DNA of 64,000 nucleotides from Serinicoccus sediminis (lineage in GTDB: Bacteria; Actinomycetota; Actinomycetes; Actinomycetales; Dermatophilaceae). Both the position numbers and the translations under genes were made by a program. Within the stretch, counting starts at the first letter, position 1. Every line of letters begins with the position of its first letter. This document shows, piece by piece, positions 1 through 64,000 of this stretch. The notes under the pieces were generated by a model. The model made no database searches. It saw nothing but the letters and a program-made list of their open reading frames with translations, and was not told where the DNA came from. The stretch covers positions 1-64,000 of the forward strand of contig NZ_SDVA01000015.1 in assembly GCF_004153545.1 (NCBI RefSeq). The letters run 5' to 3'.

Positions 1-77
1 CGAACCCGGAAGCTAAGCCTGACAGCGCCGATGGTACTGCACTGGGAACGGTGTGGGAGAGTAGGACACCGCCGGAC
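1..77 (+). rRNA. rrf: 5S ribosomal RNA, 3' portion
   Basis: The left edge begins inside a 5S rRNA. The stretch running from GAACCCGGAAGCTAAG through GGTACTGCACTGGGAACG to GGAGAGTAGGACACCGCC is the conserved 3' two thirds of actinobacterial 5S. The 5' part lies outside the window. The exact 3' end is placed at about 77 by similarity and may be off by a few bases. A strong terminator follows 10 bases later, so this is the end of an rRNA operon transcribed rightwards. Confidence 0.95.
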
Positions 78-86
78 CACCCTTCA

Positions 87-120
87 CGAAAGGGCCCGCC
101 CACCAGGGCGGGCCCTTTCG
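87..120 (+). terminator. Intrinsic terminator of the rRNA operon
   Basis: A perfect 14-bp stem (87-100 with 107-120) encloses the 6-base loop CACCAG. The arms start with CGAAAGGGC and end with GCCCTTTCG, so the pairing covers the A and T tracts. It lies directly after the 5S rRNA, as expected for the end of an rrn operon. Confidence 0.93.
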
Positions 121-185
121 CATGCCCTGGCCGTCTCGGGGGGAGTGTCCTGAGAGGATGAGGGGGTGGTCGAAGGAGGGGACTC

Positions 186-1946
186 ATGACGTCAGGCAGG
201 ATCATGCACGGTCGACGCGTCCGCCGGCTGGCGGCGCGGACGCTGCCGCGGCCCGTGGCCGAGCGGGTGCGAGAGGTGCGCCGCCGACGCCGGCAGGAGG
301 CGGCCGCGGCGCGCCGGGAGCAGCGTGCCGCCGAGCGGAGGGCGGAGCTGCTGGGGTCCGACCCGCAGGTGCGCGTGGTCGCAGCCGGCTCGTGGGAGGG
401 CCCGGGCCGGGTGGTCGAGGACTTCACGACCGACCAGGCGCGCGAGCACAACCTCAGGCTGGTCGCCGACGTGCTCGACGCGGAGGGGGTCGGCTACTTC
501 CTGGTGCGCGGACACTCGGCCCGACGGTGCGTGTTGGGCGTGCACCTGCGTGACCGGCCGACCGTGTTCCGGGCCATGCGGGCGCGTCACGACCTGAGCG
601 CCGTCTGGGCGGTGAAGCCGGGTCCGGGCGGATCGGCCGCCGTCGCCTGCGCCTACGTCGACGGCGGGCTGGACAGCGGGATCAAGTCCAGCATGGTCGT
701 CCGGTTCGCGGAGCCGCTGGTGTCCGGGTCGGGCCGGGTCGTCGGAGGTCTCGAGTTCGGCTGTGACGTCGAGTTCTGGCAGGACGCCGACGACCTGCTC
801 GCAAAGGAGAGCGGCCGCCGTCGGCTGGACGAGCTGCGGTCGCAGACACCGCACCGGGCGCTGTCAGGTGCGCTGGTGGCCCCGCGGACGAACCGGGTGT
901 CCGACGTGGTGCCGCGATCGGCGCAGCAGCCCGCCGTGGCCTGCGTCGGCGGACGTGAGGTCCCGACCTTTCAGCCGTTCACCTGGACGCTCACCGAGGA
1001 CGTGAGCTTCCCGGTCGACGTGGTCTACACCTGGGTCGACGGAGCCGACCCGACGCACGCGGCCCGACGTGCTCTCTACTCGGGAGAGGCGCCGGTGGGT
1101 CTGGGCGCCAACGCCTCGAGGTATGCGAGCCACGACGAGCTGCGCTACTCGCTGCGGTCACTGCACATGTACGCCCCGTTCGTCCGGCACGTCTACGTCG
1201 TCACCGACGACCAGGTGCCGTGGTGGCTCGACGCGGGGGCCGAGGGGATCACGGTGGTCGACCACCGCGACATCTTCGCCGACCCGTGTGCGCTGCCGAC
1301 CTTCAACTCGCACGCCATCGAGGCCCGTCTGCACCACATCCCGGGTCTGTCCGAGCACTATCTGTACCTCAACGACGACGTCTTCCTCGGGCGGATGCGC
1401 CGGGCTGAGGACTTCTTCCACGCCAACGGCATCGCCCAGGTGCCGTTCTCCTCCGCGCAGTTCGGCATCGGGGACACGGTCGAGGGTGAGGTGGCGCCGA
1501 ACTCAGCCGGGAAGAACGTCCGTGCCCTCTTCCAGTCCGACTTCGGGCGGGGGATCACGCACAAGTTCAAGCACGCCCCCCACCCGCAGATCCGGTCGGT
1601 CATGACCGAGCTCGAGGAGAGGTACGCCGAGGTGGTGGACCGCACGACTCGGACCCGGTTCCGCTCCACCGCCGACGTGGCCATGGCCGGCACCATGCAT
1701 CACCACTACGCGCTGTTCACCGGGCGTGCCGTGTCGGCACAGATCCGGATGCGATACGTCAACATCTCCTCCGCCGACGCCGTCCGTCGCCTCGAGCAGC
1801 TGGGTGCCTCGACCTCGGTCGACAGCTTCTGTCTCAACGACGTGGACACGCCGGAGGGATCGCGCGAGGAGGTCCAGGCGATGGTGGGCCGCTTCCTGGA
1901 GGAGCGCTTCCCGTTCCCGTCCCCGTGGGAGCGTCGACCGGTCTGA
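186..1946 (+). CDS. Stealth family protein (sugar-phosphate transferase)
   Basis: A 586-residue protein with all four Stealth conserved regions. CR1 lies near residue 275 (FPVDVVYTWVDGADP), CR2 at about 311-420 (the RYASHDELRYSLRS and YLYLNDDVFLG stretches), CR3 at about 437-480 (KNVRALFQSDFG, HAPHPQ) and CR4 at about 524-580 (YVNISSADAV to FCLNDVDTPE). The family transfers sugar-1-phosphate from a nucleotide sugar in cell-wall or capsular phosphoglycan synthesis, and relates to GlcNAc-1-phosphotransferase. The N-terminal 200 residues are basic then variable, as in other actinobacterial members. The ATG follows AAGGAGGGG with normal spacing. It stands alone just downstream of the rRNA operon, with no other wall-glycan gene next to it, so the acceptor is unknown. 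Confidence 0.88.
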   Translation: MTSGRIMHGRRVRRLAARTLPRPVAERVREVRRRRRQEAAAARREQRAAERRAELLGSDPQVRVVAAGSWEGPGRVVEDFTTDQAREHNLRLVADVLDAEGVGYFLVRGHSARRCVLGVHLRDRPTVFRAMRARHDLSAVWAVKPGPGGSAAVACAYVDGGLDSGIKSSMVVRFAEPLVSGSGRVVGGLEFGCDVEFWQDADDLLAKESGRRRLDELRSQTPHRALSGALVAPRTNRVSDVVPRSAQQPAVACVGGREVPTFQPFTWTLTEDVSFPVDVVYTWVDGADPTHAARRALYSGEAPVGLGANASRYASHDELRYSLRSLHMYAPFVRHVYVVTDDQVPWWLDAGAEGITVVDHRDIFADPCALPTFNSHAIEARLHHIPGLSEHYLYLNDDVFLGRMRRAEDFFHANGIAQVPFSSAQFGIGDTVEGEVAPNSAGKNVRALFQSDFGRGITHKFKHAPHPQIRSVMTELEERYAEVVDRTTRTRFRSTADVAMAGTMHHHYALFTGRAVSAQIRMRYVNISSADAVRRLEQLGASTSVDSFCLNDVDTPEGSREEVQAMVGRFLEERFPFPSPWERRPV

Positions 1947-1967
1947 CCGTCCTGCTGGGGACGACGT

Positions 1968-1983
1968 CTGCAAGTTCTTGCAG
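1968..1983. promoter_or_regulatory. Inverted-repeat operator upstream of the amylopullulanase
   Basis: A perfect 7-2-7 inverted repeat, CTGCAAG-TT-CTTGCAG, ends 7 bases before the proposed -35 box of the downstream glycosidase gene. The half-site resembles the CTTGCAG elements I recall upstream of Streptomyces amylase/maltose genes bound by LacI-type MalR regulators. The symmetry is seen; the regulator assignment is inference. Confidence 0.6.
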
Positions 1984-1990
1984 CTTCCTG

Positions 1991-2019
1991 TTGTGTTCTG
2001 TGCAGGATGGCTCTAGGTT
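1991..2019 (+). promoter_or_regulatory. Promoter of the secreted amylopullulanase
   Basis: TTGTGT at 1991-1996 and TAGGTT at 2014-2019 are separated by exactly 17 bases. Together they give a sigma-70-like promoter about 40 bases upstream of the ATG. The operator-like inverted repeat lies just upstream of the -35 box. Confidence 0.55.
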
Positions 2020-2057
2020 GAGCAGCAACGTCCCTCAGCCCGACCCTGGAGACCGCA

Positions 2058-5000
2058 ATGACGCGTCCGCTTCTCGCTGCCTGCGTGGCCACCGCCCTGC
2101 TCGCCACCACCGGGGCCGCCACGCTCGCCGGCCAGACCCTCGCCCCCGCACCAGCCGCGGCGCAGGAGCCGCGCACGGTCACCCTGGTGGGGGACCTGCA
2201 GGACGAGCTGGGGTGCGACGCGGACTGGGCTCCCGGTTGCGACGCCACCCGCCTCGACCCGGTGGAGGGCAGCCCCGACGTCTACCGGTCCACCTTCGAG
2301 GTCCCCGCGGGGCGCTGGGAGTACAAGGTGGCTCTCGACGGTGGATGGGACGAGTCCCACCCGGAGGGCAACCTCGCGGTGGAGGTGCAGGGGCCGGCCG
2401 CGCTCGAGTTCTCCTTCGACGACACGACCGACGAGGTCGGGCTGGTGCCGCTGCTCGACCCGCCGGACGCCGCGCAGGACGAGGCCCTCGCCGGGGAGAG
2501 CCTGCGGGCCCCGGTGACCCGGGAGCAGTTCTACTTCGTCATGGCCGACCGGTTCGCCAACGGCGACCCGTCCAACGACACCGCCGGGCTCGACGGCGAC
2601 CGGCTGACCCACGGGTTCGACCCCACCGACAAGGGCTTCTACCACGGGGGCGACCTGGCCGGCATCATGGACCGCCTCGACTACATCGAGGGCCTCGGCA
2701 CCACCGCCATCTGGCTGACCCCGAGCTTCAAGAACCGCCCGGTGCAGGGCAGCGGTGCCGATGCCAGCGCCGGCTACCACGGCTACTGGATCACCGACTT
2801 CACCCAGATCGACCCGCACCTGGGGACCAACGAGGAGATGAAGGCGCTCATCGACGAGGCGCACTCCCGGGGGATGAAGGTCTACTTCGACATCATCACC
2901 AACCACACGGCCGACGTCATCGACTACGCCGAGGGGGAGTACGGCTACGTCGACAAGGCGACCGAGCCGTACCGGGACGCGTCGGGGGCCGCCTTCGACG
3001 ACCGCGACTACGTCGGCAAGCCCTTCCCGCTGCTCGACCCCGAGGTGTCCTTCCCCTACACGCCGGTGTTCCGGACCGAGGAGGACGCCGAGGTCAAGGT
3101 GCCGGCCTGGCTCAACGACCGCACGCTCTACCACAACCGCGGCGACTCCACCTTCGCCGGCGAGTCCAGCCTCTACGGCGACTTCATCGGGCTGGACGAC
3201 CTGTTCACCGAGAACCCCGAGGTGGTCGACGGGATGGTCGACATCTACTCCACCTGGGCCGACCTGGGGATCGACGGCTTCCGCATCGACACCGTCAAGC
3301 ACGTCAACCTGGAGTTCTGGCAGGAGTTCAGCCCGCGGGTGCTCGAGGCGGCGCGGACGGACAACGACGACTTCTTCATGTTCGGCGAGGTCTACGACTC
3401 CAACCCCGACTACCTGTCGGGCTTCACCACCGAGGGCGAGCTCCAGGCCGTCATCGACTTCGGCTTCCAGGCCCGCGCCATCGGGTTCGCCAAGGGGGGT
3501 GCCACGACCGACCTGCGCAGCTTCTACGCCCAGGACGACTACTACACCGACACCGACTCCAACGCCTACCAGCTGCCGACCTTCACCGGGAACCACGACA
3601 TGGGGCGGGCCGCGATGATGCTGGCCGGTGACCACTCGGGGCAGGACCTGCAGCGCCGGGTCGAGCTGACCAACGCCCTCATGTTCCTCACCCGTGGCCA
3701 ACCGGTCGTCTACTACGGCGACGAGCAGGGCTTCATCGGCAGCGGTGGCGACAAGGACGCCCGGCAGGACATGTTCGCCACCGAGGTCGAGCAGTACGCC
3801 ACCGAGCCGGTCATCGGCGCCCCGTCCGGGGCGCGGGACCGCTACGACACCGGCCACCCGTTGTACCGCCAGATCGCCACGCTGAGCGACCTGGTCGCCG
3901 CCAACCCGGCGCTCGCCGACGGGGCGCAGATCCACCGCTACGCCAGCGACGACGCGGGCATCTACGCCTTCTCCCGGATCGACGCCGACGAGCAGGTGGA
4001 GTACCTCGTCGTCGCGAACAACTCCGAGGAGCCCCGGCAGGCCGAGCTGTCGGCCTACGGGCCGCGCACGATGTTCCGGGCCATCTACGGAGACCGTGGC
4101 CGCATCCTCACCGACGCCGGGGGCCGGCTCACGGTCGACGTCGACCCGCTGTCGGTCGAGGTCTACCGGGCGCAGAGCCCCCTGCGACCCCGGCGCGAGG
4201 CGCCCGCGGTGACGTTGCGCACCCCGTCAGCCGGTGACGTGGTGGGCGGTCGTGCCGAGATCGCCGCGGCGGTCCCGGAGAACGTCTTCGCCCAGGTCAC
4301 CTTCGCCTACCGCCCTGTCGGCGTCTCCGACTGGACGGTGCTGGGCACCGACGACAACGCCCCCTACCGGGTCTTCCACGACGTCAGCGGTATGCCGCAG
4401 GGCACCCTGCTCGAGTACCGCGCCGTCCTGGAGGACCACTCCGGCAACGTGTCCGGGTCCTCCGGCTACGGCATCGTGGGGGAGCCGGGCACCGGAGGCG
4501 GTGGCGGCGGTGGGGTCGACCCCATCGGTCCCGTCGAGCAGCCGGACGCCGTCATCGTGCCCGGCAACCACAACGCGGCCATGGGCTGCGCCGGCGACTG
4601 GCAGCCCGACTGCGACGAGGCCCAGCTGTCGCTCGACGCCGCCGACGGCGTCTGGAAGCAGACCTTCGACGCCGGCACGATCCCGGCCGGCGACTACGAG
4701 TACAAGGCCGCGATCAACCGGTCCTGGGACGAGAACTACGGCGCCGGAGGCGTCCCGGGCGGGGGCAACATCGCCTACGCGGCGGACGGCGGACCGGTGA
4801 GCTTCTACTACGAGCACGCGCGCCACTACGTCACCTCGGACGCCGAGGGCCCGATCATCACCGCCCCCGGGTCGATGCAGAGCGAGCTCGGCTGCCCGGG
4901 CGACTGGTCGCCCGACTGCATGGCGCCGTGGCTCATCGATCCTGACGGGGACGGCACCTACACCTACGCGACCACGCAGATCCCGGCCGGGACCTACGAG

Positions 5001-7781
5001 GTCAAGGTCGCGCACGGGCTGAGCTGGGACGAGAACTACGGCGCCGGAGGCGCGCCGGGCGGGGACAACATCGGCTTCTCGGTGCCCTCGGCCGGGGTCC
5101 TCACCACCTTCAGCTACGAGCTGGAGACCCACGTCCTCACCGTCTCCACCTCGCAGGCGGGGGTCGCCCCCGACCTCACCTCGCAGCGGGCCTACTGGGT
5201 GGCCGACAACCTGGTCGCCTGGCCGGCCGACGACGTGGACGACCCGCGGCTGAGCGACTGGCGCCTGCACTGGTCGGCCGACGGCGGGCTCGCGGTGGAC
5301 GCCGAGGCGGTCACCGGCGGCAGCAGCTCGGCGCTGACCCTGGTCCCGGAGGGTCTGCCGGCGCAGGTGCTGGAGGACTTCCCGCACCTGGAGGGCTACC
5401 TGGCGCTGCGTCTGGACCGGCAGAGCGCCCGCGCCGCCGACGAGATCCTCACCGGGCAGGTGGCGGTGGCGAGGTATGACGACCTCGGCCGGCTCGTGGA
5501 TGCGACCGGGGTGCAGATCCCCGGCGTCCTCGACGACCTCTACGCCGAGAAGGCGGCCGACGCCGACCTGGGCGTCAGCTGGCGCGGACGCAGCCCGAGC
5601 CTGCGGCTCTGGGCCCCGACCGCGCAGGACGTCGACCTGCTGACCTGGCCCGCGGGCGGCTCCGGGGAGCCGCGACGGACGGAGATGCGCCGCACCTCCG
5701 ACGGCACCTGGTCCGTCGCCGGCAAGACCGCCTGGACCGGCCGGGAGTACCTCTACGAGGTCGACGTCTTCGTGCCGTCGACCGGTGCGGTCGAGACCAA
5801 CCTGGTGACCGACCCGTACTCCGTCGCGCTGACCCTGGACAGCCGCCGCTCGGTCCTGGTGAACCTCGACGACCGCCGCTGGCAGCCGCGGGCGTGGCGC
5901 GAGGCCTCGGCACCGCGGCTGGAGGACGAGGTCGACCAGACGATCTACGAGCTGCACGTGCGCGACTTCTCGGTGTCCGACCCCGACGTGCCCGCAGAGC
6001 TGCGGGGGTCCTACCTCGCCTTCGCCGAGGACGGCTACGGCCGACGGCACCTGGAGGCGCTCGCCGACGCCGGCATGAACACCGTGCACCTGCTCCCGAC
6101 CTTCGACATCGCCTCGATCCCGGAGGCGACCGCGGACGCGGACGCCGTGCCGACGCCGGACTGCGACCTCGACGCGCTCCCGCCGGACAGCGAGGAGCAG
6201 CAGGCGTGCGTCATGGCGCAGGCCGACGCCGACGCCTTCAACTGGGGCTACGACCCGTGGCACTTCATGGCGCCCGAGGGCTCCTACGCCTCGACGACCG
6301 CGGCCGCGCAGGGCGGGACCCGGGTCGCCGAGTTCCGCACGATGGTCGGGGGCCTGCACGAGTCGGGCATGCGGGTGGTCCTGGACCAGGTGTTCAACCA
6401 CACGGCGCAGTCGGGGCAGGGCGACAAGAGCGTCCTCGACAAGGTCGTGCCCGGCTACTACCACCGGCTCGACGACGTCGGCCAGGTGGAGACCTCGACC
6501 TGCTGCCAGAACATCGCCACCGAGCACGCCATGGCGCAGAAGCTCATGGTGGACGCCGTGGTGCTGTGGGCCCGCGACTACAAGGTCGACGGCTTCCGCT
6601 TCGACCTCATGGGGCACCACAGCCGGGAGAACATGGAGGCCGTCCGGGCCGCCCTCGACGAGCTGACCCAACGTCGCGACGGGGTCGACGGGACCCGGGT
6701 GACGCTCTACGGGGAGGGGTGGAACTTCGGCGAGGTCGCCGACAACGCCCGGTTCTACCAGGCCACCCAGGGCCAGCTGGACGGCACGTCCGTCGGCACC
6801 TTCAACGACCGGCTCCGCGACGGCGTGCGCGGGGGCGGGCCGTTCGACGAGGACCCCGGCGCGGAGAAGGGCTTCGCCACGGGCGGCTCGAGCGGCAACG
6901 ACACCGACCTCGTGCAGCTCGGCCTGGCCGGCAACCTGCGCGACCTCGAGCTGCGCAGCCAGGAGACCGGCGAGGTGGTCACCGGGGAGCAGATCTCCTA
7001 CAACGGCGCCCCCGCGGGGTACGCCGAGCACCCCGACGAGGTCGTGACCTACGTCGACGCCCACGACAACGAGACGATCTTCGACGCCCTGACCTTCAAG
7101 CTGCCCCAGGACCTGCCGATGGAGGACCGGGTGCGGATGAACACCCTCGCCCTGTCCACCACCGCCCTGTCCCAGTCGATCAGCTTCTGGCACGGCGGGG
7201 CCGACCTGCTGCGCAGCAAGAGCCTGGACCGCAACTCCTACAACAGCGGCGACTGGTTCAACGTGCTGGACTTCACCCGGACCGACAACGGCTTCGGCCG
7301 GGGCCTGCCGCCGGCGGCCGACAACGAGGACAAGTGGGACCTCATGCGCCCGCTGCTCGCCGACCCGGCGCTGGCGCCTGCCCCGGCCGACATCGAGCAG
7401 GCCTCGGCGATGGCCGCGGACCTGCTGCGGCTGCGCTTCTCGAGCGACCTGTTCCGGCTGGCCGACCCGGAGCTGGTCCGGGACAAGGTGTCCTTCCCCG
7501 TCTCCGGGACCGAGGACGGTGACGCCCAGGTGATCGTCATGCGGGTGGACGACACCGTCGGCGCGGACGTCGACCCGGAGCTGGACGGGCTGGTGGTCGT
7601 CTTCAACGCGAGCGCCCAGCCGGTGGACCAGGTCGTCCCCGACCTGGCCGGGGAGCAGCTGGAGCTGTCGCCGGTCCAGGCGGGCGGCGCCGACGAGGTG
7701 GTCAAGGACGCGTCGTGGGACCCGTCCACGGGCACCGCGACCGTGCCGGCCCGGACCGTGGCGGTCTTCGTCCAGCCGTGA
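2058..7781 (+). CDS. pulA: Secreted bifunctional alpha-amylase/pullulanase
   Basis: A 1907-residue multidomain enzyme that degrades alpha-glucans outside the cell. A Sec signal peptide (about 1-36, ending APAAAQ) is followed by an X25-type starch module, then a complete GH13 alpha-amylase. Its catalytic residues are visible: D411 in GFRIDTVKH, E444 in FGEVYD and D514 in GNHDMG. Two more X25 modules follow at about 830-1030 (both with SWDENYGAGG). The second half is a pullulanase: a CBM48-like region, YELHVRDFS, NWGYDPWHF, D1516 in GFRFDLMGHH, E1553 in YGEGWNFGE and D1670 in DAHDNET, then a DUF3372-like C-terminus. It should cut both alpha-1,4 and alpha-1,6 bonds. No sortase motif or membrane anchor is visible, so it is probably released. 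The next gene is a cytoplasmic paralogue of its second half. Confidence 0.93.
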   Translation: MTRPLLAACVATALLATTGAATLAGQTLAPAPAAAQEPRTVTLVGDLQDELGCDADWAPGCDATRLDPVEGSPDVYRSTFEVPAGRWEYKVALDGGWDESHPEGNLAVEVQGPAALEFSFDDTTDEVGLVPLLDPPDAAQDEALAGESLRAPVTREQFYFVMADRFANGDPSNDTAGLDGDRLTHGFDPTDKGFYHGGDLAGIMDRLDYIEGLGTTAIWLTPSFKNRPVQGSGADASAGYHGYWITDFTQIDPHLGTNEEMKALIDEAHSRGMKVYFDIITNHTADVIDYAEGEYGYVDKATEPYRDASGAAFDDRDYVGKPFPLLDPEVSFPYTPVFRTEEDAEVKVPAWLNDRTLYHNRGDSTFAGESSLYGDFIGLDDLFTENPEVVDGMVDIYSTWADLGIDGFRIDTVKHVNLEFWQEFSPRVLEAARTDNDDFFMFGEVYDSNPDYLSGFTTEGELQAVIDFGFQARAIGFAKGGATTDLRSFYAQDDYYTDTDSNAYQLPTFTGNHDMGRAAMMLAGDHSGQDLQRRVELTNALMFLTRGQPVVYYGDEQGFIGSGGDKDARQDMFATEVEQYATEPVIGAPSGARDRYDTGHPLYRQIATLSDLVAANPALADGAQIHRYASDDAGIYAFSRIDADEQVEYLVVANNSEEPRQAELSAYGPRTMFRAIYGDRGRILTDAGGRLTVDVDPLSVEVYRAQSPLRPRREAPAVTLRTPSAGDVVGGRAEIAAAVPENVFAQVTFAYRPVGVSDWTVLGTDDNAPYRVFHDVSGMPQGTLLEYRAVLEDHSGNVSGSSGYGIVGEPGTGGGGGGGVDPIGPVEQPDAVIVPGNHNAAMGCAGDWQPDCDEAQLSLDAADGVWKQTFDAGTIPAGDYEYKAAINRSWDENYGAGGVPGGGNIAYAADGGPVSFYYEHARHYVTSDAEGPIITAPGSMQSELGCPGDWSPDCMAPWLIDPDGDGTYTYATTQIPAGTYEVKVAHGLSWDENYGAGGAPGGDNIGFSVPSAGVLTTFSYELETHVLTVSTSQAGVAPDLTSQRAYWVADNLVAWPADDVDDPRLSDWRLHWSADGGLAVDAEAVTGGSSSALTLVPEGLPAQVLEDFPHLEGYLALRLDRQSARAADEILTGQVAVARYDDLGRLVDATGVQIPGVLDDLYAEKAADADLGVSWRGRSPSLRLWAPTAQDVDLLTWPAGGSGEPRRTEMRRTSDGTWSVAGKTAWTGREYLYEVDVFVPSTGAVETNLVTDPYSVALTLDSRRSVLVNLDDRRWQPRAWREASAPRLEDEVDQTIYELHVRDFSVSDPDVPAELRGSYLAFAEDGYGRRHLEALADAGMNTVHLLPTFDIASIPEATADADAVPTPDCDLDALPPDSEEQQACVMAQADADAFNWGYDPWHFMAPEGSYASTTAAAQGGTRVAEFRTMVGGLHESGMRVVLDQVFNHTAQSGQGDKSVLDKVVPGYYHRLDDVGQVETSTCCQNIATEHAMAQKLMVDAVVLWARDYKVDGFRFDLMGHHSRENMEAVRAALDELTQRRDGVDGTRVTLYGEGWNFGEVADNARFYQATQGQLDGTSVGTFNDRLRDGVRGGGPFDEDPGAEKGFATGGSSGNDTDLVQLGLAGNLRDLELRSQETGEVVTGEQISYNGAPAGYAEHPDEVVTYVDAHDNETIFDALTFKLPQDLPMEDRVRMNTLALSTTALSQSISFWHGGADLLRSKSLDRNSYNSGDWFNVLDFTRTDNGFGRGLPPAADNEDKWDLMRPLLADPALAPAPADIEQASAMAADLLRLRFSSDLFRLADPELVRDKVSFPVSGTEDGDAQVIVMRVDDTVGADVDPELDGLVVVFNASAQPVDQVVPDLAGEQLELSPVQAGGADEVVKDASWDPSTGTATVPARTVAVFVQP

Positions 7782-7802
7782 GCGGCGGGGCAGGATGGGC
7801 CC

Positions 7803-10428
<2,626 letters not shown>

Positions 10429-10454
<26 letters not shown>

Positions 10455-10995
10455 CCGACGGCGGCAGGGGGAGCGCGCAGGTGTAGACCACCACCCGCCG
10501 GGCCTGAGGGTTGCCCTGACCGACGCGGCGGTAGCGCTCCAGCACCTCCAGCAGCTCGGCCCGCAGCGCGGTGGCCTGCTCCGCGGTCACCTGCACCATG
10601 TGGTCCTCCAGGCCGCAGGTCTCGCGCCACGCCGGGTGCTCGTCGTCCTTCCGGAGCAGCCAGCTGCGGGCCTGGTCGCCGAAGTACGCGAGGTAGTCCA
10701 GCGCCAGCCAGTCGGCCGCCTGGGCGTCGTCCTCGTCCAGCGGCTCGTCCTCCTGGCCCATCGCCGGCGCGAGGTCCAGGGCCCGCCACACCCGCCGCCG
10801 CCCGGTGCCGGTACCGGTGTCCTCGACGAGGCCCACCTCGGCGAGCTTGCGCAGGTGGTACGACGTGGCCCCGGTGTGGGTGTCGAGCGCCTGGGCGAGC
10901 TCGGTGGCCGTCGCGTGACCGTGCACCCGCAGCTCGGCGAGCAACCGGCTGCGCAGCGGGTGGGCCAGCGTACGCAGGGCGGAACGCTCGGTCAT
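10429..10995 (-). CDS. ArsR-family winged-helix transcriptional regulator
   Basis: A 188-residue protein. The N-terminal part (about 1-85) is a winged helix of the ArsR/HTH_20 class: LRTLAHPLRSRLLAEL, then ATATELAQALD and TGATSYHLRKLAEVGLV as the helix-turn-helix, and a wing rich in Gly/Thr. No metal-binding ELCVCD-type motif is present, so the effector is unlikely to be arsenic or a classical metal. The C-terminal half is acidic with Trp and Tyr residues and may bind a ligand. The start is set at the ATG at 10995, one base beyond the stop of the permease gene upstream, so the two are co-transcribed. Confidence 0.85.
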
Positions 10996-10996
10996 C

Positions 10997-12169
10997 TCAG
11001 GTCTCCTGCTGGAAGCTCTCGCGGGTCGTCCCGGCCCGGGCCGTGTCGGGGTTGGAGGCGAGGAAGGCGTTGACCCACCGGGCCGCGGGGTCCGCGTCGA
11101 TGAGCACGGCCTTGACGAGCAGCGTCGCCGGCAGCGCCAGCAGTGCACCCACCGGGCCCAGCACCCAGGCCCAGACGATGAGGGAGATGAAGGCCACCGT
11201 CGGGGTGACACCGACCGCGTCGCCGGTGAACTTCGGCTGGATGAGGCTCTGGATGACGAAGTTGAGGGCGCTGTAGACCACGACGACGAGCAGCGCGTTG
11301 ACCGGCCCGTTGGCCAGCAGTGCGACCGCCGCCGGGGGGACCAGGCCGATGACGAAGCCGATGTTGGGGATGTAGTTGGTCAGGAAGGCCACGACGCCCC
11401 AGGCCAGGGCCAGGGGGACCCCGAGCCAGAACAGCGCGACGACGTCCAGCACGGCGACGATGAGGCCGAAGAGCGTGGTCACGACCCAGTAGCGGCGGAC
11501 CCCCTGCGCGAAGCTCGCCAGGGCGTGGGCGACGTTAGGGTGCTGCTCGTCGACGAGGGCCATCCGGCGGCCGGCGCTCATGGTGTCGATCATGAGGAAG
11601 AAGATGACGATGACCGTCGTCGTCAGGAGGCCGAGGATCCCACCCAGGTTGCCGATGACCCCACCGAGGGCACCGATGAGGCGGGCCGGGTCCAGCACCG
11701 ACTCCAGCTGTCGGGTCAGGGTGTCCTGCTGCAGCCCGTAGCCCTCGAGGAAGGTCACGGCCTGGGTGTAGAGCTCGCGGTAGCGCTGGCGGTACTCCGG
11801 GGAGCTGAGCTCTTCCACCATGGCGGCCGCCGACCACCCCAGGGCGGTGAAGAAGGCGATGAGGAAGGCGAAGATCGCGCCGCCGGTGAGCACGGCGGCG
11901 ATGATGCGCGGCACTCCCACGCCGACCAGCCATCGTTGCAGCGGGGCCGCGGCGAGGACGAGGTTGAGGGCCAGGAAGGTGGGGGCGATGTAGTCACGCA
12001 GCTGGTTCAGCCCGAGCAGGACGGCGAAGGCCAGCGCGATCCCGAGCAGCACCACCACCGCCCGCGGCCACGGCGACCCCGCGGCGGGCGTGGGCGTCGG
12101 CGCCGGGGGAGTGACCGCCGGCGGTGGGTGGCCGGGCCTGCTGCGACGCAGGGAGGGTAGGACGGGCAC
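10997..12169 (-). CDS. AI-2E family (TqsA/PerM-like) membrane transporter
   Basis: A 390-residue polytopic membrane protein of the AI-2E transporter family. It has a proline-rich cytoplasmic N-terminus (1-35), paired hydrophobic helices at about 36-110, a soluble segment with alternating charges (about 115-170), and a C-terminal membrane block with the family hallmarks FLTNYIPNIGFVIGLVPP and IQPKFTGDAVGVTP. Members are proposed to export small molecules such as autoinducer-2, but most have no known substrate. The GTG start is preceded by GAGAGGAG. It forms a two-gene operon with the downstream ArsR-like regulator. A perfect palindrome lies 48 bases upstream. Confidence 0.87.
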   Translation of the reverse strand: MPVLPSLRRSRPGHPPPAVTPPAPTPTPAAGSPWPRAVVVLLGIALAFAVLLGLNQLRDYIAPTFLALNLVLAAAPLQRWLVGVGVPRIIAAVLTGGAIFAFLIAFFTALGWSAAAMVEELSSPEYRQRYRELYTQAVTFLEGYGLQQDTLTRQLESVLDPARLIGALGGVIGNLGGILGLLTTTVIVIFFLMIDTMSAGRRMALVDEQHPNVAHALASFAQGVRRYWVVTTLFGLIVAVLDVVALFWLGVPLALAWGVVAFLTNYIPNIGFVIGLVPPAAVALLANGPVNALLVVVVYSALNFVIQSLIQPKFTGDAVGVTPTVAFISLIVWAWVLGPVGALLALPATLLVKAVLIDADPAARWVNAFLASNPDTARAGTTRESFQQET

Positions 12170-12216
12170 GGCGGGCTCCTCTCGACCAGCCTGAGGCTAC
12201 GCCACCCAGGCGTCGA

Positions 12217-12233
12217 TGCACAATAGTTGTGCA
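12217..12233. promoter_or_regulatory. Perfect 17-bp palindrome, probable operator
   Basis: TGCACAA-TAG-TTGTGCA is a perfect 7-3-7 inverted repeat in the intergenic region between the AI-2E/ArsR operon (leftward) and rplM (rightward). Its A+T-richness stands out from its surroundings. The size suits a dimeric winged-helix protein, and the operon on the left encodes one. That it is the ArsR autoregulatory site is inference. Confidence 0.6.
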
Positions 12234-12298
12234 CCAAGCCGCGGCCGTCGCCGGGAAGCCGCCCTGCATACCCCCGGTGACCTGCTGTTTCGTCCTCT

Positions 12299-12327
12299 TT
12301 GGGGGATCTGCGGGCGCTCGGTAGACT
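12299..12327 (+). promoter_or_regulatory. Probable promoter of rplM-rpsI
   Basis: TAGACT at 12322-12327 is a good actinobacterial -10 box, with TTGGGG 17 bases upstream at 12299-12304 as a weak -35. This gives a leader of about 35 bases carrying AGAAGG before the rplM start. Confidence 0.5.
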
Positions 12328-12368
12328 TGAACGGTTGCCCATCACCAACTCTCGAAGAAGGTAGGCGA

Positions 12369-12812
12369 ATGCGCACCTACTCCCCGAAGGCCGGCGAGGT
12401 CACCCGCGCCTGGCACGTCATCGACGCGACGGACGTCGTGCTGGGCCGGTTGGCGTCCCAGACCGCGATCCTGCTGCGCGGCAAGCACAAGACGATCTTC
12501 GCCCCGCACATGGACACCGGCGACTTCGTCATCATCATCAACGCCGACAAGGTCGCCCTGACCGGTTCCAAGCTGGAGCAGAAGAAGGCCTACCGCCACT
12601 CCGGCTACCCGGGTGGGCTGAAGGCCGAGACCTACGAGCAGCTGCTCGAGAAGCACCCGACCCGCGCCGTGGAGAAGGCCGTCCGCGGCATGCTCCCGAA
12701 GAACTCGCTGGGGCGGCAGATGATCTCCAAGCTGAAGGTCTACGCCGGTGGTACCCACCCGCACGCGGCCCAGCAGCCCGCCCCGTTCGAGATCTCCCAG
12801 GTCGCCCAGTAA
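12369..12812 (+). CDS. rplM: 50S ribosomal protein L13
   Basis: A 147-residue protein of normal L13 length. Recognisable blocks are the N-terminal [48 protein letters not shown] and the C-terminal region ending [16 protein letters not shown]. The ATG at 12369 is chosen because it begins the conserved protein and follows AGAAGGTAGG. L13 is an early-assembly protein of the large subunit. It is followed 16 bases later by rpsI, the universal L13-S9 operon. Confidence 0.98.
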
Positions 12813-12828
12813 GGAAGCCGAAGGACCT

Positions 12829-13335
12829 ATGACTGTCAACGACATCGACACCGCCGACGGCGCCGACTTCGACGAGAACGCCGTCTCCGAGTACACCACC
12901 GAGTCCTCCGCGGCTCCCGAGGCTGCCGCGCAGCGCCCCAGCGCGTCCTCCCCGGGCGCCGGCACCGGTCGCCGCAAGCAGGCTGTCGCCCGCGTGCGCA
13001 TCGTGCCGGGCACCGGCCAGTGGCGGATCAACGGCCGCACCCTGGCCGAGTACTTCCCCAACAAGGTGCACCAGCAGATCGCCGCCGAGGCGCTGACGCT
13101 GCTCGAGCTGGACGGTGCCTACGACGTGCTCGTCCGCGTGCACGGCGGCGGCCCCTCCGGGCAGGCCGGTGCGGTCCGCCTCGGCGTGGCCCGCTCGCTC
13201 AACGGGGTCGACTCCGAGCTGAACCGCCCGGCCCTCAAGCGCGCCGGTCTGCTGACCCGTGACGCCCGCGTCCCCGAGCGCAAGAAGGCCGGTCTGAAGA
13301 AGGCCCGCAAGGCGCCGCAGTACAGCAAGCGCTGA
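12829..13335 (+). CDS. rpsI: 30S ribosomal protein S9
   Basis: A 168-residue S9. An acidic, low-complexity N-terminal extension (about 1-45, rich in D, E, A and S) typical of actinobacteria precedes the conserved core beginning [12 protein letters not shown]. The core then runs through [27 protein letters not shown] and the basic C-terminal tail ending KAPQYSKR, which reaches the tRNA in the ribosomal P site. AAGGA precedes the ATG. A strong hairpin follows the stop codon. Confidence 0.98.
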
Positions 13336-13367
13336 CCCCCCGCGCCCGGCCCCGGCCGGCGCGCGAC

Positions 13368-13404
13368 GACGGCCCGCCCGCAGCCTGGCTGCGGGCGGGC
13401 CGTC
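13368..13404 (+). terminator. Terminator after rpsI, probably bidirectional
   Basis: A perfect 17-bp stem (13368-13384 with 13388-13404, starting GACGGCCCGCCCGC) closes on the 3-base loop CTG. It lies 32 bases after the rpsI stop and 18 bases before the end of the convergent subtilase gene, so it can serve both strands. There is no long T tract, as usual in high-GC actinobacteria. Confidence 0.85.
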
Positions 13405-13422
13405 CCTCGTCCCGACGCGGCG

Positions 13423-15144
<1,722 letters not shown>

Positions 15145-15207
15145 CTCTGCTCCTTCATGAGGCGGGGCGTTCGCGACGGTGCGGACGCTCGGCTCACTGT
15201 GCGCCCC

Positions 15208-15220
15208 TGACGCTGCGTCA
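15208..15220. promoter_or_regulatory. Inverted repeat between the subtilase and glmM
   Basis: TGACGC-T-GCGTCA is a perfect 6-1-6 inverted repeat with partial outer symmetry (CCCC and AGGG flanks). It lies 64 bases upstream of the subtilase start in the 254-base divergent region. Further along, at about 15261-15280, ATGCTGACCG is directly followed by the near repeat ATGCTTGACC. These could be operators; no regulator is known here. Confidence 0.35.
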
Positions 15221-15398
15221 AGGGCGGCCGGGGTGACGCTGCAGACGGAGTCTCTACCGAATGCTGACCGATGCTTGACCCGGTCGAGACCCCGGCTTGA
15301 CCTGGGCCCCGGAGCGGGTGGGGAGCGGACCCGCCGTCACCTGGGTGCGGCATACTGCCCTGTCAGCCCTTCGACCCGCAGCGAGACAGGAACAGACC

Positions 15399-16745
15399 AT
15401 GGGACGACTCTTCGGCACCGACGGCGTACGCGGCCTGGCCAACAAGGACATCACCGCAGAGCTGGCGCTCGACCTGTCGGTGGCCGTCGCCCATGAGCTG
15501 GGCGGGCACAGCGTCTTCGGTGGCAACCGGGCGACCGCGGTCGTCGGGCGGGACCCGCGGGCGTCCGGGGAGTTCCTGTCCGCCGCCGTCATGGCCGGGC
15601 TCGCCTCGGCCGGGGTGGACGTGCTCGACGCGGGCGTGCTGCCGACCCCGGCCATCGCCTACCTGACCCAGCGGATGAACGCCGAGATGGGGGCCATGCT
15701 GTCGGCGTCGCACAACGCGATGCCGGACAACGGGCTGAAGTTCTTCGCCAGCGGCGGCCACAAGCTGGCCGACGAGATCGAGGACCGGATCTCCGAGCGG
15801 ATGGGTGGTGGGTGGGAGCGTCCCACCGGTGCAGGGGTGGGGCGTATCCGGCCGTTCGAGCGCGGCGCCGAGTTCTACATCGAGCACCTGCTGGAGGCCG
15901 CACCCGGCCGCCTGGACGGGCTGCGCATCGTCATCGACGCCGCCCACGGGGCCGCCTCCGAGGTCGGGCCGGAGGTGTTCCGCCGCGCGGGCGCCACCGT
16001 CGACGTCATCGGTGCCGACCCCAACGGGCTCAACATCAACGACGGCGCCGGCTCGACCTACCTCGACCAGCTGCAGGAGGCGGTACGGCTGCGCGGCGCC
16101 GACATGGGGGTGGCCTTCGACGGTGACGCGGACCGGTGCCTCGCGGTGGACGCGCGCGGCGACCAGGTCGACGGCGACCAGATCATGGCCATCCTCGCGC
16201 TGAGCATGCGCGAGCGCGGGGAGCTGCGCGACGACACCCTGGTCGCGACCGTCATGAGCAACCTGGGTCTGCTGCAGGCCATGGAGCGGGAGGGGGTGCG
16301 GGTGGTCCAGACCGCGGTCGGCGACCGCTACGTGCTGGAGGAGATGCGGGCCCACGGCTACTCCCTGGGCGGCGAGCAGTCCGGCCACGTCATCATGCTC
16401 GAGCACGGGACGACCGGTGACGGTGTGCTGACCGCCCTCGCGCTCGCCCAGCGGGTCGTCGCCTCCGGGCAGGCGCTGCACGAGCTGGCCGGCGTCATGA
16501 CCCGGATGCCGCAGGTGCTCGTCAACGTCAAGGACGTCGACAAGGACCGCGTCGGGCAGGACGACGGGGTGAGCGCCGCCGTCGCCGAGATCGAGGCCGA
16601 GCTGGGCGACCAGGGGCGGGTCCTGCTGCGCAAGTCGGGGACCGAGCCGGTCGTGCGGGTCATGGTCGAGGCCGACTCGCCGGAGCGGGCGGCGGACTGC
16701 GCCGACCGGCTGGCTCAGGTCGTGCGCGACCGGCTGGCGCTGTAA
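15399..16745 (+). CDS. glmM: Phosphoglucosamine mutase
   Basis: A 448-residue enzyme that converts glucosamine-6-phosphate to glucosamine-1-phosphate on the way to UDP-GlcNAc for peptidoglycan. The N-terminus [12 protein letters not shown] is the GlmM signature. The phosphorylated serine is S104 in [12 protein letters not shown], and the metal loop is DGDADR with D241, D243 and D245. The sugar-binding GEQSGH and phosphate-binding [12 protein letters not shown] motifs are also present. Length is normal. The start is placed at the ATG that begins the conserved sequence. In many actinobacteria glmM lies just after rplM-rpsI, as here, apart from the inserted subtilase. The 3' end overlaps the convergent MauE-like gene by 31 bases. 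Confidence 0.97.
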
Positions 16746-17743
16746 CCCAGCAGGGTCTCGATCTCCTCCACGCCGGTCACCGGGCCGGCGACGACGCCGT
16801 CGGCGTCGACCAGGACCCCGGCCGGCCGCCACCCGGCCCCCAGCGACGCGTGCAGCCGGCCGGCAGGGTCCCACCACACGTCGGTGACCCCGGCCACGCG
16901 TGGCTCGGACCACGGCGGCTCGGTGTGCACCAGGTGGACCCCGGTGCCGGGGTGCTCCCGGCGCCACCCCGGCAGCCGTCCGAGCACCTCGAAGGTCGGC
17001 CCGCACCAGCAGGTCACCAGCACGAGCACCTGTGGCCCGGACAGGCCCAGGGAACGGAGGGTGACGACGTCCAGGTCGCGGTCGACCAGGGGGGCGTCGG
17101 GCAGGGGCACCGCCACCCACCCGGGCCGGTGTCCGGGCTCGCCGGGTGCCCGGTCCTGCGCAGGGGCGCGTGACCGGCCGGGCGCGGCCGCCAGGACGGA
17201 CTCCGTGCGGGGACGGGCGGGGGCGGCCGTGCCCCCGAGGGCGAGGGCCGCCACGGCGCAGACCACGAGGGCGGTGGTCAGCCACCACCAGTCCGAGCCC
17301 GCGAACGCCCTCATCAGCCCCCAGGCGGTGTGCCCGAGCGCGGCGCCGACGGTCGCGGTCGCGGCGAGGCCCACCAGCAGCAGGTTGCGGACCAGGGTGC
17401 GCGCGGTGATGCGGTGGTCACCAACCCTGCCGAAGCACGCGCAGTCCGGCCGGGGGTCCAGGCGCAGGGCGTGAGCCACCACGGCCGTGAACGCGAGGCA
17501 GAGCAGCAGCGCTGCGGCGGCGCCGACGGCATACGTCGACACCCAGGGCGAGAGCAGCAGCACCGCGGCCCCGAGCTCGGTCCACGGGAGCACGCGCTCG
17601 ACCATCCGCGGCCGGACGGGGGCGGGCAGGCGCAACGCCCGGACCATGTCGGCGGTGGCACCGGGGGCGGAGAGCTTGGCGAGGCCGGCCAGACCCAGGA
17701 CCACGACCAGGGCGAGGACGGAGAGCACCAGGGCGGCCGGCAC
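16715..17743 (-). CDS. MauE/DoxX-like membrane domain fused to a thioredoxin-like domain
   Basis: A 342-residue fusion. Residues about 1-165 form a MauE-type membrane domain with four or five hydrophobic helices and the family's cysteine pair (C101-A-C103-F-G). After a Pro/Arg-rich linker (about 172-205), residues about 210-342 form a thioredoxin-like domain. Its active-site region reads TCWCGPTF, so it has C245-W-C247 rather than the usual CxxC, and the normal resolving cysteine is a threonine. Membrane MauE proteins help form disulfides in partner proteins, so an envelope redox role is likely. Which side of the membrane the thioredoxin domain faces is not certain. The GTG start lies 3 bases beyond the carbonic anhydrase stop, so the two genes form an operon. 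Confidence 0.78.
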
Positions 17744-17746
17744 GGG

Positions 17747-18286
17747 TCAGACGAGCTGCGTGAGACGCCCCGTGTCGACGTCGTACCGGAAGCCGCCCAC
17801 CTGCGCCCGGCCCTGGATGAGCGGGTGGGAGGTGACCCGGTGGACGTCCTCGGCGAGAGCGGCCTCCTGGTCGCTCACCACGTGGAATCGCTGCCACCAG
17901 GCATCGATCCCGGAGCGCTCGGTGATGGTCTCGCGCAGCTCGTTCTCGGTCTTCGCGGCCATCGCGCAGCGGGTGTGCGGGATGACGAGGATGCGCTGCA
18001 CGCCCAGCAGGTGGACACCGAGGACCAGGGCCTCGAGCGCCGCGTCGGTGACCCGCCCGCCGGGGTTGCGGAAGATCTTGGCGTCACCGTGGGTGAGGCC
18101 GAGTATCTGCAGCGGCTGGATGCGGGAGTCCATGCAGGTGACGATGGCGACGCCGGCCCGTGCGACGCCGTCGAAGCCCTCGAGCTCGTCGGCGTGCGCG
18201 ACCGCGAAGGTCTCGTTGGCCGCGAGGAGGTCCGCGAACGGCGAGCCCTCCCGGGCGTCCGAGGTGGGGGAGGAGGAGGTGTCCAT
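17747..18286 (-). CDS. Beta-class carbonic anhydrase
   Basis: A 179-residue enzyme that interconverts CO2 and bicarbonate. The zinc ligands are all visible: C51 and the D53/R55 dyad in CMDSR, then H104 and C107 in HTRCAM. Length matches the short actinobacterial beta-CAs. The ATG is preceded by TAGGAT 8 bases upstream and no convincing Shine-Dalgarno, suggesting a leaderless or nearly leaderless mRNA. It is the first gene of a two-gene operon with the MauE-thioredoxin fusion. Confidence 0.92.
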   Translation of the reverse strand: MDTSSSPTSDAREGSPFADLLAANETFAVAHADELEGFDGVARAGVAIVTCMDSRIQPLQILGLTHGDAKIFRNPGGRVTDAALEALVLGVHLLGVQRILVIPHTRCAMAAKTENELRETITERSGIDAWWQRFHVVSDQEAALAEDVHRVTSHPLIQGRAQVGGFRYDVDTGRLTQLV

Positions 18287-18335
18287 GGCCCTGGATCCTA
18301 GTGGCTGCGGTGCCCTGGCGGTGGCCGTCGCGCCC

Positions 18336-19268
18336 TCAGCCGAGGGAGAGGTCCTCCCGGGTCGGGGCGGCCGCACCGGCCCGGGCCACGGTCCAGCTGG
18401 CGCAGGCCACCGCCCGTTCCAGCGCGGGCGCGATGTCCTCGAGCTCGGCCCGGGAGAGCCGCTCCCGGGCGTCGGTCGAGCCGAGGAGCCCGGCGTCCAG
18501 CAGACCGCTGACGAGCCCGGACATGAAGGAGTCACCGGCGCCCACCGTGTCCACGACCTGCACCGTCAACGAGGGCAGCTCCAGGGTGGTGTCGTCCCGC
18601 GAGAGGTGCACCACGGCCCCGTCGCCGCCCCGGGTCACCACCACGAGGTGCGGGCCCAGCTGGCCCCAGCGGTGCACGATCTCGATGACGTCCGCCTCGT
18701 CGTCGGTGCCGTAGAGCCACGCGACGTCCTCGAGGCTGGCCTTGACCACGTCGCTGCGGCCGATGCACTCCTCCATGCGGCCCCGCGCGTCCTCCGGCGC
18801 CCCCATGATCGTCGGTCGCGCGTTCGGGTCGTAGGACACGGTCGCCTCCCGCCGTGCCCGCTCGATGAGGTCGACCACGGCCGAGCCGCCCGGCTCCAGC
18901 GTGGCGGCGATGGACCCGGTGTGCACGTGGCCGACGCCGTCGAGGTCCTGCGGCCCCACCTCCCAGGCCAGGTCGAAGTCGTAGGTGGCGACCGCGTCGG
19001 CGTCGAGGTGCGCCGTCGCGGTGGACGTCCGAGGTGCGTCGTCGGAGCCGGGGGTGAGCGTCACGCCGTGCTCCTCCACGTGGCTCCGGACCCGCTCGCC
19101 GCGCTCGTCCTGCCCGAGGTATGCCGTGAGGCGGCTCTCGTGGCCGAGCGCGGCCACCCCGATGGCGACGTTGGCGGGGGACCCGCCGACGTGCTCGCTG
19201 CGCTCGCCGCCGTCGTGCGGGACGACGATGTCGATGAGCGCCTCGCCGACGGTCAGCACCGCCGCCAT
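18336..19268 (-). CDS. PfkB-family sugar kinase (fructokinase-like)
   Basis: A 310-residue ribokinase-family kinase. It opens with VLTVGEALIDIV, has the substrate-side GGSPANVAIGVAALG motif (about 28-43), and ends with the family's second signature VDTVGAGDSF, where D246 is the predicted catalytic base. It most resembles fructokinases, but PfkB substrates cannot be read from sequence with certainty. Its ATG overlaps the glpX stop by one base (TGATG), which implies translational coupling. Co-expression with fructose-1,6-bisphosphatase suggests a role around fructose or fructose-6-phosphate. Confidence 0.85.
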   Translation of the reverse strand: MAAVLTVGEALIDIVVPHDGGERSEHVGGSPANVAIGVAALGHESRLTAYLGQDERGERVRSHVEEHGVTLTPGSDDAPRTSTATAHLDADAVATYDFDLAWEVGPQDLDGVGHVHTGSIAATLEPGGSAVVDLIERARREATVSYDPNARPTIMGAPEDARGRMEECIGRSDVVKASLEDVAWLYGTDDEADVIEIVHRWGQLGPHLVVVTRGGDGAVVHLSRDDTTLELPSLTVQVVDTVGAGDSFMSGLVSGLLDAGLLGSTDARERLSRAELEDIAPALERAVACASWTVARAGAAAPTREDLSLG

Positions 19269-20290
19269 CAGAGGGCGTCCGGCGAGAGCGCGTCGGCGAT
19301 GGCGGCCACCTTGTCCAACCGGTGGTGGGAGGTGATCTCCCGGATGGTGCCGGAGCGCGAGCGCATGACCAGCGACTGGGTGACCGCGGTCCCGGAGCCG
19401 TACTGCACCCCGTGGAGCAGCTCGCCGGTGGTGATGCCGGTCGCGACGAAGAAGCAGTTGTCGCCGGTGACGAGGTCGTCGGTGGACAGCACCCGGTCGA
19501 GGTCGTGGCCGGCGTCGACGGCCTTCTGCTTCTCCTCGTCGTCCTTGGGCCAGAGGCGCCCCTGGATGACCCCGCCCATGGCCTTCATGGCGCACGCGGT
19601 GATGATGCCCTCCGGGGTGCCGCCGATGCCGATGAGCATGTCGACCGACGACCCCTCCCGCGCCGCGGCGATCGCGGCCGCGACGTCGCCGTCGGTGATG
19701 AACCGCAGCCGGGCGCCGGCCTCGCGCACCTCGTGGGTGTAGCGGTCGTGCCGGGGCCGGTCGAGCATGATGACGGTGAGGTCCTCGACATACCGCTTCT
19801 TGGCTCGTGCGATCCGACGCAGGTTCTCCCCGACCGGCAGCCGGATGTCGACCCGGTCGGCGACGTCGGCGCCGACGACGAGCTTGTCCATGTAGAACAC
19901 CGCGGACGGGTCGTACATCGTGCCCCGCTCGGACACGGCCATGACCGCGATGGAGTTGTCCATGCCCTTGGCGGTCGGGGTCGTCCCGTCGATGGGGTCG
20001 ACGGCGACGTCGACCGCGGGGCCGTTGCCGTCACCCACCTGCTCCCCGTTGAAGAGCATCGGGGCCTCGTCCTTCTCGCCCTCGCCGATGACGACCACGC
20101 CGTCCATGGCCACCTGGGAGATGACCTTGCGCATGGCCTCGACCGCGGCGTTGTCGGCGAGGATCTTGTCCCCCCGGCCGACCCAGCGGCCCGCGGCCAG
20201 CGCGGCGGCCTCGGTGACCCGCACCAGCTCGAGGGCGAGGTTGCGGTCCGGGAGGACCTGGTCGGTGGTCTTCGGTGAGCGGTCGGCCAT
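19268..20290 (-). CDS. glpX: Fructose-1,6-bisphosphatase class II
   Basis: A 340-residue GlpX-type FBPase, the main gluconeogenic phosphatase of actinobacteria. The metal-binding GEGEKDEAP (69-77) and [12 protein letters not shown] (98-109) motifs and the later GIGGTPEG substrate loop are present. An AAGGAGG Shine-Dalgarno precedes the ATG. The -10 box TAGGGT lies about 34 bases upstream, close to the divergent DUF4245 gene. The stop codon overlaps the start of the downstream PfkB kinase. Confidence 0.96.
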
Positions 20291-20323
20291 GAGCCCCTCC
20301 TTGGGCGAGACGGTGCAGACATC

Positions 20324-20329
20324 ACCCTA
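20324..20329 (-). promoter_or_regulatory. -10 box of the glpX-pfkB operon
   Basis: Read on the minus strand the sequence is TAGGGT. It gives a leader of roughly 27 bases containing the AAGGAGG ribosome-binding site of glpX. No clear -35 box is seen. Confidence 0.45.
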
Positions 20330-20380
20330 TCGGGTGCGCTCGCCTGACGGCCGGGACGGCGGAGGTGCGACGATAGGAGG

Positions 20381-20977
20381 GTGAGCACCGCACCGGACAC
20401 CGCACAGGGACCGCCGGCCGCCCCGGACCGTCGCCGGCAGCGGTTGGCGTCCTACTCGGTGCGCAACATGGTCTATTCCACCCTGCTCGTGCTCGCCGTC
20501 GTCCTGGTGTGGTGGTCGCTCACCTACAACCCGGACGAGCAGGAGCCGCGCCGGGTGGAGGTGGGGGCGACGGCGTCGTATGCCGTGGCCCAGGCGGACT
20601 GGCCGGTGTGGGTGCCGGACCTCGGTGAGGACTGGAGCCCGACCGTCGTCTGGTTCGAGCCGCTGGCGGAGGTGCCCACGTGGCACGTCTCGTACGTCAC
20701 GCCGCAGGGGGAGTACCTCGCGCTGCACCAGGCGGCCGACGTGAACCAGGCCTGGCAGGACGAGGTGCTGGCCGGTGCGGAGCAGGTCGGCGAGACCGAC
20801 CTGGCCGGGCCGACGGGGGAGCACACGTGGCAGGTGTGGGAGGCCGACTCGGGCAACGCCGAGAACGGCTGGCTGCTGGGCCCGCAGGACACCGACGGGA
20901 GCACGGTGGTCGTGCACGGCACGGCCGACGAGGCCGAGGCGGTCGAGCTGCTCGCCGGCCTCCAGGCTCGCGACTAG
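20381..20977 (+). CDS. DUF4245 membrane-anchored protein
   Basis: A 198-residue protein with a short basic N-terminus, one transmembrane helix at about 34-50 (YSTLLVLAVVLVWWSL) and an extracytoplasmic domain rich in Trp and acidic residues. It matches DUF4245, an actinobacterial family with no known function that is usually found between glpX and xseB, as here. AGGAGG directly abuts the GTG, which is unusually close; the next possible start (M30) would cut into the membrane helix, so 20381 is kept. It ends 15 bases before the end of convergent xseB. Confidence 0.85.
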   Translation: MSTAPDTAQGPPAAPDRRRQRLASYSVRNMVYSTLLVLAVVLVWWSLTYNPDEQEPRRVEVGATASYAVAQADWPVWVPDLGEDWSPTVVWFEPLAEVPTWHVSYVTPQGEYLALHQAADVNQAWQDEVLAGAEQVGETDLAGPTGEHTWQVWEADSGNAENGWLLGPQDTDGSTVVVHGTADEAEAVELLAGLQARD

Positions 20978-20992
20978 GTCGCCGGACCCGGT

Positions 20993-21274
20993 TCAGCCCG
21001 TCGCGTCGGCGTCGGCGTCGGCGGAGTCGGTGGCGCCAGCGTCCTCGCCCCGTCCGGTCGCCCGGTCCAGGGTCTCCTGGGCGGCGTCCAGCTTGCTCTG
21101 GCAGTGGGAGGCGAGCTCCTCGCCGCGCTCCCATAGGCCCATGGCCTCCTCGAGCGGCACCTGCCCGGACTCGATGCGGGCCACCAGCGCCACCAGCTCG
21201 TCGCGGGCCTGCTCGTAGCTCAGGTCGTCCACCGGGGGCAGGTCTGCGGTCGTCAGGCTGTCGTCGGAAGTCAC
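20993..21274 (-). CDS. xseB: Exodeoxyribonuclease VII small subunit
   Basis: A 93-residue protein with the XseB core at about 18-70 (LSYEQARDELVALVARIESG, PLEEAMGLWERGEELA, KLDAAQETLDR) and a low-complexity acidic tail (DSADADADA). With XseA it forms the nuclease that degrades single-stranded DNA to oligonucleotides. The GTG start is preceded by TACGGT six bases upstream and lacks a Shine-Dalgarno, so it is probably leaderless and transcribed separately from xseA, from which it is separated by 190 bases. Confidence 0.93.
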   Translation of the reverse strand: MTSDDSLTTADLPPVDDLSYEQARDELVALVARIESGQVPLEEAMGLWERGEELASHCQSKLDAAQETLDRATGRGEDAGATDSADADADATG

Positions 21275-21280
21275 CGGTCC

Positions 21281-21286
21281 ACCGTA
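21281..21286 (-). promoter_or_regulatory. Leaderless-type -10 box of xseB
   Basis: TACGGT on the minus strand, six bases before the GTG start. The rest of the 190-base gap to xseA (21287-21464) holds no ORF or convincing secondary structure. It has one CTAGCTAG palindrome near 21312. Confidence 0.4.
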
Positions 21287-21464
21287 CGCGGCCCCACGGC
21301 GCCGGGGGGTCTAGCTAGGACGTCCCACGAAGCACACCCTCACCACTGGTCGCACGCTGCGGGGAAGTGCGCATCAGCGGGCGTCATATCGCCGCCCAAC
21401 CGCACTGTCGCCGCACCGCGAGGCCCCTGTGGTCGCTGTGCCGCCTGTGGCCGGCGTCCGGCGC

Positions 21465-22700
21465 CTACCGGGTGACGGGCCGCACCGCGAAGTCGCCGCG
21501 GGCCACGGTGACGCGCAGCATCTCCTGCCCGTCGACCTCGTCCCGGTCGCGGACGATGGTGCCGTCGCCGTGACGCACCACGGCATACCCGCGCTCCAGC
21601 GTGTGCTGCGGGGAGACCGCCCGCAGGTGCCGGACGAGCTGGTCGCTGCGGTCACGCTCGCGGTCCAGCCGGGACGCGAGCGCCGTGCGGCCCCGAGCGT
21701 GCAGCTCGGAGACCTCGCGGCGGTGCTGCGCGACGATCGCGGCGCGGTCGGCCATGACCGGGCGGGCCATGAGATCACGGAGGCGCTCGCGCTCGCGGTC
21801 GAGCCGGGTGAGCAGGGCGCGCCGGGCCCGTGCGGTGACGGTCCGCAGCCCGGCGAGCTCGTCCGCGACGTCCGGGACCACGGCGGCGGCGGCGTGCGTG
21901 GGGGTGGAGGCCCGCAGGTCGGCCACGAAGTCCAGCAGCGGGGTGTCGCTCTCGTGCCCGATCGCGGACACGACGGGGGTGCGGGCCGCCGCCACGGCCC
22001 GCACGAGCGCCTCGTTGGAGAAGGGGAGCAGGTCCTCGAACGAGCCGCCGCCGCGGGCGATGACGATGACCTCCACCTCGGGGTGGCCGTCGAGCTCGCG
22101 CAGGGCCTCGGTGACCGCGGTGACGGTCTCGGCGCCCTGCACCGGCACCTGTCGGACGTCGACGACCGCGGCGGGCCAGCGCCGCGCGACCCCTGCCAGC
22201 ACGTCGCGCTCGGCGGCGGTGGCGCGCCCGGTGACCAGCCCGATGCGCCGCGGCAGGAAGGGCAGCGGGCGCTTGCGCTCGGCGTCGAAGACGCCCTCGC
22301 TGCGCAGGAGCTGGCGCAGGTGCTCGAGCCGGGCGAGCAGCTCGCCGACGCCGACGTGGCGCATCTGTCGCGCCTCCATCTGCAGGGTCCCGCGCTTGGT
22401 CCAGAACGTCGGCTTGGCGTGCACGACGACCCGGGCGCCCGTCTCCGCCGGCGCGGGCATGGCGTCGAGCGCGCCGGTGGGGATGGCCACCGAGAGCGAC
22501 ATGTCGACGTCGGTGTCGCGCAGGGTGAGGAAGGCCGTGGACATGCCCGGGCGGCGGTTGAGCTGCACGATCTGCCCCTCGACCCACAGCGGCGACATCT
22601 TGTCGACGTAGTCGCTGATCTTCATCGACAGGGTGCGCACCGGCCACGGGGTGGACGCGGTGGTCTCCCGCGCGGTGGGCGGCAGCTGGGGTGAGGGCAC
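21465..22700 (-). CDS. xseA: Exodeoxyribonuclease VII large subunit
   Basis: A 411-residue XseA. The N-terminal OB-fold (about 25-125, VEGQIVQLNRRPGMSTAFLTLRD) is followed by the catalytic region with GLVTGRATAAERDVL, VIVIARGGGSFEDL and SAIGHESDTPLLD, then the long coiled-coil at about 280-370 that binds XseB. The GTG start has TACCCT six bases upstream and no Shine-Dalgarno, indicating a leaderless mRNA. That -10 box lies inside a copy of the recurrent octamer GGTATGCC. It is divergent from an alpha/beta hydrolase. Confidence 0.95.
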   Translation of the reverse strand: MPSPQLPPTARETTASTPWPVRTLSMKISDYVDKMSPLWVEGQIVQLNRRPGMSTAFLTLRDTDVDMSLSVAIPTGALDAMPAPAETGARVVVHAKPTFWTKRGTLQMEARQMRHVGVGELLARLEHLRQLLRSEGVFDAERKRPLPFLPRRIGLVTGRATAAERDVLAGVARRWPAAVVDVRQVPVQGAETVTAVTEALRELDGHPEVEVIVIARGGGSFEDLLPFSNEALVRAVAAARTPVVSAIGHESDTPLLDFVADLRASTPTHAAAAVVPDVADELAGLRTVTARARRALLTRLDRERERLRDLMARPVMADRAAIVAQHRREVSELHARGRTALASRLDRERDRSDQLVRHLRAVSPQHTLERGYAVVRHGDGTIVRDRDEVDGQEMLRVTVARGDFAVRPVTR

Positions 22701-22807
22701 CGCCTCAGGGTATGCCGCGCCCGCTCGCCGACCGTGGACCTGCGGCCCGGGCGACGACGCCGCCGGTCGCCGGGCGTCCTCCTCGGTCGGCAGGGCACAC
22801 TCGCGTC

Positions 22808-23551
22808 ATGGACACGAGCGGCGACGGGTCGGCGCCCCACCTGGTGCTGGTCCACGGCACCCGGATGAACGCGGCGCAGTGGGAGCCCTACCGGGCGCTG
22901 CTGCCCGAGGTCGAGCTGCTGACCCTCGACCTGCCCGGTCACGGCGCCCAGGTGGGGCAGGAGTTCAGCGCCGGGTCCGCGCTCGCGGCGATCGACCGGG
23001 CGGTGCGGCAGGCCCGAGAGGAGGCCGGTGGCGTGCCGCCGGTCCTGTGCGGGCACAGCCTGGGCGGGTACCTCGCCATGATGTGGGCCGCGCAGCACCC
23101 CGGGGAGATCTCGGGCCTGGTGCTCCTCGGCGCGACGGCCGACCCGCGCAGCCGGCTCGCCGGGGTCTACCGGGGCTTCGCGAGGCTCCTGCCCGTCGTC
23201 GGTCCGGATCGCATGGCGCGGGGGGTGAACGCGGTCATGCGAGCCCTGGGCGCACGTGGCGAGCACGCCCAGCTGCTGCCGGACGGTGCGGCATACGCGG
23301 CGCTGCCCGCGGCCTGGGAGCTCGTCATGACCGAGGCCGACCCGCAGCTGCTCGGGGCGGTCCGGGTGCCGGTGACCCTGGCCAACGGGCAGTTCGACCA
23401 GATGCGGCTGCACGTGCACCGGTATGCCGCGGCGTGCCGGCAGGTGCACGTGGTCACCGTCCCGCGGGCGTCCCACCTCATGCCGGCCACCCACCCGGAG
23501 CAGGTCGCCGATGTGCTGCGCGGGGCCTGGGAGCGCGCCCGCTCGGCCTGA
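22808..23551 (+). CDS. Alpha/beta-fold hydrolase
   Basis: A 247-residue cytoplasmic hydrolase. The oxyanion-hole motif is HGTRMNAAQW (16-25), the nucleophile S84 sits in GHSLGG, an acid follows in NGQFDQM and the histidine is in RASHLMP near the C-terminus. The fold and size fit small esterases or acyl hydrolases; no substrate can be assigned. The ATG at 22808 starts the conserved sequence. It is inserted between xseA and ispH, which are often direct neighbours in actinobacteria, so it may be a lineage-specific addition. Confidence 0.85.
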   Translation: MDTSGDGSAPHLVLVHGTRMNAAQWEPYRALLPEVELLTLDLPGHGAQVGQEFSAGSALAAIDRAVRQAREEAGGVPPVLCGHSLGGYLAMMWAAQHPGEISGLVLLGATADPRSRLAGVYRGFARLLPVVGPDRMARGVNAVMRALGARGEHAQLLPDGAAYAALPAAWELVMTEADPQLLGAVRVPVTLANGQFDQMRLHVHRYAAACRQVHVVTVPRASHLMPATHPEQVADVLRGAWERARSA

Positions 23552-23605
23552 GGTGCGCCCCCGCCAGGGCCGGCCGGGGCTCGGGGAGCGCCCAGGACCA
23601 GCACC

Positions 23606-23611
23606 TAGACT
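23606..23611 (+). promoter_or_regulatory. Leaderless-type -10 box of ispH
   Basis: TAGACT ends exactly six bases before the GTG of ispH and no Shine-Dalgarno is present. Transcription would begin at the start codon itself. Confidence 0.55.
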
Positions 23612-23617
23612 GGTGGG

Positions 23618-24697
23618 GTGACTTTTGCAACGCCCTCGACCCGACCGACCGAGGCGATCGACGTGCCGGCCGACGCCTCCGCCACCAAGCGGGTGCTGCT
23701 CGCGGCCCCCCGCGGCTACTGCGCCGGGGTGGACCGCGCCGTCGTGACGGTGGAGAAGGCCCTGGAGCTCTACGGCCCGCCGATCTACGTCCGCAAGGAG
23801 ATCGTGCACAACAAGCACGTCGTGCGGACCCTGGAGCGACGGGGCGCCATCTTCGTGGCCGAGACCGACGAGGTGCCGGAGGGGGCCCGGGTCATCTTCT
23901 CCGCGCACGGCGTCAGCCCCGCGGTGCACCAGGAGGCCGCGCGGCTCTCGCTGCGGACCATCGACGCCACCTGCCCGCTGGTCACCAAGGTGCACCGCGA
24001 GGCGGTGCGGTTCGCCGGTGACGACTACGACATCCTCCTCGTCGGCCACGAGGGGCACGAGGAGGTCGAGGGCACCTACGGCGAGGCCCCGGAGCGGATC
24101 ACCGTGGTGGAGAGCCCGGATCACGTCGACGCCGTGGAGGTGCGCGACCCGGACAAGGTGGTGTGGCTCTCGCAGACCACGCTGAGCGTGGACGAGACGA
24201 TGGAGACGGTGCGGCGGCTGCGGGAGAAGTTCCCCAACCTCCAGGACCCGCCCAGCGACGACATCTGCTACGCGACGCAGAACCGCCAGGTCGCGGTGAA
24301 GCAGATGGCGACCGACTGCGACCTCATGATCGTCGTCGGCTCCCAGAACTCCTCGAACTCCAAGCGGCTCGTCGAGGTCGCGCTGGAGTACGGGTCGCGC
24401 GACGGCCACCTCGTCGACTACGCCGACGAGATCGACGAGGCCTGGCTCGAGGGGGTGCGGACCGTGGGCGTCACCAGCGGGGCGAGCGTGCCCGAGGTAC
24501 TCGTCCGGGACGTCCTGGACTGGCTCGCCGAGCGCGGCTACGAGGACGTGCAGGCGGTGACCGCCGCCGAGGAGTCCGTCCTCTTCGCGCTGCCGACCGA
24601 CATCCGCCGCGACCTCAAGGCCGCCGGCCAGGAGGTCAAGAAGGTGCAGCACGACCCCAGCTCGATCCCGAGCGGTCGCGACGGCTCGCTGCGCTGA
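23618..24697 (+). CDS. ispH: 4-hydroxy-3-methylbut-2-enyl diphosphate reductase
   Basis: A 359-residue IspH (LytB), the last enzyme of the MEP pathway, which reduces HMBPP to IPP and DMAPP using an iron-sulfur cluster. The three cluster cysteines are C35 (GYCAGVDRA), C119 (DATCPLV) and C217 ([11 protein letters not shown]). The catalytic glutamate lies in the [14 protein letters not shown] stretch. The first 24 residues are a poorly conserved extension. The GTG start has TAGACT six bases upstream, indicating leaderless translation. Confidence 0.97.
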
Positions 24698-24845
24698 CCG
24701 CGCCGCCAGGTCACGGTTGGGTCACGATCGGGTGACGGCCCACCGACGGCCCCTGCCGGCCCGACGCGCGCGTATGTAGCAAGGCCCGGGACGCCGTGCA
24801 AGTGCGTCGGCGGGCGTCGGTCCGGGCCGTTCGGTCGTGCCTATG

Positions 24846-24860
24846 GTGGCGGAGCGCCAC
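24846..24860. promoter_or_regulatory. Inverted repeat at the probable start site of the amino-acid ABC operon
   Basis: GTGGCG-GAG-CGCCAC is a perfect 6-3-6 inverted repeat directly overlapping the end of a possible -10 box TATGGT (24842-24847). It lies about 85 bases before the ABC operon. An operator centred on the start of transcription would fit repression. Elsewhere in this 248-base gap are GGTCACG repeats at 24711-24738 with partial dyad symmetry. Confidence 0.4.
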
Positions 24861-24945
24861 AACCGCCCTGGACGCTCCGGGGTCGGACGGCGCGTGCCGA
24901 GGGAGCCCGCAGACCGGCGGTCCCGACGACCACAAGGAGCTGACC

Positions 24946-25767
24946 ATGACCCGCGCACGACGTGCCCTGCCCGCCCTCGTCGCCGCCAGCGCGCTCGCCC
25001 TCGCCGCGTGCGGCGAGCAGGACGGCGGCTCGGACGCAGCCGGGGGCGGGGAGGTCTCGGGCGAGCTCATCGAGGACGGCACGCTGGTGGTGGCGATGAG
25101 CGGTGAGTTCCAGCCGTTCAGCTACGTCGAGGGCAACGAGCTGACCGGCTTCGACTACGACATCGGTGCGGCCGTCGCCGAGGAGCTGGGGCTGGAGATG
25201 CAGGCCGAGACGGCCGCCTTCGCCTCGCTCATCGGCGGCGTGCAGGCCAACCGCTACGACGTCCTCATCGCCTCGATGACCCCGACCGAGGAGCGCGACG
25301 AGGCGGTGGACTTCACCGACGGCTACTACAGCTCCGGCGCCCAGGCCTTCGTGCCGGCCGATGCGGAGTGCACGGACGTCTCCGAGCTGGACGACCCCAC
25401 CATCGGGGTCGCGACCGGGACGACCTACCAGGCCTACCTCGAGGAGGAGGGCGCCGACTGGGTCGGGGAGATCCGTAGCTTCGACTCCGACGTCGTCGCG
25501 CTGCGCGACCTCGGGACCGGGCGCCTGGACGCCGTCATGACCGACCGGCTCGTCGGTCTGCACCAGATCGAGGAGGCCGGGCTGGACGTGGTGGAGTGCG
25601 GTGACCCGCTCTACACCGAGTCCCCGGCCTTCGCCGTGAAGGAGGGCAACTCGGGGCTGGTGAACGACCTCGACGGGGCCCTGGACGCGATCATCGAGGA
25701 CGGCACCTACGCCGAGATCAGCGAGACGTACTTCGGCCAGGACATCTCGGCCGACGACGAGGGCTGA
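24946..25767 (+). CDS. Polar amino-acid ABC transporter substrate-binding lipoprotein
   Basis: A 273-residue family 3 solute-binding protein. A lipoprotein signal ends at ALAAC, with C22 as the lipidated cysteine, followed by a Gly/Asp/Ser linker. The mature domain (about 45-262) has the family pattern GTLVVAMSGEFQPFSY, ELTGFDYDIGAAVAEELG, MTPTEERDEAVDFTDGYY and a C-terminal DGTYAEISETYFG. It binds an amino acid (glutamine, glutamate, cystine or a relative) outside the membrane. AAGGAG precedes the ATG. It is first in a three-gene importer operon. Confidence 0.92.
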   Translation: MTRARRALPALVAASALALAACGEQDGGSDAAGGGEVSGELIEDGTLVVAMSGEFQPFSYVEGNELTGFDYDIGAAVAEELGLEMQAETAAFASLIGGVQANRYDVLIASMTPTEERDEAVDFTDGYYSSGAQAFVPADAECTDVSELDDPTIGVATGTTYQAYLEEEGADWVGEIRSFDSDVVALRDLGTGRLDAVMTDRLVGLHQIEEAGLDVVECGDPLYTESPAFAVKEGNSGLVNDLDGALDAIIEDGTYAEISETYFGQDISADDEG

Positions 25768-25779
25768 GGTCTGCCCGAC

Positions 25780-26445
25780 GTGCGCTTCGTCGAGCTCCTC
25801 GTCGAGTACGCCCCGTTCTTCCTCGAGGCGACCTGGGTCACCCTCAGCCTGACCGCGGTCTCGTTGGCCATGGCGATGGTGGCGGGGGCGGGGGTGGCTG
25901 CCCTCGCCATGGGCAGGATCCGGCCGCTGCGGTGGCTGGCCACGGCCTACGTGGGTCTGGTCCGGGGCACCCCGCTCATCACCCAGATCTTCATCATCTA
26001 CTTCGGCCTGGCCTACGTCGTCACGCTGCCGGCGTTCTGGGCGGGGGCGATCGCCCTGGCCTTCCACAACTCGGCCTACATCGCCGAGATCATCCGGTCG
26101 GGCTTCCTGTCCGTCCCGACGGGTCTGACCGAGGCGGCGCGCTCCCTGGGGATGTCGCGGCTGAAGGCGCTGCGACGGGTACAGGCGCCCCTCGCGCTGC
26201 GGACCATGCTGCCCGTGCTGGGCAACCAGTACATCATCGCGGTCAAGGACTCCTCGCTGGTCGCCTTCATCGGCATGACCGAGCTGTTCCGCACGTCCCA
26301 GAACATGGCAGCCTCCACCTACCAACCCCTCATCGCCTACACCGTCGTCGCCCTCTTCTACCTGGCGATCGTGCTGGTGCTCACCGTGGTCGTCAACGGC
26401 CTCGAGCACCGGCTCAGCAGGCACCGCAGGCCGGCCACCGCATGA
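25780..26445 (+). CDS. Polar amino-acid ABC transporter permease
   Basis: A 221-residue HisM/GlnP-type permease with about five transmembrane helices. The EAA cytoplasmic loop is seen at about 122-150 (GLTEAARSLGMSRLKALRRVQAPLA), the site that contacts the ATPase. VRGTPLITQIFIIYFG is also typical. The GTG start lies 12 bases after the binding-protein stop, and its own stop overlaps the ATPase start in an ATGA. Only one permease is present, so a homodimer is expected. Confidence 0.93.
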   Translation: MRFVELLVEYAPFFLEATWVTLSLTAVSLAMAMVAGAGVAALAMGRIRPLRWLATAYVGLVRGTPLITQIFIIYFGLAYVVTLPAFWAGAIALAFHNSAYIAEIIRSGFLSVPTGLTEAARSLGMSRLKALRRVQAPLALRTMLPVLGNQYIIAVKDSSLVAFIGMTELFRTSQNMAASTYQPLIAYTVVALFYLAIVLVLTVVVNGLEHRLSRHRRPATA

Positions 26446-27218
26446 ACGAGGCAGACATGGACCAGACCGCCGACACCCCCGACACCCCGCTGGTGAGGAT
26501 GAGCGGCATCGTCAAGAGGTTCGGCAGCACCACCGTGCTCGACGGGATCGACCTCGACGTCGCCCGGGGCGAGGTGGTCACCCTCATCGGGCCCTCGGGC
26601 GCCGGCAAGTCGACGCTGCTGCGGTGCATCAACGGGCTGGAGCGCATCGACGAGGGCTCGATCGAGGTGGGCGGCGACCTGCTGAGGTATGACGAGTCGC
26701 ACCTCAACGACATCCGGGCGCGCATCGGCATGGTCTTCCAGGCGTTCAACCTGTTCCCGCACATGACGGCGGCCGAGAACATCGCCGTGGCGCAGCGCGA
26801 GGTCCTCGGCCGTTCTCGGGGCGAGGCGCTGGAGCGGTCGCGCCAGCTCCTCGACCGGGTGGGTCTGGCGCACAAGGAGCGGGCCTACCCCGACAACCTG
26901 TCGGGAGGTCAGCAGCAGCGGGTGGCGATCGCGCGGGCACTGGCCATGGATCCGGCCCTCATGCTCTTCGACGAGCCCACCTCGGCCCTCGACCCCGAGC
27001 TCGTCGGTGAGGTGCTGCAGGTCATGCGGGACCTCGCGCAGGAGGGCATGACGATGGTCGCGGTCACCCACGAGATGAGGTTCGCCCGCGAGGCCGCCGA
27101 CCGGGTGGTCCTGCTCGCCGACGGCGGCATCGCCGAGCAGGGACCACCCCAGCAGGTCCTCGAGCGCCCGGGCAGCGAGCGCGGTCGGTCCTTCCTGCGC
27201 GAGCTCGACCAGCACTGA
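26442..27218 (+). CDS. Polar amino-acid ABC transporter ATP-binding protein
   Basis: A 258-residue ATPase of the GlnQ/HisP class. Walker A is GPSGAGKST (50-58), the signature is LSGGQQQR (153-160) and Walker B is ALMLFDEP (172-179), followed by the family-typical TSALDPELVGEVL and a switch histidine in VTHEM. The ATG overlaps the permease stop by 4 bases (ATGA). It ends 21 bases from the convergent trypsin-like gene. Confidence 0.95.
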   Translation: MNEADMDQTADTPDTPLVRMSGIVKRFGSTTVLDGIDLDVARGEVVTLIGPSGAGKSTLLRCINGLERIDEGSIEVGGDLLRYDESHLNDIRARIGMVFQAFNLFPHMTAAENIAVAQREVLGRSRGEALERSRQLLDRVGLAHKERAYPDNLSGGQQQRVAIARALAMDPALMLFDEPTSALDPELVGEVLQVMRDLAQEGMTMVAVTHEMRFAREAADRVVLLADGGIAEQGPPQQVLERPGSERGRSFLRELDQH

Positions 27219-27239
27219 GGCGCTCGGGGCGGCTCGAGG

Positions 27240-28139
27240 TCAGCCCACGAACTGGCCGAGCCACTCCAGGTCGTCCGGGGTGTCGATGCGGTAGACCCCG
27301 CTGGTGCCCGCGCAGGTCGCGTTGACACCGAACGACGTCACCCCCACCACCGTGGTGGTGCTCTCGACGAAGGTCGGGCCTCCCGAGTCCCCGGAGCAGG
27401 TGCCGCCGGTGTTGGCGTTGTTGCTCAGGACGATGTACATGTCGTTGACCTTGCCGCCGCCGAACTGACGGGTGCCCAGGAGCACGCCGCCGGCCTGCAG
27501 ACGGGTCCAGGCACCCTCGGACCCGCGGCCCTGCCCGTTGCTGTCGGGCATGCTCCACTGCAGGCCGTAGCCCACCGTGGAGTAGGTGGCGCGGTCCTTC
27601 GCCCGGGTCGCCAGCTGCGCGTCCCAGTAGCCCGCCTCGGGGAGCTGGCCGTAGGCCGTGAAGGTCGTGCCGGGCGCCAGCGTCAGGTCGTCGACCACGC
27701 CCACGTCGTGCAGGTAGAACGCGGCGTCGTCGTAGTCAGGGTGGGTCAGCGCGACGTCGCTCCAGGCGTCGGCCGCCAGGTCGCTGTCCTGGTCGATCGC
27801 CGCGTCGAAGGTGACGAACTCCCGGGCGGCCTGGACATCGGTCAGGTCCTCGTCGTACCAGATGGCGACCGCGTCGGCGCCGTAGGTGCAGTGCCCCGCG
27901 GTGAGGAAGGTGTCGGCGTCGACCTGGGTGCCGCTGCAGCGCCACGCGGCCAGCAGCTCGTCGTCGGTGACCTGGGTGTCGCCGTTCGCGTCGTCCCAGG
28001 TGTAGGCGACCATCAGCCCGACGAAGGGGTGCTCGCCGTCGTCGGGCTCGCCGTACTTGATCGCGGCGGCGGGCAGGGCGGTGGTGGCGACCGTCGCCAC
28101 GCCGGCGAGGCCGGCCAGCAGGGTGCGCGTGCGCATCAT
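27240..28139 (-). CDS. Secreted trypsin-like (S1) serine protease
   Basis: A 299-residue secreted protease. A Sec signal peptide (1-26, ending LPAAA) is followed by a chymotrypsin-fold domain with H83 (LTAGHC), D145 (HDVGVV) and S252 (GDSGGP). Cysteines at 68, 84, 248 and near 280 can form disulfides. An unusual insert at about 48-61 reads DDANGDTQVTDDE, which has the spacing of an EF-hand-type calcium loop. Two adjacent ATGs are possible starts; the first is used. It lies 37 bases downstream of rmuC on the same strand. Confidence 0.88.
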   Translation of the reverse strand: MMRTRTLLAGLAGVATVATTALPAAAIKYGEPDDGEHPFVGLMVAYTWDDANGDTQVTDDELLAAWRCSGTQVDADTFLTAGHCTYGADAVAIWYDEDLTDVQAAREFVTFDAAIDQDSDLAADAWSDVALTHPDYDDAAFYLHDVGVVDDLTLAPGTTFTAYGQLPEAGYWDAQLATRAKDRATYSTVGYGLQWSMPDSNGQGRGSEGAWTRLQAGGVLLGTRQFGGGKVNDMYIVLSNNANTGGTCSGDSGGPTFVESTTTVVGVTSFGVNATCAGTSGVYRIDTPDDLEWLGQFVG

Positions 28140-28176
28140 GGGGTGTTCCTCTCACGGGGTCTGATGAGCTGGGACA

Positions 28177-29439
28177 TTAGCCCGCGGTGCGCCGGTCGTC
28201 GTGCCGAGCGGACCACTCCTGCTCCTCCGGGTCGGAGGGGCCCGTCGTGGGCCGTGCCGGGGTGCCGAGCTCGAGCTCGGTGGCCAGCCAGTCCTCACCG
28301 GTGGGCCGGGGCGCGACCTCGAGGCCCGGCAGCGGGTCGTGGGTCGACTCGGCGAGCCCGAGCTCGGTCATCCGGCGTGAGGTCACCATGACCCGCGACT
28401 CCAGCGTGCCGACGAGCTGGTTGTAGGTCTCCACCGAGCGTCGCAGCGCCGTGCCCATGGCACGGGTGTGCCGCCCGACCGTGCCCAGCCGCTGGTGCAG
28501 CTCGGTCCCCAGGGCGAGGAGCTCGCGCGCGTTGCCGGCCAGGGCGTCCTGCTGCCAGGCCAACGCGGTCGCGCGCAGCACGGCGAGCAGGGTGGCGGGC
28601 GAGGTGAGCACGACCTTGCGCGACTGGGCGTGGTCGTAGAGCTCGGGCGCGGCCCGCAGCGCGGCCGCGAGCACGGCGTCGCTGGGCACGAAGCAGACGA
28701 CGAGCTCGGGGGAGGTGGTGAAGGCCGACCAGTATTCCTTGGCCGCCAGGGCTTCGACGTGGCCGCGCAGGGCGACGGCGTGGTCGCGGAGCAGGTCGTC
28801 GACCTGGTCCGGGGGGCACTGCGGGGCCTGCGCCCGCAGGAAGGACGAGAGCGGCGCCTTGCTGTCGACGACGAGGACCTTGCCGCCCGGCAGCCGGACC
28901 ACCGCGTCGGGGCGGACCCGTGCGTCGTGGCGGCTCACCGCGCTGACCTGCTCGTCGAAGTCGCACCGGGCGAGCATGCCGGCATGCTCCATCACCCGGC
29001 GCAGCTGCACCTCGCCCCAGGTGCCGCGGGTGCCGGACGCGGACAGGGCCCCGGAGAGGGCCGCGGTCTGCTGCTGCAGCGCCCGGGTCTGGGACGCCAC
29101 CTGGTCGAGGTGCTCACCCACCTGGCCGAACTGCTCCACGCGGTCGCGCTCGAGGGTGCGGACCTGCCGCTCCACCCGCTCCAGCGCACTGCGCAGCGGC
29201 GCCAGCTCGGCGGCCGTGCGCCGGTCGGTCTCCTCCTCCCGCCCGGCCTCGGCCAGCAGCTGCTCCAGCTCGGCGCCCCGCGACCGCTCGCGGTCGCGGT
29301 CCGCCTGCGCCAGGGCCAGCTCGGTGCCGGCCCGGGCCAGCCGCGCGGCCGTCCGGGCGCGACCGAGCAGCCACCCCAGGACGAGGCCGACCAGGAGCGC
29401 GACGAGGAGGGGGAGGAGTCCCGTGACGGTGGTGCTCAT
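28177..29439 (-). CDS. rmuC: DNA recombination protein RmuC
   Basis: A 420-residue RmuC homologue. It has one N-terminal transmembrane helix (about 8-26, LPLLVALLVGLVLGWLLG), a long coiled coil (about 38-125) and the conserved RmuC domain (about 130-360) with GTWGEVQLRRVMEHAGM, PGGKVLVVDSKAPLSSF and CFVPSDAVLAAAL. E. coli RmuC limits inversions at short inverted repeats; the domain belongs to the PD-(D/E)XK nuclease fold. The C-terminal 60 residues are variable. It is a stand-alone gene upstream of the trypsin-like protease. Confidence 0.93.
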   Translation of the reverse strand: MSTTVTGLLPLLVALLVGLVLGWLLGRARTAARLARAGTELALAQADRDRERSRGAELEQLLAEAGREEETDRRTAAELAPLRSALERVERQVRTLERDRVEQFGQVGEHLDQVASQTRALQQQTAALSGALSASGTRGTWGEVQLRRVMEHAGMLARCDFDEQVSAVSRHDARVRPDAVVRLPGGKVLVVDSKAPLSSFLRAQAPQCPPDQVDDLLRDHAVALRGHVEALAAKEYWSAFTTSPELVVCFVPSDAVLAAALRAAPELYDHAQSRKVVLTSPATLLAVLRATALAWQQDALAGNARELLALGTELHQRLGTVGRHTRAMGTALRRSVETYNQLVGTLESRVMVTSRRMTELGLAESTHDPLPGLEVAPRPTGEDWLATELELGTPARPTTGPSDPEEQEWSARHDDRRTAG

Positions 29440-29509
29440 GAGCCCACCGTGGCACGGGGTGCCGACAGACCTGGGTCACCACGACCTCCGGGCGTCGCCG
29501 GCGGCCTCG

Positions 29510-29538
29510 TTGACAACGACCCGACGCCCGCCTACCTT
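29510..29538 (+). promoter_or_regulatory. Near-consensus promoter of the nine-gene HAAT operon
   Basis: TTGACA at 29510-29515 and TACCTT at 29533-29538 are exactly 17 bases apart, the best sigma-70-type promoter seen in the window. The predicted start of transcription, near 29545, falls at the edge of a 20-base inverted repeat. Confidence 0.75.
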
Positions 29539-29547
29539 GTTCCCGAA

Positions 29548-29567
29548 ACATGAATCATCTTTCATGT
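29548..29567. promoter_or_regulatory. Operator-like inverted repeat at the HAAT operon start site
   Basis: ACATGAA-N6-TTCATGT is a perfect 7-6-7 inverted repeat immediately downstream of the -10 box. It is strikingly A+T-rich for this genome. Position and length suit a TetR-family repressor, and the operon itself encodes one. Binding is inferred, not shown. Confidence 0.65.
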
Positions 29568-29591
29568 AGCCCGCACGAAGGAGTGTCGAAG

Positions 29592-30812
29592 GTGTCCGCA
29601 CGCCCCATCCGCCTGATCACCCTCATGTCCGCGACCGCCGCCCTCGCCCTGGCCGGGTGCGCCCCCTCCGCCGGAGGGGGTGACGACGGCGGGTCGGCCG
29701 GTGGTGGCGAGGAGCAGCAGGCGGATGAGAGCGCCAAGGTCGGCATCATCTACTCCGAGACCGGCCCGCTGGCCGCCTACGGCGAGCAGTACCGCCAGGG
29801 GCTGGAGGCGGGCATCGACTACGCGACCGAGGGCACCGGCGAGGTCGACGGCACGGCCATCGAGCTGGAGTACCGCGACGACGCGGGCAACCCGGACACC
29901 GCCGTCGCGGCGGCCAAGGACCTCATCGGTCAGGACTACCGCATCCTCGGGGGCACCGTCGTCTCCGGCATCGCGACGGCGATGGCCGAGCAGGCCGCCC
30001 AGAACGAGGTGCTCTACATCTCCGGTCCCGCCGCCACGGACGCGATCACCGGGGTCAACGAGTTCACCTTCCGCTCCGGCCGGCAGAGCTTCCAGGACGT
30101 CGCCACCGCGGGCGCGATGCTCGAGGACGAGTCCGGCACGGTCGTCGTGCTGGCCCAGGACAACGCCTTCGGGCAGGGCAACCTGGCGGCCGTCGAGGCC
30201 GTGCTGGGCGGCGAGGGGGCCGAGGTCGCGAGCGTGCTCGTCCCCGAGGACGCGACCGAGTTCACCGGCTTCGCCCGCCAGGTGGTGGACGAGGACCCGG
30301 ACCTCATCTTCGTGGCCTGGGCCGGGGCCACCGCCGGCAACATGTGGCAGTCCCTGTCCCAGCAGGACGTCTTCGAGGCGGCCCCGGTCGTCACCGGCCT
30401 GGCCGACTCGGCGACCTTCGCGGCCTACGGGGACGCGGGCGAGCAGATCTCCTTCCTGTCGCACTACTTCCCGGAGGCCACGGACAACGAGGTCAACCAG
30501 GCTCTGGTGGACTCGGTCACCGAGGCCGGCGGCACGCCCGACCTCTTCACCGTGGACGGCTTCGTCGCCGGCCAGATGATCGCCCACGCCGTGGCCGAGG
30601 GCGGCGGTGACGTCGAGGGCATGATCGAGGCGCTCGAGGGATGGGAGTTCGAGGGTCCCAAGGGCACCGCGACGGTCCGCGCGGGCGACCACGCCCTGGT
30701 GCAGGACATGTTCACCGCCCAGCTGGTGCAGGACGGTGACGCCTGGGTCCCGGAGGTCATCGACACCGTCCCCGCCGACGAGGTCGCCCCGCCGGAGGCC
30801 TCGGGCGAGTGA
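29592..30812 (+). CDS. Branched-chain-type (HAAT) ABC substrate-binding lipoprotein
   Basis: A 406-residue periplasmic-binding protein of the LivK/HAAT class. The lipobox is LAGC with C23 lipidated, followed by a Gly/Ser/Glu linker. The two-lobed domain starts at about 47 with KVGIIYSETGPLAAYGEQYRQG and continues through GGTVVSGIATAMAEQAAQNEV and VLAQDNAFGQGNLAAVEAVLGG. GTG 29592 is chosen because AAGGAG lies 8 bases upstream; an in-frame GTG at 29583 overlaps that site. It opens a nine-gene operon. The neighbours argue for a short hydroxy acid or ester-derived ligand rather than an amino acid. Confidence 0.9.
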   Translation: MSARPIRLITLMSATAALALAGCAPSAGGGDDGGSAGGGEEQQADESAKVGIIYSETGPLAAYGEQYRQGLEAGIDYATEGTGEVDGTAIELEYRDDAGNPDTAVAAAKDLIGQDYRILGGTVVSGIATAMAEQAAQNEVLYISGPAATDAITGVNEFTFRSGRQSFQDVATAGAMLEDESGTVVVLAQDNAFGQGNLAAVEAVLGGEGAEVASVLVPEDATEFTGFARQVVDEDPDLIFVAWAGATAGNMWQSLSQQDVFEAAPVVTGLADSATFAAYGDAGEQISFLSHYFPEATDNEVNQALVDSVTEAGGTPDLFTVDGFVAGQMIAHAVAEGGGDVEGMIEALEGWEFEGPKGTATVRAGDHALVQDMFTAQLVQDGDAWVPEVIDTVPADEVAPPEASGE

Positions 30813-31612
30813 GCGCACCCCACCCGGCGGCCGCGGGGCCGGGGACGGCGACCGTCGCCGCGGCTCCCGCCCTGGAGGTCCGGGACCTGTCGCTGCGCAT
30901 CGGCGGCGCACAGATCCTCGAGGACATCACGTTCACCATCCCCACCGGCCAGATCGTCGGTGTGATCGGCCCCAACGGCGCGGGCAAGACCACCCTGTTC
31001 AACCTGGTCTCCGGCGTGCGCGAGCCGACGTCCGGACAGGTGCTCCTGGCCGGCCGGGACGTCACCCGTGCGAGCATCACCAGGCGGGCCACCGCTGGCC
31101 TGGGCCGCACCTTCCAGACGTCCTCGATCTTCCCCGGGCTGACCGTGCACGAGAACGCCCGGCTCGCGGCCCAGGTGACCGAGGGCCGGCCGCTGTCCCT
31201 CTTCGCCCGTCCCCGCCGGGCGGACGCCGCGTCCCGGCGGGCCGACGCGTTGCTGGCAGAGGTCGGCCTGGCCCACCGGTCGGAGCACCGGGCCGGCGAC
31301 CTCTCGCACGGTGACAAGCGCAAGCTGGAGATCGCCATGCTGCTCGCGACCGACCCTCAGGTGGTGCTCCTCGACGAGCCCATGGCGGGGGTGGCCTCGG
31401 GCGACGTGCCCGGGCTCACCGAGGTGATCCGCGGGCTGCACCGCGACCACGGCTGCACCGTGCTCATGGTCGAGCACCACATGGAGGTCCTGCTGGGCCT
31501 CGTCGAGCGGGTGGCCGTCCTCCACTTCGGTCACCTGCTCGCCCTCGACACCCCGGAGGCGGTCATGGCCGACCCGACCGTGCAGAGCGCCTACCTGGGG
31601 GAGTCGGTATGA
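30809..31612 (+). CDS. livG: HAAT ABC transporter ATP-binding protein (LivG-like)
   Basis: A 267-residue ATPase. Walker A is GPNGAGKTT (54-62), the signature motif LSHGDKR (165-171), Walker B VVLLDEP (185-191), and the H-loop histidine lies in VEHHME. The LivG-type region RTFQTSSIFPGLTVHENA is clear. After Walker B it reads MAGVASGD rather than the more usual AAGLNPxE. The GTG start overlaps the binding-protein stop (GTGA). Confidence 0.92.
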   Translation: MSAPHPAAAGPGTATVAAAPALEVRDLSLRIGGAQILEDITFTIPTGQIVGVIGPNGAGKTTLFNLVSGVREPTSGQVLLAGRDVTRASITRRATAGLGRTFQTSSIFPGLTVHENARLAAQVTEGRPLSLFARPRRADAASRRADALLAEVGLAHRSEHRAGDLSHGDKRKLEIAMLLATDPQVVLLDEPMAGVASGDVPGLTEVIRGLHRDHGCTVLMVEHHMEVLLGLVERVAVLHFGHLLALDTPEAVMADPTVQSAYLGESV

Positions 31613-32403
31613 CGAGCGCGTCACCCTGCGAGGACACGCGCGCCGGCGCGAGCCTCACCGCCGAGCCCGTGCTCCGGGTGCGCGACCTGCAGGCGCACGT
31701 CGCCGGCCAGCAGGTCGTCGAGCACGTCGACCTCGACGTCGCGCCGGTCGGGGTGACCGCGCTGCTCGGGCGCAACGGCGTCGGCAAGACCTCGACCATC
31801 AAGGCGATCCTCGGGCTCGTCGGACGCTCCGGCACGGTCGAGCTCGACGGCACCGACCTCGTGCCGCTGCCGACGCACCTGGTGGTCCGGCGCGGCGTCG
31901 GCTACGTCCCCGAGGACCGCGAGGTCTTCGCCGGCCTGACGGTCCGCGACAACCTGCGGCTGGCCGAGCGGCGCGGCAGCACGCACCACTACGACCTGGT
32001 CTACGACCTCTTCCCCGAGCTGCACCAGCGCGGCGGGCAGGCGGCGGGGACCCTCTCCGGCGGGCAGCAGCAGATGGTCTCCCTCGCCCGTGCCCTGCTC
32101 AACGACAACCAGGTCCTGCTCGTCGACGAGCCGACCAAGGGGCTCGCCCCCCGCCTGGTCGCGGAGGTCAGCCGGGTGCTGGCGCGCGCCGCGCAGGTGG
32201 CCCCCGTCCTGCTCGTCGAGCAGAACCTCCAGGTGGTCCGGGACCTGGCCCAGCATGCCGTCGTGCTCACCGACGGCCGCAGCGTGCACCACGGGCCGGC
32301 CGCGGACCTGCTCGCCGACGACGAGCTCACCCAGCGGCTCCTGGGGGTCCACGCGGACACCGGCGACCAGGGGCGGCCCGCCGACCCGGAGGCACCCGCA
32401 TGA
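31609..32403 (+). CDS. livF: HAAT ABC transporter ATP-binding protein (LivF-like)
   Basis: A 264-residue ATPase, partner of the LivG-like subunit. Walker A is GRNGVGKT (54-61), with the LivF-typical YVPEDREVFAGLTVRDNL, LSGGQQQ (149-155) and Walker B VLLVDEP (169-175) followed by TKGLAPRLV. A non-conserved N-terminal extension of about 20 residues precedes the domain. ATGA overlap with the previous gene and with the next one. Confidence 0.92.
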   Translation: MTSASPCEDTRAGASLTAEPVLRVRDLQAHVAGQQVVEHVDLDVAPVGVTALLGRNGVGKTSTIKAILGLVGRSGTVELDGTDLVPLPTHLVVRRGVGYVPEDREVFAGLTVRDNLRLAERRGSTHHYDLVYDLFPELHQRGGQAAGTLSGGQQQMVSLARALLNDNQVLLVDEPTKGLAPRLVAEVSRVLARAAQVAPVLLVEQNLQVVRDLAQHAVVLTDGRSVHHGPAADLLADDELTQRLLGVHADTGDQGRPADPEAPA

Positions 32404-33275
32404 GCACCGTCGTCCTGCTGCTCTTCACGGGGGTCGGGCTGGGGGCGATCTACTTCCTGGTCGCCTCGGGCCTGTCCCTCATCTACGGCCTCATGCACGT
32501 CCTCAACTTCGCGCACGGGGTCTTCCTCTCGCTGGGCGCCTTCCTCGGCTTCGAGGTGGCCTCCCGGCTGGGCGCGACGACCTGGACCGGGTTCGCCGCG
32601 TCGTTGCTGGTCGGCGCCCTGGCGGGAGCGGTCTTCGCGGCGCTCACGGAGCGGCTGCTCGTCCAGCGGCTCTACGAGCGGCACATCGAGCAGGTGCTCG
32701 TCACCGTCGGGCTCGGACTGGCGGCGGTCGCCCTCTTCGACGGCATCTGGGGGACCGACCCCAGGTTCATCTCCGGCCCGGCGTGGATGGGCCGGACCAC
32801 CTCCGTCCTCGGCGCCAACGTGCCCAACGACCGCTTCGTCGCCATCCTCGTCGCCGCCCTCGTGCTGCTCGGCATGGTGCTCTTCCTGCAGCGCACCCGC
32901 TACGGCATGATCATCCGCGCCGGCGTGGAGAACCGCGCGATGGTCACCGCCCTGGGCATCGACGTCCGGACCGCGTTCACCCTCGTCTTCACCATCGGCG
33001 GGGTCGCCGCGGGCCTCGGCGGTGTCCTCGCGAGCCACTACTTCGGCTACGTCTCACCGCTGCTCGGGCAGACGCTGCTCATCTTCGCGTTCATCGTCAC
33101 CGTCATCGGCGGGCTGGGCAGCCTCACCGGCGCGGCCATCGCCTCCGTGCTGGTGGCGCTGCTGCAGCAGTTCGCCAACTACTACCTCGCCGGCACCGGC
33201 GACCTGGCCGTCGTCGTGCTGCTGGCCGTGGTCCTGCTGACCCGGCCCTCCGGACTGATGGGGAGGCGCGCATGA
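32400..33275 (+). CDS. livH: HAAT ABC transporter permease (LivH-like)
   Basis: A 291-residue permease with about eight hydrophobic helices. Family marks include YGLMHVLNFAHGVFLSLGA near the N-terminus, the loop RTRYGMIIRAGVENRAMVTALGIDV that faces the ATPases, and TVIGGLGSLTGAAIASVLV towards the C-terminus. Start and stop both lie in ATGA overlaps with the neighbours. Confidence 0.93.
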   Translation: MSTVVLLLFTGVGLGAIYFLVASGLSLIYGLMHVLNFAHGVFLSLGAFLGFEVASRLGATTWTGFAASLLVGALAGAVFAALTERLLVQRLYERHIEQVLVTVGLGLAAVALFDGIWGTDPRFISGPAWMGRTTSVLGANVPNDRFVAILVAALVLLGMVLFLQRTRYGMIIRAGVENRAMVTALGIDVRTAFTLVFTIGGVAAGLGGVLASHYFGYVSPLLGQTLLIFAFIVTVIGGLGSLTGAAIASVLVALLQQFANYYLAGTGDLAVVVLLAVVLLTRPSGLMGRRA

Positions 33276-34435
33276 GCTCGTCGACGTCCGCGACAGGCAC
33301 GGCATACCGGGGTGGGGCTCGCGCCTGGGTCCGGCGGCTCGTCCCGCCCGCCCTGGTCGTGCTGCTCGCCTGCCTGCCGCTGCTCGACCTGCGCCTGCCG
33401 GGGGTGCTGCCCGGCCCGACCTACACCCCGGGCACGCTGCACCTGCTAGCGCTGGCCATGGTCATGGCGGCCCTGGCGCTGTCCTACCACCTGCTGCTCG
33501 GTGTCGCCGGGCTGCTCTCCTTCGGCCACGCGCTGTACTTCGGCCTGGGCGCCTACCTGCTCGGCATCGTCATGTCCGAGCTCGGGCTGGGCCTGCTGCC
33601 CTCCGTGCTCGTCGTGCTGCTGGTCGGGGTCGCGGTCTCGCTGGCCCTCGGCGCCGTCAGCCTCCGGGTGACCGGCATCCCCTTCGCGATGGTCACCCTG
33701 GCCTTCGCCCAGGCCGGCTCCGTGCTGGTCCGCCGCGACCCCGGGCGGGTCACGGGGGGCGAGGAGGGCCTGCGCCTACCCACCGAGCAGGTTCCGGACG
33801 CGCTCGTGGGGGTCGCCGACACGCGCAACCTCTACTGGCTCGCGCTGGCCGCGCTGGTGCTGGCCTTCCTGCTCGTCTCCTGGGTGCAGGGCAGCCGGGC
33901 CGGGCACGTGGCGGAGGCGGTGCGGGAGAACGAGCTGCGGGTCCGGGTGCTCGGGATGCGGCCGTTCCTCGTCAAGCTCGCCATCTTCGTGGCCGCCTCC
34001 GTCATCGCGGTCGGCATGGGCATGGTCCACCTGCTGCTCAACTCCGGCGCGGTACCGCACATCGTCAGCGCCGAGCTCACCATCTCGCTGCTGCTCATGG
34101 TCGTCATCGGCGGCGTCGGCTCCCGGTGGGGCGCGGTGGCCGGCGCGGTGCTCTACGTCCTGCTCAACCAGCGGCTGACCGTCCTGGCGCAGGCCCCCTG
34201 GGTGCACGACCTGCCGGCTCCGCTGCGCATCCCGTTGTCGGAGCCGCTGTTCATCCTGGGCACGCTGTTCGTCCTGGTCGTCATGTTCCTCCCCGGTGGG
34301 CTGGCCGGCACGGTCGGGCGGCTCCGACGCCGCCAGGAGCGTGCCGACCGTGGCGAACCCCCTGGCGGTGCTGACAGGCTGGAGGACGTGGACGACGAGC
34401 AGCAGGTGCCGGCGGCGGACGGCGCGCGCCGGTGA
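33272..34435 (+). CDS. livM: HAAT ABC transporter permease (LivM-like)
   Basis: A 387-residue permease with about nine or ten hydrophobic helices, forming a heterodimer with LivH. The LivM signature regions are LLGVAGLLSFGHALYFGLGAY, the ATPase-contact loop VRENELRVRVLGMRPFLVKL, and MVVIGGVGSRWGAVAGA. The charged C-terminal tail (about 350-387, rich in Arg, Glu and Asp) is cytoplasmic. The stop overlaps the GTG of the acyl-CoA ligase. Confidence 0.92.
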   Translation: MSSSTSATGTAYRGGARAWVRRLVPPALVVLLACLPLLDLRLPGVLPGPTYTPGTLHLLALAMVMAALALSYHLLLGVAGLLSFGHALYFGLGAYLLGIVMSELGLGLLPSVLVVLLVGVAVSLALGAVSLRVTGIPFAMVTLAFAQAGSVLVRRDPGRVTGGEEGLRLPTEQVPDALVGVADTRNLYWLALAALVLAFLLVSWVQGSRAGHVAEAVRENELRVRVLGMRPFLVKLAIFVAASVIAVGMGMVHLLLNSGAVPHIVSAELTISLLLMVVIGGVGSRWGAVAGAVLYVLLNQRLTVLAQAPWVHDLPAPLRIPLSEPLFILGTLFVLVVMFLPGGLAGTVGRLRRRQERADRGEPPGGADRLEDVDDEQQVPAADGARR

Positions 34436-36006
34436 GCATCATGGCGACCGGTGGCGCCGCGGTCGACGGGCTGCACACGCTGGGCCGGTGGCCGGCCGAC
34501 CGGGCGCGCATCGCCCCAGCCCACCCGGCGGTCGTCGACCGCGGCGTGACGCTGGGCTACGGAGAGCTGGAGCACCGGGTGGAGCACCTCGCGACCGTCC
34601 TGCGGGCGGCCGGGATCGGTCGCGGTGCGCGGGTCGCCACGCTGGTCGGCAACAGCGCCGACCACGTCGTGCTGCTGTTCGCCTGCGCGCGGGTGGGCGC
34701 GGCGCTCGCCCCGCTGTCGTGGCGGCTGACCCCCGCCGAGCTGGCCCGCCAGGTGAGTCTGCTCGACCCGGCGCTGCTCGTCACCGAGGAGGAGACCGGC
34801 TCCCTGGCGCGCGAGCTCGGCGCCCTGCTGAGGGCGCCGGTGCCCACGGCATACCTCACCGAGCTGGGGCGTCCCGGCGTGCTGGACGCGCTCACCCGCC
34901 GTCCGCCCGTGCCCGCCGCGCCGGTGCAGGACGAGGACCCGCTGCTCGTCGTCTTCACCTCCGGCAGCTCGAGCGCGCCCAAGGCGGCGGTGCTGTCCCA
35001 CCGCACGTGCTGGTGGACCAACCTGTCGCTCTCCCGGACCCTCGAGCTCACCGAGCGTGACGTGGTGCTCTCGGTGCTCCCGCAGTTCCACGCCGGCGGG
35101 TGGAACATCCAGCCGCTGCTGGCGTGGTGGACCGGCGCCACCGTCGTGCTGGAGCGCACCTTCGACCCCGGCCGCGTCCTCAGCCTCGTCGCCGAGCACG
35201 GTGTGAGCACCATGATGGGGGTGCCGACGCACTACCTGCTGCTCGCCGAGCACCCCGCCTTCGCGGACGCCGACCTGACCAGCCTGCGCAGCGCCGTCGT
35301 GGGCGGCGCGCCGATGCCGCCCCCGCTGCTGCGCACCTTCCACGCGCGTGGGGTGGCGCTCACCCAGGGCTACGGGCTCACCGAGGCCGGCCCCAACGTG
35401 CTGTGCCTGCCCCCGCACGAGGCGGCCCAGCGAGCCGGGTGGGCTGGCGTGCCCTACCCGCACGTGGAGGTGGCGCTCGCCGACCCGGTGACGGGGGAGC
35501 GGGTCGAGGGCGCGGGCACCGGTGAGCTGCTGGTGTCGGGGCCGGGGCTGTTCACCGGCTACCTGCACGACGAGGAGGCCACCGCCGCCGTCCTGCACGA
35601 CGGCTGGTTGTGGACCGGCGACGTCGCCACCCGCGACGAGGACGGCTACCTGCGCATCGTCGACCGGCTGCGCAACATCTACATCAGCGGCGGGGAGAAC
35701 GTCGCCCCCGCCGAGGTGGAGGCCGCGCTGCGCCGGCACCCCGCGGTCGCGCAGACCGCGGTCGTCGGCGTCCCGCACGAGCGCTGGGGTGAGGTCGGCG
35801 TCGCCGTGGTCGTCCTGCGGCCGGGTGTCGCGACGGACGAGCACGACCTGCTCGAGCACTGCCGGGGGCTGCTCGCCGCGTTCAAGGTGCCCGAGCGTGT
35901 GCTCGTCGTCCCGGACCTGCCGGTCGTCGGCATCGGGAAGACCGACCAGGCCGCCGTGCGCGCCCTCGTGACGCGACGGGTGCAGGAGCGGGAGGAGCAC
36001 CGGTGA
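34432..36006 (+). CDS. AMP-dependent acyl-CoA ligase
   Basis: A 524-residue adenylate-forming ligase. The P-loop is FTSGSSSAPKAAVLSH (175-190), followed by GYGLTEAG, the adenine-binding WLWTGDVATRDEDGYLRIVDR and the catalytic lysine in VGIGKTDQAAV near the C-terminus. It would activate a carboxylic acid to its CoA thioester. The family covers short to long acyl and aromatic acids; the operon suggests a short acid such as acetoacetate or 3-hydroxybutyrate. GTGA overlaps on both sides. Confidence 0.88.
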   Translation: MSIMATGGAAVDGLHTLGRWPADRARIAPAHPAVVDRGVTLGYGELEHRVEHLATVLRAAGIGRGARVATLVGNSADHVVLLFACARVGAALAPLSWRLTPAELARQVSLLDPALLVTEEETGSLARELGALLRAPVPTAYLTELGRPGVLDALTRRPPVPAAPVQDEDPLLVVFTSGSSSAPKAAVLSHRTCWWTNLSLSRTLELTERDVVLSVLPQFHAGGWNIQPLLAWWTGATVVLERTFDPGRVLSLVAEHGVSTMMGVPTHYLLLAEHPAFADADLTSLRSAVVGGAPMPPPLLRTFHARGVALTQGYGLTEAGPNVLCLPPHEAAQRAGWAGVPYPHVEVALADPVTGERVEGAGTGELLVSGPGLFTGYLHDEEATAAVLHDGWLWTGDVATRDEDGYLRIVDRLRNIYISGGENVAPAEVEAALRRHPAVAQTAVVGVPHERWGEVGVAVVVLRPGVATDEHDLLEHCRGLLAAFKVPERVLVVPDLPVVGIGKTDQAAVRALVTRRVQEREEHR

Positions 36007-36638
36007 GCGTCGAGGAGACCGCACCCCGTCCGGCGCCGCGCACCGCGCGCGGGGCCCGCACGCGGGCACGGCTGCTGCAGGCGGCCGAGGACGTCTTCGC
36101 CACGGTCGGCTACCCGGACGCCTCGATCGTGCGGATCACCGAGCTGGCCGGGGTCGCGCTCGGCACCTTCTACGTCCACTTCACCGGCAAGAAGGAGATC
36201 TTCGACGAGGTGGTCCGCGACCTCTCGCGGAGGGTCCGCCAGGCGATGAGCGAGGCGTCCTCCGCCGCGGCCGACCGGCTGCAGGCCGAGCGCGAGGGTT
36301 TCCGCGCGTTCTTCGCCTTCACCGCGGAGCACCCGGCCCTCTACCGGATCATCCGGCAGGCGGAGTTCGTCTCGCCGGAGGTGATGCGCGGGCACTACGA
36401 CGACATCTGCTCGGGGTATGCCGCGGGCCTGGACGCCGCGATGGGGCGCGGCGAGATCCGTGGTCTGGACCCCGAGGTGGCGGCCTGGGCGCTCATGGGC
36501 GCCGGCGAGCTCATCGGCATGCGCTGGGTGCTGTGGGAGCAGGAGGGCCGCATCCCGGACGCGGTCTTCGACCAGCTGATGACTCTGATCGAGGGCGCCC
36601 TGGCGCCCGCCCCGACGACGGACGGAGAGCAGACATGA
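36003..36638 (+). CDS. TetR-family transcriptional regulator
   Basis: A 211-residue repressor-type protein. The N-terminal helix-turn-helix (about 17-65) reads TRARLLQAAEDVFATVGY, VRITELAGVALGTFYVHF and TGKKEIFDEVVRDL, the standard TetR pattern. The C-terminal ligand domain includes EHPALYRIIRQAEFV and a possible dimer helix ALMGAGELIGMRWVLWEQEG, resembling regulators of acyl-CoA metabolism. It is embedded in the operon (GTGA and ATGA overlaps), so it probably autoregulates through the inverted repeat at 29548-29567. Confidence 0.9.
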   Translation: MSVEETAPRPAPRTARGARTRARLLQAAEDVFATVGYPDASIVRITELAGVALGTFYVHFTGKKEIFDEVVRDLSRRVRQAMSEASSAAADRLQAEREGFRAFFAFTAEHPALYRIIRQAEFVSPEVMRGHYDDICSGYAAGLDAAMGRGEIRGLDPEVAAWALMGAGELIGMRWVLWEQEGRIPDAVFDQLMTLIEGALAPAPTTDGEQT

Positions 36639-37369
36639 CCCGCACAGCGATCGTGACCGGCGGGGGGAGCGGCATCGGCGCCGCGGTCGCCCGCCGGCTC
36701 GCGGCGGACGGCCTGCACGTCGTCGTCGCCGACCGGGACGAGCAGGCCGCGCACGGCGTGGCCGACGAGGTCGGGGGCCGGGCCTGGGTGGTGGACCTGT
36801 CGGACACGGCGGCGCTGGAGGCGGTGCCGGTGGACTGCGACGTCCTCGTCAACAACGCCGGCGTGCAACGGGTGGCGCCGGTGCACGAGCTCGCGCCCGA
36901 GGACTTCCGGCTCATCCACCGGCTCATGCTGGAGGCGCCGTTCCTGCTGGCCCGGGCCGCGCTCCCGGGGATGTACGCGCGCGGCTGGGGCCGGGTCGTC
37001 AACATCTCCTCGGCGCACGGGCTGCGGGCCTCGGCGTTCAAGTCGGCCTACGTCTCGGCCAAGCACGGGCTGGAGGGGCTGTCGAAGGTCGTCGCGCTCG
37101 AGGGCGCCGGGCACGGCGTGACGAGCAACTGCGTCAACCCGGGCTACGTCCGCACCCCGCTGGTGGAGGCGCAGATCGCCGACCAGGCGGCCACCCACGG
37201 GATCGGCGAGGACGAGGTGGTCGAGCAGGTCATGCTCGCTCGCTCCGCGGTCAAGCGGCTGGTCGAGCCGGCCGAGGTCGCCGCGCTGGTGGCCTTCCTC
37301 GTCTCCGACGACGCGGGCATGGTGACGGGCACGTCCTACACCATGGACGGCGGGTGGACGGCCCAGTGA
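36635..37369 (+). CDS. SDR oxidoreductase, probable D-3-hydroxybutyrate dehydrogenase
   Basis: A 244-residue short-chain dehydrogenase. The cofactor motif is TGGGSGIG (8-15), with NNAGVQ (73-78), and the catalytic residues are S126, Y139 and K143. The substrate-site residues known from Pseudomonas 3-hydroxybutyrate dehydrogenase (recalled as Gln94, His144, Lys152 and Gln196) have counterparts here: Q78, H128 in SSAHG, K136 in FKSAYVSAKHG, and Q180 in VEAQI. This argues for oxidation of D-3-hydroxybutyrate to acetoacetate. The D34 region (VADRD) suggests NAD rather than NADP. ATGA overlap with tetR, GTGA with the hydrolase. Confidence 0.88.
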   Translation: MTRTAIVTGGGSGIGAAVARRLAADGLHVVVADRDEQAAHGVADEVGGRAWVVDLSDTAALEAVPVDCDVLVNNAGVQRVAPVHELAPEDFRLIHRLMLEAPFLLARAALPGMYARGWGRVVNISSAHGLRASAFKSAYVSAKHGLEGLSKVVALEGAGHGVTSNCVNPGYVRTPLVEAQIADQAATHGIGEDEVVEQVMLARSAVKRLVEPAEVAALVAFLVSDDAGMVTGTSYTMDGGWTAQ

Positions 37370-38310
37370 GCACGACCACGCTGCCCCTGCCGGAGACCGT
37401 CTCGTCGGTCCTCGGTCCCCGCTACCGCGCGGTCTCGGTGCCGGTCGACGGGGGTGACCTGCACGTCGGCGTCTGGGAGCCCGAGGCAGCCGGGGAGGGG
37501 GTCGAGGCCCCCACGGCGGTGCTCGTCCACGGCATCACCGCGTCCCACGTGTCCTGGGCGGCGCTCGCGCAGGCCCTCCCTGGGGTGCGCCTCGTCGCCC
37601 CCGACCTGCGCGGACGGGGCCGCTCGCGCGACCTCCCCGCGCCCTACGGCATGCCGAGGCACGCCGACGACGTGGCCGCCGCGCTCGAGCACCTCGGCGT
37701 CCGGGAGGCGGTCGCGGTCGGTCACTCGATGGGCGCCTTCGTCGCCCTCGTGCTCGCCGACCGGCACCCGCACCGGGTGCGAAGCCTGCACCTCGTCGAC
37801 GGGGGCATGCCGCTGCTGCCGCCCCCGGGCGTCGCGCCGGAGGACATGGCGGCCGCCGTCCTCGGCCCGGCCGCGGACCGGTTGCGGATGACCTTCCCCA
37901 GCCGCGCGGCATACCGGGAGTTCTGGCTCGGGCACCCGGCGCTGGGGCCGCACTGGGACGAGGTCGTCGCCGCCTACGTGGACTACGACCTCGTGGGGGA
38001 GGAGCCCCGGCTCTCGCCGGCGACCCGGCCGGCGGCGCTGGAGGAGGACATCCGCGAGCTCGTGGACGGCGCGTCCGTGCGGCAGGCCCTGGAGAGCCTC
38101 GCGTCGCGGTCGGCCACGTGGCACGTCGCGCCCCGCGGCCTCATGGACGAGGTCCCTCCGCTCTACCCGGACGCGGCCCGCGACCGCTGGACCGCCGAGC
38201 TGCCCACCCTGCGGCTGGTGCCGGTCGACGACGTGAACCACTACACCGTGGTGCTCGCCGAGCGCGGGGTGCGCCAGCTGCTGCCCCACCTGGAGGCCGA
38301 CCTCGGCTGA
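37366..38310 (+). CDS. Alpha/beta-fold hydrolase of the HAAT operon
   Basis: A 314-residue hydrolase with no signal peptide. The oxyanion motif is VHGITASHVSW (54-64), the nucleophile S121 in GHSMGA, and the catalytic histidine H292 in DDVNHYTVV with acids just before it. The GTG at 37366 is chosen because it makes the same GTGA overlap as the rest of the operon; a second GTG lies 12 bases earlier. It may cleave an imported ester or oligomer of 3-hydroxybutyrate, but its substrate cannot be read from sequence. Last gene of the operon. Confidence 0.85.
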   Translation: MSTTTLPLPETVSSVLGPRYRAVSVPVDGGDLHVGVWEPEAAGEGVEAPTAVLVHGITASHVSWAALAQALPGVRLVAPDLRGRGRSRDLPAPYGMPRHADDVAAALEHLGVREAVAVGHSMGAFVALVLADRHPHRVRSLHLVDGGMPLLPPPGVAPEDMAAAVLGPAADRLRMTFPSRAAYREFWLGHPALGPHWDEVVAAYVDYDLVGEEPRLSPATRPAALEEDIRELVDGASVRQALESLASRSATWHVAPRGLMDEVPPLYPDAARDRWTAELPTLRLVPVDDVNHYTVVLAERGVRQLLPHLEADLG

Positions 38311-38366
38311 CCCGCCCGGCGGACGACGGAGGCGCCCACGGCACGGGCGTGCGGGAGACTGACCGG

Positions 38367-38807
38367 GTGGACGACCTCGACGTGACGCCGGGACCCGGTG
38401 CCCCCCAGGGCCTGCGGGTGCCCGCCGGGGAGCTCGCCGAGCAGTTCTCCCGCGCCTCCGGACCGGGAGGGCAGGGGGTCAACACGGCCGACACGAGGGT
38501 GCAGCTCAGCCTGGACCTGGCCACGACCACGGCCCTGAGCGACGAGCAGCGCGAGCGGGTCCTGTCGCGGCTGGCGGCCCGCCTGTCCGGCACCGTGCTC
38601 ACCGTGACCGCCAGCGAGCACCGCACCCAGCTGCGCAACCGCGGCGCCGCCCGCCGACGTCTCGCGGAGCTGCTGCGGGAGGCCGTGGCCCCGCGGACCG
38701 CCCGGCGCCCCACCCGGCCCACCCGGGGGTCCCAGCGCCGCCGCGGCGAGGCGAAGTCGCGGCGCTCCCAGCTCAAGCAGCAGCGCCGCCGGCCCCGACC
38801 CGAGTGA
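38367..38807 (+). CDS. arfB: Alternative ribosome-rescue factor ArfB
   Basis: A 146-residue ArfB (YaeJ/ICT1) homologue. The GGQ motif that hydrolyses peptidyl-tRNA is at 34-36 inside SGPGGQGVN, and the C-terminal tail (about 110-146) is very rich in Arg and Lys, as needed to probe the empty mRNA channel of stalled ribosomes. It lacks the codon-recognition domain of true release factors. GTG 38367 is preferred because GGGAG lies about 10 bases upstream; GTG 38349 is an in-frame alternative. Confidence 0.92.
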   Translation: MDDLDVTPGPGAPQGLRVPAGELAEQFSRASGPGGQGVNTADTRVQLSLDLATTTALSDEQRERVLSRLAARLSGTVLTVTASEHRTQLRNRGAARRRLAELLREAVAPRTARRPTRPTRGSQRRRGEAKSRRSQLKQQRRRPRPE

Positions 38808-38910
38808 GCGGGAGGGCTCCGTCGCGCAACGGGCCCGGGTCGGGGCGGTGGCGGGGCCGCCGACCCGTCCGGCGACTCCTGGCCCGGTCCGGACAGGCCG
38901 CCGCGCCCAC

Positions 38911-38916
38911 TAGACT
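38911..38916 (+). promoter_or_regulatory. -10 box of ychF
   Basis: TAGACT, nine bases before the GTG start of ychF. No Shine-Dalgarno follows, so the leader is at most about 3 bases. Confidence 0.45.
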
Positions 38917-38925
38917 GCTGACCCC

Positions 38926-40011
38926 GTGGCACTCACCATCGGAATCGTCGGCCTGCCCAACGTGGGCAAGTCCACCCTCTTCAACGCGCTGACCAAGAAC
39001 TCCGTGCTCGCGGCGAACTACCCGTTCGCGACGATCGAGCCCAACATCGGCGTGGTGCCGCTCAAGGACACCCGGCTGGACCGGCTGGCGGAGATCCACG
39101 GCAGCGCCAAGATCCTCCCGGCCACGGTGAGCTTCGTCGACATCGCGGGGATCGTGCGCGGCGCCAGCGAGGGGGAGGGCCTGGGCAACAAGTTCCTCGC
39201 CAACATCCGGGAGGCCGACGCGATCTGCCAGGTCGTCCGCGCCTTCCGCGACGACGACGTCGTGCACGTGGACGGGCGGATCAGCCCGAGCGACGACATC
39301 GAGACGATCAACACCGAGCTCGTCCTGGCGGACCTGCAGACGCTGGAGAACGCCATACCCCGCCTGGAGAAGGAGGTGAAGGGCAAGCGCACGGACAAGG
39401 AGGTCCTCGACACCGCCCTGTCCGCCCAGCAGGTGCTCGAGCGGGGCGACACGCTGTATGCCGCCGGCGAGACCGCGGGCGTCGACATGGCCATCGCGCG
39501 CGGCCTGGGCCTGCTCACCACCAAGCCCTTCCTCTACGTCTTCAACCTCGACGAGGACGGCCTCACCGACGAGGCCCTGCACGCCGAGCTGGCGGCGACC
39601 GTCGCGCCGGCCGAGGCGATCTACCTCTCCGCCAAGCTGGAGGCCGACCTGGCCGAGCTCGAGGAGGACGAGGCGCGCGAGCTGCTGGAGTCGGTCGGGG
39701 TCACCGAGCCGGGGCTGGACCAGCTGGCCCGGGTCGGGTTCGACACCCTCGGCCTGCAGACCTACCTCACCGCCGGCCCCAAGGAGTCGCGGGCCTGGAC
39801 CATCCGCAAGGGCTCGACCGCGCCGCAGGCGGCCGGGGTCATCCACACCGACTTCGAGCGCGGCTTCATCAAGGCCGAGGTCGTCAGCTTCGAGGCCCTC
39901 GACGAGCTCGGCTCCATGGCGAAGGCCAAGGAGGCGGGCAAGGTGCGCATCGAGGGCAAGGACTACGTCATGGCCGACGGCGACGTCGTGGAGTTCCGCT
40001 TCAACGTGTGA
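38926..40011 (+). CDS. ychF: Redox-regulated ATPase YchF
   Basis: A 361-residue Obg-family P-loop protein (YchF/OLA1). The N-terminus carries GIVGLPNVGKSTLFNALT (G1), the switch region DIAGIVRGASEGEGLGNKFL, a coiled-coil insertion (about 125-165) and the C-terminal TGS domain (YLTAGPKESRAWTIRKG, ending DYVMADGDVVEFRFNV). YchF binds ATP rather than GTP and interacts with ribosomes. Length and motifs are complete. The near-leaderless GTG start follows a TAGACT box. Confidence 0.96.
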   Translation: MALTIGIVGLPNVGKSTLFNALTKNSVLAANYPFATIEPNIGVVPLKDTRLDRLAEIHGSAKILPATVSFVDIAGIVRGASEGEGLGNKFLANIREADAICQVVRAFRDDDVVHVDGRISPSDDIETINTELVLADLQTLENAIPRLEKEVKGKRTDKEVLDTALSAQQVLERGDTLYAAGETAGVDMAIARGLGLLTTKPFLYVFNLDEDGLTDEALHAELAATVAPAEAIYLSAKLEADLAELEEDEARELLESVGVTEPGLDQLARVGFDTLGLQTYLTAGPKESRAWTIRKGSTAPQAAGVIHTDFERGFIKAEVVSFEALDELGSMAKAKEAGKVRIEGKDYVMADGDVVEFRFNV

Positions 40012-40218
40012 CCGACGCGGCGGGTGACCCCCTGGCGGCCCTCAAGTCCGATACAAGGTGGATGCAAGGAGCCGGGCCCACCCTGGGACCGGACGTCGGG
40101 CATGCCGGCGCCCCGGCTCCGCTGCCCGGAGCTGCCCGCCACCGGCCTCCACGTGGTCGAGGACGTCCACCGTCCTGACCACGTGTGGATGCGCCACCTC
40201 GTGAAACGGAGCACCACC

Positions 40219-41628
40219 GTGACCATCGACGCCACCGTCAGCCCTGCCGAGCCGCTGCGCGACCGCATACCCGGCGGGAGCTATCTGCCCGGCGACATCG
40301 GCTACGACGCCGCCCGCCTGCCCTGGAACGTCGCCGTCGACCAGCGGCCCGCAGCCGTGGTGACGCCCCGCGACCCTGCGGAGGTCCGAGAGGTCGTCCG
40401 CATCGCTGCCGAGTGCGGGCTGAAGGTCGCCCCGCAGTCGACGGGCCACAACCCGGGGCCCCTGGCCGCGCGTGGTCTGGAGAACACCGTCCTGCTGCGG
40501 ACCTCCAGGATGAGCTCGGTGGTCGCGGATCCGGTCCGCGGGATCGTCCGGGCCGAGGGGGGAGCGCTGTGGGAGCCGGCCGTGGACGTGGCGGCAGACC
40601 ACGGAGCGGCGGTCCTCCACGGCTCGTCCCCGGACGTCGGGGTGGCGGGCTACAGCCTCGGCGGTGGGATCGGCTGGTATGCCCGCAAGCTGGGGATGGC
40701 GGCCAACAGCGTGACGGCCGTGGAGCTGGTCACCGGCGACGGCTCGCTCGTCCGCGCGTCCGCGGTGGAGAACGCCGCGCTCTTCTGGGCGGTGCGGGGT
40801 GGCGGTGGGAACTTCGGGGTCGTCACCGCGCTGGAGTTCACGATGTACCCGGTCACCTCGGTCTACGCGGGGTTCATGCTGTGGGAGCTCACCGACATCG
40901 AGCCGGTCCTGCGTGAGTGGGCGTCCTGGGCGCCGACCGCGCCCGAGGAGGTGACCACCTCCTTCCGGGCCATGCGCTTCCCGCCCCTGCCCGAGCTCCC
41001 GGACTTCATCCGCGGACGACAGATCGCCATCATCGACGGCGCCGTGCTCGACGGGTCCGACCGACCTGAGGAGGTGCTCGCCGGGCTGCGGGCCAAGAAG
41101 CCGCTGATGGACACCTTCGCGCACGTGCCGACCTCTGCGCTGAAGCGGCTGCACATGGACCCCGAGGGTGGCGCACCGGCGGTCTCGGACTCGACCATGC
41201 TCGCCGGGCTGCCGGACGCGGCCGTGGACGCCTTCCTCGACCAGGCCGGGCCGGACGCGGCCACCTCGCTGCTGAGCGTCGAGCTGCGTCAGCTCGGTGG
41301 GGCCCTGGGCCGCCCCGCCGAGGGGGCCGGGGCGCTGGATCGGCTCGACGGCGCGTTCGCGGCGTTCGGCGTCACGATCGCCGCGACCCCCGAGCTCGGC
41401 GTCCGAGGGCACGCGGACGCCGTGCGGCTCACCGACGCGCTGCGCCCGTTCAGCACCGGGAGCGAGCTGCTCAACCTCCAGGAGAACCCCACCGATGCCT
41501 CGCGCGCCTTCTCGGCCGAGCGGTGGAGCCGGCTGAGGGAGATCCGCCGGACGGTCGATCCGCACGACGTCTTCTCCGCCAACCACCACGTGCCCCTGGC
41601 GGAGGAGGCTGAGCACGCGTCGCTGTGA
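40219..41628 (+). CDS. FAD-binding oxidoreductase (BBE/FAD_binding_4 type)
   Basis: A 469-residue flavoprotein of the berberine-bridge/6-hydroxy-nicotine oxidase superfamily. The FAD domain (about 30-205) opens with PAAVVTPRDPAEVREVVRIA and has VAPQSTGHNPG, whose histidine is the usual site for covalent FAD, and SPDVGVAGYSLGGGIGWYARK. The C-terminal part ends with a BBE-like segment WSRLREIRRTVDPHDVFSANH. The substrate is not predictable. GTG 40219 is selected because ACGGAG lies 7 bases upstream; longer in-frame starts (40189, 40201) lack one. The 207-base upstream region has no other ORF. Confidence 0.85.
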   Translation: MTIDATVSPAEPLRDRIPGGSYLPGDIGYDAARLPWNVAVDQRPAAVVTPRDPAEVREVVRIAAECGLKVAPQSTGHNPGPLAARGLENTVLLRTSRMSSVVADPVRGIVRAEGGALWEPAVDVAADHGAAVLHGSSPDVGVAGYSLGGGIGWYARKLGMAANSVTAVELVTGDGSLVRASAVENAALFWAVRGGGGNFGVVTALEFTMYPVTSVYAGFMLWELTDIEPVLREWASWAPTAPEEVTTSFRAMRFPPLPELPDFIRGRQIAIIDGAVLDGSDRPEEVLAGLRAKKPLMDTFAHVPTSALKRLHMDPEGGAPAVSDSTMLAGLPDAAVDAFLDQAGPDAATSLLSVELRQLGGALGRPAEGAGALDRLDGAFAAFGVTIAATPELGVRGHADAVRLTDALRPFSTGSELLNLQENPTDASRAFSAERWSRLREIRRTVDPHDVFSANHHVPLAEEAEHASL

Positions 41629-41649
41629 CCACATGCGGGGTCGAACGGT

Positions 41650-41677
41650 GCCCGGTCCGCTGACACGCGGACCGGGC
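41650..41677 (+). terminator. Hairpin terminator after the FAD oxidoreductase
   Basis: A perfect 11-bp stem (GCCCGGTCCGC, 41650-41660, with 41667-41677) around the loop TGACAC, 21 bases after the stop codon. No T tract follows. Confidence 0.7.
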
Positions 41678-41760
41678 CCCCACGTATCTCCTGCCTCGAG
41701 CTCGCCTCCGATGGTCAGGACGACCGCTCGCCGACGGCGGCGTCCGAGGAGGGCTCGACC

Positions 41761-41985
41761 ATGGACATGACCAGCTGCCCGGAGTGCGGGGCGGTCGCCG
41801 AGGTGCAGTGGCGCGACGTGCTCGAGAGCACCGACGGTCCGGTCGAGCACGCCAAGGTCCTGTGCCTGCAGCGGCACTGGTTCCTGCTGCCGGTGGCCTG
41901 GCTCGTCCGACCGGCGGCACCGCCGGGCCGGGACGCTTCTCGCCTCAGCGACGGGCCGGTGCGTTCCCGTCGCGGGTCGAGGTGA
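41761..41985 (+). CDS. Small zinc-ribbon-like protein
   Basis: A 74-residue protein preceded by a strong GAGGAGG ribosome-binding site 8-9 bases from the ATG, which marks it as a genuine gene. The N-terminus has CPEC (6-9), and C35 and H39 follow in CLQRHWF, so a small zinc site is plausible. The middle contains VQWRDVLESTDGPVEHAK. The last 41 bases run antisense over the 3' end of map, so the C-terminus may be a dispensable tail. The function is unknown. Confidence 0.65.
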   Translation: MDMTSCPECGAVAEVQWRDVLESTDGPVEHAKVLCLQRHWFLLPVAWLVRPAAPPGRDASRLSDGPVRSRRGSR

Positions 41986-42739
41986 GGATCTGGGGGCCGT
42001 CGTCGGTGATGGCCACGGTGTGCTCGCTGTGCGCGGTCCGGCAGCCGGTCGCGCTGCGCAGGGTCCAGCCGTCCGGGTCGGTGACGAGGCGGTCGGTGTC
42101 GGCCATCACCCAGGGCTCGAGGGCCAGGAGCATGCCCGGCCGGAGCCGGTAGCCACGCCCGGGGCGGCCGTCGTTGGCGACGTGCGGGTCCTGGTGCATG
42201 GTCGTGCCGATGCCGTGCCCCCCGAACTCGAGGTTGACGGCATACCCGGCGTCGGTCAGCACGGAGCCGATGGCGTGGGAGATGTCGCCGGTACGGGCCC
42301 CCACCGTGGCCGCGGCGACGGCCGCGGCCAGCGCGCGCTCGGTCGTCTCGATCATCCGCTCGTCCCCGGGGTGGCGCGCCTGCCCCACCACGAAGCTCAC
42401 CGCCGCGTCCGCAGCCACCCCGTCCAGGCGGACGGCGAGGTCGAGGCTGAGGAGGTCGCCGTCGGTCAGGGCGTAGTCGTGCGGCAGCCCGTGCAGGACG
42501 CCGTCGTTCACCGAGGTGCAGATGTAGTGGCCGAAGGGACCGCGGCCGAAGGAGGGTGCGTAGTCGACGTAGCACGACTCCGCCCGGGCGTCGCGGATCA
42601 TCTCCTCGGTCCACCGGTCGATCTCCAGCAGGTTGGTCCCGACCCGCGCCCGCTCGCGCATGCTGCGCAGGATCTCGCCGACGAGCCGACCGGTGACGCG
42701 GGCCCGGTCGAGCTGGTCAGGGCTGAGGATCTCCACCAT
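41945..42739 (-). CDS. map: Type I methionine aminopeptidase
   Basis: A 264-residue enzyme that removes the N-terminal methionine. The pita-bread metal ligands are visible in DLAVRLDGVAADAAVSF (two Asp), GHGIGTTMHQDPH (His), LALEPWVM (Glu) and AHSEHTVAIT (Glu). Residues GTNLLEIDRWTEEMI and SVNDGVLHGLP match the type I family. It lacks the N-terminal zinc-finger/SH3 extension. It is divergent from a small XRE regulator, with only 32 bases between start codons. Its -10 box TATAGT lies 7 bases from the ATG, so the mRNA is leaderless. This is probably a second, regulated copy rather than the housekeeping map. Confidence 0.94.
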   Translation of the reverse strand: MVEILSPDQLDRARVTGRLVGEILRSMRERARVGTNLLEIDRWTEEMIRDARAESCYVDYAPSFGRGPFGHYICTSVNDGVLHGLPHDYALTDGDLLSLDLAVRLDGVAADAAVSFVVGQARHPGDERMIETTERALAAAVAAATVGARTGDISHAIGSVLTDAGYAVNLEFGGHGIGTTMHQDPHVANDGRPGRGYRLRPGMLLALEPWVMADTDRLVTDPDGWTLRSATGCRTAHSEHTVAITDDGPQILTSTRDGNAPARR

Positions 42740-42746
42740 GTCGATA

Positions 42747-42762
42747 ACTATACCGGTATGAT
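42747..42762. promoter_or_regulatory. Overlapping divergent promoters and palindrome of map and the XRE gene
   Basis: In 16 bases there are two -10 boxes facing opposite ways, TATAGT (42747-42752, minus) for map and TATGAT (42757-42762, plus) for the regulator. The perfect 10-bp palindrome ATACCGGTAT (42750-42759) links them. A protein bound here would block both promoters. Both mRNAs would start at or a few bases from their ATG. Confidence 0.65.
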
Positions 42763-42771
42763 CGTCCCGCC

Positions 42772-43056
42772 ATGGTCAGACTTCCGCTCACCGCCCAGGA
42801 CCGCGAGCGCGGTCGACGTCTGGGGTCCGTGCTGCGGCAGGCCCGGGGCGACAGGCCCATCTACGACGTCGCCGACGCGGCCGGGGTGTCTCCGGAGACC
42901 CTGCGCAAGATCGAGACCGGTCGTATCGCGACGCCGTCCTTCGCCGTCGTGGCGTCCCTGACCGGCGTGCTGGGTGTCTCCCTCGACGAGCTGTGGGGCG
43001 AGGTGCTCGCGGCGGAGGGTGGCGTCGAGCCGGTCGGGGAGCGGCTCAGGCGGTGA
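42772..43056 (+). CDS. XRE-family helix-turn-helix regulator
   Basis: A 94-residue Cro/CI-type protein. The five-helix domain spans about 12-75, with the helix-turn-helix at about 31-55 (YDVADAAGVSPETLRKIETG) and the supporting helix ASLTGVLGVSLDELW. No extra effector domain is present. The TATGAT box 9 bases before the ATG and the absence of a Shine-Dalgarno suggest a nearly leaderless transcript. It is divergent from map and likely binds the palindrome between them. It ends 5 bases from the convergent lipoprotein gene. Confidence 0.88.
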   Translation: MVRLPLTAQDRERGRRLGSVLRQARGDRPIYDVADAAGVSPETLRKIETGRIATPSFAVVASLTGVLGVSLDELWGEVLAAEGGVEPVGERLRR

Positions 43057-43061
43057 CCTGT

Positions 43062-43787
43062 TCAGAGACCGGCCTGGTCCGCGCCGTACGTCGCCTGGTC
43101 CTGCGTGTAGCCCTCGAACACCAGTTGGTCGATGAGCCCGCTGCGTGAGAAGCCCATCATGTCCAGGTAGCTCTGCGCGGACTTGGCGGCCTGTGCGTTG
43201 TAGTCCACGTCCAGGCTGTCCACGGCTGCCGTCGCGTCCTCGGTGGAGTAACCCTCGAACTCCAGCTGTTCGATGAGGCCGGTGCGCGAGAAGGCGGTGA
43301 ACTCTAGGTAGCTCTGAGCGGAGCGGACGGCGTTCTGCTGCGCGTTGGACATGCCTGACGTGTCCGCTGCCGGAGTGTCGGCGGCCTCGTTCGCGGCGGC
43401 CTGCTCGACCTGCTCGGCCTGCTCCTCCGCGACGGCCAACGCCTCGGCCTCGGCGTCCTCGGCCCGCGTCAGCGCCTCCTCGAGCTCGGTCTCGGCGTCC
43501 GCCGCCCGAGCCTCCGCGGCCCCGAGCTCAGCCTCGGCCTCCGCCGCACGAGCCTCGGCGTCCTCGGCCCGTCGGTCCGCCTCGTCGGCGCGGTCCTGCG
43601 CATCCTGCTGGGCCTGCTCGGCCTCCTCCGCCCGTTGCTCCGCATCAGCCAGGCTGGCTGCCGCGGTGCTGCTCTCGTCCTGCGTCGGGGACGGGGAGGA
43701 GGCGGTGTCCTCTGAGGCTCCCGCGCACCCGCTCAGCAGCGCCACGCTGGCCAGGATCGCAGCGGTACGACGGTGTGGTCGCGTCAT
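43062..43787 (-). CDS. Coiled-coil lipoprotein with two Ltp repeats
   Basis: A 241-residue surface lipoprotein. The lipobox is LLSGC with C21 lipidated. Residues about 45-135 form a long Ala/Glu/Asp heptad coiled coil. Residues about 150-241 hold two copies of an approximately 45-residue repeat, each with SAQSYL, FSR(T/S)GLI(E/D)QL and FEGY followed by an acidic helix; this is the Ltp (host cell surface-exposed lipoprotein) module. The prototype, from Streptococcus thermophilus phage TP-J34, blocks phage DNA injection. Here the module sits on a stalk outside the membrane. GAGGAG precedes the ATG. There are no phage genes nearby. Confidence 0.85.
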   Translation of the reverse strand: MTRPHRRTAAILASVALLSGCAGASEDTASSPSPTQDESSTAAASLADAEQRAEEAEQAQQDAQDRADEADRRAEDAEARAAEAEAELGAAEARAADAETELEEALTRAEDAEAEALAVAEEQAEQVEQAAANEAADTPAADTSGMSNAQQNAVRSAQSYLEFTAFSRTGLIEQLEFEGYSTEDATAAVDSLDVDYNAQAAKSAQSYLDMMGFSRSGLIDQLVFEGYTQDQATYGADQAGL

Positions 43788-43887
43788 CGTGAACTCCTCG
43801 AGATGTGCCCCGCCCGGTGGTGGCGCAACTCTAGGTCAGCAGTCGCGGTGTGTCCGGTCAGGCGTTCCCGTCGTGGATTGGAAGAGC

Positions 43888-44277
43888 TCAGGCGGTGACC
43901 TGCCGGCGGCGCTCGCGGCGCACGGCGATGAAGGACCGGACGCCGAGGACGAGGTAGATCACGAGCAGCACGAAGGTGATCGTCCCGGCGACGACGGCCA
44001 GCGGGCGCTCGGCGTCCCCCGACACGAGGTCGCCGAGGCCCAGGACGTTGCGGATGGTGCCGAGGGCACCCAGGAGCGCCACCACCAGCGCAGCGTGGAT
44101 CCAGACCTTGGGGTTGGTGCGGCCCAGCACGCCGCAGACCGCGAGCACGACGCCGAGGATCGCCGGGATGAGGGCGGTCCAGCTGGACATGCCCGCGGCG
44201 AGCCACCCGACCACCCCCACGACGACGAGCACGATCCCCAGGAGGAGGGTGGTGCGCGGCATGGACGAGTTCTGCAT
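43888..44277 (-). CDS. Small four-helix membrane protein
   Basis: A 129-residue protein with four hydrophobic segments at about 11-28, 33-50, 58-76 and 91-112, a short polar N-terminus and a basic cytoplasmic tail (RRERRRQVTA). AAGGAG lies just before the ATG. I do not recognise a characterised family; it resembles small actinobacterial membrane proteins of unknown function. It lies 100 bases upstream of the Ltp lipoprotein on the same strand. Confidence 0.8.
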   Translation of the reverse strand: MQNSSMPRTTLLLGIVLVVVGVVGWLAAGMSSWTALIPAILGVVLAVCGVLGRTNPKVWIHAALVVALLGALGTIRNVLGLGDLVSGDAERPLAVVAGTITFVLLVIYLVLGVRSFIAVRRERRRQVTA

Positions 44278-44398
44278 GGTGCTCCTTCACGGATCGGTGG
44301 GGGCACCCAGGATATCGGCGCCGAGGCTCGCTCCCCCGCCCGAGGGAAGCGTGGTGGCGTGGTGCCTGGGCCGACAGGCGGGTGTCGGTGGCGGCGCC

Positions 44399-44404
44399 TA
44401 GCAT
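44399..44404 (+). promoter_or_regulatory. -10 box upstream of the DHA2 transporter, with a 7-codon leaderless mini-ORF
   Basis: TAGCAT ends six bases before a GTG at 44411. That GTG opens a 7-codon frame (Val-Thr-Trp-Thr-Ser-Thr-Thr) whose TGA at 44432-44434 overlaps the GTG start of the transporter as GTGA. This looks like a leaderless leader peptide coupled to the transporter, though chance cannot be excluded. Confidence 0.35.
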
Positions 44405-44430
44405 GAGGCGGTGACCTGGACGAGCACGAC

Positions 44431-45915
44431 GTGACGGCGGACCGCGCCACCCGCACCGAGACCACCACCGACCCTGATCCCGCCCGCTGGCGCATCCTGG
44501 CGGTGACCCTGGCGGTCGGCTTCATGTCGCTGCTGGACGTGACCATCGTCAACGTCGCCATCCCCTCGATGCGCGAGGGCCTGGACACCTCGGCGGCCTC
44601 GATCCAGTGGGTCGTGTCCGGGTATGCCCTCACCTTCGGCCTCATGCTCGTGACCGGGGGTCGGCTCGGGGACGCGTGGGGGCGGCGCCGCATCATGCTC
44701 GTGGGGCTGGCCGGGTTCGTGCTGGCCAGCGCGGCCTGCGGGCTGGCGCCGACCGCGGGGGTGCTCGTGGCCGCCCGCCTGGTGCAGGGGCTGTCGGCAG
44801 GTCTGCTGGCGCCGCAGAACACCGGGCTCATCCAGGACCTCTTCACCGGGGCCGAGCGGGGCCGGGCCTTCGGCCTGTTCGGCCTGGTGGTGTCGGTGGC
44901 GTCGGGCATCGGGCCGGTCCTCGGCGGCATCATCATCACCCTCGCCGGGGAGGACGGCGGCTGGCGCTGGGTCTTCCTCGTCAACGTCCCGATCGGCCTG
45001 GTGCTCCTCGTCGCCATCGCGCGCATCGTCCCCGACCTGCGCGGCTCGGACCAGGACCCGCGGCTGGACCTGGTCGGCGCCCTGCTGCTGGGGGTCGCCG
45101 TCATGTCCCTGCTGCTGCCCGTCGTGGCCCTGGAGTCGGGGGACACCTGGGCCCTGGGCCTGCTCGTCGGCGTCCCGGTCTTCGCCTGGGCCTTCGTGGC
45201 CTGGGAGCGGCGGCTGTCCCGCACCGGCGGGATGCCGCTGCTCGACGTCGGCCTGCTCCGGCGCACCCCCGGCTATGCCAACGGCATCGTCGTCGGCACG
45301 CTCTACTTCACCGGTTTCACCGGGGTCTTCCTCGTCCTGTCGATCTACCTGCAGGACGGTCTGGGCTACTCCACCCTCGTGACGGGGCTGCTGCTGACGC
45401 CCTTCGCGGTCGGCTCGGCCATCTCCTCCCCGTGGGCCGGGCGAGCCGTGACCCGGGTGGGTCGACCGCTGGTGGTGAGGGCGCTCCTGGTCATGATGAG
45501 CGGGCTCGTCTTGCTCGGGGTGCTCGTCGGCCCGGCGCAGGACACCCGGTGGCTGTGGCTGGCGCTGGCCGCGCCGCTGCTGCTCGCGGGGCTCGGCGGT
45601 GGCGCCGTGGTCTCGCCCAACTTCACCCTCACGCTGGCCAGGGTGCCGCAGCGGATGGGCGGCGCCGCCGGCGGAGCGCTGCAGACCGGGCAGCGCGTGG
45701 GGTCGGCCATCGGCGCAGCGGTGCTGGTCACGGCCTACCAGATGGGTGCCGGCGGCGGCGACGACGCGGCCGGCGGGCTCCGGGCCGCCCTCGGGGCGGC
45801 GCTCGTGCTGCTCCTCGCGGCCCTGGCCGCGGCGTTCTGGGACGGCCGGCGCCGGGCCGCCGCGCAGGACGCCGACGAGGAGTCCGACGAGGAGGAGAGC
45901 GGCGTCCCGGGCTAA
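44431..45915 (+). CDS. MFS multidrug exporter, DHA2 (EmrB/QacA) type
   Basis: A 494-residue transporter with 14 predicted membrane helices. Family motifs include FMSLLDVTIVNVAIPSM in helix 1, the motif A loop GGRLGDAWGRRR, motif C in SVASGIGPVLGG, and RWVFLVNVPIG. It would use the proton gradient to expel drugs or toxic metabolites. The acidic C-terminal tail (DADEESDEEESG) is cytoplasmic. The GTG start lacks a clear ribosome site and overlaps a 7-codon upstream frame. It ends 4 bases into the convergent decarboxylase gene. No dedicated regulator is adjacent. Confidence 0.92.
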   Translation: MTADRATRTETTTDPDPARWRILAVTLAVGFMSLLDVTIVNVAIPSMREGLDTSAASIQWVVSGYALTFGLMLVTGGRLGDAWGRRRIMLVGLAGFVLASAACGLAPTAGVLVAARLVQGLSAGLLAPQNTGLIQDLFTGAERGRAFGLFGLVVSVASGIGPVLGGIIITLAGEDGGWRWVFLVNVPIGLVLLVAIARIVPDLRGSDQDPRLDLVGALLLGVAVMSLLLPVVALESGDTWALGLLVGVPVFAWAFVAWERRLSRTGGMPLLDVGLLRRTPGYANGIVVGTLYFTGFTGVFLVLSIYLQDGLGYSTLVTGLLLTPFAVGSAISSPWAGRAVTRVGRPLVVRALLVMMSGLVLLGVLVGPAQDTRWLWLALAAPLLLAGLGGGAVVSPNFTLTLARVPQRMGGAAGGALQTGQRVGSAIGAAVLVTAYQMGAGGGDDAAGGLRAALGAALVLLLAALAAAFWDGRRRAAAQDADEESDEEESGVPG

Positions 45916-47342
45916 CCCTGGCCGGTCGGCGGGGCGGTGAACGCGGCCAGGAAGTCCACCAGCAGGCGCGCGCTCTGCTCGCGGGGCAGCGCCTCGACCA
46001 ACGCCAGCACGGCGGGCAGGTCGAGCTCTCCGCCCTCCCGCGCGGCCCGCGCGAGCGCCACCGGGTCGGGCACCTCGGCCGCTCCGGCTCCGTCGTCGGT
46101 GCGGGGAGCCGCGCGCCCGCGCACGTCGTCCGCCCCCGCGACGAGCGCCTCGGTCAGCTCGAGCAGCACGCCCAGGCTGGCCGGGGTCAGCGTCAGGTGG
46201 GTGGTGCGCGGCAGCGCCGTGCCGTCCTGCTGCGTCAGCGCGGGCTGGCCCTGCAGCACGAAACCGCGGGCGGCCACCGCCTGCGCCCACGCGTGCGGGT
46301 CGACCTGCTGGTGCGCGGGCACGCCGGGGTCGGTGCCGACGGCCAGCAGGGGCCCGGTCGGCTCGCCGACCACCCGCAGACCCGCGATGCCGTCGACGAC
46401 CTCGCGGACCTCGGCGGTGGCGCGGGCCACCCCGGCCGTGAGATCGGCATACCCCTGCGTCCCGAGGTGGGTGACCACGGCCCAGGCGGCGGCGAGCGAC
46501 ATGGCCGAGCGGGAGCCGAGCACGGTCGGGTTGACGACGGGGTACCCGGGCCAGTCGGTCAGCGCGTAGTAGCGGGCCCGGTCCAGCGCCGGGTCGGTGA
46601 CGAGCAGCACCGAGGCCCCCTTGGGGGCGTAGCCGAACTTGTGCAGGTCCGCCGAGATGCTCGTGACGCCCGGCACCGAGAGGTCCCACGGCTCCGCCCC
46701 CTCCCACCACGGGAGCACGAAGCCGCCGACGCACGCGTCGACGTGGCACGGGATGCCCCGCTCGGCCGCGGCGGCCGCGATCCCGGTCACCGGGTCGAGG
46801 ACGCCGTGGGGGTATGCCGGAGCGCTCGCGACCGCCAGCGCGGTCGCCTCGCCGAGGTGCTGCGCGAGGCGGTGCGCCGGCAGGGTGCCGGTGGCGGGGT
46901 CGACCGGCACCGGCACCACGTCGAGGCCCAGGTAGTGGGCGGCCTTGTGGAACGCGGCGTGCGCGGTCGTCGGCGCCACGACCCGCGGGGTGCGCGGGTC
47001 GCCGGGGTGGGTCTCGCGCCAGCGCTCCCGCGCCGCGAGGACGGCCAGCATGATGCTCTCGGTGCCGCCGGAGGTCACCGCCCCGCTGGTGGCGGGTCCG
47101 CCCCGCAGCACCTCGCGCGCGAAGGTCACGAGGTCGGCCTGCATGAGGGCCACCGAGGGGAAGGTGGTCGGGTCGAGCCCGTTGACCGCCTGCACCCGGG
47201 CGGCGGCCTCACCGGCGAGGGCGTCCAGCTCGGCCAGCCCGCTGTCGTAGACGTAGCTGAGGACGCGGCCACCGTGGGTGGGGGCGTCGTGGGCGCGGTA
47301 GGCGTCGAGCTGGGCCAGCACCTGCTCGCCGTTCGGGCTCAT
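45912..47342 (-). CDS. PLP-dependent decarboxylase/lyase (group II, sphingosine-phosphate-lyase-like)
   Basis: A 476-residue fold-type I PLP enzyme. TSGGTESIMLA (90-100) binds the phosphate, HVDAC (D202) contacts the pyridine nitrogen and K235 in SADLHKFGYAPKGAS forms the Schiff base. The pattern PTTAHAAFHKAAHYLG is typical of bacterial homologues of sphingosine-1-phosphate lyase and related amino-acid decarboxylases. The substrate is unknown. Its ATG overlaps the stop of the upstream GPH symporter by 4 bases, so import and decarboxylation are co-expressed. Confidence 0.83.
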   Translation of the reverse strand: MSPNGEQVLAQLDAYRAHDAPTHGGRVLSYVYDSGLAELDALAGEAAARVQAVNGLDPTTFPSVALMQADLVTFAREVLRGGPATSGAVTSGGTESIMLAVLAARERWRETHPGDPRTPRVVAPTTAHAAFHKAAHYLGLDVVPVPVDPATGTLPAHRLAQHLGEATALAVASAPAYPHGVLDPVTGIAAAAAERGIPCHVDACVGGFVLPWWEGAEPWDLSVPGVTSISADLHKFGYAPKGASVLLVTDPALDRARYYALTDWPGYPVVNPTVLGSRSAMSLAAAWAVVTHLGTQGYADLTAGVARATAEVREVVDGIAGLRVVGEPTGPLLAVGTDPGVPAHQQVDPHAWAQAVAARGFVLQGQPALTQQDGTALPRTTHLTLTPASLGVLLELTEALVAGADDVRGRAAPRTDDGAGAAEVPDPVALARAAREGGELDLPAVLALVEALPREQSARLLVDFLAAFTAPPTGQG

Positions 47343-48685
47343 GGGGGACCTCCTGGGATCGGGTCGGGCACCGCGCCCGCGCTGACGGGGTCGGTGTAGC
47401 GACGGAGGACGAGCAGGCTCGCGGCCACCAGCAGGGCGGGGACCACGGAGAACGCCAGGACGATGGCGACGCCGGCCGCGGCGGGCTGGGCCAGCTGCTC
47501 GCCGGCGGTGCTGGAACGGAAGCCGGTGGCGCCGAGCAGGAGGAGCAGCACGACCGGGCCGAGGGCCAGGCCGCTGGTCTCACCGGCGGTCCACAGGCCG
47601 CTCATCGCGCCACCGCGCGCGCGTCCGGCCGCGGTGACGACGTCGGGCAGCATCGCCAGCGGGAAGAGCTGCATCCCGGCGTAGGCGACGCCGGCCACGC
47701 CCACCACCGGGTAGACCCACCACCCGGGCAGCCACAGCAGCCCCACGAGCGCGAGGGAGGCTGCTGCGAAGATGGCCGACGCCAGCCCGAGCCCGGCCGG
47801 TTTGCCACGGGACGCGGCATACCGCGCCCACAGCGGCATGACCAGCAGGGCGGGCGCCACCAGCGCGGCGAAGAGCAGCGTCAGCGCGCCCTCGTCGCCC
47901 AGGGTGTACGCCGCGACGTACTGCGCCGCGGCGAGCATGACGCCCGTGGCCAGGGCCTGCAGCACGAAGACCGACAGCAGCACGCGGTATGCCGTCACCT
48001 CGCGCCAGACCACGAGGCCCTCGCGGTAGCCGGCGACGGCACCGGGTGACGTGGAGGGGGTGCGCCGCAGGTGAGGGCGCGTGGCGACGACGGTGGCGAG
48101 CATCCCGGCCAGGAGCAGGGCCGCGATGCCGAGCGCCATGACGAGGTAGCCGGGCCGGCCGCCCCCGGCGGCGTCCCGCAGGGCGGGGCCGCCCGCGCCG
48201 ACGAGCAGGATCGCCAGCGCCAGCACCGCGATGCGCCACGCCATGACGCGGGTGCGCTCGTCGTAGCCCTGGGTGAGGTCGGCGGGCAGCGCGATGTAGG
48301 GCACCTGGAAGCAGGAGAAGGAGGTGGTGGCGAGCACGAAGAACACCAGCACCCACAGCCCGGCGGCCGCGGGGCCCAGGCCGTCGGGGGTGGCGAACAT
48401 CCCGACGAAGCCCACGGGCAGGGTCAGCGCGCCGGCCAGCATGAGCCGTCGACGCCCGACGTGCGAGGCGGCGTCCCGGTCGCTGACGGCACCCACCAGC
48501 GGGTCGATGAGCACGTCCCAGACCTTGGGCAGCACGACGACGACCGTCGCCAGCAGGGCCGGCACCGCGAGCGTGTCGGTGAGGTAGTAGGCGAGCACCA
48601 GGCCTGGGAGGGTGCTGAAGCCGCCGGTGCCCACGCTGCCCGCGGCATACCCCGCCACGGCCGAGCGCGGCAGGCGAGGGTGCAT
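47339..48685 (-). CDS. MFS transporter of the GPH (sugar:cation symporter) family
   Basis: A 448-residue carrier with 12 hydrophobic helices. The MFS_2/GPH features are the N-terminal FSTLPGLVLAYYLTDTL, VWDVLIDPLVGAVSDR with the conserved Asp pair, and FQVPYIALPADLTQGYDERTR. Characterised members import melibiose, xylosides or glucuronides with sodium or protons. The ATG at 48685 has TACGCT seven bases upstream and no Shine-Dalgarno, suggesting leaderless expression. It is the first gene of a two-gene operon with the PLP decarboxylase. Confidence 0.87.
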   Translation of the reverse strand: MHPRLPRSAVAGYAAGSVGTGGFSTLPGLVLAYYLTDTLAVPALLATVVVVLPKVWDVLIDPLVGAVSDRDAASHVGRRRLMLAGALTLPVGFVGMFATPDGLGPAAAGLWVLVFFVLATTSFSCFQVPYIALPADLTQGYDERTRVMAWRIAVLALAILLVGAGGPALRDAAGGGRPGYLVMALGIAALLLAGMLATVVATRPHLRRTPSTSPGAVAGYREGLVVWREVTAYRVLLSVFVLQALATGVMLAAAQYVAAYTLGDEGALTLLFAALVAPALLVMPLWARYAASRGKPAGLGLASAIFAAASLALVGLLWLPGWWVYPVVGVAGVAYAGMQLFPLAMLPDVVTAAGRARGGAMSGLWTAGETSGLALGPVVLLLLLGATGFRSSTAGEQLAQPAAAGVAIVLAFSVVPALLVAASLLVLRRYTDPVSAGAVPDPIPGGPP

Positions 48686-48779
48686 GCCGAGCAGCGTAGC
48701 CAGCGGACCCTGCGACCGGGTCCGACGCGCGGGACAGCCTCGTGAGACAGCCTCGTTGGCGGCCTCGTGCCGACCGGCG

Positions 48780-49184
48780 TCAGCCGGCGAGGAAGTCCAG
48801 CCGGACCCTCCGGTCGGCGTTGTCGACGTTGAGGTCGACGAGGCAGATGCTCTGCCACGTCCCGAGCGCGAGCCGACCGCCGTCGACCGGGACGGACGCG
48901 TAGGGCGGGACGAGCGCGGGCATGACGTGGGAGCGGCCGTGGCCGCGGCTCCCGTGGGCATGGCGCCACCGGTCGTCGGCCGGCAGCAGGTCGCCCAGGG
49001 CCGCGAGCAGGTCGTCGTCCGAGCCGGCGCCGGTCTCGATGATGGCGATGCCCGCCGTGGCGTGCGGGACGAACACGTGCAGCAGCCCGTCGCCCAGTCC
49101 GGCGACGAAGCGCTCGCAGTCGCGGGTCAGGTCGTGGACGACCTCGTCGCCCCCGGTCCTCAGGTCCAGCGTCGTCGTCTGCAT
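48780..49184 (-). CDS. YjbQ/UPF0047 family protein
   Basis: A 134-residue single-domain protein of the YjbQ family. Characteristic segments are LLHVFVPHATAGIAIIET, HGHGRSHVMPALVPPYASVPV (with the conserved histidines) and GTWQSICLVDLN. E. coli YjbQ has weak thiamine-phosphate synthase activity; the true role is uncertain. It lies 32 bases downstream of the DUF72 gene on the same strand. Confidence 0.9.
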   Translation of the reverse strand: MQTTTLDLRTGGDEVVHDLTRDCERFVAGLGDGLLHVFVPHATAGIAIIETGAGSDDDLLAALGDLLPADDRWRHAHGSRGHGRSHVMPALVPPYASVPVDGGRLALGTWQSICLVDLNVDNADRRVRLDFLAG

Positions 49185-49216
49185 GACTCCAGCATCGCCG
49201 ATGGCCCCGGGTGCTG

Positions 49217-50050
49217 TCAGGGCGGGGAGACGGCCACCCCGAGCAGCTCGGCCAGCCGCCGGGCGTCCTCGGGTGCGTGCACCTTCACGTCGTTGTCGAA
49301 GTAGACGTAGACGTCGGCCTGCTCGCGCCAGCGCTCGATGCGACCGGCCCAGGTCGCCAGCGCCTCGTCGGAGTAGCCGCTGACGTAGAGCTCGGTGTCT
49401 CCGTGCAGGCGGACGTAGACGACCGGGCTCGTCACCGCGTCGTAGAAGGGCCACAGGCCGGCGCTGTCCGCGACGACCACGCCGACCTGCTGCTCGCGCA
49501 GGAGGTCCAGGAACTCCTCGTTGCCGGCGAAGGAGTCGTGGTGGCGCACCTCCAGGACGTGCTCCAGCGGGCGGTCCGCGTCGATCTCGAGCCACGTGCG
49601 GTCGGCCACCCGGTCGTCGTGGCCGCGCGCCACCTCCAGTGCCGCCCCCGTGGTCCGGGGGAGGCGGGACAGGAAGTCGGACAGCTGCTCCCGGTCGTAG
49701 CGGTGGCGGGCCGGCAGCTGCCACAGCAGCGGACCCAGCTTCGGGCCGAGGGCGAGCACCCCGGAGGCGAGGAAGTTGGCCAGCCCGGTGTCGACGTCGC
49801 GCAGCCGCTTCATGTGCGTGATGAAGCGGCTGCCCTTGACGCCGAAGACGAAGTCCGGCGACGTCTGGTCGGCCCACTCCTGGTAGCTCGCCGGTCGCTG
49901 GAGGGAGTAGAACGACCCGTTGAGCTCGATGGTGGCGAAGCGCTGCGCGGCGTACTCCAGCTCGCGCCGCTGCACCAGGCCGGGCGGGTAGAAGACGCCG
50001 CGCCACGGGCGGTACCTCCAGCCCGAGATCCCGACGCGCACCGTGCCCAT
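49217..50050 (-). CDS. DUF72 family protein
   Basis: A 277-residue protein of the DUF72 (YecE-like) TIM-barrel family. It begins VRVGISGWRYRPWRGVFYPPG and has the conserved FATIELNGSFYSLQRPASYQEWA, FVFGVKGSRFITHMKRL and YVYFDNDVKVHAPEDA segments. The molecular function is unknown. The ATG is preceded by TACCGT at six bases and no Shine-Dalgarno, so it is probably leaderless; this -10 box lies inside a copy of the octamer GGCATACC. It is divergent from the epimerase gene, with 57 bases between. Confidence 0.9.
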   Translation of the reverse strand: MGTVRVGISGWRYRPWRGVFYPPGLVQRRELEYAAQRFATIELNGSFYSLQRPASYQEWADQTSPDFVFGVKGSRFITHMKRLRDVDTGLANFLASGVLALGPKLGPLLWQLPARHRYDREQLSDFLSRLPRTTGAALEVARGHDDRVADRTWLEIDADRPLEHVLEVRHHDSFAGNEEFLDLLREQQVGVVVADSAGLWPFYDAVTSPVVYVRLHGDTELYVSGYSDEALATWAGRIERWREQADVYVYFDNDVKVHAPEDARRLAELLGVAVSPP

Positions 50051-50107
50051 CGTCCGACGGTATGCCCTCGGCCGGGGCCCCGCAGGTCGCACCGGTAGCG
50101 TGCAGCC

Positions 50108-50875
50108 ATGGCACGGATGGACGGGACCTTTCTGCTCACGGGACTGCGCGGGACGGTGGCGCCCAAGGTGGCGGCCCGGCTGTCCGAGCTGGGGGGCGAC
50201 GTCGTCGGCTGGGACCGGTCGGCCGTGCCCCCCGACGACGTGGCCGCGGGGGAGGCCTTCCTCGCCGACGTCCGGCCGGCCGGCATCTTCCACCTCGGGA
50301 TGGGGGCGGAGGCGTGGGCCGGCCGGCTGGCGGCGTACGCCCGGGACCACGAGCTGCCCTTCGTGGTGACCAGCTCGGTCTCGGTCTTCGGGGACGCCCC
50401 CGGCGACCCCGACGGCCCGTTCCGTCCCGCGGACACCCCGACCGCCCGGGACGACTACGGCAGCTACAAGGCGCGGTGCGAGCAGGCGGTGCGCGAGGCA
50501 TACCCGGAGGCGGTCGTCGCCCGCATCGGCTGGCAGGCCGACCCCGACGGGGTGGGCAACAACATGGTGGCCCAGCTCGCCGCCCAGGCCGACTCCGCCG
50601 GTGGCGTCGTCCGGGCCAGCCGGGGGTGGCGACCCGCCACGTCGTGGATGGAGGACACGGCGGTCGCGCTGGTGGACCTGGCGGGGTCGGGGCGCTCGGG
50701 CACCGTCCACCTGGACGCCAACGCCGCGGACGCGTGGACCTTCCCGGACGTGGTCCGGCACGTCGCCCGCGTCACCGGGCACGCCTGGACCGTCGAGGAG
50801 CACGACGAGCTGGAGCACGACTCCCGCCTCGTGGGTGACGAGGACCTCATCCGCCCGCTGTCCGCGCGGTCCTGA
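50108..50875 (+). CDS. NAD-dependent epimerase/dehydratase family protein
   Basis: A 255-residue extended-SDR-like protein. The N-terminal cofactor segment is FLLTGLRGTVAPKVAARL (less glycine-rich than the usual GxxGxxG), followed by VVTSSVSVFGD (catalytic Ser/Thr) and YGSYKARCEQAVRE, which supplies the YxxxK pair. It is shorter than most sugar epimerases. The function is not assignable. TAGCGT lies six bases before the ATG with no Shine-Dalgarno, so the gene is probably leaderless. Confidence 0.8.
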   Translation: MARMDGTFLLTGLRGTVAPKVAARLSELGGDVVGWDRSAVPPDDVAAGEAFLADVRPAGIFHLGMGAEAWAGRLAAYARDHELPFVVTSSVSVFGDAPGDPDGPFRPADTPTARDDYGSYKARCEQAVREAYPEAVVARIGWQADPDGVGNNMVAQLAAQADSAGGVVRASRGWRPATSWMEDTAVALVDLAGSGRSGTVHLDANAADAWTFPDVVRHVARVTGHAWTVEEHDELEHDSRLVGDEDLIRPLSARS

Positions 50876-50939
50876 TCCTGCGGTCCTGCGCCGGCGGGCC
50901 ACCCGGCCCCGGCCGGTGCCGACCCGCGACCCGGGTGGG

Positions 50940-52514
50940 TCAGAGCATCATGCCGCGCAGGGCGAAGTAGAAGAGGGCCGAGAGCAGTGCCGAGGCCGGC
51001 ACCGTGATGATCCAGGCCGAGACGATGCGGAAGAGGTGCTCGCGCCGGACCTGCTGCCGCTTGAGCGCCTTCTTGAGCTTGCGCCGCTGGGCGGCCGTGA
51101 TGACGGCCTCGTGCCCCATGTCGCTGAGCTGGCGCAGCATGTCGCGCTTGGTCTCCGCGTCGGCGTTGACGAAGGTGTAGAGCATCCGCTCCACCTCGGC
51201 GATGTGCTCGTCGCCCTGGTGGCTGTGGAGGACGTCCTCGACGGCCTTGGCCATCCGCTGGTCGAGGTACTCCCGGAGGAACCCGACCCCGAAGATGCCG
51301 CCGAGCGCCACGTGGGTGGAGCTGACGGGCAGCCCGAGCTGGCTGGCCACGATGACCGTCATGGCGGCGCTGAGCGCGACGCAGAAGGCCCGCGAGCGGT
51401 CCAGCTGGGTGATCTCGGAGCCGACCGTGCGGATGAGGCGCGGGCCGTAGAGGGCCAGGCCCAGCGAGATGCCGACGGCCCCGATGACCAGCACCCACAG
51501 CGGGATGCCGGCCTCCCCGTCCGCGCCGATCCCCCCGCTGGTCAGGGCCTCGACCACCCCCGCCAGAGGCCCCACCGCGTTGGCGACGTCGTTGGCGCCG
51601 TGGGCGAAGGACAGCAGCGCGGCCGCGCACACGAGGGGCACGGTGAACAGCGCGTTCACGCCTTCCCTCGAGTGCTGCAGCGTGGGCGAGCGGCGGGCGA
51701 TGCCCGGGCGGGTGAGGAAGAAGGTGAGGACACCCGTGACGACACCGAGGGCGAAGGCGACCGGGCTGCTCACCTCGACGATGTTCTGCACGCCCTTGAG
51801 GGCCAGGTAGGTGGTGAACGTGCCCGCCATGAGGCCGAGCAGGTAGGGCAGGTAGCGGGTGGCGGCCTCGACCGGGTCGACCTGCCACAGCACCTTGCGC
51901 TCCAGGACGTAGAGCAGGGCGGCGGCGAGCAGGCCGCCGGCGACCGGCGAGATGACCCAGCTGGCGACGATCGCGCCCATGACCGGCCAGTTGACGATGG
52001 CGAAGCCGGAGGCCGCGATGCCGGCGCCCATGACGCCGCCGACGATGGAGTGGGTGGTCGAGACGGGGGCGCCGAGCCAGGTGGCGATGTTGAGCCAGAT
52101 CGCCGCGCCGAGGAGCGCCCCGATCATCACCCAGACGAAGACCATCGGGTCGCCGATGTCGGCGGGGTCGATGATGCCGTTCTTGACGGTGCTGACCACG
52201 TCGCCGCCCGCGATGATGGCGCCGGCGGCCTCGAAGACGGCGGCGATGACGATCGCCGTCCCGAGGGTCATCGCCCGGGACCCGACCGCGGGCCCGACGT
52301 TGTTGGCCACGTCGTTGGCGCCGATGTTCATCGCCATGTAGCCCCCGATGAGCGCGGCGGCGATGAGCAGCCAGGCGTGGTCGAGGTGGCCGAACTGGGC
52401 GCGGGTGAAGATGAGGACCCCGGCCAGGAAGACGGCCGCCAGGGCGAGCCGGCGCAGCTGTGCCGGACCGCGGGTGGTGATGGACTCGATCTGGCGATAC
52501 TCCGTCAGCTTCAC
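50940..52514 (-). CDS. PiT-family inorganic phosphate transporter
   Basis: A 524-residue phosphate permease. The two inverted PiT repeats each carry the signature: GANDVANNVGPAVGSRAMT (about 66-84) and GANDVANAVGPLAGV (about 305-320). The paired GAPVSTTHSIVGG and GLPVSSTHVALGG motifs are also present. A soluble basic/acidic segment (about 415-490) precedes the last helix. The GTG start with GAAAGG about 9 bases upstream is chosen; a nearby ATG is out of frame. No PhoU-like gene is adjacent. Confidence 0.93.
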   Translation of the reverse strand: MKLTEYRQIESITTRGPAQLRRLALAAVFLAGVLIFTRAQFGHLDHAWLLIAAALIGGYMAMNIGANDVANNVGPAVGSRAMTLGTAIVIAAVFEAAGAIIAGGDVVSTVKNGIIDPADIGDPMVFVWVMIGALLGAAIWLNIATWLGAPVSTTHSIVGGVMGAGIAASGFAIVNWPVMGAIVASWVISPVAGGLLAAALLYVLERKVLWQVDPVEAATRYLPYLLGLMAGTFTTYLALKGVQNIVEVSSPVAFALGVVTGVLTFFLTRPGIARRSPTLQHSREGVNALFTVPLVCAAALLSFAHGANDVANAVGPLAGVVEALTSGGIGADGEAGIPLWVLVIGAVGISLGLALYGPRLIRTVGSEITQLDRSRAFCVALSAAMTVIVASQLGLPVSSTHVALGGIFGVGFLREYLDQRMAKAVEDVLHSHQGDEHIAEVERMLYTFVNADAETKRDMLRQLSDMGHEAVITAAQRRKLKKALKRQQVRREHLFRIVSAWIITVPASALLSALFYFALRGMML

Positions 52515-52614
52515 CGGGCCATACCTTTCACCCGCGACGCGGGGACGGGAGGCCCTGAGGCCACTCACGAGACACCTGACGGTAACCGCCTCGTAGCGCA
52601 GGAGCAATCTGCGC

Positions 52615-53703
52615 TCAGTCCGGGCCGGACGGGCCCTCCTCCGCCCGCGGGTCGACCGGCTGCGTCCCGCCCGCGCCGGCGAGCCGCCGGTAGACCTCGA
52701 CCAGGTGCGCGGCCGCCGCGGTGCTGTCGAAGCGGGCGGCGATCCGCGCGGCGCCCCGGCGGGCCGCGGCATACCTCTCCGGGTCGGTGCGCAGGGCGCT
52801 GATGGTGGCCCCGAAGGCCTCCTCGCCGCAGCGCACGACGTCCTCGCCGAAGGTGTCGTCGTACTCCCGCAGGTCGCGGACGACCACCGGCAGACCCGCG
52901 GCAGCGGCCTCCAGGACGCACACCGGGTGGTTCTCCTGCTCGGCGGGCAGGCAGAAGGCGTCGGCCGCCCGCAGGTATGCCGTCACCTCCTCGCGCGGGA
53001 CGGCGCCGGTGAAGGTGAGGTTCGCGGGCGCGGTCTCCATCAGCCGGCGCATGGCACCGTGCTCGGCCCCGAGGCGGCCGAACGGGATGCCGCCGAGCCA
53101 CACGAAGCGGACCTCGGGAAGCTCGCGCGCCAGCCGGACGACGACGTCGACCCGCTTGCGCGGCTGCACCTGGCCGACCCCGACCACGAGGAAGGTGCCA
53201 GGGTCCACCCCCCGGTGCCGGCGCGCCGCCACCCGCCCCGCCGCGTCGGTGGCGAAGACCCTCCTGTCGACCGTGTTGGGCACGGTCTCGACCCGCTCGG
53301 GCGGCACCCCCAGCTCGTCCACCAGCGTCCGCGCCACCGCGTCCGAGACGGCCAGGACCCGGTCCGCCCGGCCGTAGAACCACCGCATGTACCGCCGGGC
53401 GAGGGGACGCCACGCCCGCGCCCACCGCACGGAGCCCACGAGCGAGTCCGGGACGACGTGCGCCGACACCACCGTCGGCGTGCGCGGGTCGAGGAGCTTG
53501 GGCCACACCGCCCAGCCCAGGGTGTGCAGGTGGTAGACGTCGCAGTCCACCCGCCGGCCGTAGACCCCCCTCACCACGTCCACGTCGCCACGCCGCTCGA
53601 GGGCCTGCGCCATCTCGAGGTAGGCGGAGTGCACGCCGTGGCCCTGCACGCTGATGTCGCTCTCGCTGGCCATGTTGACCACGAGCGGCCCCGTCCGGCT
53701 CAT
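52615..53703 (-). CDS. GT4-family glycosyltransferase
   Basis: A 362-residue GT-B glycosyltransferase. The N-terminal acceptor domain has GHGVHSAYLEMAQAL; the C-terminal donor domain begins near 185 with FLVVGVGQVQPRKRVDVVVRLA and has the EX7E-like motif in LPAEQENHPVCVLEAAAAGLPVV. It transfers a sugar from an activated donor to an unknown acceptor. It is the last gene of a three-gene run with a VTT membrane protein (10-base gap) and another GT4 enzyme, which suggests glycolipid or envelope glycan synthesis. Confidence 0.88.
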   Translation of the reverse strand: MSRTGPLVVNMASESDISVQGHGVHSAYLEMAQALERRGDVDVVRGVYGRRVDCDVYHLHTLGWAVWPKLLDPRTPTVVSAHVVPDSLVGSVRWARAWRPLARRYMRWFYGRADRVLAVSDAVARTLVDELGVPPERVETVPNTVDRRVFATDAAGRVAARRHRGVDPGTFLVVGVGQVQPRKRVDVVVRLARELPEVRFVWLGGIPFGRLGAEHGAMRRLMETAPANLTFTGAVPREEVTAYLRAADAFCLPAEQENHPVCVLEAAAAGLPVVVRDLREYDDTFGEDVVRCGEEAFGATISALRTDPERYAAARRGAARIAARFDSTAAAAHLVEVYRRLAGAGGTQPVDPRAEEGPSGPD

Positions 53704-53713
53704 GGCTGACCCC

Positions 53714-54427
53714 TCATCCGGTCAGCCCGGGGACCCAGCGGTCCAGGACGGCGAGGACGCCGAAGGTGTAGGCGACCAGCGCCCACGGCTTGAGCGCCAG
53801 GACGAGCAGGACGAAGGTGCGCCAGCGCATCCGGGACAGGCCGGCCAGGCAGCACAGCAGGTCGTCCGGGGCCAGCGGCAGGGCGATCCCCAGCGCGAAC
53901 CACCGGGAGAAACGGCGGTGCTGCAGCCAGCCGAGCCACCGCCGGACGGTGCCGGGGCGGAAGCGGGCGGTCAGCAGGTCCTGCCCGACGTGCCGGGACA
54001 GGGCGAAGACCGCGACGGAGCCCAGGCAGGTGGCGCAGTAGGCCGCCACCAGACCGACGACCGGCCCGAACAGGACGGGCCCGGCGATGATCGTCACCGA
54101 TCCCGGGACGACCGGGAAGACCGCCTCCGCCGCCCCGGCCAGCGTGTAGACCACGGGGGCCAGGACCCCCAGACCGGCCAGCAGCTCGCGCAGCTCGGTG
54201 ACGGAGGTGAGCGTCCCGGACCGGACCCCCCAGACCACGGCCAGGCCCAGCGCCACCCAGCCGCCCACCGCGGCCCGGCGGGCCCGGCGCAGCCACGCTT
54301 GCGCCCGGGCGGACCCGGCCGGAGTCCGTGCGGGACCCTCCGGACCGGCGGTGGACGCGGTGGTCGTGGCCGCGTCGTCCGGTGCGGCAGGGGCGGGGTG
54401 CCGCGTCACGAGCAGCCCGGTGCTCAC
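53714..54427 (-). CDS. VTT-domain (DedA/TVP38-like) membrane protein
   Basis: A 237-residue membrane protein of the SNARE-associated/VTT group. A polar, Ala/Thr/Pro-rich N-terminus (about 1-50) is followed by hydrophobic segments at about 53-70, 85-105, 110-135 and further on. The VTT core is recognisable in EAVFPVVPGSVTIIAGPVLFG and RRFSRWFALGIALPLAPDDL. Members act in lipid scrambling or transport. The GTG start overlaps the stop of the upstream glycosyltransferase (GTGA), so the protein may flip or supply the glycolipid made by its neighbours. Confidence 0.85.
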   Translation of the reverse strand: MSTGLLVTRHPAPAAPDDAATTTASTAGPEGPARTPAGSARAQAWLRRARRAAVGGWVALGLAVVWGVRSGTLTSVTELRELLAGLGVLAPVVYTLAGAAEAVFPVVPGSVTIIAGPVLFGPVVGLVAAYCATCLGSVAVFALSRHVGQDLLTARFRPGTVRRWLGWLQHRRFSRWFALGIALPLAPDDLLCCLAGLSRMRWRTFVLLVLALKPWALVAYTFGVLAVLDRWVPGLTG

Positions 54428-55623
54428 GCGGCCATCCCGGCGCGCTGCGGCCCCGCGGCCTGGTCGTAGGCAGCGCACACCGCGCTCGCGAAGGCCTGCC
54501 GGCCGAGGCCGGCGGCGGTCCGGACGGCCCGCCGACCCCACCGCCGCCGCAGGTCCGGCTCCTGCAGCAGCCGGGTCAGCGACCGGGTGAACTCCTCCGG
54601 CGTGGTGCAGCGCTGGCCGTTGCGGCCGGCGACCACGACACCGTCGAGGGCGGCGTCGTCGCGGCAGACCACCGGCACCCCGCTGGCCAGGGCCTCCAGG
54701 AAGGTCAGCCCCTGGGTCTCGGTGCGCGAGGCGGAGACGAAGACGTCCGCCAGCCGGTAGAGCTCCGGGACCCGGGACGGGTCGACCGCCCCGACGAAGC
54801 GCACCCGGGAGCCCATCCCCAGCCGGTCGACCTGCCGTCGCAGGGCGCCCGCCTGGGGCCCGTCACCGGCGACGACGAGCTGCCACGGACCCGCCACCCC
54901 GGCGAGCAGGTCGAGGACCTCGGTGACGTTCTTCTCGACGGCCAGGCGCCCCAGGCTCAGGACGACCGGGACGCCCGGGGCCAGTCCCAGCGCCGCCGAG
55001 AGCTCGCGCGACGGCGCGCCCGGCGCGAACCGGGCCAGGTCGACACCGGTGGGGACGACGGCGATCGGCGGGCGGACGGCATACCCCTCCAGCAGCCGGC
55101 GGATCTTCTCGGTGGGGGCGATGACGAGGTCGGTCCGGTCGAGGGTGCGCCGCGCGAAGGAGGCGCACAGGGCCCGTCCCAGCCGCTCGTGCGGGCAGAA
55201 GTAGTGGGTGTAGTCGGCGTACAGCGTGTGGTAGGTGTGCACGTGGGGGACCGAGAGGCGGTGGGCGAGGCGCCGGGCCCACCAGAAGGCGACGAACTCG
55301 GTGTGCGAGTGCAGGACCGCGGGCCGCCACCGGACCAGCTCGGCCAGCAGGTCGCCGTCGACCGGCCGACCCAGCCGGGCGTGCGGGTAGATGTGGCTGG
55401 CGTCCAGGGAGGGCAGCCGGTAGACCCCGCCGTCGAAGGTGGTGCGGCGGGTGGGCCCGACGGTCAGCACGCGCACCTCGTGCCCGGCCTCCAGCAGCCC
55501 TCGGCGCAGCTCGTCGACCGAGCTGACCACCCCGTTCACCGTGGGGCGGTAGGAGTCGGTGAGCAGCAGGACCCGGCGTCGGCCGGGCTGCGACCGCGGC
55601 GTGAGCAAGGGGTGCACGGGCAT
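54424..55623 (-). CDS. GT4 glycosyltransferase, diacylglycerol glucosyltransferase-like
   Basis: A 399-residue GT-B enzyme. The N-terminal LLTDSYRPTVNGVVSSVDELRR and HSHTEFVAFWWARR with HTYHTLYADYTHY match 1,2-diacylglycerol 3-glucosyltransferases and phosphatidylinositol mannosyltransferase-like enzymes. The donor domain has VVLSLGRLAVEKNVTEVLDLL and the EX7E motif at ETQGLTFLEALASGVPVV. It would glycosylate a membrane lipid at the inner face. The ATG at 55623 overlaps a GGCATACC octamer. It heads the GT-VTT-GT operon and is divergent from a DUF664 gene. Confidence 0.87.
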   Translation of the reverse strand: MPVHPLLTPRSQPGRRRVLLLTDSYRPTVNGVVSSVDELRRGLLEAGHEVRVLTVGPTRRTTFDGGVYRLPSLDASHIYPHARLGRPVDGDLLAELVRWRPAVLHSHTEFVAFWWARRLAHRLSVPHVHTYHTLYADYTHYFCPHERLGRALCASFARRTLDRTDLVIAPTEKIRRLLEGYAVRPPIAVVPTGVDLARFAPGAPSRELSAALGLAPGVPVVLSLGRLAVEKNVTEVLDLLAGVAGPWQLVVAGDGPQAGALRRQVDRLGMGSRVRFVGAVDPSRVPELYRLADVFVSASRTETQGLTFLEALASGVPVVCRDDAALDGVVVAGRNGQRCTTPEEFTRSLTRLLQEPDLRRRWGRRAVRTAAGLGRQAFASAVCAAYDQAAGPQRAGMAA

Positions 55624-55667
55624 ACCGCCAGCGTGGCCGCCCGCGGGCCGAGGCCACCAGGGGGCGG

Positions 55668-55681
55668 GCCACCACGGTGGC
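55668..55681. promoter_or_regulatory. Inverted repeat in the divergent GT4/DUF664 region
   Basis: GCCACC-AC-GGTGGC is a perfect 6-2-6 inverted repeat midway in the 120-base gap between two divergent start codons. It could be a shared operator, or a high-GC chance dyad. Confidence 0.3.
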
Positions 55682-55743
55682 GGGGGGCTACCCCACGGCC
55701 CGCCCGGGGGCGACGTGGTCGGTGCCGCGTTAGCGTGGCAGCC

Positions 55744-56253
55744 ATGGACGCCTTCCAGGACCTGCTCGTCGACGGCTTCTCCCGGGTGCAGGAGGGGGTC
55801 GGTGCCGTCCTCGACGGACTGTCGCCGGACCAGCTGCGGTGGCGGCCCGACGACGCGGCGAACCCCGTGGGCTGGCTCGTCTGGCACCTGCTCCGCCAGC
55901 AGGACGCCCAGCTCGCGCAGCTCGCGGGTCTGGGGCAGGCCTGGGACCAGGGCTGGCGCGAACGCCTCGACCTGCCCTACGCCCCGGACGCCATGGGCTA
56001 CGGGCAGGACGCCGCGGAGGTCGGCCGGTTCGAGCTGGGCGACCCGCAGCTGCTCGTGGGGTATGCCGGCGCCGTCCACGAGCTCACCCGCCGGCTGGTC
56101 GAGGGGCTGGACGCGCAGGGGCTGGAGCGGGTGCTGGACGACTCCTACGATCCCCCGGTGACCGTCGGGGTGCGGGTGTGCTCGGTGCTCGAGGACGCGC
56201 TCAAGCACCTGGGGCAGGCGGAGTACGTCAAGGGCCTGGCCCAGCGCCGGTGA
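55744..56253 (+). CDS. DinB/DUF664 family protein
   Basis: A 169-residue four-helix-bundle protein of the DinB/DUF664 group. The conserved WLVWHLLRQQDAQLAQLAG stretch near 44-62 and the C-terminal EDALKHLGQAEYVKGL supply histidines that usually bind a metal. Related actinobacterial proteins are thiol (mycothiol)-dependent transferases or isomerases, but the exact reaction is unknown. TAGCGT lies seven bases before the ATG with no Shine-Dalgarno, so the mRNA is probably leaderless. Confidence 0.85.
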   Translation: MDAFQDLLVDGFSRVQEGVGAVLDGLSPDQLRWRPDDAANPVGWLVWHLLRQQDAQLAQLAGLGQAWDQGWRERLDLPYAPDAMGYGQDAAEVGRFELGDPQLLVGYAGAVHELTRRLVEGLDAQGLERVLDDSYDPPVTVGVRVCSVLEDALKHLGQAEYVKGLAQRR

Positions 56254-56280
56254 CGCCGGCCCGCGGGGGTGCCGCGGAGC

Positions 56281-57520
56281 TCAGACGGGGGCATCCTCGA
56301 GGGTGGGTGGGCCCAGCTCGTCGTCGACGAAGACGGGACGGGCGGCCCGCACCCCGGCGACGGCCAGCGGCACGCCGCTGAGGGCGAGCAGCACGAGGAC
56401 CAGCTGCCAGTCGCCCGTCCAGGAGTGGATGAGGCCCACGAGGAAGGGGCCGGCCGCCGCGAACAGGTAGCCGATCGGCTGCACGAAGCCGGACAGCCCG
56501 GCGGTGACCTCAGGTCGGCGGCTGCGGGCGGTGAGCAGGGCGATGACGGTCGGGAAGGCCCAGCCCGACAGTCCCAGCACCGCGACCCACAGCCAGGGCA
56601 GGGCGGCCGGCGCGAGGAGCAGACCAGTGTAGCCGAGGACGGCGAGGACCCCGAAGCCCACCATCCAGGGGGTGAGGGTGCGGGAGCGGTGGATGACCGT
56701 CGGCATGAGCAGCCCGCCCACGATGCCGGTCGCGGTCAGCGACCCGGTGAGCAGCCCGGCGGACGTGGCCGAGAGCCCCGCGTCGCGGTAGATCTGCGGG
56801 AGCCACCCGAACTGCACGTAGGCGTTCATCGACTGCATGCCGAAGAGCACGGTGAGCGCCACGGCGGTGGGGGAGCGGACCAGCTGCCCGGTGGGCAGGC
56901 CCGAGCCGCCCGGAAGGACCGTCCCGCGCTCGCGGCGGGCGACGAGCAGCCACGCGACGAGGGCGGTGGCGGCGACGCCCGCCCACAGCCCCAGCGCCCC
57001 GCGCCACCCCGCCCCCGTGGCCGTGACGGGGGCCGAGAGCGCCGCCCCGGAGGCCCCGCCGACGGTCAGCCCGGTGCTGTAGATCGTCATGAGGCGCACG
57101 CCCGCCCCGGGCTGCCGCTTGATCCAGGCCGGCACCAGCACGTTGCCGACCGCCATGCCGCCGAGGGCGGCGGCGGACAGCACCACGAAGGGCACGGTCG
57201 AGCCGGTGAGGACCCGCAGCCCCAGCCCCAGCACGACGAGCGCCAGGCCGAGGCAGATGGTGCCGGTGAGCCCCCACCGCCGCGACAGCGGCACCGCGGT
57301 GGCACCCAGGACGCCGAAGCACAGCCCCGGCAGCGCGGTGAGCACACCGGCGACCGCGGGGCTGACGCCGACGCCCGTCTCCAGCTCGGCCAGGACGGCC
57401 CCGATGGAGGTGGCGCCGGGGCGCAGGTTGATCGAGACCAGGGCCACCGCCAGCAGGGTGAGCAGCCCCAGGGGAGCGGCGCGCCCCCCGGCGCGGGTGT
57501 CGGCGCCGGGGCGCCGCCCC

Positions 57521-57528
<8 letters not shown>
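56281..57528 (-). CDS. CynX/NimT-family MFS transporter
   Basis: A 415-residue carrier with about 12 hydrophobic helices. The N-terminal [19 protein letters not shown] and [22 protein letters not shown] are typical of the CynX/NimT group (cyanate or 2-nitroimidazole transporters), and [19 protein letters not shown] fits the central loop. The substrate is unknown. The GTG start lies inside the last codons of icd (8-base overlap on the same strand), so it is co-transcribed with icd. Confidence 0.87.
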
Positions 57529-59740
<2,212 letters not shown>

Positions 59741-59779
59741 GCCTCTCCCTGGTCGGTGGCGTCGGGGCGTGCGGTCCAG

Positions 59780-59785
59780 AGTCTA
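59780..59785 (-). promoter_or_regulatory. -10 box of icd
   Basis: TAGACT on the minus strand, giving a leader of about 33 bases that contains the GGAGAGG ribosome-binding site. No convincing -35 box is seen. Confidence 0.5.
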
Positions 59786-59801
59786 CGGGTGCCGGTCCGC
59801 G

Positions 59802-60257
59802 CTACCAGGGCGGCTCGTCGTCGTCCCGGGGGACAACGACACCGGGTGCGGCGGCGCCGCTCGCCATGGCCCAGCAGTCCGTCGGGTGGTAGGGCCAGGC
59901 GGCGCGGTCGAGGAAGTCCTCGACCCGCAGCCGGGCGTGCCGCTCGCTGACCCGACGCAGGTCCTCGGCCAGGCCGCGCCGACGGACCTCGTGGGCCAGG
60001 GCCTGAGCCAGGTAGTCGTTCTCGTCGGGGCGGCGTTGCTGCGCCACTGCTTCCGCCGCCGCGAGCAGCTCGTCGCTCTCGAGCCCGGGGAGACCGGCGT
60101 GGGTGGGGGCGGGCAGGACCTGACGGACGACCGGGCGGGGTGGCTGGGGAGTGGCCAGGTGGCGCTGCCAGTCGTAGCCGGGGTCGGCGAGGAGGTTCTG
60201 GCGCAGCTGGGTCAGCACCCGGTCGCCGGGCACCGCTCGCTGGTCAAGGGGCACCAT
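59802..60257 (-). CDS. Uncharacterised protein
   Basis: A 151-residue soluble protein if started at the ATG 60257; a GTG at 60281 would add 8 residues. Neither start has a clear ribosome site. It has DRVLTQLRQNLLADPGYDWQ, a proline-rich segment (about 32-48), a helical stretch ESDELLAAAEAVAQQRRPDENDYLAQALAHEVRRRG, and a C-terminus ending WPYHPTDCWAM then an acidic tail. I do not recognise a family. It shares codon usage with its neighbours and is divergent from the universal stress protein gene. Confidence 0.6.
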   Translation of the reverse strand: MVPLDQRAVPGDRVLTQLRQNLLADPGYDWQRHLATPQPPRPVVRQVLPAPTHAGLPGLESDELLAAAEAVAQQRRPDENDYLAQALAHEVRRRGLAEDLRRVSERHARLRVEDFLDRAAWPYHPTDCWAMASGAAAPGVVVPRDDDEPPW

Positions 60258-60377
60258 CCGCTTCGCCGGGAGCGTGTCCACAGGCGTACCCGTGGACCCG
60301 TCCTGACCAGCAGCTCGGGCGGCCACGTGCGCCGCGTCCGCGGGGGTGGGAGAGCGCGCCGGCGGGGGTGGCGGCGG

Positions 60378-60383
60378 TAGGCT
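60378..60383 (+). promoter_or_regulatory. -10 box of the universal stress protein gene
   Basis: TAGGCT, giving a leader of about 30 bases that contains GGAGG at 60407-60411 before the GTG codons at 60417 and 60420. Confidence 0.4.
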
Positions 60384-60419
60384 GGAGGCATCTCTCTCGA
60401 GGCCGTGGAGGTGGTCGTG

Positions 60420-61313
60420 GTGGCGGGTCGGTTGGAGCGTCCGGTCGTCGTCGGGGTGGCAGGCCGGGGGGAGGGTGACCCCGCGCTGGAGTGGGCAGCC
60501 CGCACGGCCGCACGGACCGGGACCGGTCTGGTCGTCGTGCACGCCAGCGAGCCGGAGGTGCTGGCCGCGCGGATGGCCGGGGGCGAGGGGGTCGCCGTCT
60601 CCGCCGTCCTCGAGCTCGAGGAGGAGACCGTCGCGGAGCTGCGCGGGTATGTCGACGCGCTCGCCGAGCGGCTCGGTGTGAGCGCCCAGCTGGACACCTC
60701 CCGCGGGTCGCCGGTGGCGGCGGTCCTGGCGCACCAGGACGACGCCGCGCTGCTGGTGGTGGGCACCGGCCGCCGGAGCGGGGTCGAGGAGTTCCTGCTC
60801 GGCAGCACCTCGCTGGGCGTGGCCGCGCACGCCCGCCGCCCGGTCGCGGTGGTCAACCCCGGCGTCGACGTCGACGCCCTCACCCACGGCCAGATCGGCC
60901 TCGGGGTGGACGGCAGCGACGACAGTGCCCGGGCTGCCCGCGCGGCCCTGGCGCTCGCCGACCTCACGGGGTCCTCGGTGACCGCGCTGACCACCTGGTT
61001 CCTCGAGGTCGTCGACGGCTACGTGGTGACGGAGCCGGACAGCCCGGAGTGGGCCGCGGTGGAGCGGCGCCACGCCCAGCGCATCGTGCGGGCGCTGCAG
61101 CCGGCGGTCGAGGCATACCCCCAGGTGCCGGTGGACTGGGAGGTGCGTCGCGGCCCGGTCGTGCCGACCCTGCTGGAGGCGGCGAAGGGGTGGGACGCCC
61201 TGGTGGTGGGCAGCCGCGGTCGCGGCGCCGTCCGGGGGCGGCTGCTGGGGTCGGTGAGCCAGCGCCTCATGCGCGCGGCGCCCTGCCCGGTGATCGTGTC
61301 CCGGGCCGCCTAG
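60420..61313 (+). CDS. Tandem-domain universal stress protein
   Basis: A protein of about 297 residues with two Usp domains. Each begins with a VVVGV or GLGVDGS strand and ends with a glycine-rich ATP-binding loop: GTGRRSGVEEFLLGSTS in the first and GSRGRGAVRGRLLGSVSQRL in the second. Two-domain Usps are common in actinobacteria and respond to hypoxia or stationary phase. Several in-frame GTGs occur at the start (60405, 60411, 60417, 60420). The one 8 bases after GGAGG is used here, but 60417 is equally possible. Confidence 0.9.
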   Translation: MAGRLERPVVVGVAGRGEGDPALEWAARTAARTGTGLVVVHASEPEVLAARMAGGEGVAVSAVLELEEETVAELRGYVDALAERLGVSAQLDTSRGSPVAAVLAHQDDAALLVVGTGRRSGVEEFLLGSTSLGVAAHARRPVAVVNPGVDVDALTHGQIGLGVDGSDDSARAARAALALADLTGSSVTALTTWFLEVVDGYVVTEPDSPEWAAVERRHAQRIVRALQPAVEAYPQVPVDWEVRRGPVVPTLLEAAKGWDALVVGSRGRGAVRGRLLGSVSQRLMRAAPCPVIVSRAA

Positions 61314-61328
61314 TCCAGACCCCCTCTG

Positions 61329-61394
61329 CGTCCGGTGCGTGCCGGGCACCCGTCCGGTGTGTGCTGAGCGCGCGTCCGGTGCGCGGTGGCGGTG
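61329..61394. repeat. Three tandem 22-base imperfect repeats
   Basis: CGTCCGGTG recurs at 61329, 61351 and 61373, exactly 22 bases apart, and each copy is followed by a GC-rich variable part (the first two share GTGC and the third differs). They fill most of the gap between the convergent stress-protein and antiporter genes. No coding function is visible. Confidence 0.6.
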
Positions 61395-61403
61395 GGAGGG
61401 CGG

Positions 61404-62990
61404 TCAGAGGCCGCCGGTGGTCGCCTCGGCGGCGCGCTCGGCGATGGTGGACCCGGCGCCCTCGTAGAGGTTGACCACGACGTCGGCCCCCCGGGCCTGC
61501 AGGTCCTCGACCTCGTCGTCGTACTGCGCCACCACCGCGATGACGCCGTCGTAGTCGCTGGCGGCGAGCTGCTCGAGAGCGATCCGGTTGGCGCCGTGGA
61601 AGGGCATGGCGAGCACGACGATCTCCACCTGCCGGGTGGACTCGAGCCGGCTCCAGAAGTCGCCGTCCGCGGCATCGGCCTCGACGACGGTCAGCCCTTG
61701 CTCGCGCAGCTTGAGGACCCGGTTGGGCAGGTTCTCCACCCCCAGGACCGCTAGCCCGTAGACCTCGGCGAGCTCGGTGTAGGCGCTCCGGCCGATCCGG
61801 CCCATCCCCATGATGACCGCCCGCGCGTCCCCGAACGAGATGGGCAGCTCGTGGGGGTGCACGTCGGTCGGGGGGTGCATCGGCATGACCTGCCGGGCCC
61901 AGCGCAGGATGGCGTCCGACTTCTCGTTGACCAGGGTGGCCGCGACGAAGCTGGCGGCGACCGCGACGGACATGACGACGAGCCACTCCTCGTCGAGCAT
62001 GGCGCTCGCGACGGCGACCGAGGTGACGATGAGCCCGAACTCGGAGTAGTTGCCGAGCAGCACACCGGCCTTGACCGACGTGCGGCGGCGGAGCTTCTGC
62101 CGGTCCAGGATGAAGACGTAGAGCGCGATCTGGGCGGGCAGGAGCAGCAGGAGCAGCAGGCCCAGCACGGCCGAGGACGCCGTGGGCGTCCCGATGAAGC
62201 CGATGGACAGGAAGAAGCCGATGAGGAGCAGGTCCTTGAGCAGGAAGAGGATGTGCGAGAGGTCTCCCGCTGCCTTGTGCCCGGCCAGCAGCATGCCGAT
62301 GACCAGCGCGCCCAGGTCGCCCTTGAGACCGACGGCGTCGAACGCGGCATACCCCGGCCCGAGCGCCATCGCCAGGCCGAAGAGCGCCTGCATCTCGCCG
62401 TGCGGGATGCGGTCCCACAGCCACCGGCCGAGCCAGGCGACCGGCACCAGCGCCAGCACGACCGGGATCGCCCAGATGCTGGGGATGCGGCCGCCCGAGA
62501 CGGTCATGAAGATCACGGCGGCGAGGTCCTGCAGGACGAGGATGCCGATGGCGACCCGTCCGTAGAAGGACTGCAGCTCGGAGTGCTCCTCCAGGACCTT
62601 GACCACGAAGACCGTGGAGGAGAACGACAGCGCGAACCCGACCAGGGCGAGGGTCTGCAGGTCCAGGCCCCGCACCAGCGGGTAGCCGAGCAGCCCGACG
62701 ACCCACAGGAAGCCCGTGCCCACGGCGACCGAGAGGGCCATGTGGCCGACCGTCGTGACCCACACCTCGCGGGACACCAGGCTGCGCACGTTGAGCTTCA
62801 GCCCGATCCCGAAGAGGAGCAGCGTGACGCCCAGGTCGGCCATGAAGTCCAGGTACGGCAGCTCCTCCAGGCCCATCCAGTTGAGGGCGAACCCGGCCAG
62901 GAGGAACCCGAGCAGGGCCGGCAGACGCAGCGTGGTGGCGAGCAGGCCGGCGGCGAAGGTCGCGGCGATGAAGATCGCTGCGTCGCTCAT
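61404..62990 (-). CDS. CPA2-family monovalent cation:proton antiporter with TrkA-N domain
   Basis: A 528-residue membrane protein. About 12-13 hydrophobic helices (to about 370) include LLLFGIGLKLNVRSL, FALSFSSTVFVVKVLEE and the acidic VLQDLAAVIFM core of Na/K:H antiporters. A cytoplasmic TrkA-N (RCK) domain follows at about 390-510, with its nucleotide motif VIMGMGRIGRSAY. This resembles KefB/KefC-type potassium/proton antiporters gated by nucleotide. GAGGAG precedes the ATG at 62990. A hairpin separates it from the amidotransferase gene upstream. Confidence 0.9.
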   Translation of the reverse strand: MSDAAIFIAATFAAGLLATTLRLPALLGFLLAGFALNWMGLEELPYLDFMADLGVTLLLFGIGLKLNVRSLVSREVWVTTVGHMALSVAVGTGFLWVVGLLGYPLVRGLDLQTLALVGFALSFSSTVFVVKVLEEHSELQSFYGRVAIGILVLQDLAAVIFMTVSGGRIPSIWAIPVVLALVPVAWLGRWLWDRIPHGEMQALFGLAMALGPGYAAFDAVGLKGDLGALVIGMLLAGHKAAGDLSHILFLLKDLLLIGFFLSIGFIGTPTASSAVLGLLLLLLLPAQIALYVFILDRQKLRRRTSVKAGVLLGNYSEFGLIVTSVAVASAMLDEEWLVVMSVAVAASFVAATLVNEKSDAILRWARQVMPMHPPTDVHPHELPISFGDARAVIMGMGRIGRSAYTELAEVYGLAVLGVENLPNRVLKLREQGLTVVEADAADGDFWSRLESTRQVEIVVLAMPFHGANRIALEQLAASDYDGVIAVVAQYDDEVEDLQARGADVVVNLYEGAGSTIAERAAEATTGGL

Positions 62991-63022
62991 GGCTGGCTCC
63001 TCGAGGCGCGGCCCCACGGGTG

Positions 63023-63052
63023 GTGGGCCCTAGTCTCCCATGCCGGGCCCAC
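63023..63052 (-). terminator. Hairpin between the amidotransferase and antiporter genes
   Basis: A perfect 8-bp stem (GTGGGCCC, 63023-63030, with 63045-63052) and 14-base loop, lying 40 bases after the amidotransferase stop on the minus strand. No T tract follows, so the terminator assignment is tentative. Confidence 0.4.
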
Positions 63053-63091
63053 GGGCACCGCGCGGCGGAGGCGTGCGCCGCGCGCCGTCGG

Positions 63092-63805
63092 TCAGGCCGG
63101 TCGGCTCTCCGGGGCGGCGGCCAGCAGCCCGAACCGGCGGATCAGCTGCTCCCAGGCGGGGTGCAGCTCCTCCTGCCGCTGCCGCAGCACCCGCAGGGTG
63201 CTCTCCTCCGCCTCCGGCCGCTGGCCCGTGGTCCAGCCGCGGACGAGCTCGTCGTCGACCTCGGGATGGAACTGCACACCCCATGCGAGCGGGCCGTAGC
63301 GGGCCGCCTGCACGGTCCCGTCGGTGTCCTCGGCGAGGAGGGTCGCACCGGGCGGCAGGGCGGTGACCGCGTCCGAGTTCCACTGCAGCACCTCGGTGCC
63401 CGGTAGCAGGGCGCTCGTCAGGGGGTCGGCCACCCCGTCGGGGGTGGGGCGCCACGCCCGCAGGCCCATGGTCTGCCCGCCCGGCTGCCGGGCCACCTGG
63501 CCGCCGAGCGCCAGGGCGGCCAGCTGGTGACCGAGGCAGACGCCGAGGAAGGGACGGCCCGCGGAGACGGTGCCGGCGATGAGGGCCTTGGTGGGCAGCA
63601 ACCAGCGGTATGCCTGGTCGTCCCAGGCGTCCATGGAGCCCCCGAGCACGACGAGCGCGGCGTGGTCCCCGAGGTCGGCAGGGACGGCATACCCCTCGTG
63701 CGCGGGCAGCACGTCGCACGCCAGACCGGCGCTCTCCAGCCAGGGCAGCAGCAGGCCTGCGGGTGCCTTCTCCTCGTGCTGGACGACCAGGGCCCGTGCG
63801 GTCAT
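63092..63805 (-). CDS. Class I glutamine amidotransferase-like protein
   Basis: A 237-residue stand-alone GATase1 domain. The triad is visible: C90 in FLGVCLGHQLAA, H180 and E182 in GVQFHPEVD. LGGSMDAWDD matches the GMP-synthase-like/YfeJ group. These proteins release ammonia or hydrolyse gamma-glutamyl compounds; the partner is unknown. TAGCCT lies six bases before the ATG and there is no Shine-Dalgarno, so the gene is probably leaderless. Confidence 0.88.
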   Translation of the reverse strand: MTARALVVQHEEKAPAGLLLPWLESAGLACDVLPAHEGYAVPADLGDHAALVVLGGSMDAWDDQAYRWLLPTKALIAGTVSAGRPFLGVCLGHQLAALALGGQVARQPGGQTMGLRAWRPTPDGVADPLTSALLPGTEVLQWNSDAVTALPPGATLLAEDTDGTVQAARYGPLAWGVQFHPEVDDELVRGWTTGQRPEAEESTLRVLRQRQEELHPAWEQLIRRFGLLAAAPESRPA

Positions 63806-63838
63806 GGGCTCAGGCTAGACCCGCCCGCCCCGACCGCC

Positions 63839-64000
63839 TCACGCGCCGGTGTCGGGCAGGTCACGGGCGGCGAATCCCGCGCTGTGCACGTCCTCGCCCT
63901 CCTCCGGCTCGGCGGCCCAGTAGGGACCCTCGTCGTCGTCGCGGTCCACGGAGTGCGGCTGCAGCTCGCCGCTGGCGATCTGCTCGGCCCAGTGGCAGGC
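63839..64000 (-). CDS. C-terminal fragment of an uncharacterised protein, cut by the window edge
   Basis: An open frame runs in from the right edge for 53 residues to a TGA at 63839-63841. The visible part reads CHWAEQIASGELQPHS, then an acidic stretch (DRDDDEGPYWAAEPEEGED) and ends RDLPDTGA. The N-terminus and any domain lie outside the window. No family is recognised. Confidence 0.55.
   Translation of the reverse strand, partial: ACHWAEQIASGELQPHSVDRDDDEGPYWAAEPEEGEDVHSAGFAARDLPDTGA

What the first reader, a model, noticed from the sequence alone, without database searches (positions are those of the whole stretch)
1..64000. Octamer GGTATGCC/GGCATACC strongly over-represented in both orientations
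Reading by hand I find 13 GGTATGCC (4389, 19118, 22709, 23421, 36415, 40677, 44621, 46811, 47986, 50059, 52974, 56060, 63607) and 17 GGCATACC on the + strand (8033, 13780, 21582, 33301, 34849, 37908, 42239, 46446, 47816, 48644, 50497, 52768, 55078, 55619, 61112, 62346, 63686). With about 72% GC and independent bases, roughly two in total would be expected. In genes read in the sense direction the motif appears as TAT-GCC (Tyr-Ala) and as GCA-TAC (Ala-Tyr), so it forces two codons that are otherwise rare here. It does so regardless of gene function or strand, which points to selection or a mutational process acting on DNA. Candidates are a Chi-like recombination signal, a chromosome-architecture motif, a methyltransferase site with C-to-T drift from GGTACGCC, or an uptake-like signal.
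Basis: partly seen in the sequence, partly recalled or inferred. Interest (0 to 1): 0.78.

Follow-up and report, generated by a model that had tools for sequence, protein, structure and literature searches.

The report
Genome-wide repeated DNA word in actinobacteria
A short DNA word is scattered about 1,400 times through this bacterium, stays in place in its close relatives, and is replaced by different words in some related lineages, which looks like the species-specific 'take up my own DNA' labels known from a few unrelated bacteria.

Summary
In detail: 13 GGTATGCC and 17 GGCATACC, about 1 expected. The whole genome has 1,363 copies against 18 of the reversed word. The motif, gGTATGCCGt, is about 20-fold enriched in genes with protein sequence and codon usage fixed, is equal on leading and lagging strands, and is conserved in place: rare codons TAT/GCA/ATA are kept in 120 of 154 comparisons inside it, 147 of 571 outside. 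Of 186 family genomes, 119 have 100 or more copies. Some lineages at background carry another word: GCGAAGGGGG in 19 of 19 genomes of two genera (342-1318; 2-28 in the other 167), GGTAGCGGC in one species of the window's genus (625; 22-99 in the other 30), CGATGCGGTG in one species (529; 15-112 in the other 185). RecC does not covary, so a RecBCD-type Chi is unlikely; C-to-T drift alone cannot explain the conservation. Best reading (0.5): uptake-sequence-like tags with dialects, probably with ComEA/ComEC and Tad/Flp pili. Uptake was not measured, the reader protein is unknown, and this strain's comEC is interrupted.

The parts
4389..4396 (+). motif copy
8033..8040 (-). motif copy
13780..13787 (-). 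motif copy
19118..19125 (+). motif copy, intact in 7 of the 7 close relatives that could be aligned here (of 8)
21582..21589 (-). motif copy, intact in 8 of 8 close relatives
22709..22716 (+). motif copy, between predicted genes; intact in 7 of 8 close relatives
23421..23428 (+). motif copy
33301..33308 (-). motif copy, between predicted genes
34848..34855 (-). motif copy (reader wrote 34849)
36415..36422 (+). motif copy
37908..37915 (-). motif copy
40676..40683 (+). motif copy (reader wrote 40677)
42239..42246 (-). motif copy
44621..44628 (+). motif copy, intact in 8 of 8 close relatives
46446..46453 (-). motif copy
46811..46818 (+). motif copy
47816..47823 (-). motif copy
47986..47993 (+). 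motif copy
48644..48651 (-). motif copy, between predicted genes
50059..50066 (+). motif copy, between predicted genes
50497..50504 (-). motif copy
52768..52775 (-). motif copy
52974..52981 (+). motif copy
55078..55085 (-). motif copy
55619..55626 (-). motif copy
56060..56067 (+). motif copy
61112..61119 (-). motif copy
62346..62353 (-). motif copy
63607..63614 (+). motif copy
63686..63693 (-). motif copy

Best explanation
gGTATGCCGt is a genome-wide self-recognition tag that works like the DNA uptake sequences of Neisseriaceae and Pasteurellaceae. A surface DNA receptor prefers DNA that holds the word; DNA carrying it is taken up (presumably by the Tad/Flp-pilus plus ComEA/ComEC route known from Micrococcus luteus) and recombined, so copies spread and are kept, at about one per 2.6 kb in this genome and one per 1.7 kb in G007 (from the counts). 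When the receptor's preference changes in a lineage, the old word decays and a new one accumulates, giving mutually exclusive dialects. Shown here: enrichment, orientation neutrality, conservation in place, three alternative words that exclude GGTATGCC, and presence of ComEC- and ComEA-type genes nearly throughout the family. Inferred: the receptor, the uptake preference, spread by transformation, and the Tad/Flp role.
For: Copy number and background. No strand polarity: (142 leading, 140 lagging, p 0.95; replichores of G007 were assigned by eye from the sign of GC skew in 21 sampled stretches). Near-Poisson spacing and uniform position in genes. Conservation in place: 18 of 21 alignable window sites intact in G007 at 80.6% flank identity, 3.7 expected; 23 of 28 in G029, 7.2 expected; rare codons kept 120/154 inside, 147/571 outside, summed over 8 relatives. 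Dialects: GCGAAGGGGG in all 16 g52 and all 3 g61 genomes (342-1318), 2-28 in the other 167, while GGTATGCC is 6-40 in those 19; GGTAGCGGC 625 in G022 versus 22-99 in the other 30 of its genus, with GGTATGCC only 38 in G022; CGATGCGGTG 529 in G139 versus 15-112 in the other 185, with GGTATGCC 20 in G139. ComEC over its cut-off in 180 of 186; ComEA-type HhH at E up to 0.001 in 179 of 186, over the curated cut-off in 97. ComEA and ComEC open frames side by side in G007, G109, G147 and G139, which cover three of the words. Neisseriaceae show the same kind of dialects (PMC3630211: abstract and five passages). H. influenzae has about 1300 copies of its uptake signal (PMC5217627, passage), a similar number. 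M. luteus, an actinobacterium, transforms with Flp pili and has ComEA and ComEC (PMC6370729, passages).
Against: No uptake or transformation data. The type IVa pilus PilT, the neisserial route, is over its cut-off in only 2 of 186 genomes, and Tad/Flp was not tested with a specific profile. ComEC and ComEA are nearly universal, so they do not covary with motif abundance and do not discriminate; genera where I saw no clear word (g74, g62, g41; samples of 80, 40 and 40 kb) have them too. The window strain's own comEC is interrupted after about 425 residues, so this strain may not transform now. Inverted motif pairs, common at DUS/USS terminators, are no more than chance spacing gives: 4 consecutive pairs under 80 bp in 364 kb of G000, about 3 expected from the mean gap. 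The neisserial CTG core is absent. The word's spread by transformation was not tested, for example by its absence from mobile elements.
Confidence: 0.5

Rival explanations
1. Site of a nucleoid-associated or chromosome-organising protein: a DNA-binding protein needs many evenly available sites, its specificity switches between lineages, and sites are kept by ordinary purifying selection.
For: Orientation-neutral, genome-wide, near-Poisson sites conserved in place; a change of binding specificity would also give dialects.
Against: Copy number varies from 285 to 2,180 within one genus, with 38 in G022, and 67 of 186 family genomes have fewer than 100 copies (my tally), which is odd for an architectural need. 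Apart from a mild intergenic excess (24/119 and 54/282, p 0.011 and 0.007) I saw no positional preference.
Confidence: 0.17
2. Epigenetic or repair-driven word, as proposed for cyanobacterial HIP1: a methyltransferase or mismatch-processing system marks the word and biases repair so that sites are created and kept.
For: HIP1 is likewise hyper-abundant and replaced by alternate words in some genomes, with matching methyltransferases (PMC4390886: abstract and the first part of section 3.4). The transition neighbours GGCATGCC and GGTACGCC are depleted.
Against: The motif is not a palindrome, and one dialect is an 11-12 bp word with a run of five G and degenerate ends, which is unlike usual methyltransferase sites (recalled). 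Methyltransferases were not searched, so their covariation is untested.
Confidence: 0.15
3. Chi-like recombination signal read by a helicase-nuclease.
For: Short, hyper-abundant and conserved.
Against: No leading/lagging bias. RecC (PF04257) rings in 89 of 186 genomes: in none of g42 and g55, 1 of 11 g67 and 1 of 9 g72 (all motif-rich), but in 15 of 16 g52 and 3 of 3 g61, which lack GGTATGCC. AdnAB was not tested.
Confidence: 0.1
4. By-product of codon, dipeptide or mutational bias.
For: Some other words are mildly enriched in several genomes through codon context.
Against: 95 observed versus 4.85 under synonymous shuffling (228 versus 8.5 in G007); found in five of six frames in G000 and between genes; rare codons are kept three times more often inside the motif than outside; genus member G022 with the same GC content has no such excess.
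Confidence: 0.03

Closest known systems
DNA uptake sequence (DUS) dialects of Neisseriaceae
   Same: Thousands of copies, often within genes, family-specific, several dialects that replace one another among relatives (PMC3630211: abstract and passages).
   Different: Different word without the CTG core; high-GC Gram-positive hosts; PilT over cut-off in 2 of 186 genomes; receptor unknown; no uptake measured. The motif shares the letters ATGCCGT with the 12-mer AT-DUS (12-mer recalled; the 10-mer GCCGTCTGAA seen), probably by chance.
Uptake signal sequence (USS) of Pasteurellaceae
   Same: A short word in about 1300 copies in H. influenzae (PMC5217627, passage).
   Different: Different word and phylum; H. 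influenzae terminators are often two inverted USS copies, which is not common here.
HIP1 and alternate HIPs of cyanobacteria
   Same: Hyper-abundant octamer, alternate words in some genomes, mechanism of creation still a model (PMC4390886).
   Different: HIPs are palindromes tied to methyltransferases; this word is not a palindrome, and methylation is untested.
Chi sites
   Same: Short hyper-abundant octamer.
   Different: No strand polarity; no covariation with RecC.
Flp-pilus-dependent transformation of Micrococcus luteus
   Same: Actinobacterial competence with ComEA and ComEC (PMC6370729, passages).
   Different: The terms 'uptake sequence' and 'sequence-specific' do not occur in the main text of PMC4322843 (term search only); no tag is known to me there.

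Membership tests
DNA uptake sequence (general kind) | Hundreds to thousands of copies in both orientations, far above a codon-aware background | tested here: met
DNA uptake sequence (general kind) | Dialects that replace one another among relatives | tested here: met
DNA uptake sequence (general kind) | Conserved in place despite cost in rare codons | tested here: met
DNA uptake sequence (general kind) | Preferential uptake or transformation by DNA with the word | not testable with these tools
   needs experiment
DNA uptake sequence (general kind) | Competence machinery present | tested here: inconclusive
   ComEC 180/186, ComEA-type 179/186 of which 97 over the curated cut-off; but comEC of the window strain is interrupted and Tad/Flp was not tested specifically
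DNA uptake sequence (general kind) | Frequent inverted pairs at terminators | tested here: inconclusive
   4 consecutive pairs under 80 bp in 364 kb of G000, all in one arrangement; 10 in 420 kb of G007, 6 in that arrangement and 4 in the other
DNA uptake sequence (general kind) | Scarce in recently acquired mobile DNA | not tested
   one copy in about 4 kb of the DNA inside comEC says nothing either way
Neisserial DUS proper | 5'-CTG-3' core | tested here: not met
   consensus gGTATGCCGt; core stated
Neisserial DUS proper | Type IVa pilus with minor pilin ComP | tested here: not met
   PilT over cut-off in 2 of 186, plus fragments just under it in G035; ComP itself not searched
HIP | Palindromic word | tested here: not met
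   GGTATGCC is not its own reverse complement; the palindromes GGTATACC and GGCATGCC have 0 and 3 sites in the window (0 and 6 counted on both strands)
HIP | Cognate methyltransferase | not tested
   no methylation data, no methyltransferase search
Chi (RecBCD) | Co-orientation with replication | tested here: not met
Chi (RecBCD) | Presence tracks RecBCD | tested here: not met
   (RecC only)
KOPS/architecture-imparting motif | Strand polarity toward the terminus | tested here: not met

The most novel reading that the evidence does not exclude
The first uptake-sequence system in Gram-positive bacteria: a family-wide set of mutually exclusive DNA words read by an unknown receptor of the Tad/Flp-ComEA-ComEC machinery, whose switches of preference (even between species of one genus, G022) raise sudden barriers to gene exchange and leave the genome rewritten with a new word.
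Probability: 0.42. Interest if true: 0.92.

Novelty: new variant of a known kind. Interest (0 to 1): 0.8.

Why it matters
Self-tagging of a genome with a short word for uptake is, as far as I recall, documented in only a few Gram-negative families. A family of high-GC actinobacteria with at least four mutually exclusive words, including a switch inside one genus, gives a natural series in which the reader protein could be found by covariation. It would make testable how uptake specificity evolves, whether it isolates species, and whether Flp pili can select DNA by sequence.

Tried and rejected
RecBCD Chi: rejected by lack of polarity and of covariation with RecC. Type IVa pilus: nearly absent. 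ComEC and ComEA as discriminating genes: nearly universal, not informative. The genomes without a match to ComEC (6) or ComEA (7: the same six plus G080) are assemblies of 58-95% completeness in 30-760 contigs; the six that lack both have 204-561 motif copies. C-to-T drift alone: rejected. Terminator hairpins as the main role: too few. Relic test: in 18 kb aligned between G000 and G022, five G000 motif sites face changed words in G022, but no GGTAGCGGC lay in the aligned stretch, so the test says nothing on whether new words arise at old sites. Weaker candidate words, seen only in 40-200 kb samples and not counted genome-wide: GNCGTACGNCG (G146), GTACGGCG (G140), GGATGCCG (G031, G201); some may be codon context. 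No clear word in samples of G184, G206, G150 or G094 (G150 and G094 were only). A literature search for the octamer gave 968 papers, of which 20 were listed; none of those 20 titles concerns a repeated bacterial word. Searches for uptake sequences in Actinobacteria or Intrasporangiaceae, or for over-represented words, gave nothing on point among what was listed (one search listed 10 of 1,467). A motif survey, PMC5217627, holds neither the octamer nor the word Actinobacteria in its main text (term search). The library lacks most subscription papers, so absence from print is not shown.
Full report
OBSERVATION. Low-order Markov models expect about one. The own genome (G000, 3.547 Mb, 97 contigs, window = contig 11) holds 698 + 665 copies against 18 for the reversed word. 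In 364 kb of it (15 fetched 20-kb stretches plus the window) the motif is the top octamer under an order-3 model, and extends to gGTATGCCGt: G follows in 82% of 119 copies, then T 45% or C 33%. The first G is relaxed.

BACKGROUND TESTS. My own GC-frame gene finder (approximate, no curated annotation) calls about 88% of the sample coding. With protein sequence and pooled codon usage fixed, 95 coding copies are observed and 4.85 expected (G000), 228 and 8.5 (G007), 0 and 1.8 (G022). Copies occur in five of six frames in G000 (in G007 the sixth frame has 2 of 228), sense and antisense, and are mildly over-represented between genes (24 of 119 and 54 of 282). Positions along genes are uniform (KS p 0.82 and 0.47) and the share of genes without a copy matches a Poisson law. 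Spacing is close to Poisson (coefficient of variation 1.10 and 0.97). In the single-contig genome G007, with replichores assigned by eye from GC skew in 21 sampled stretches (one stretch has the opposite sign to its neighbours), 142 copies lie on the leading and 140 on the lagging strand.

CONSERVATION. The 64-kb window was aligned to matching stretches of 20 of the 23 other genus members that have the anchor gene (24 of 31 genus genomes, G000 included, have it). In the eight nearest, 13-23 of the alignable sites are intact where 2.7-8.8 are expected from flank identity. In the more distant twelve the aligned sites are few (0-12) and mostly changed, with 0-3 intact (0-1.0 expected). Over 60 aligned positions that bear the motif in any of nine genomes, one-base differences are mostly T-to-G at positions 5 (29) and 3 (17) and T-to-C at position 5 (11), out of 81; many of these exchange rare for preferred codons (inference). 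As a direct control, TAT, GCA and ATA codons inside the motif are unchanged in 120 of 154 comparisons and outside it in 147 of 571 (comparisons share ancestry and are not independent). One-base neighbours GGCATGCC and GGTACGCC are depleted (8 observed, 22 expected; 15 and 36 in G000; 8 and 32, 15 and 51 in G007; the palindrome GGCATGCC is counted once per strand), while the sum of all one-off words is near expectation (212 and 191; 304 and 260).

DISTRIBUTION AND DIALECTS. Of the 186 family genomes examined, 119 have 100 or more copies and 67 fewer (my tally, by hand). A few of the 119 are not clearly above their own control (for example G066, 264 versus 201). Within the window's genus the range is 285 to 2,180, except 38 in G022. 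In 22 genomes of other families of the order counts are 3 to 111, mostly within a few-fold of their controls (G045, 111 versus 24, is the highest). K-mer screening of samples from low-count genomes found other words, three of which were then counted genome-wide: GCGAAGGGGG (consensus GRCGAAGGGGGW) in 16 of 16 g52 and 3 of 3 g61 genomes and in no other of the 186 above 28 copies; GGTAGCGGC in G022 alone among 31 genus members (it was not counted outside the genus); CGATGCGGTG in G139 alone among 186, and not in its congener G138 (75). Each is balanced between orientations. In these 21 genomes GGTATGCC has 6-40 copies. This is the pattern of dialects. Other low-count genera have no confirmed word of their own so far.

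WHO. One fetched named genome, Pedococcus sp. 5OH_020 (L004), gives the same four counts as family member G171 (246, 202, 57, 46), so I infer that the family contains Pedococcus. NCBI places that genus in Intrasporangiaceae; the GTDB family name Dermatophilaceae is recalled. The window's genus could not be named.

MECHANISM. Competence genes: ComEC over its cut-off in 180 of 186; ComEA-type HhH in 179 of 186, over the curated cut-off in 97; ComEA (SLBB and HhH domains in G000 and G007) lies next to ComEC in G007, G109, G147 and G139 (open frames only). In G022 ComEA is open and ComEC runs into the contig end. The PilT-type retraction ATPase passes its cut-off in 2 of 186; the weaker matches, present in 183 of 186, are probably Tad or other secretion ATPases (inference). 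RecC is in 89 of 186 and does not follow the motif. Thus the uptake reading is carried by the behaviour of the word (orientation-free, conserved in place, hyper-abundant, dialect-switching), not by gene covariation. The window strain's own comEC is interrupted: the match to the G007 protein ends at residue 425 and a stop follows, in lower-GC DNA (0.675 versus 0.781 before) with a DUF2971 protein, and the profile rings twice in this genome. If real and not an assembly fault, this strain may no longer transform, and its motifs would be recent relics.

VERDICT. A real, strong, conserved genome-wide signal with dialects. I give 0.5 to an uptake-sequence-like system, and share most of the rest between a chromosome-binding protein, an epigenetic or repair-driven word like HIP1, and a recombination signal. 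The searches named in Tried and rejected showed no report of such a system in Actinobacteria, in a library that lacks most subscription papers and of which I saw capped listings.

Noticed in passing
L228 about 2030-6001 (G000 contig 46, about 68.5-72.5 kb): comEC of the window strain is interrupted in a conserved stretch at about residue 425; the following DNA has lower GC (0.675 versus 0.781 before), a DUF2971 protein and two further open frames without Pfam match, possibly an island inserted in a competence gene.
   Followed up: partly
L095 4817-4840 and 16703-16737 (G000 contig 8): Two inverted motif pairs between predicted genes (GGTATGCC...GGCATACC, starts 16 and 27 bp apart) that would form terminator-like hairpins.
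   Followed up: no
L089:138 and L118:4367: The motif sits in the loop of a similar terminator-like hairpin (gcccctgacc...ggtcaggggc) in both G000 and G007.
   Followed up: no
G022 samples (L101-L105, L135-L140, L178): A second repeated word, CACCCCCAAC(CAG), 10-12 copies in about 200 kb against less than 1 expected; not explained.
   Followed up: no
G146 (L217-L220) and G140 (L201-L204): Words built on GTACG are enriched and may be further dialects or codon context.
   Followed up: partly
G142:C2:219671-220690, G203:C175:140-1150, G035:C233 and C236: Strong matches to the type IVa pilus PilT family (two over the cut-off, G035 in fragments under it), otherwise not seen in this family; possibly acquired type IV pili.
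   Followed up: no
G140 / G141 / G142 (one genus): The GGTATGCC count swings from 11 to 1694 to 347 within one genus label; G141 is a 340-contig draft.
   Followed up: partly
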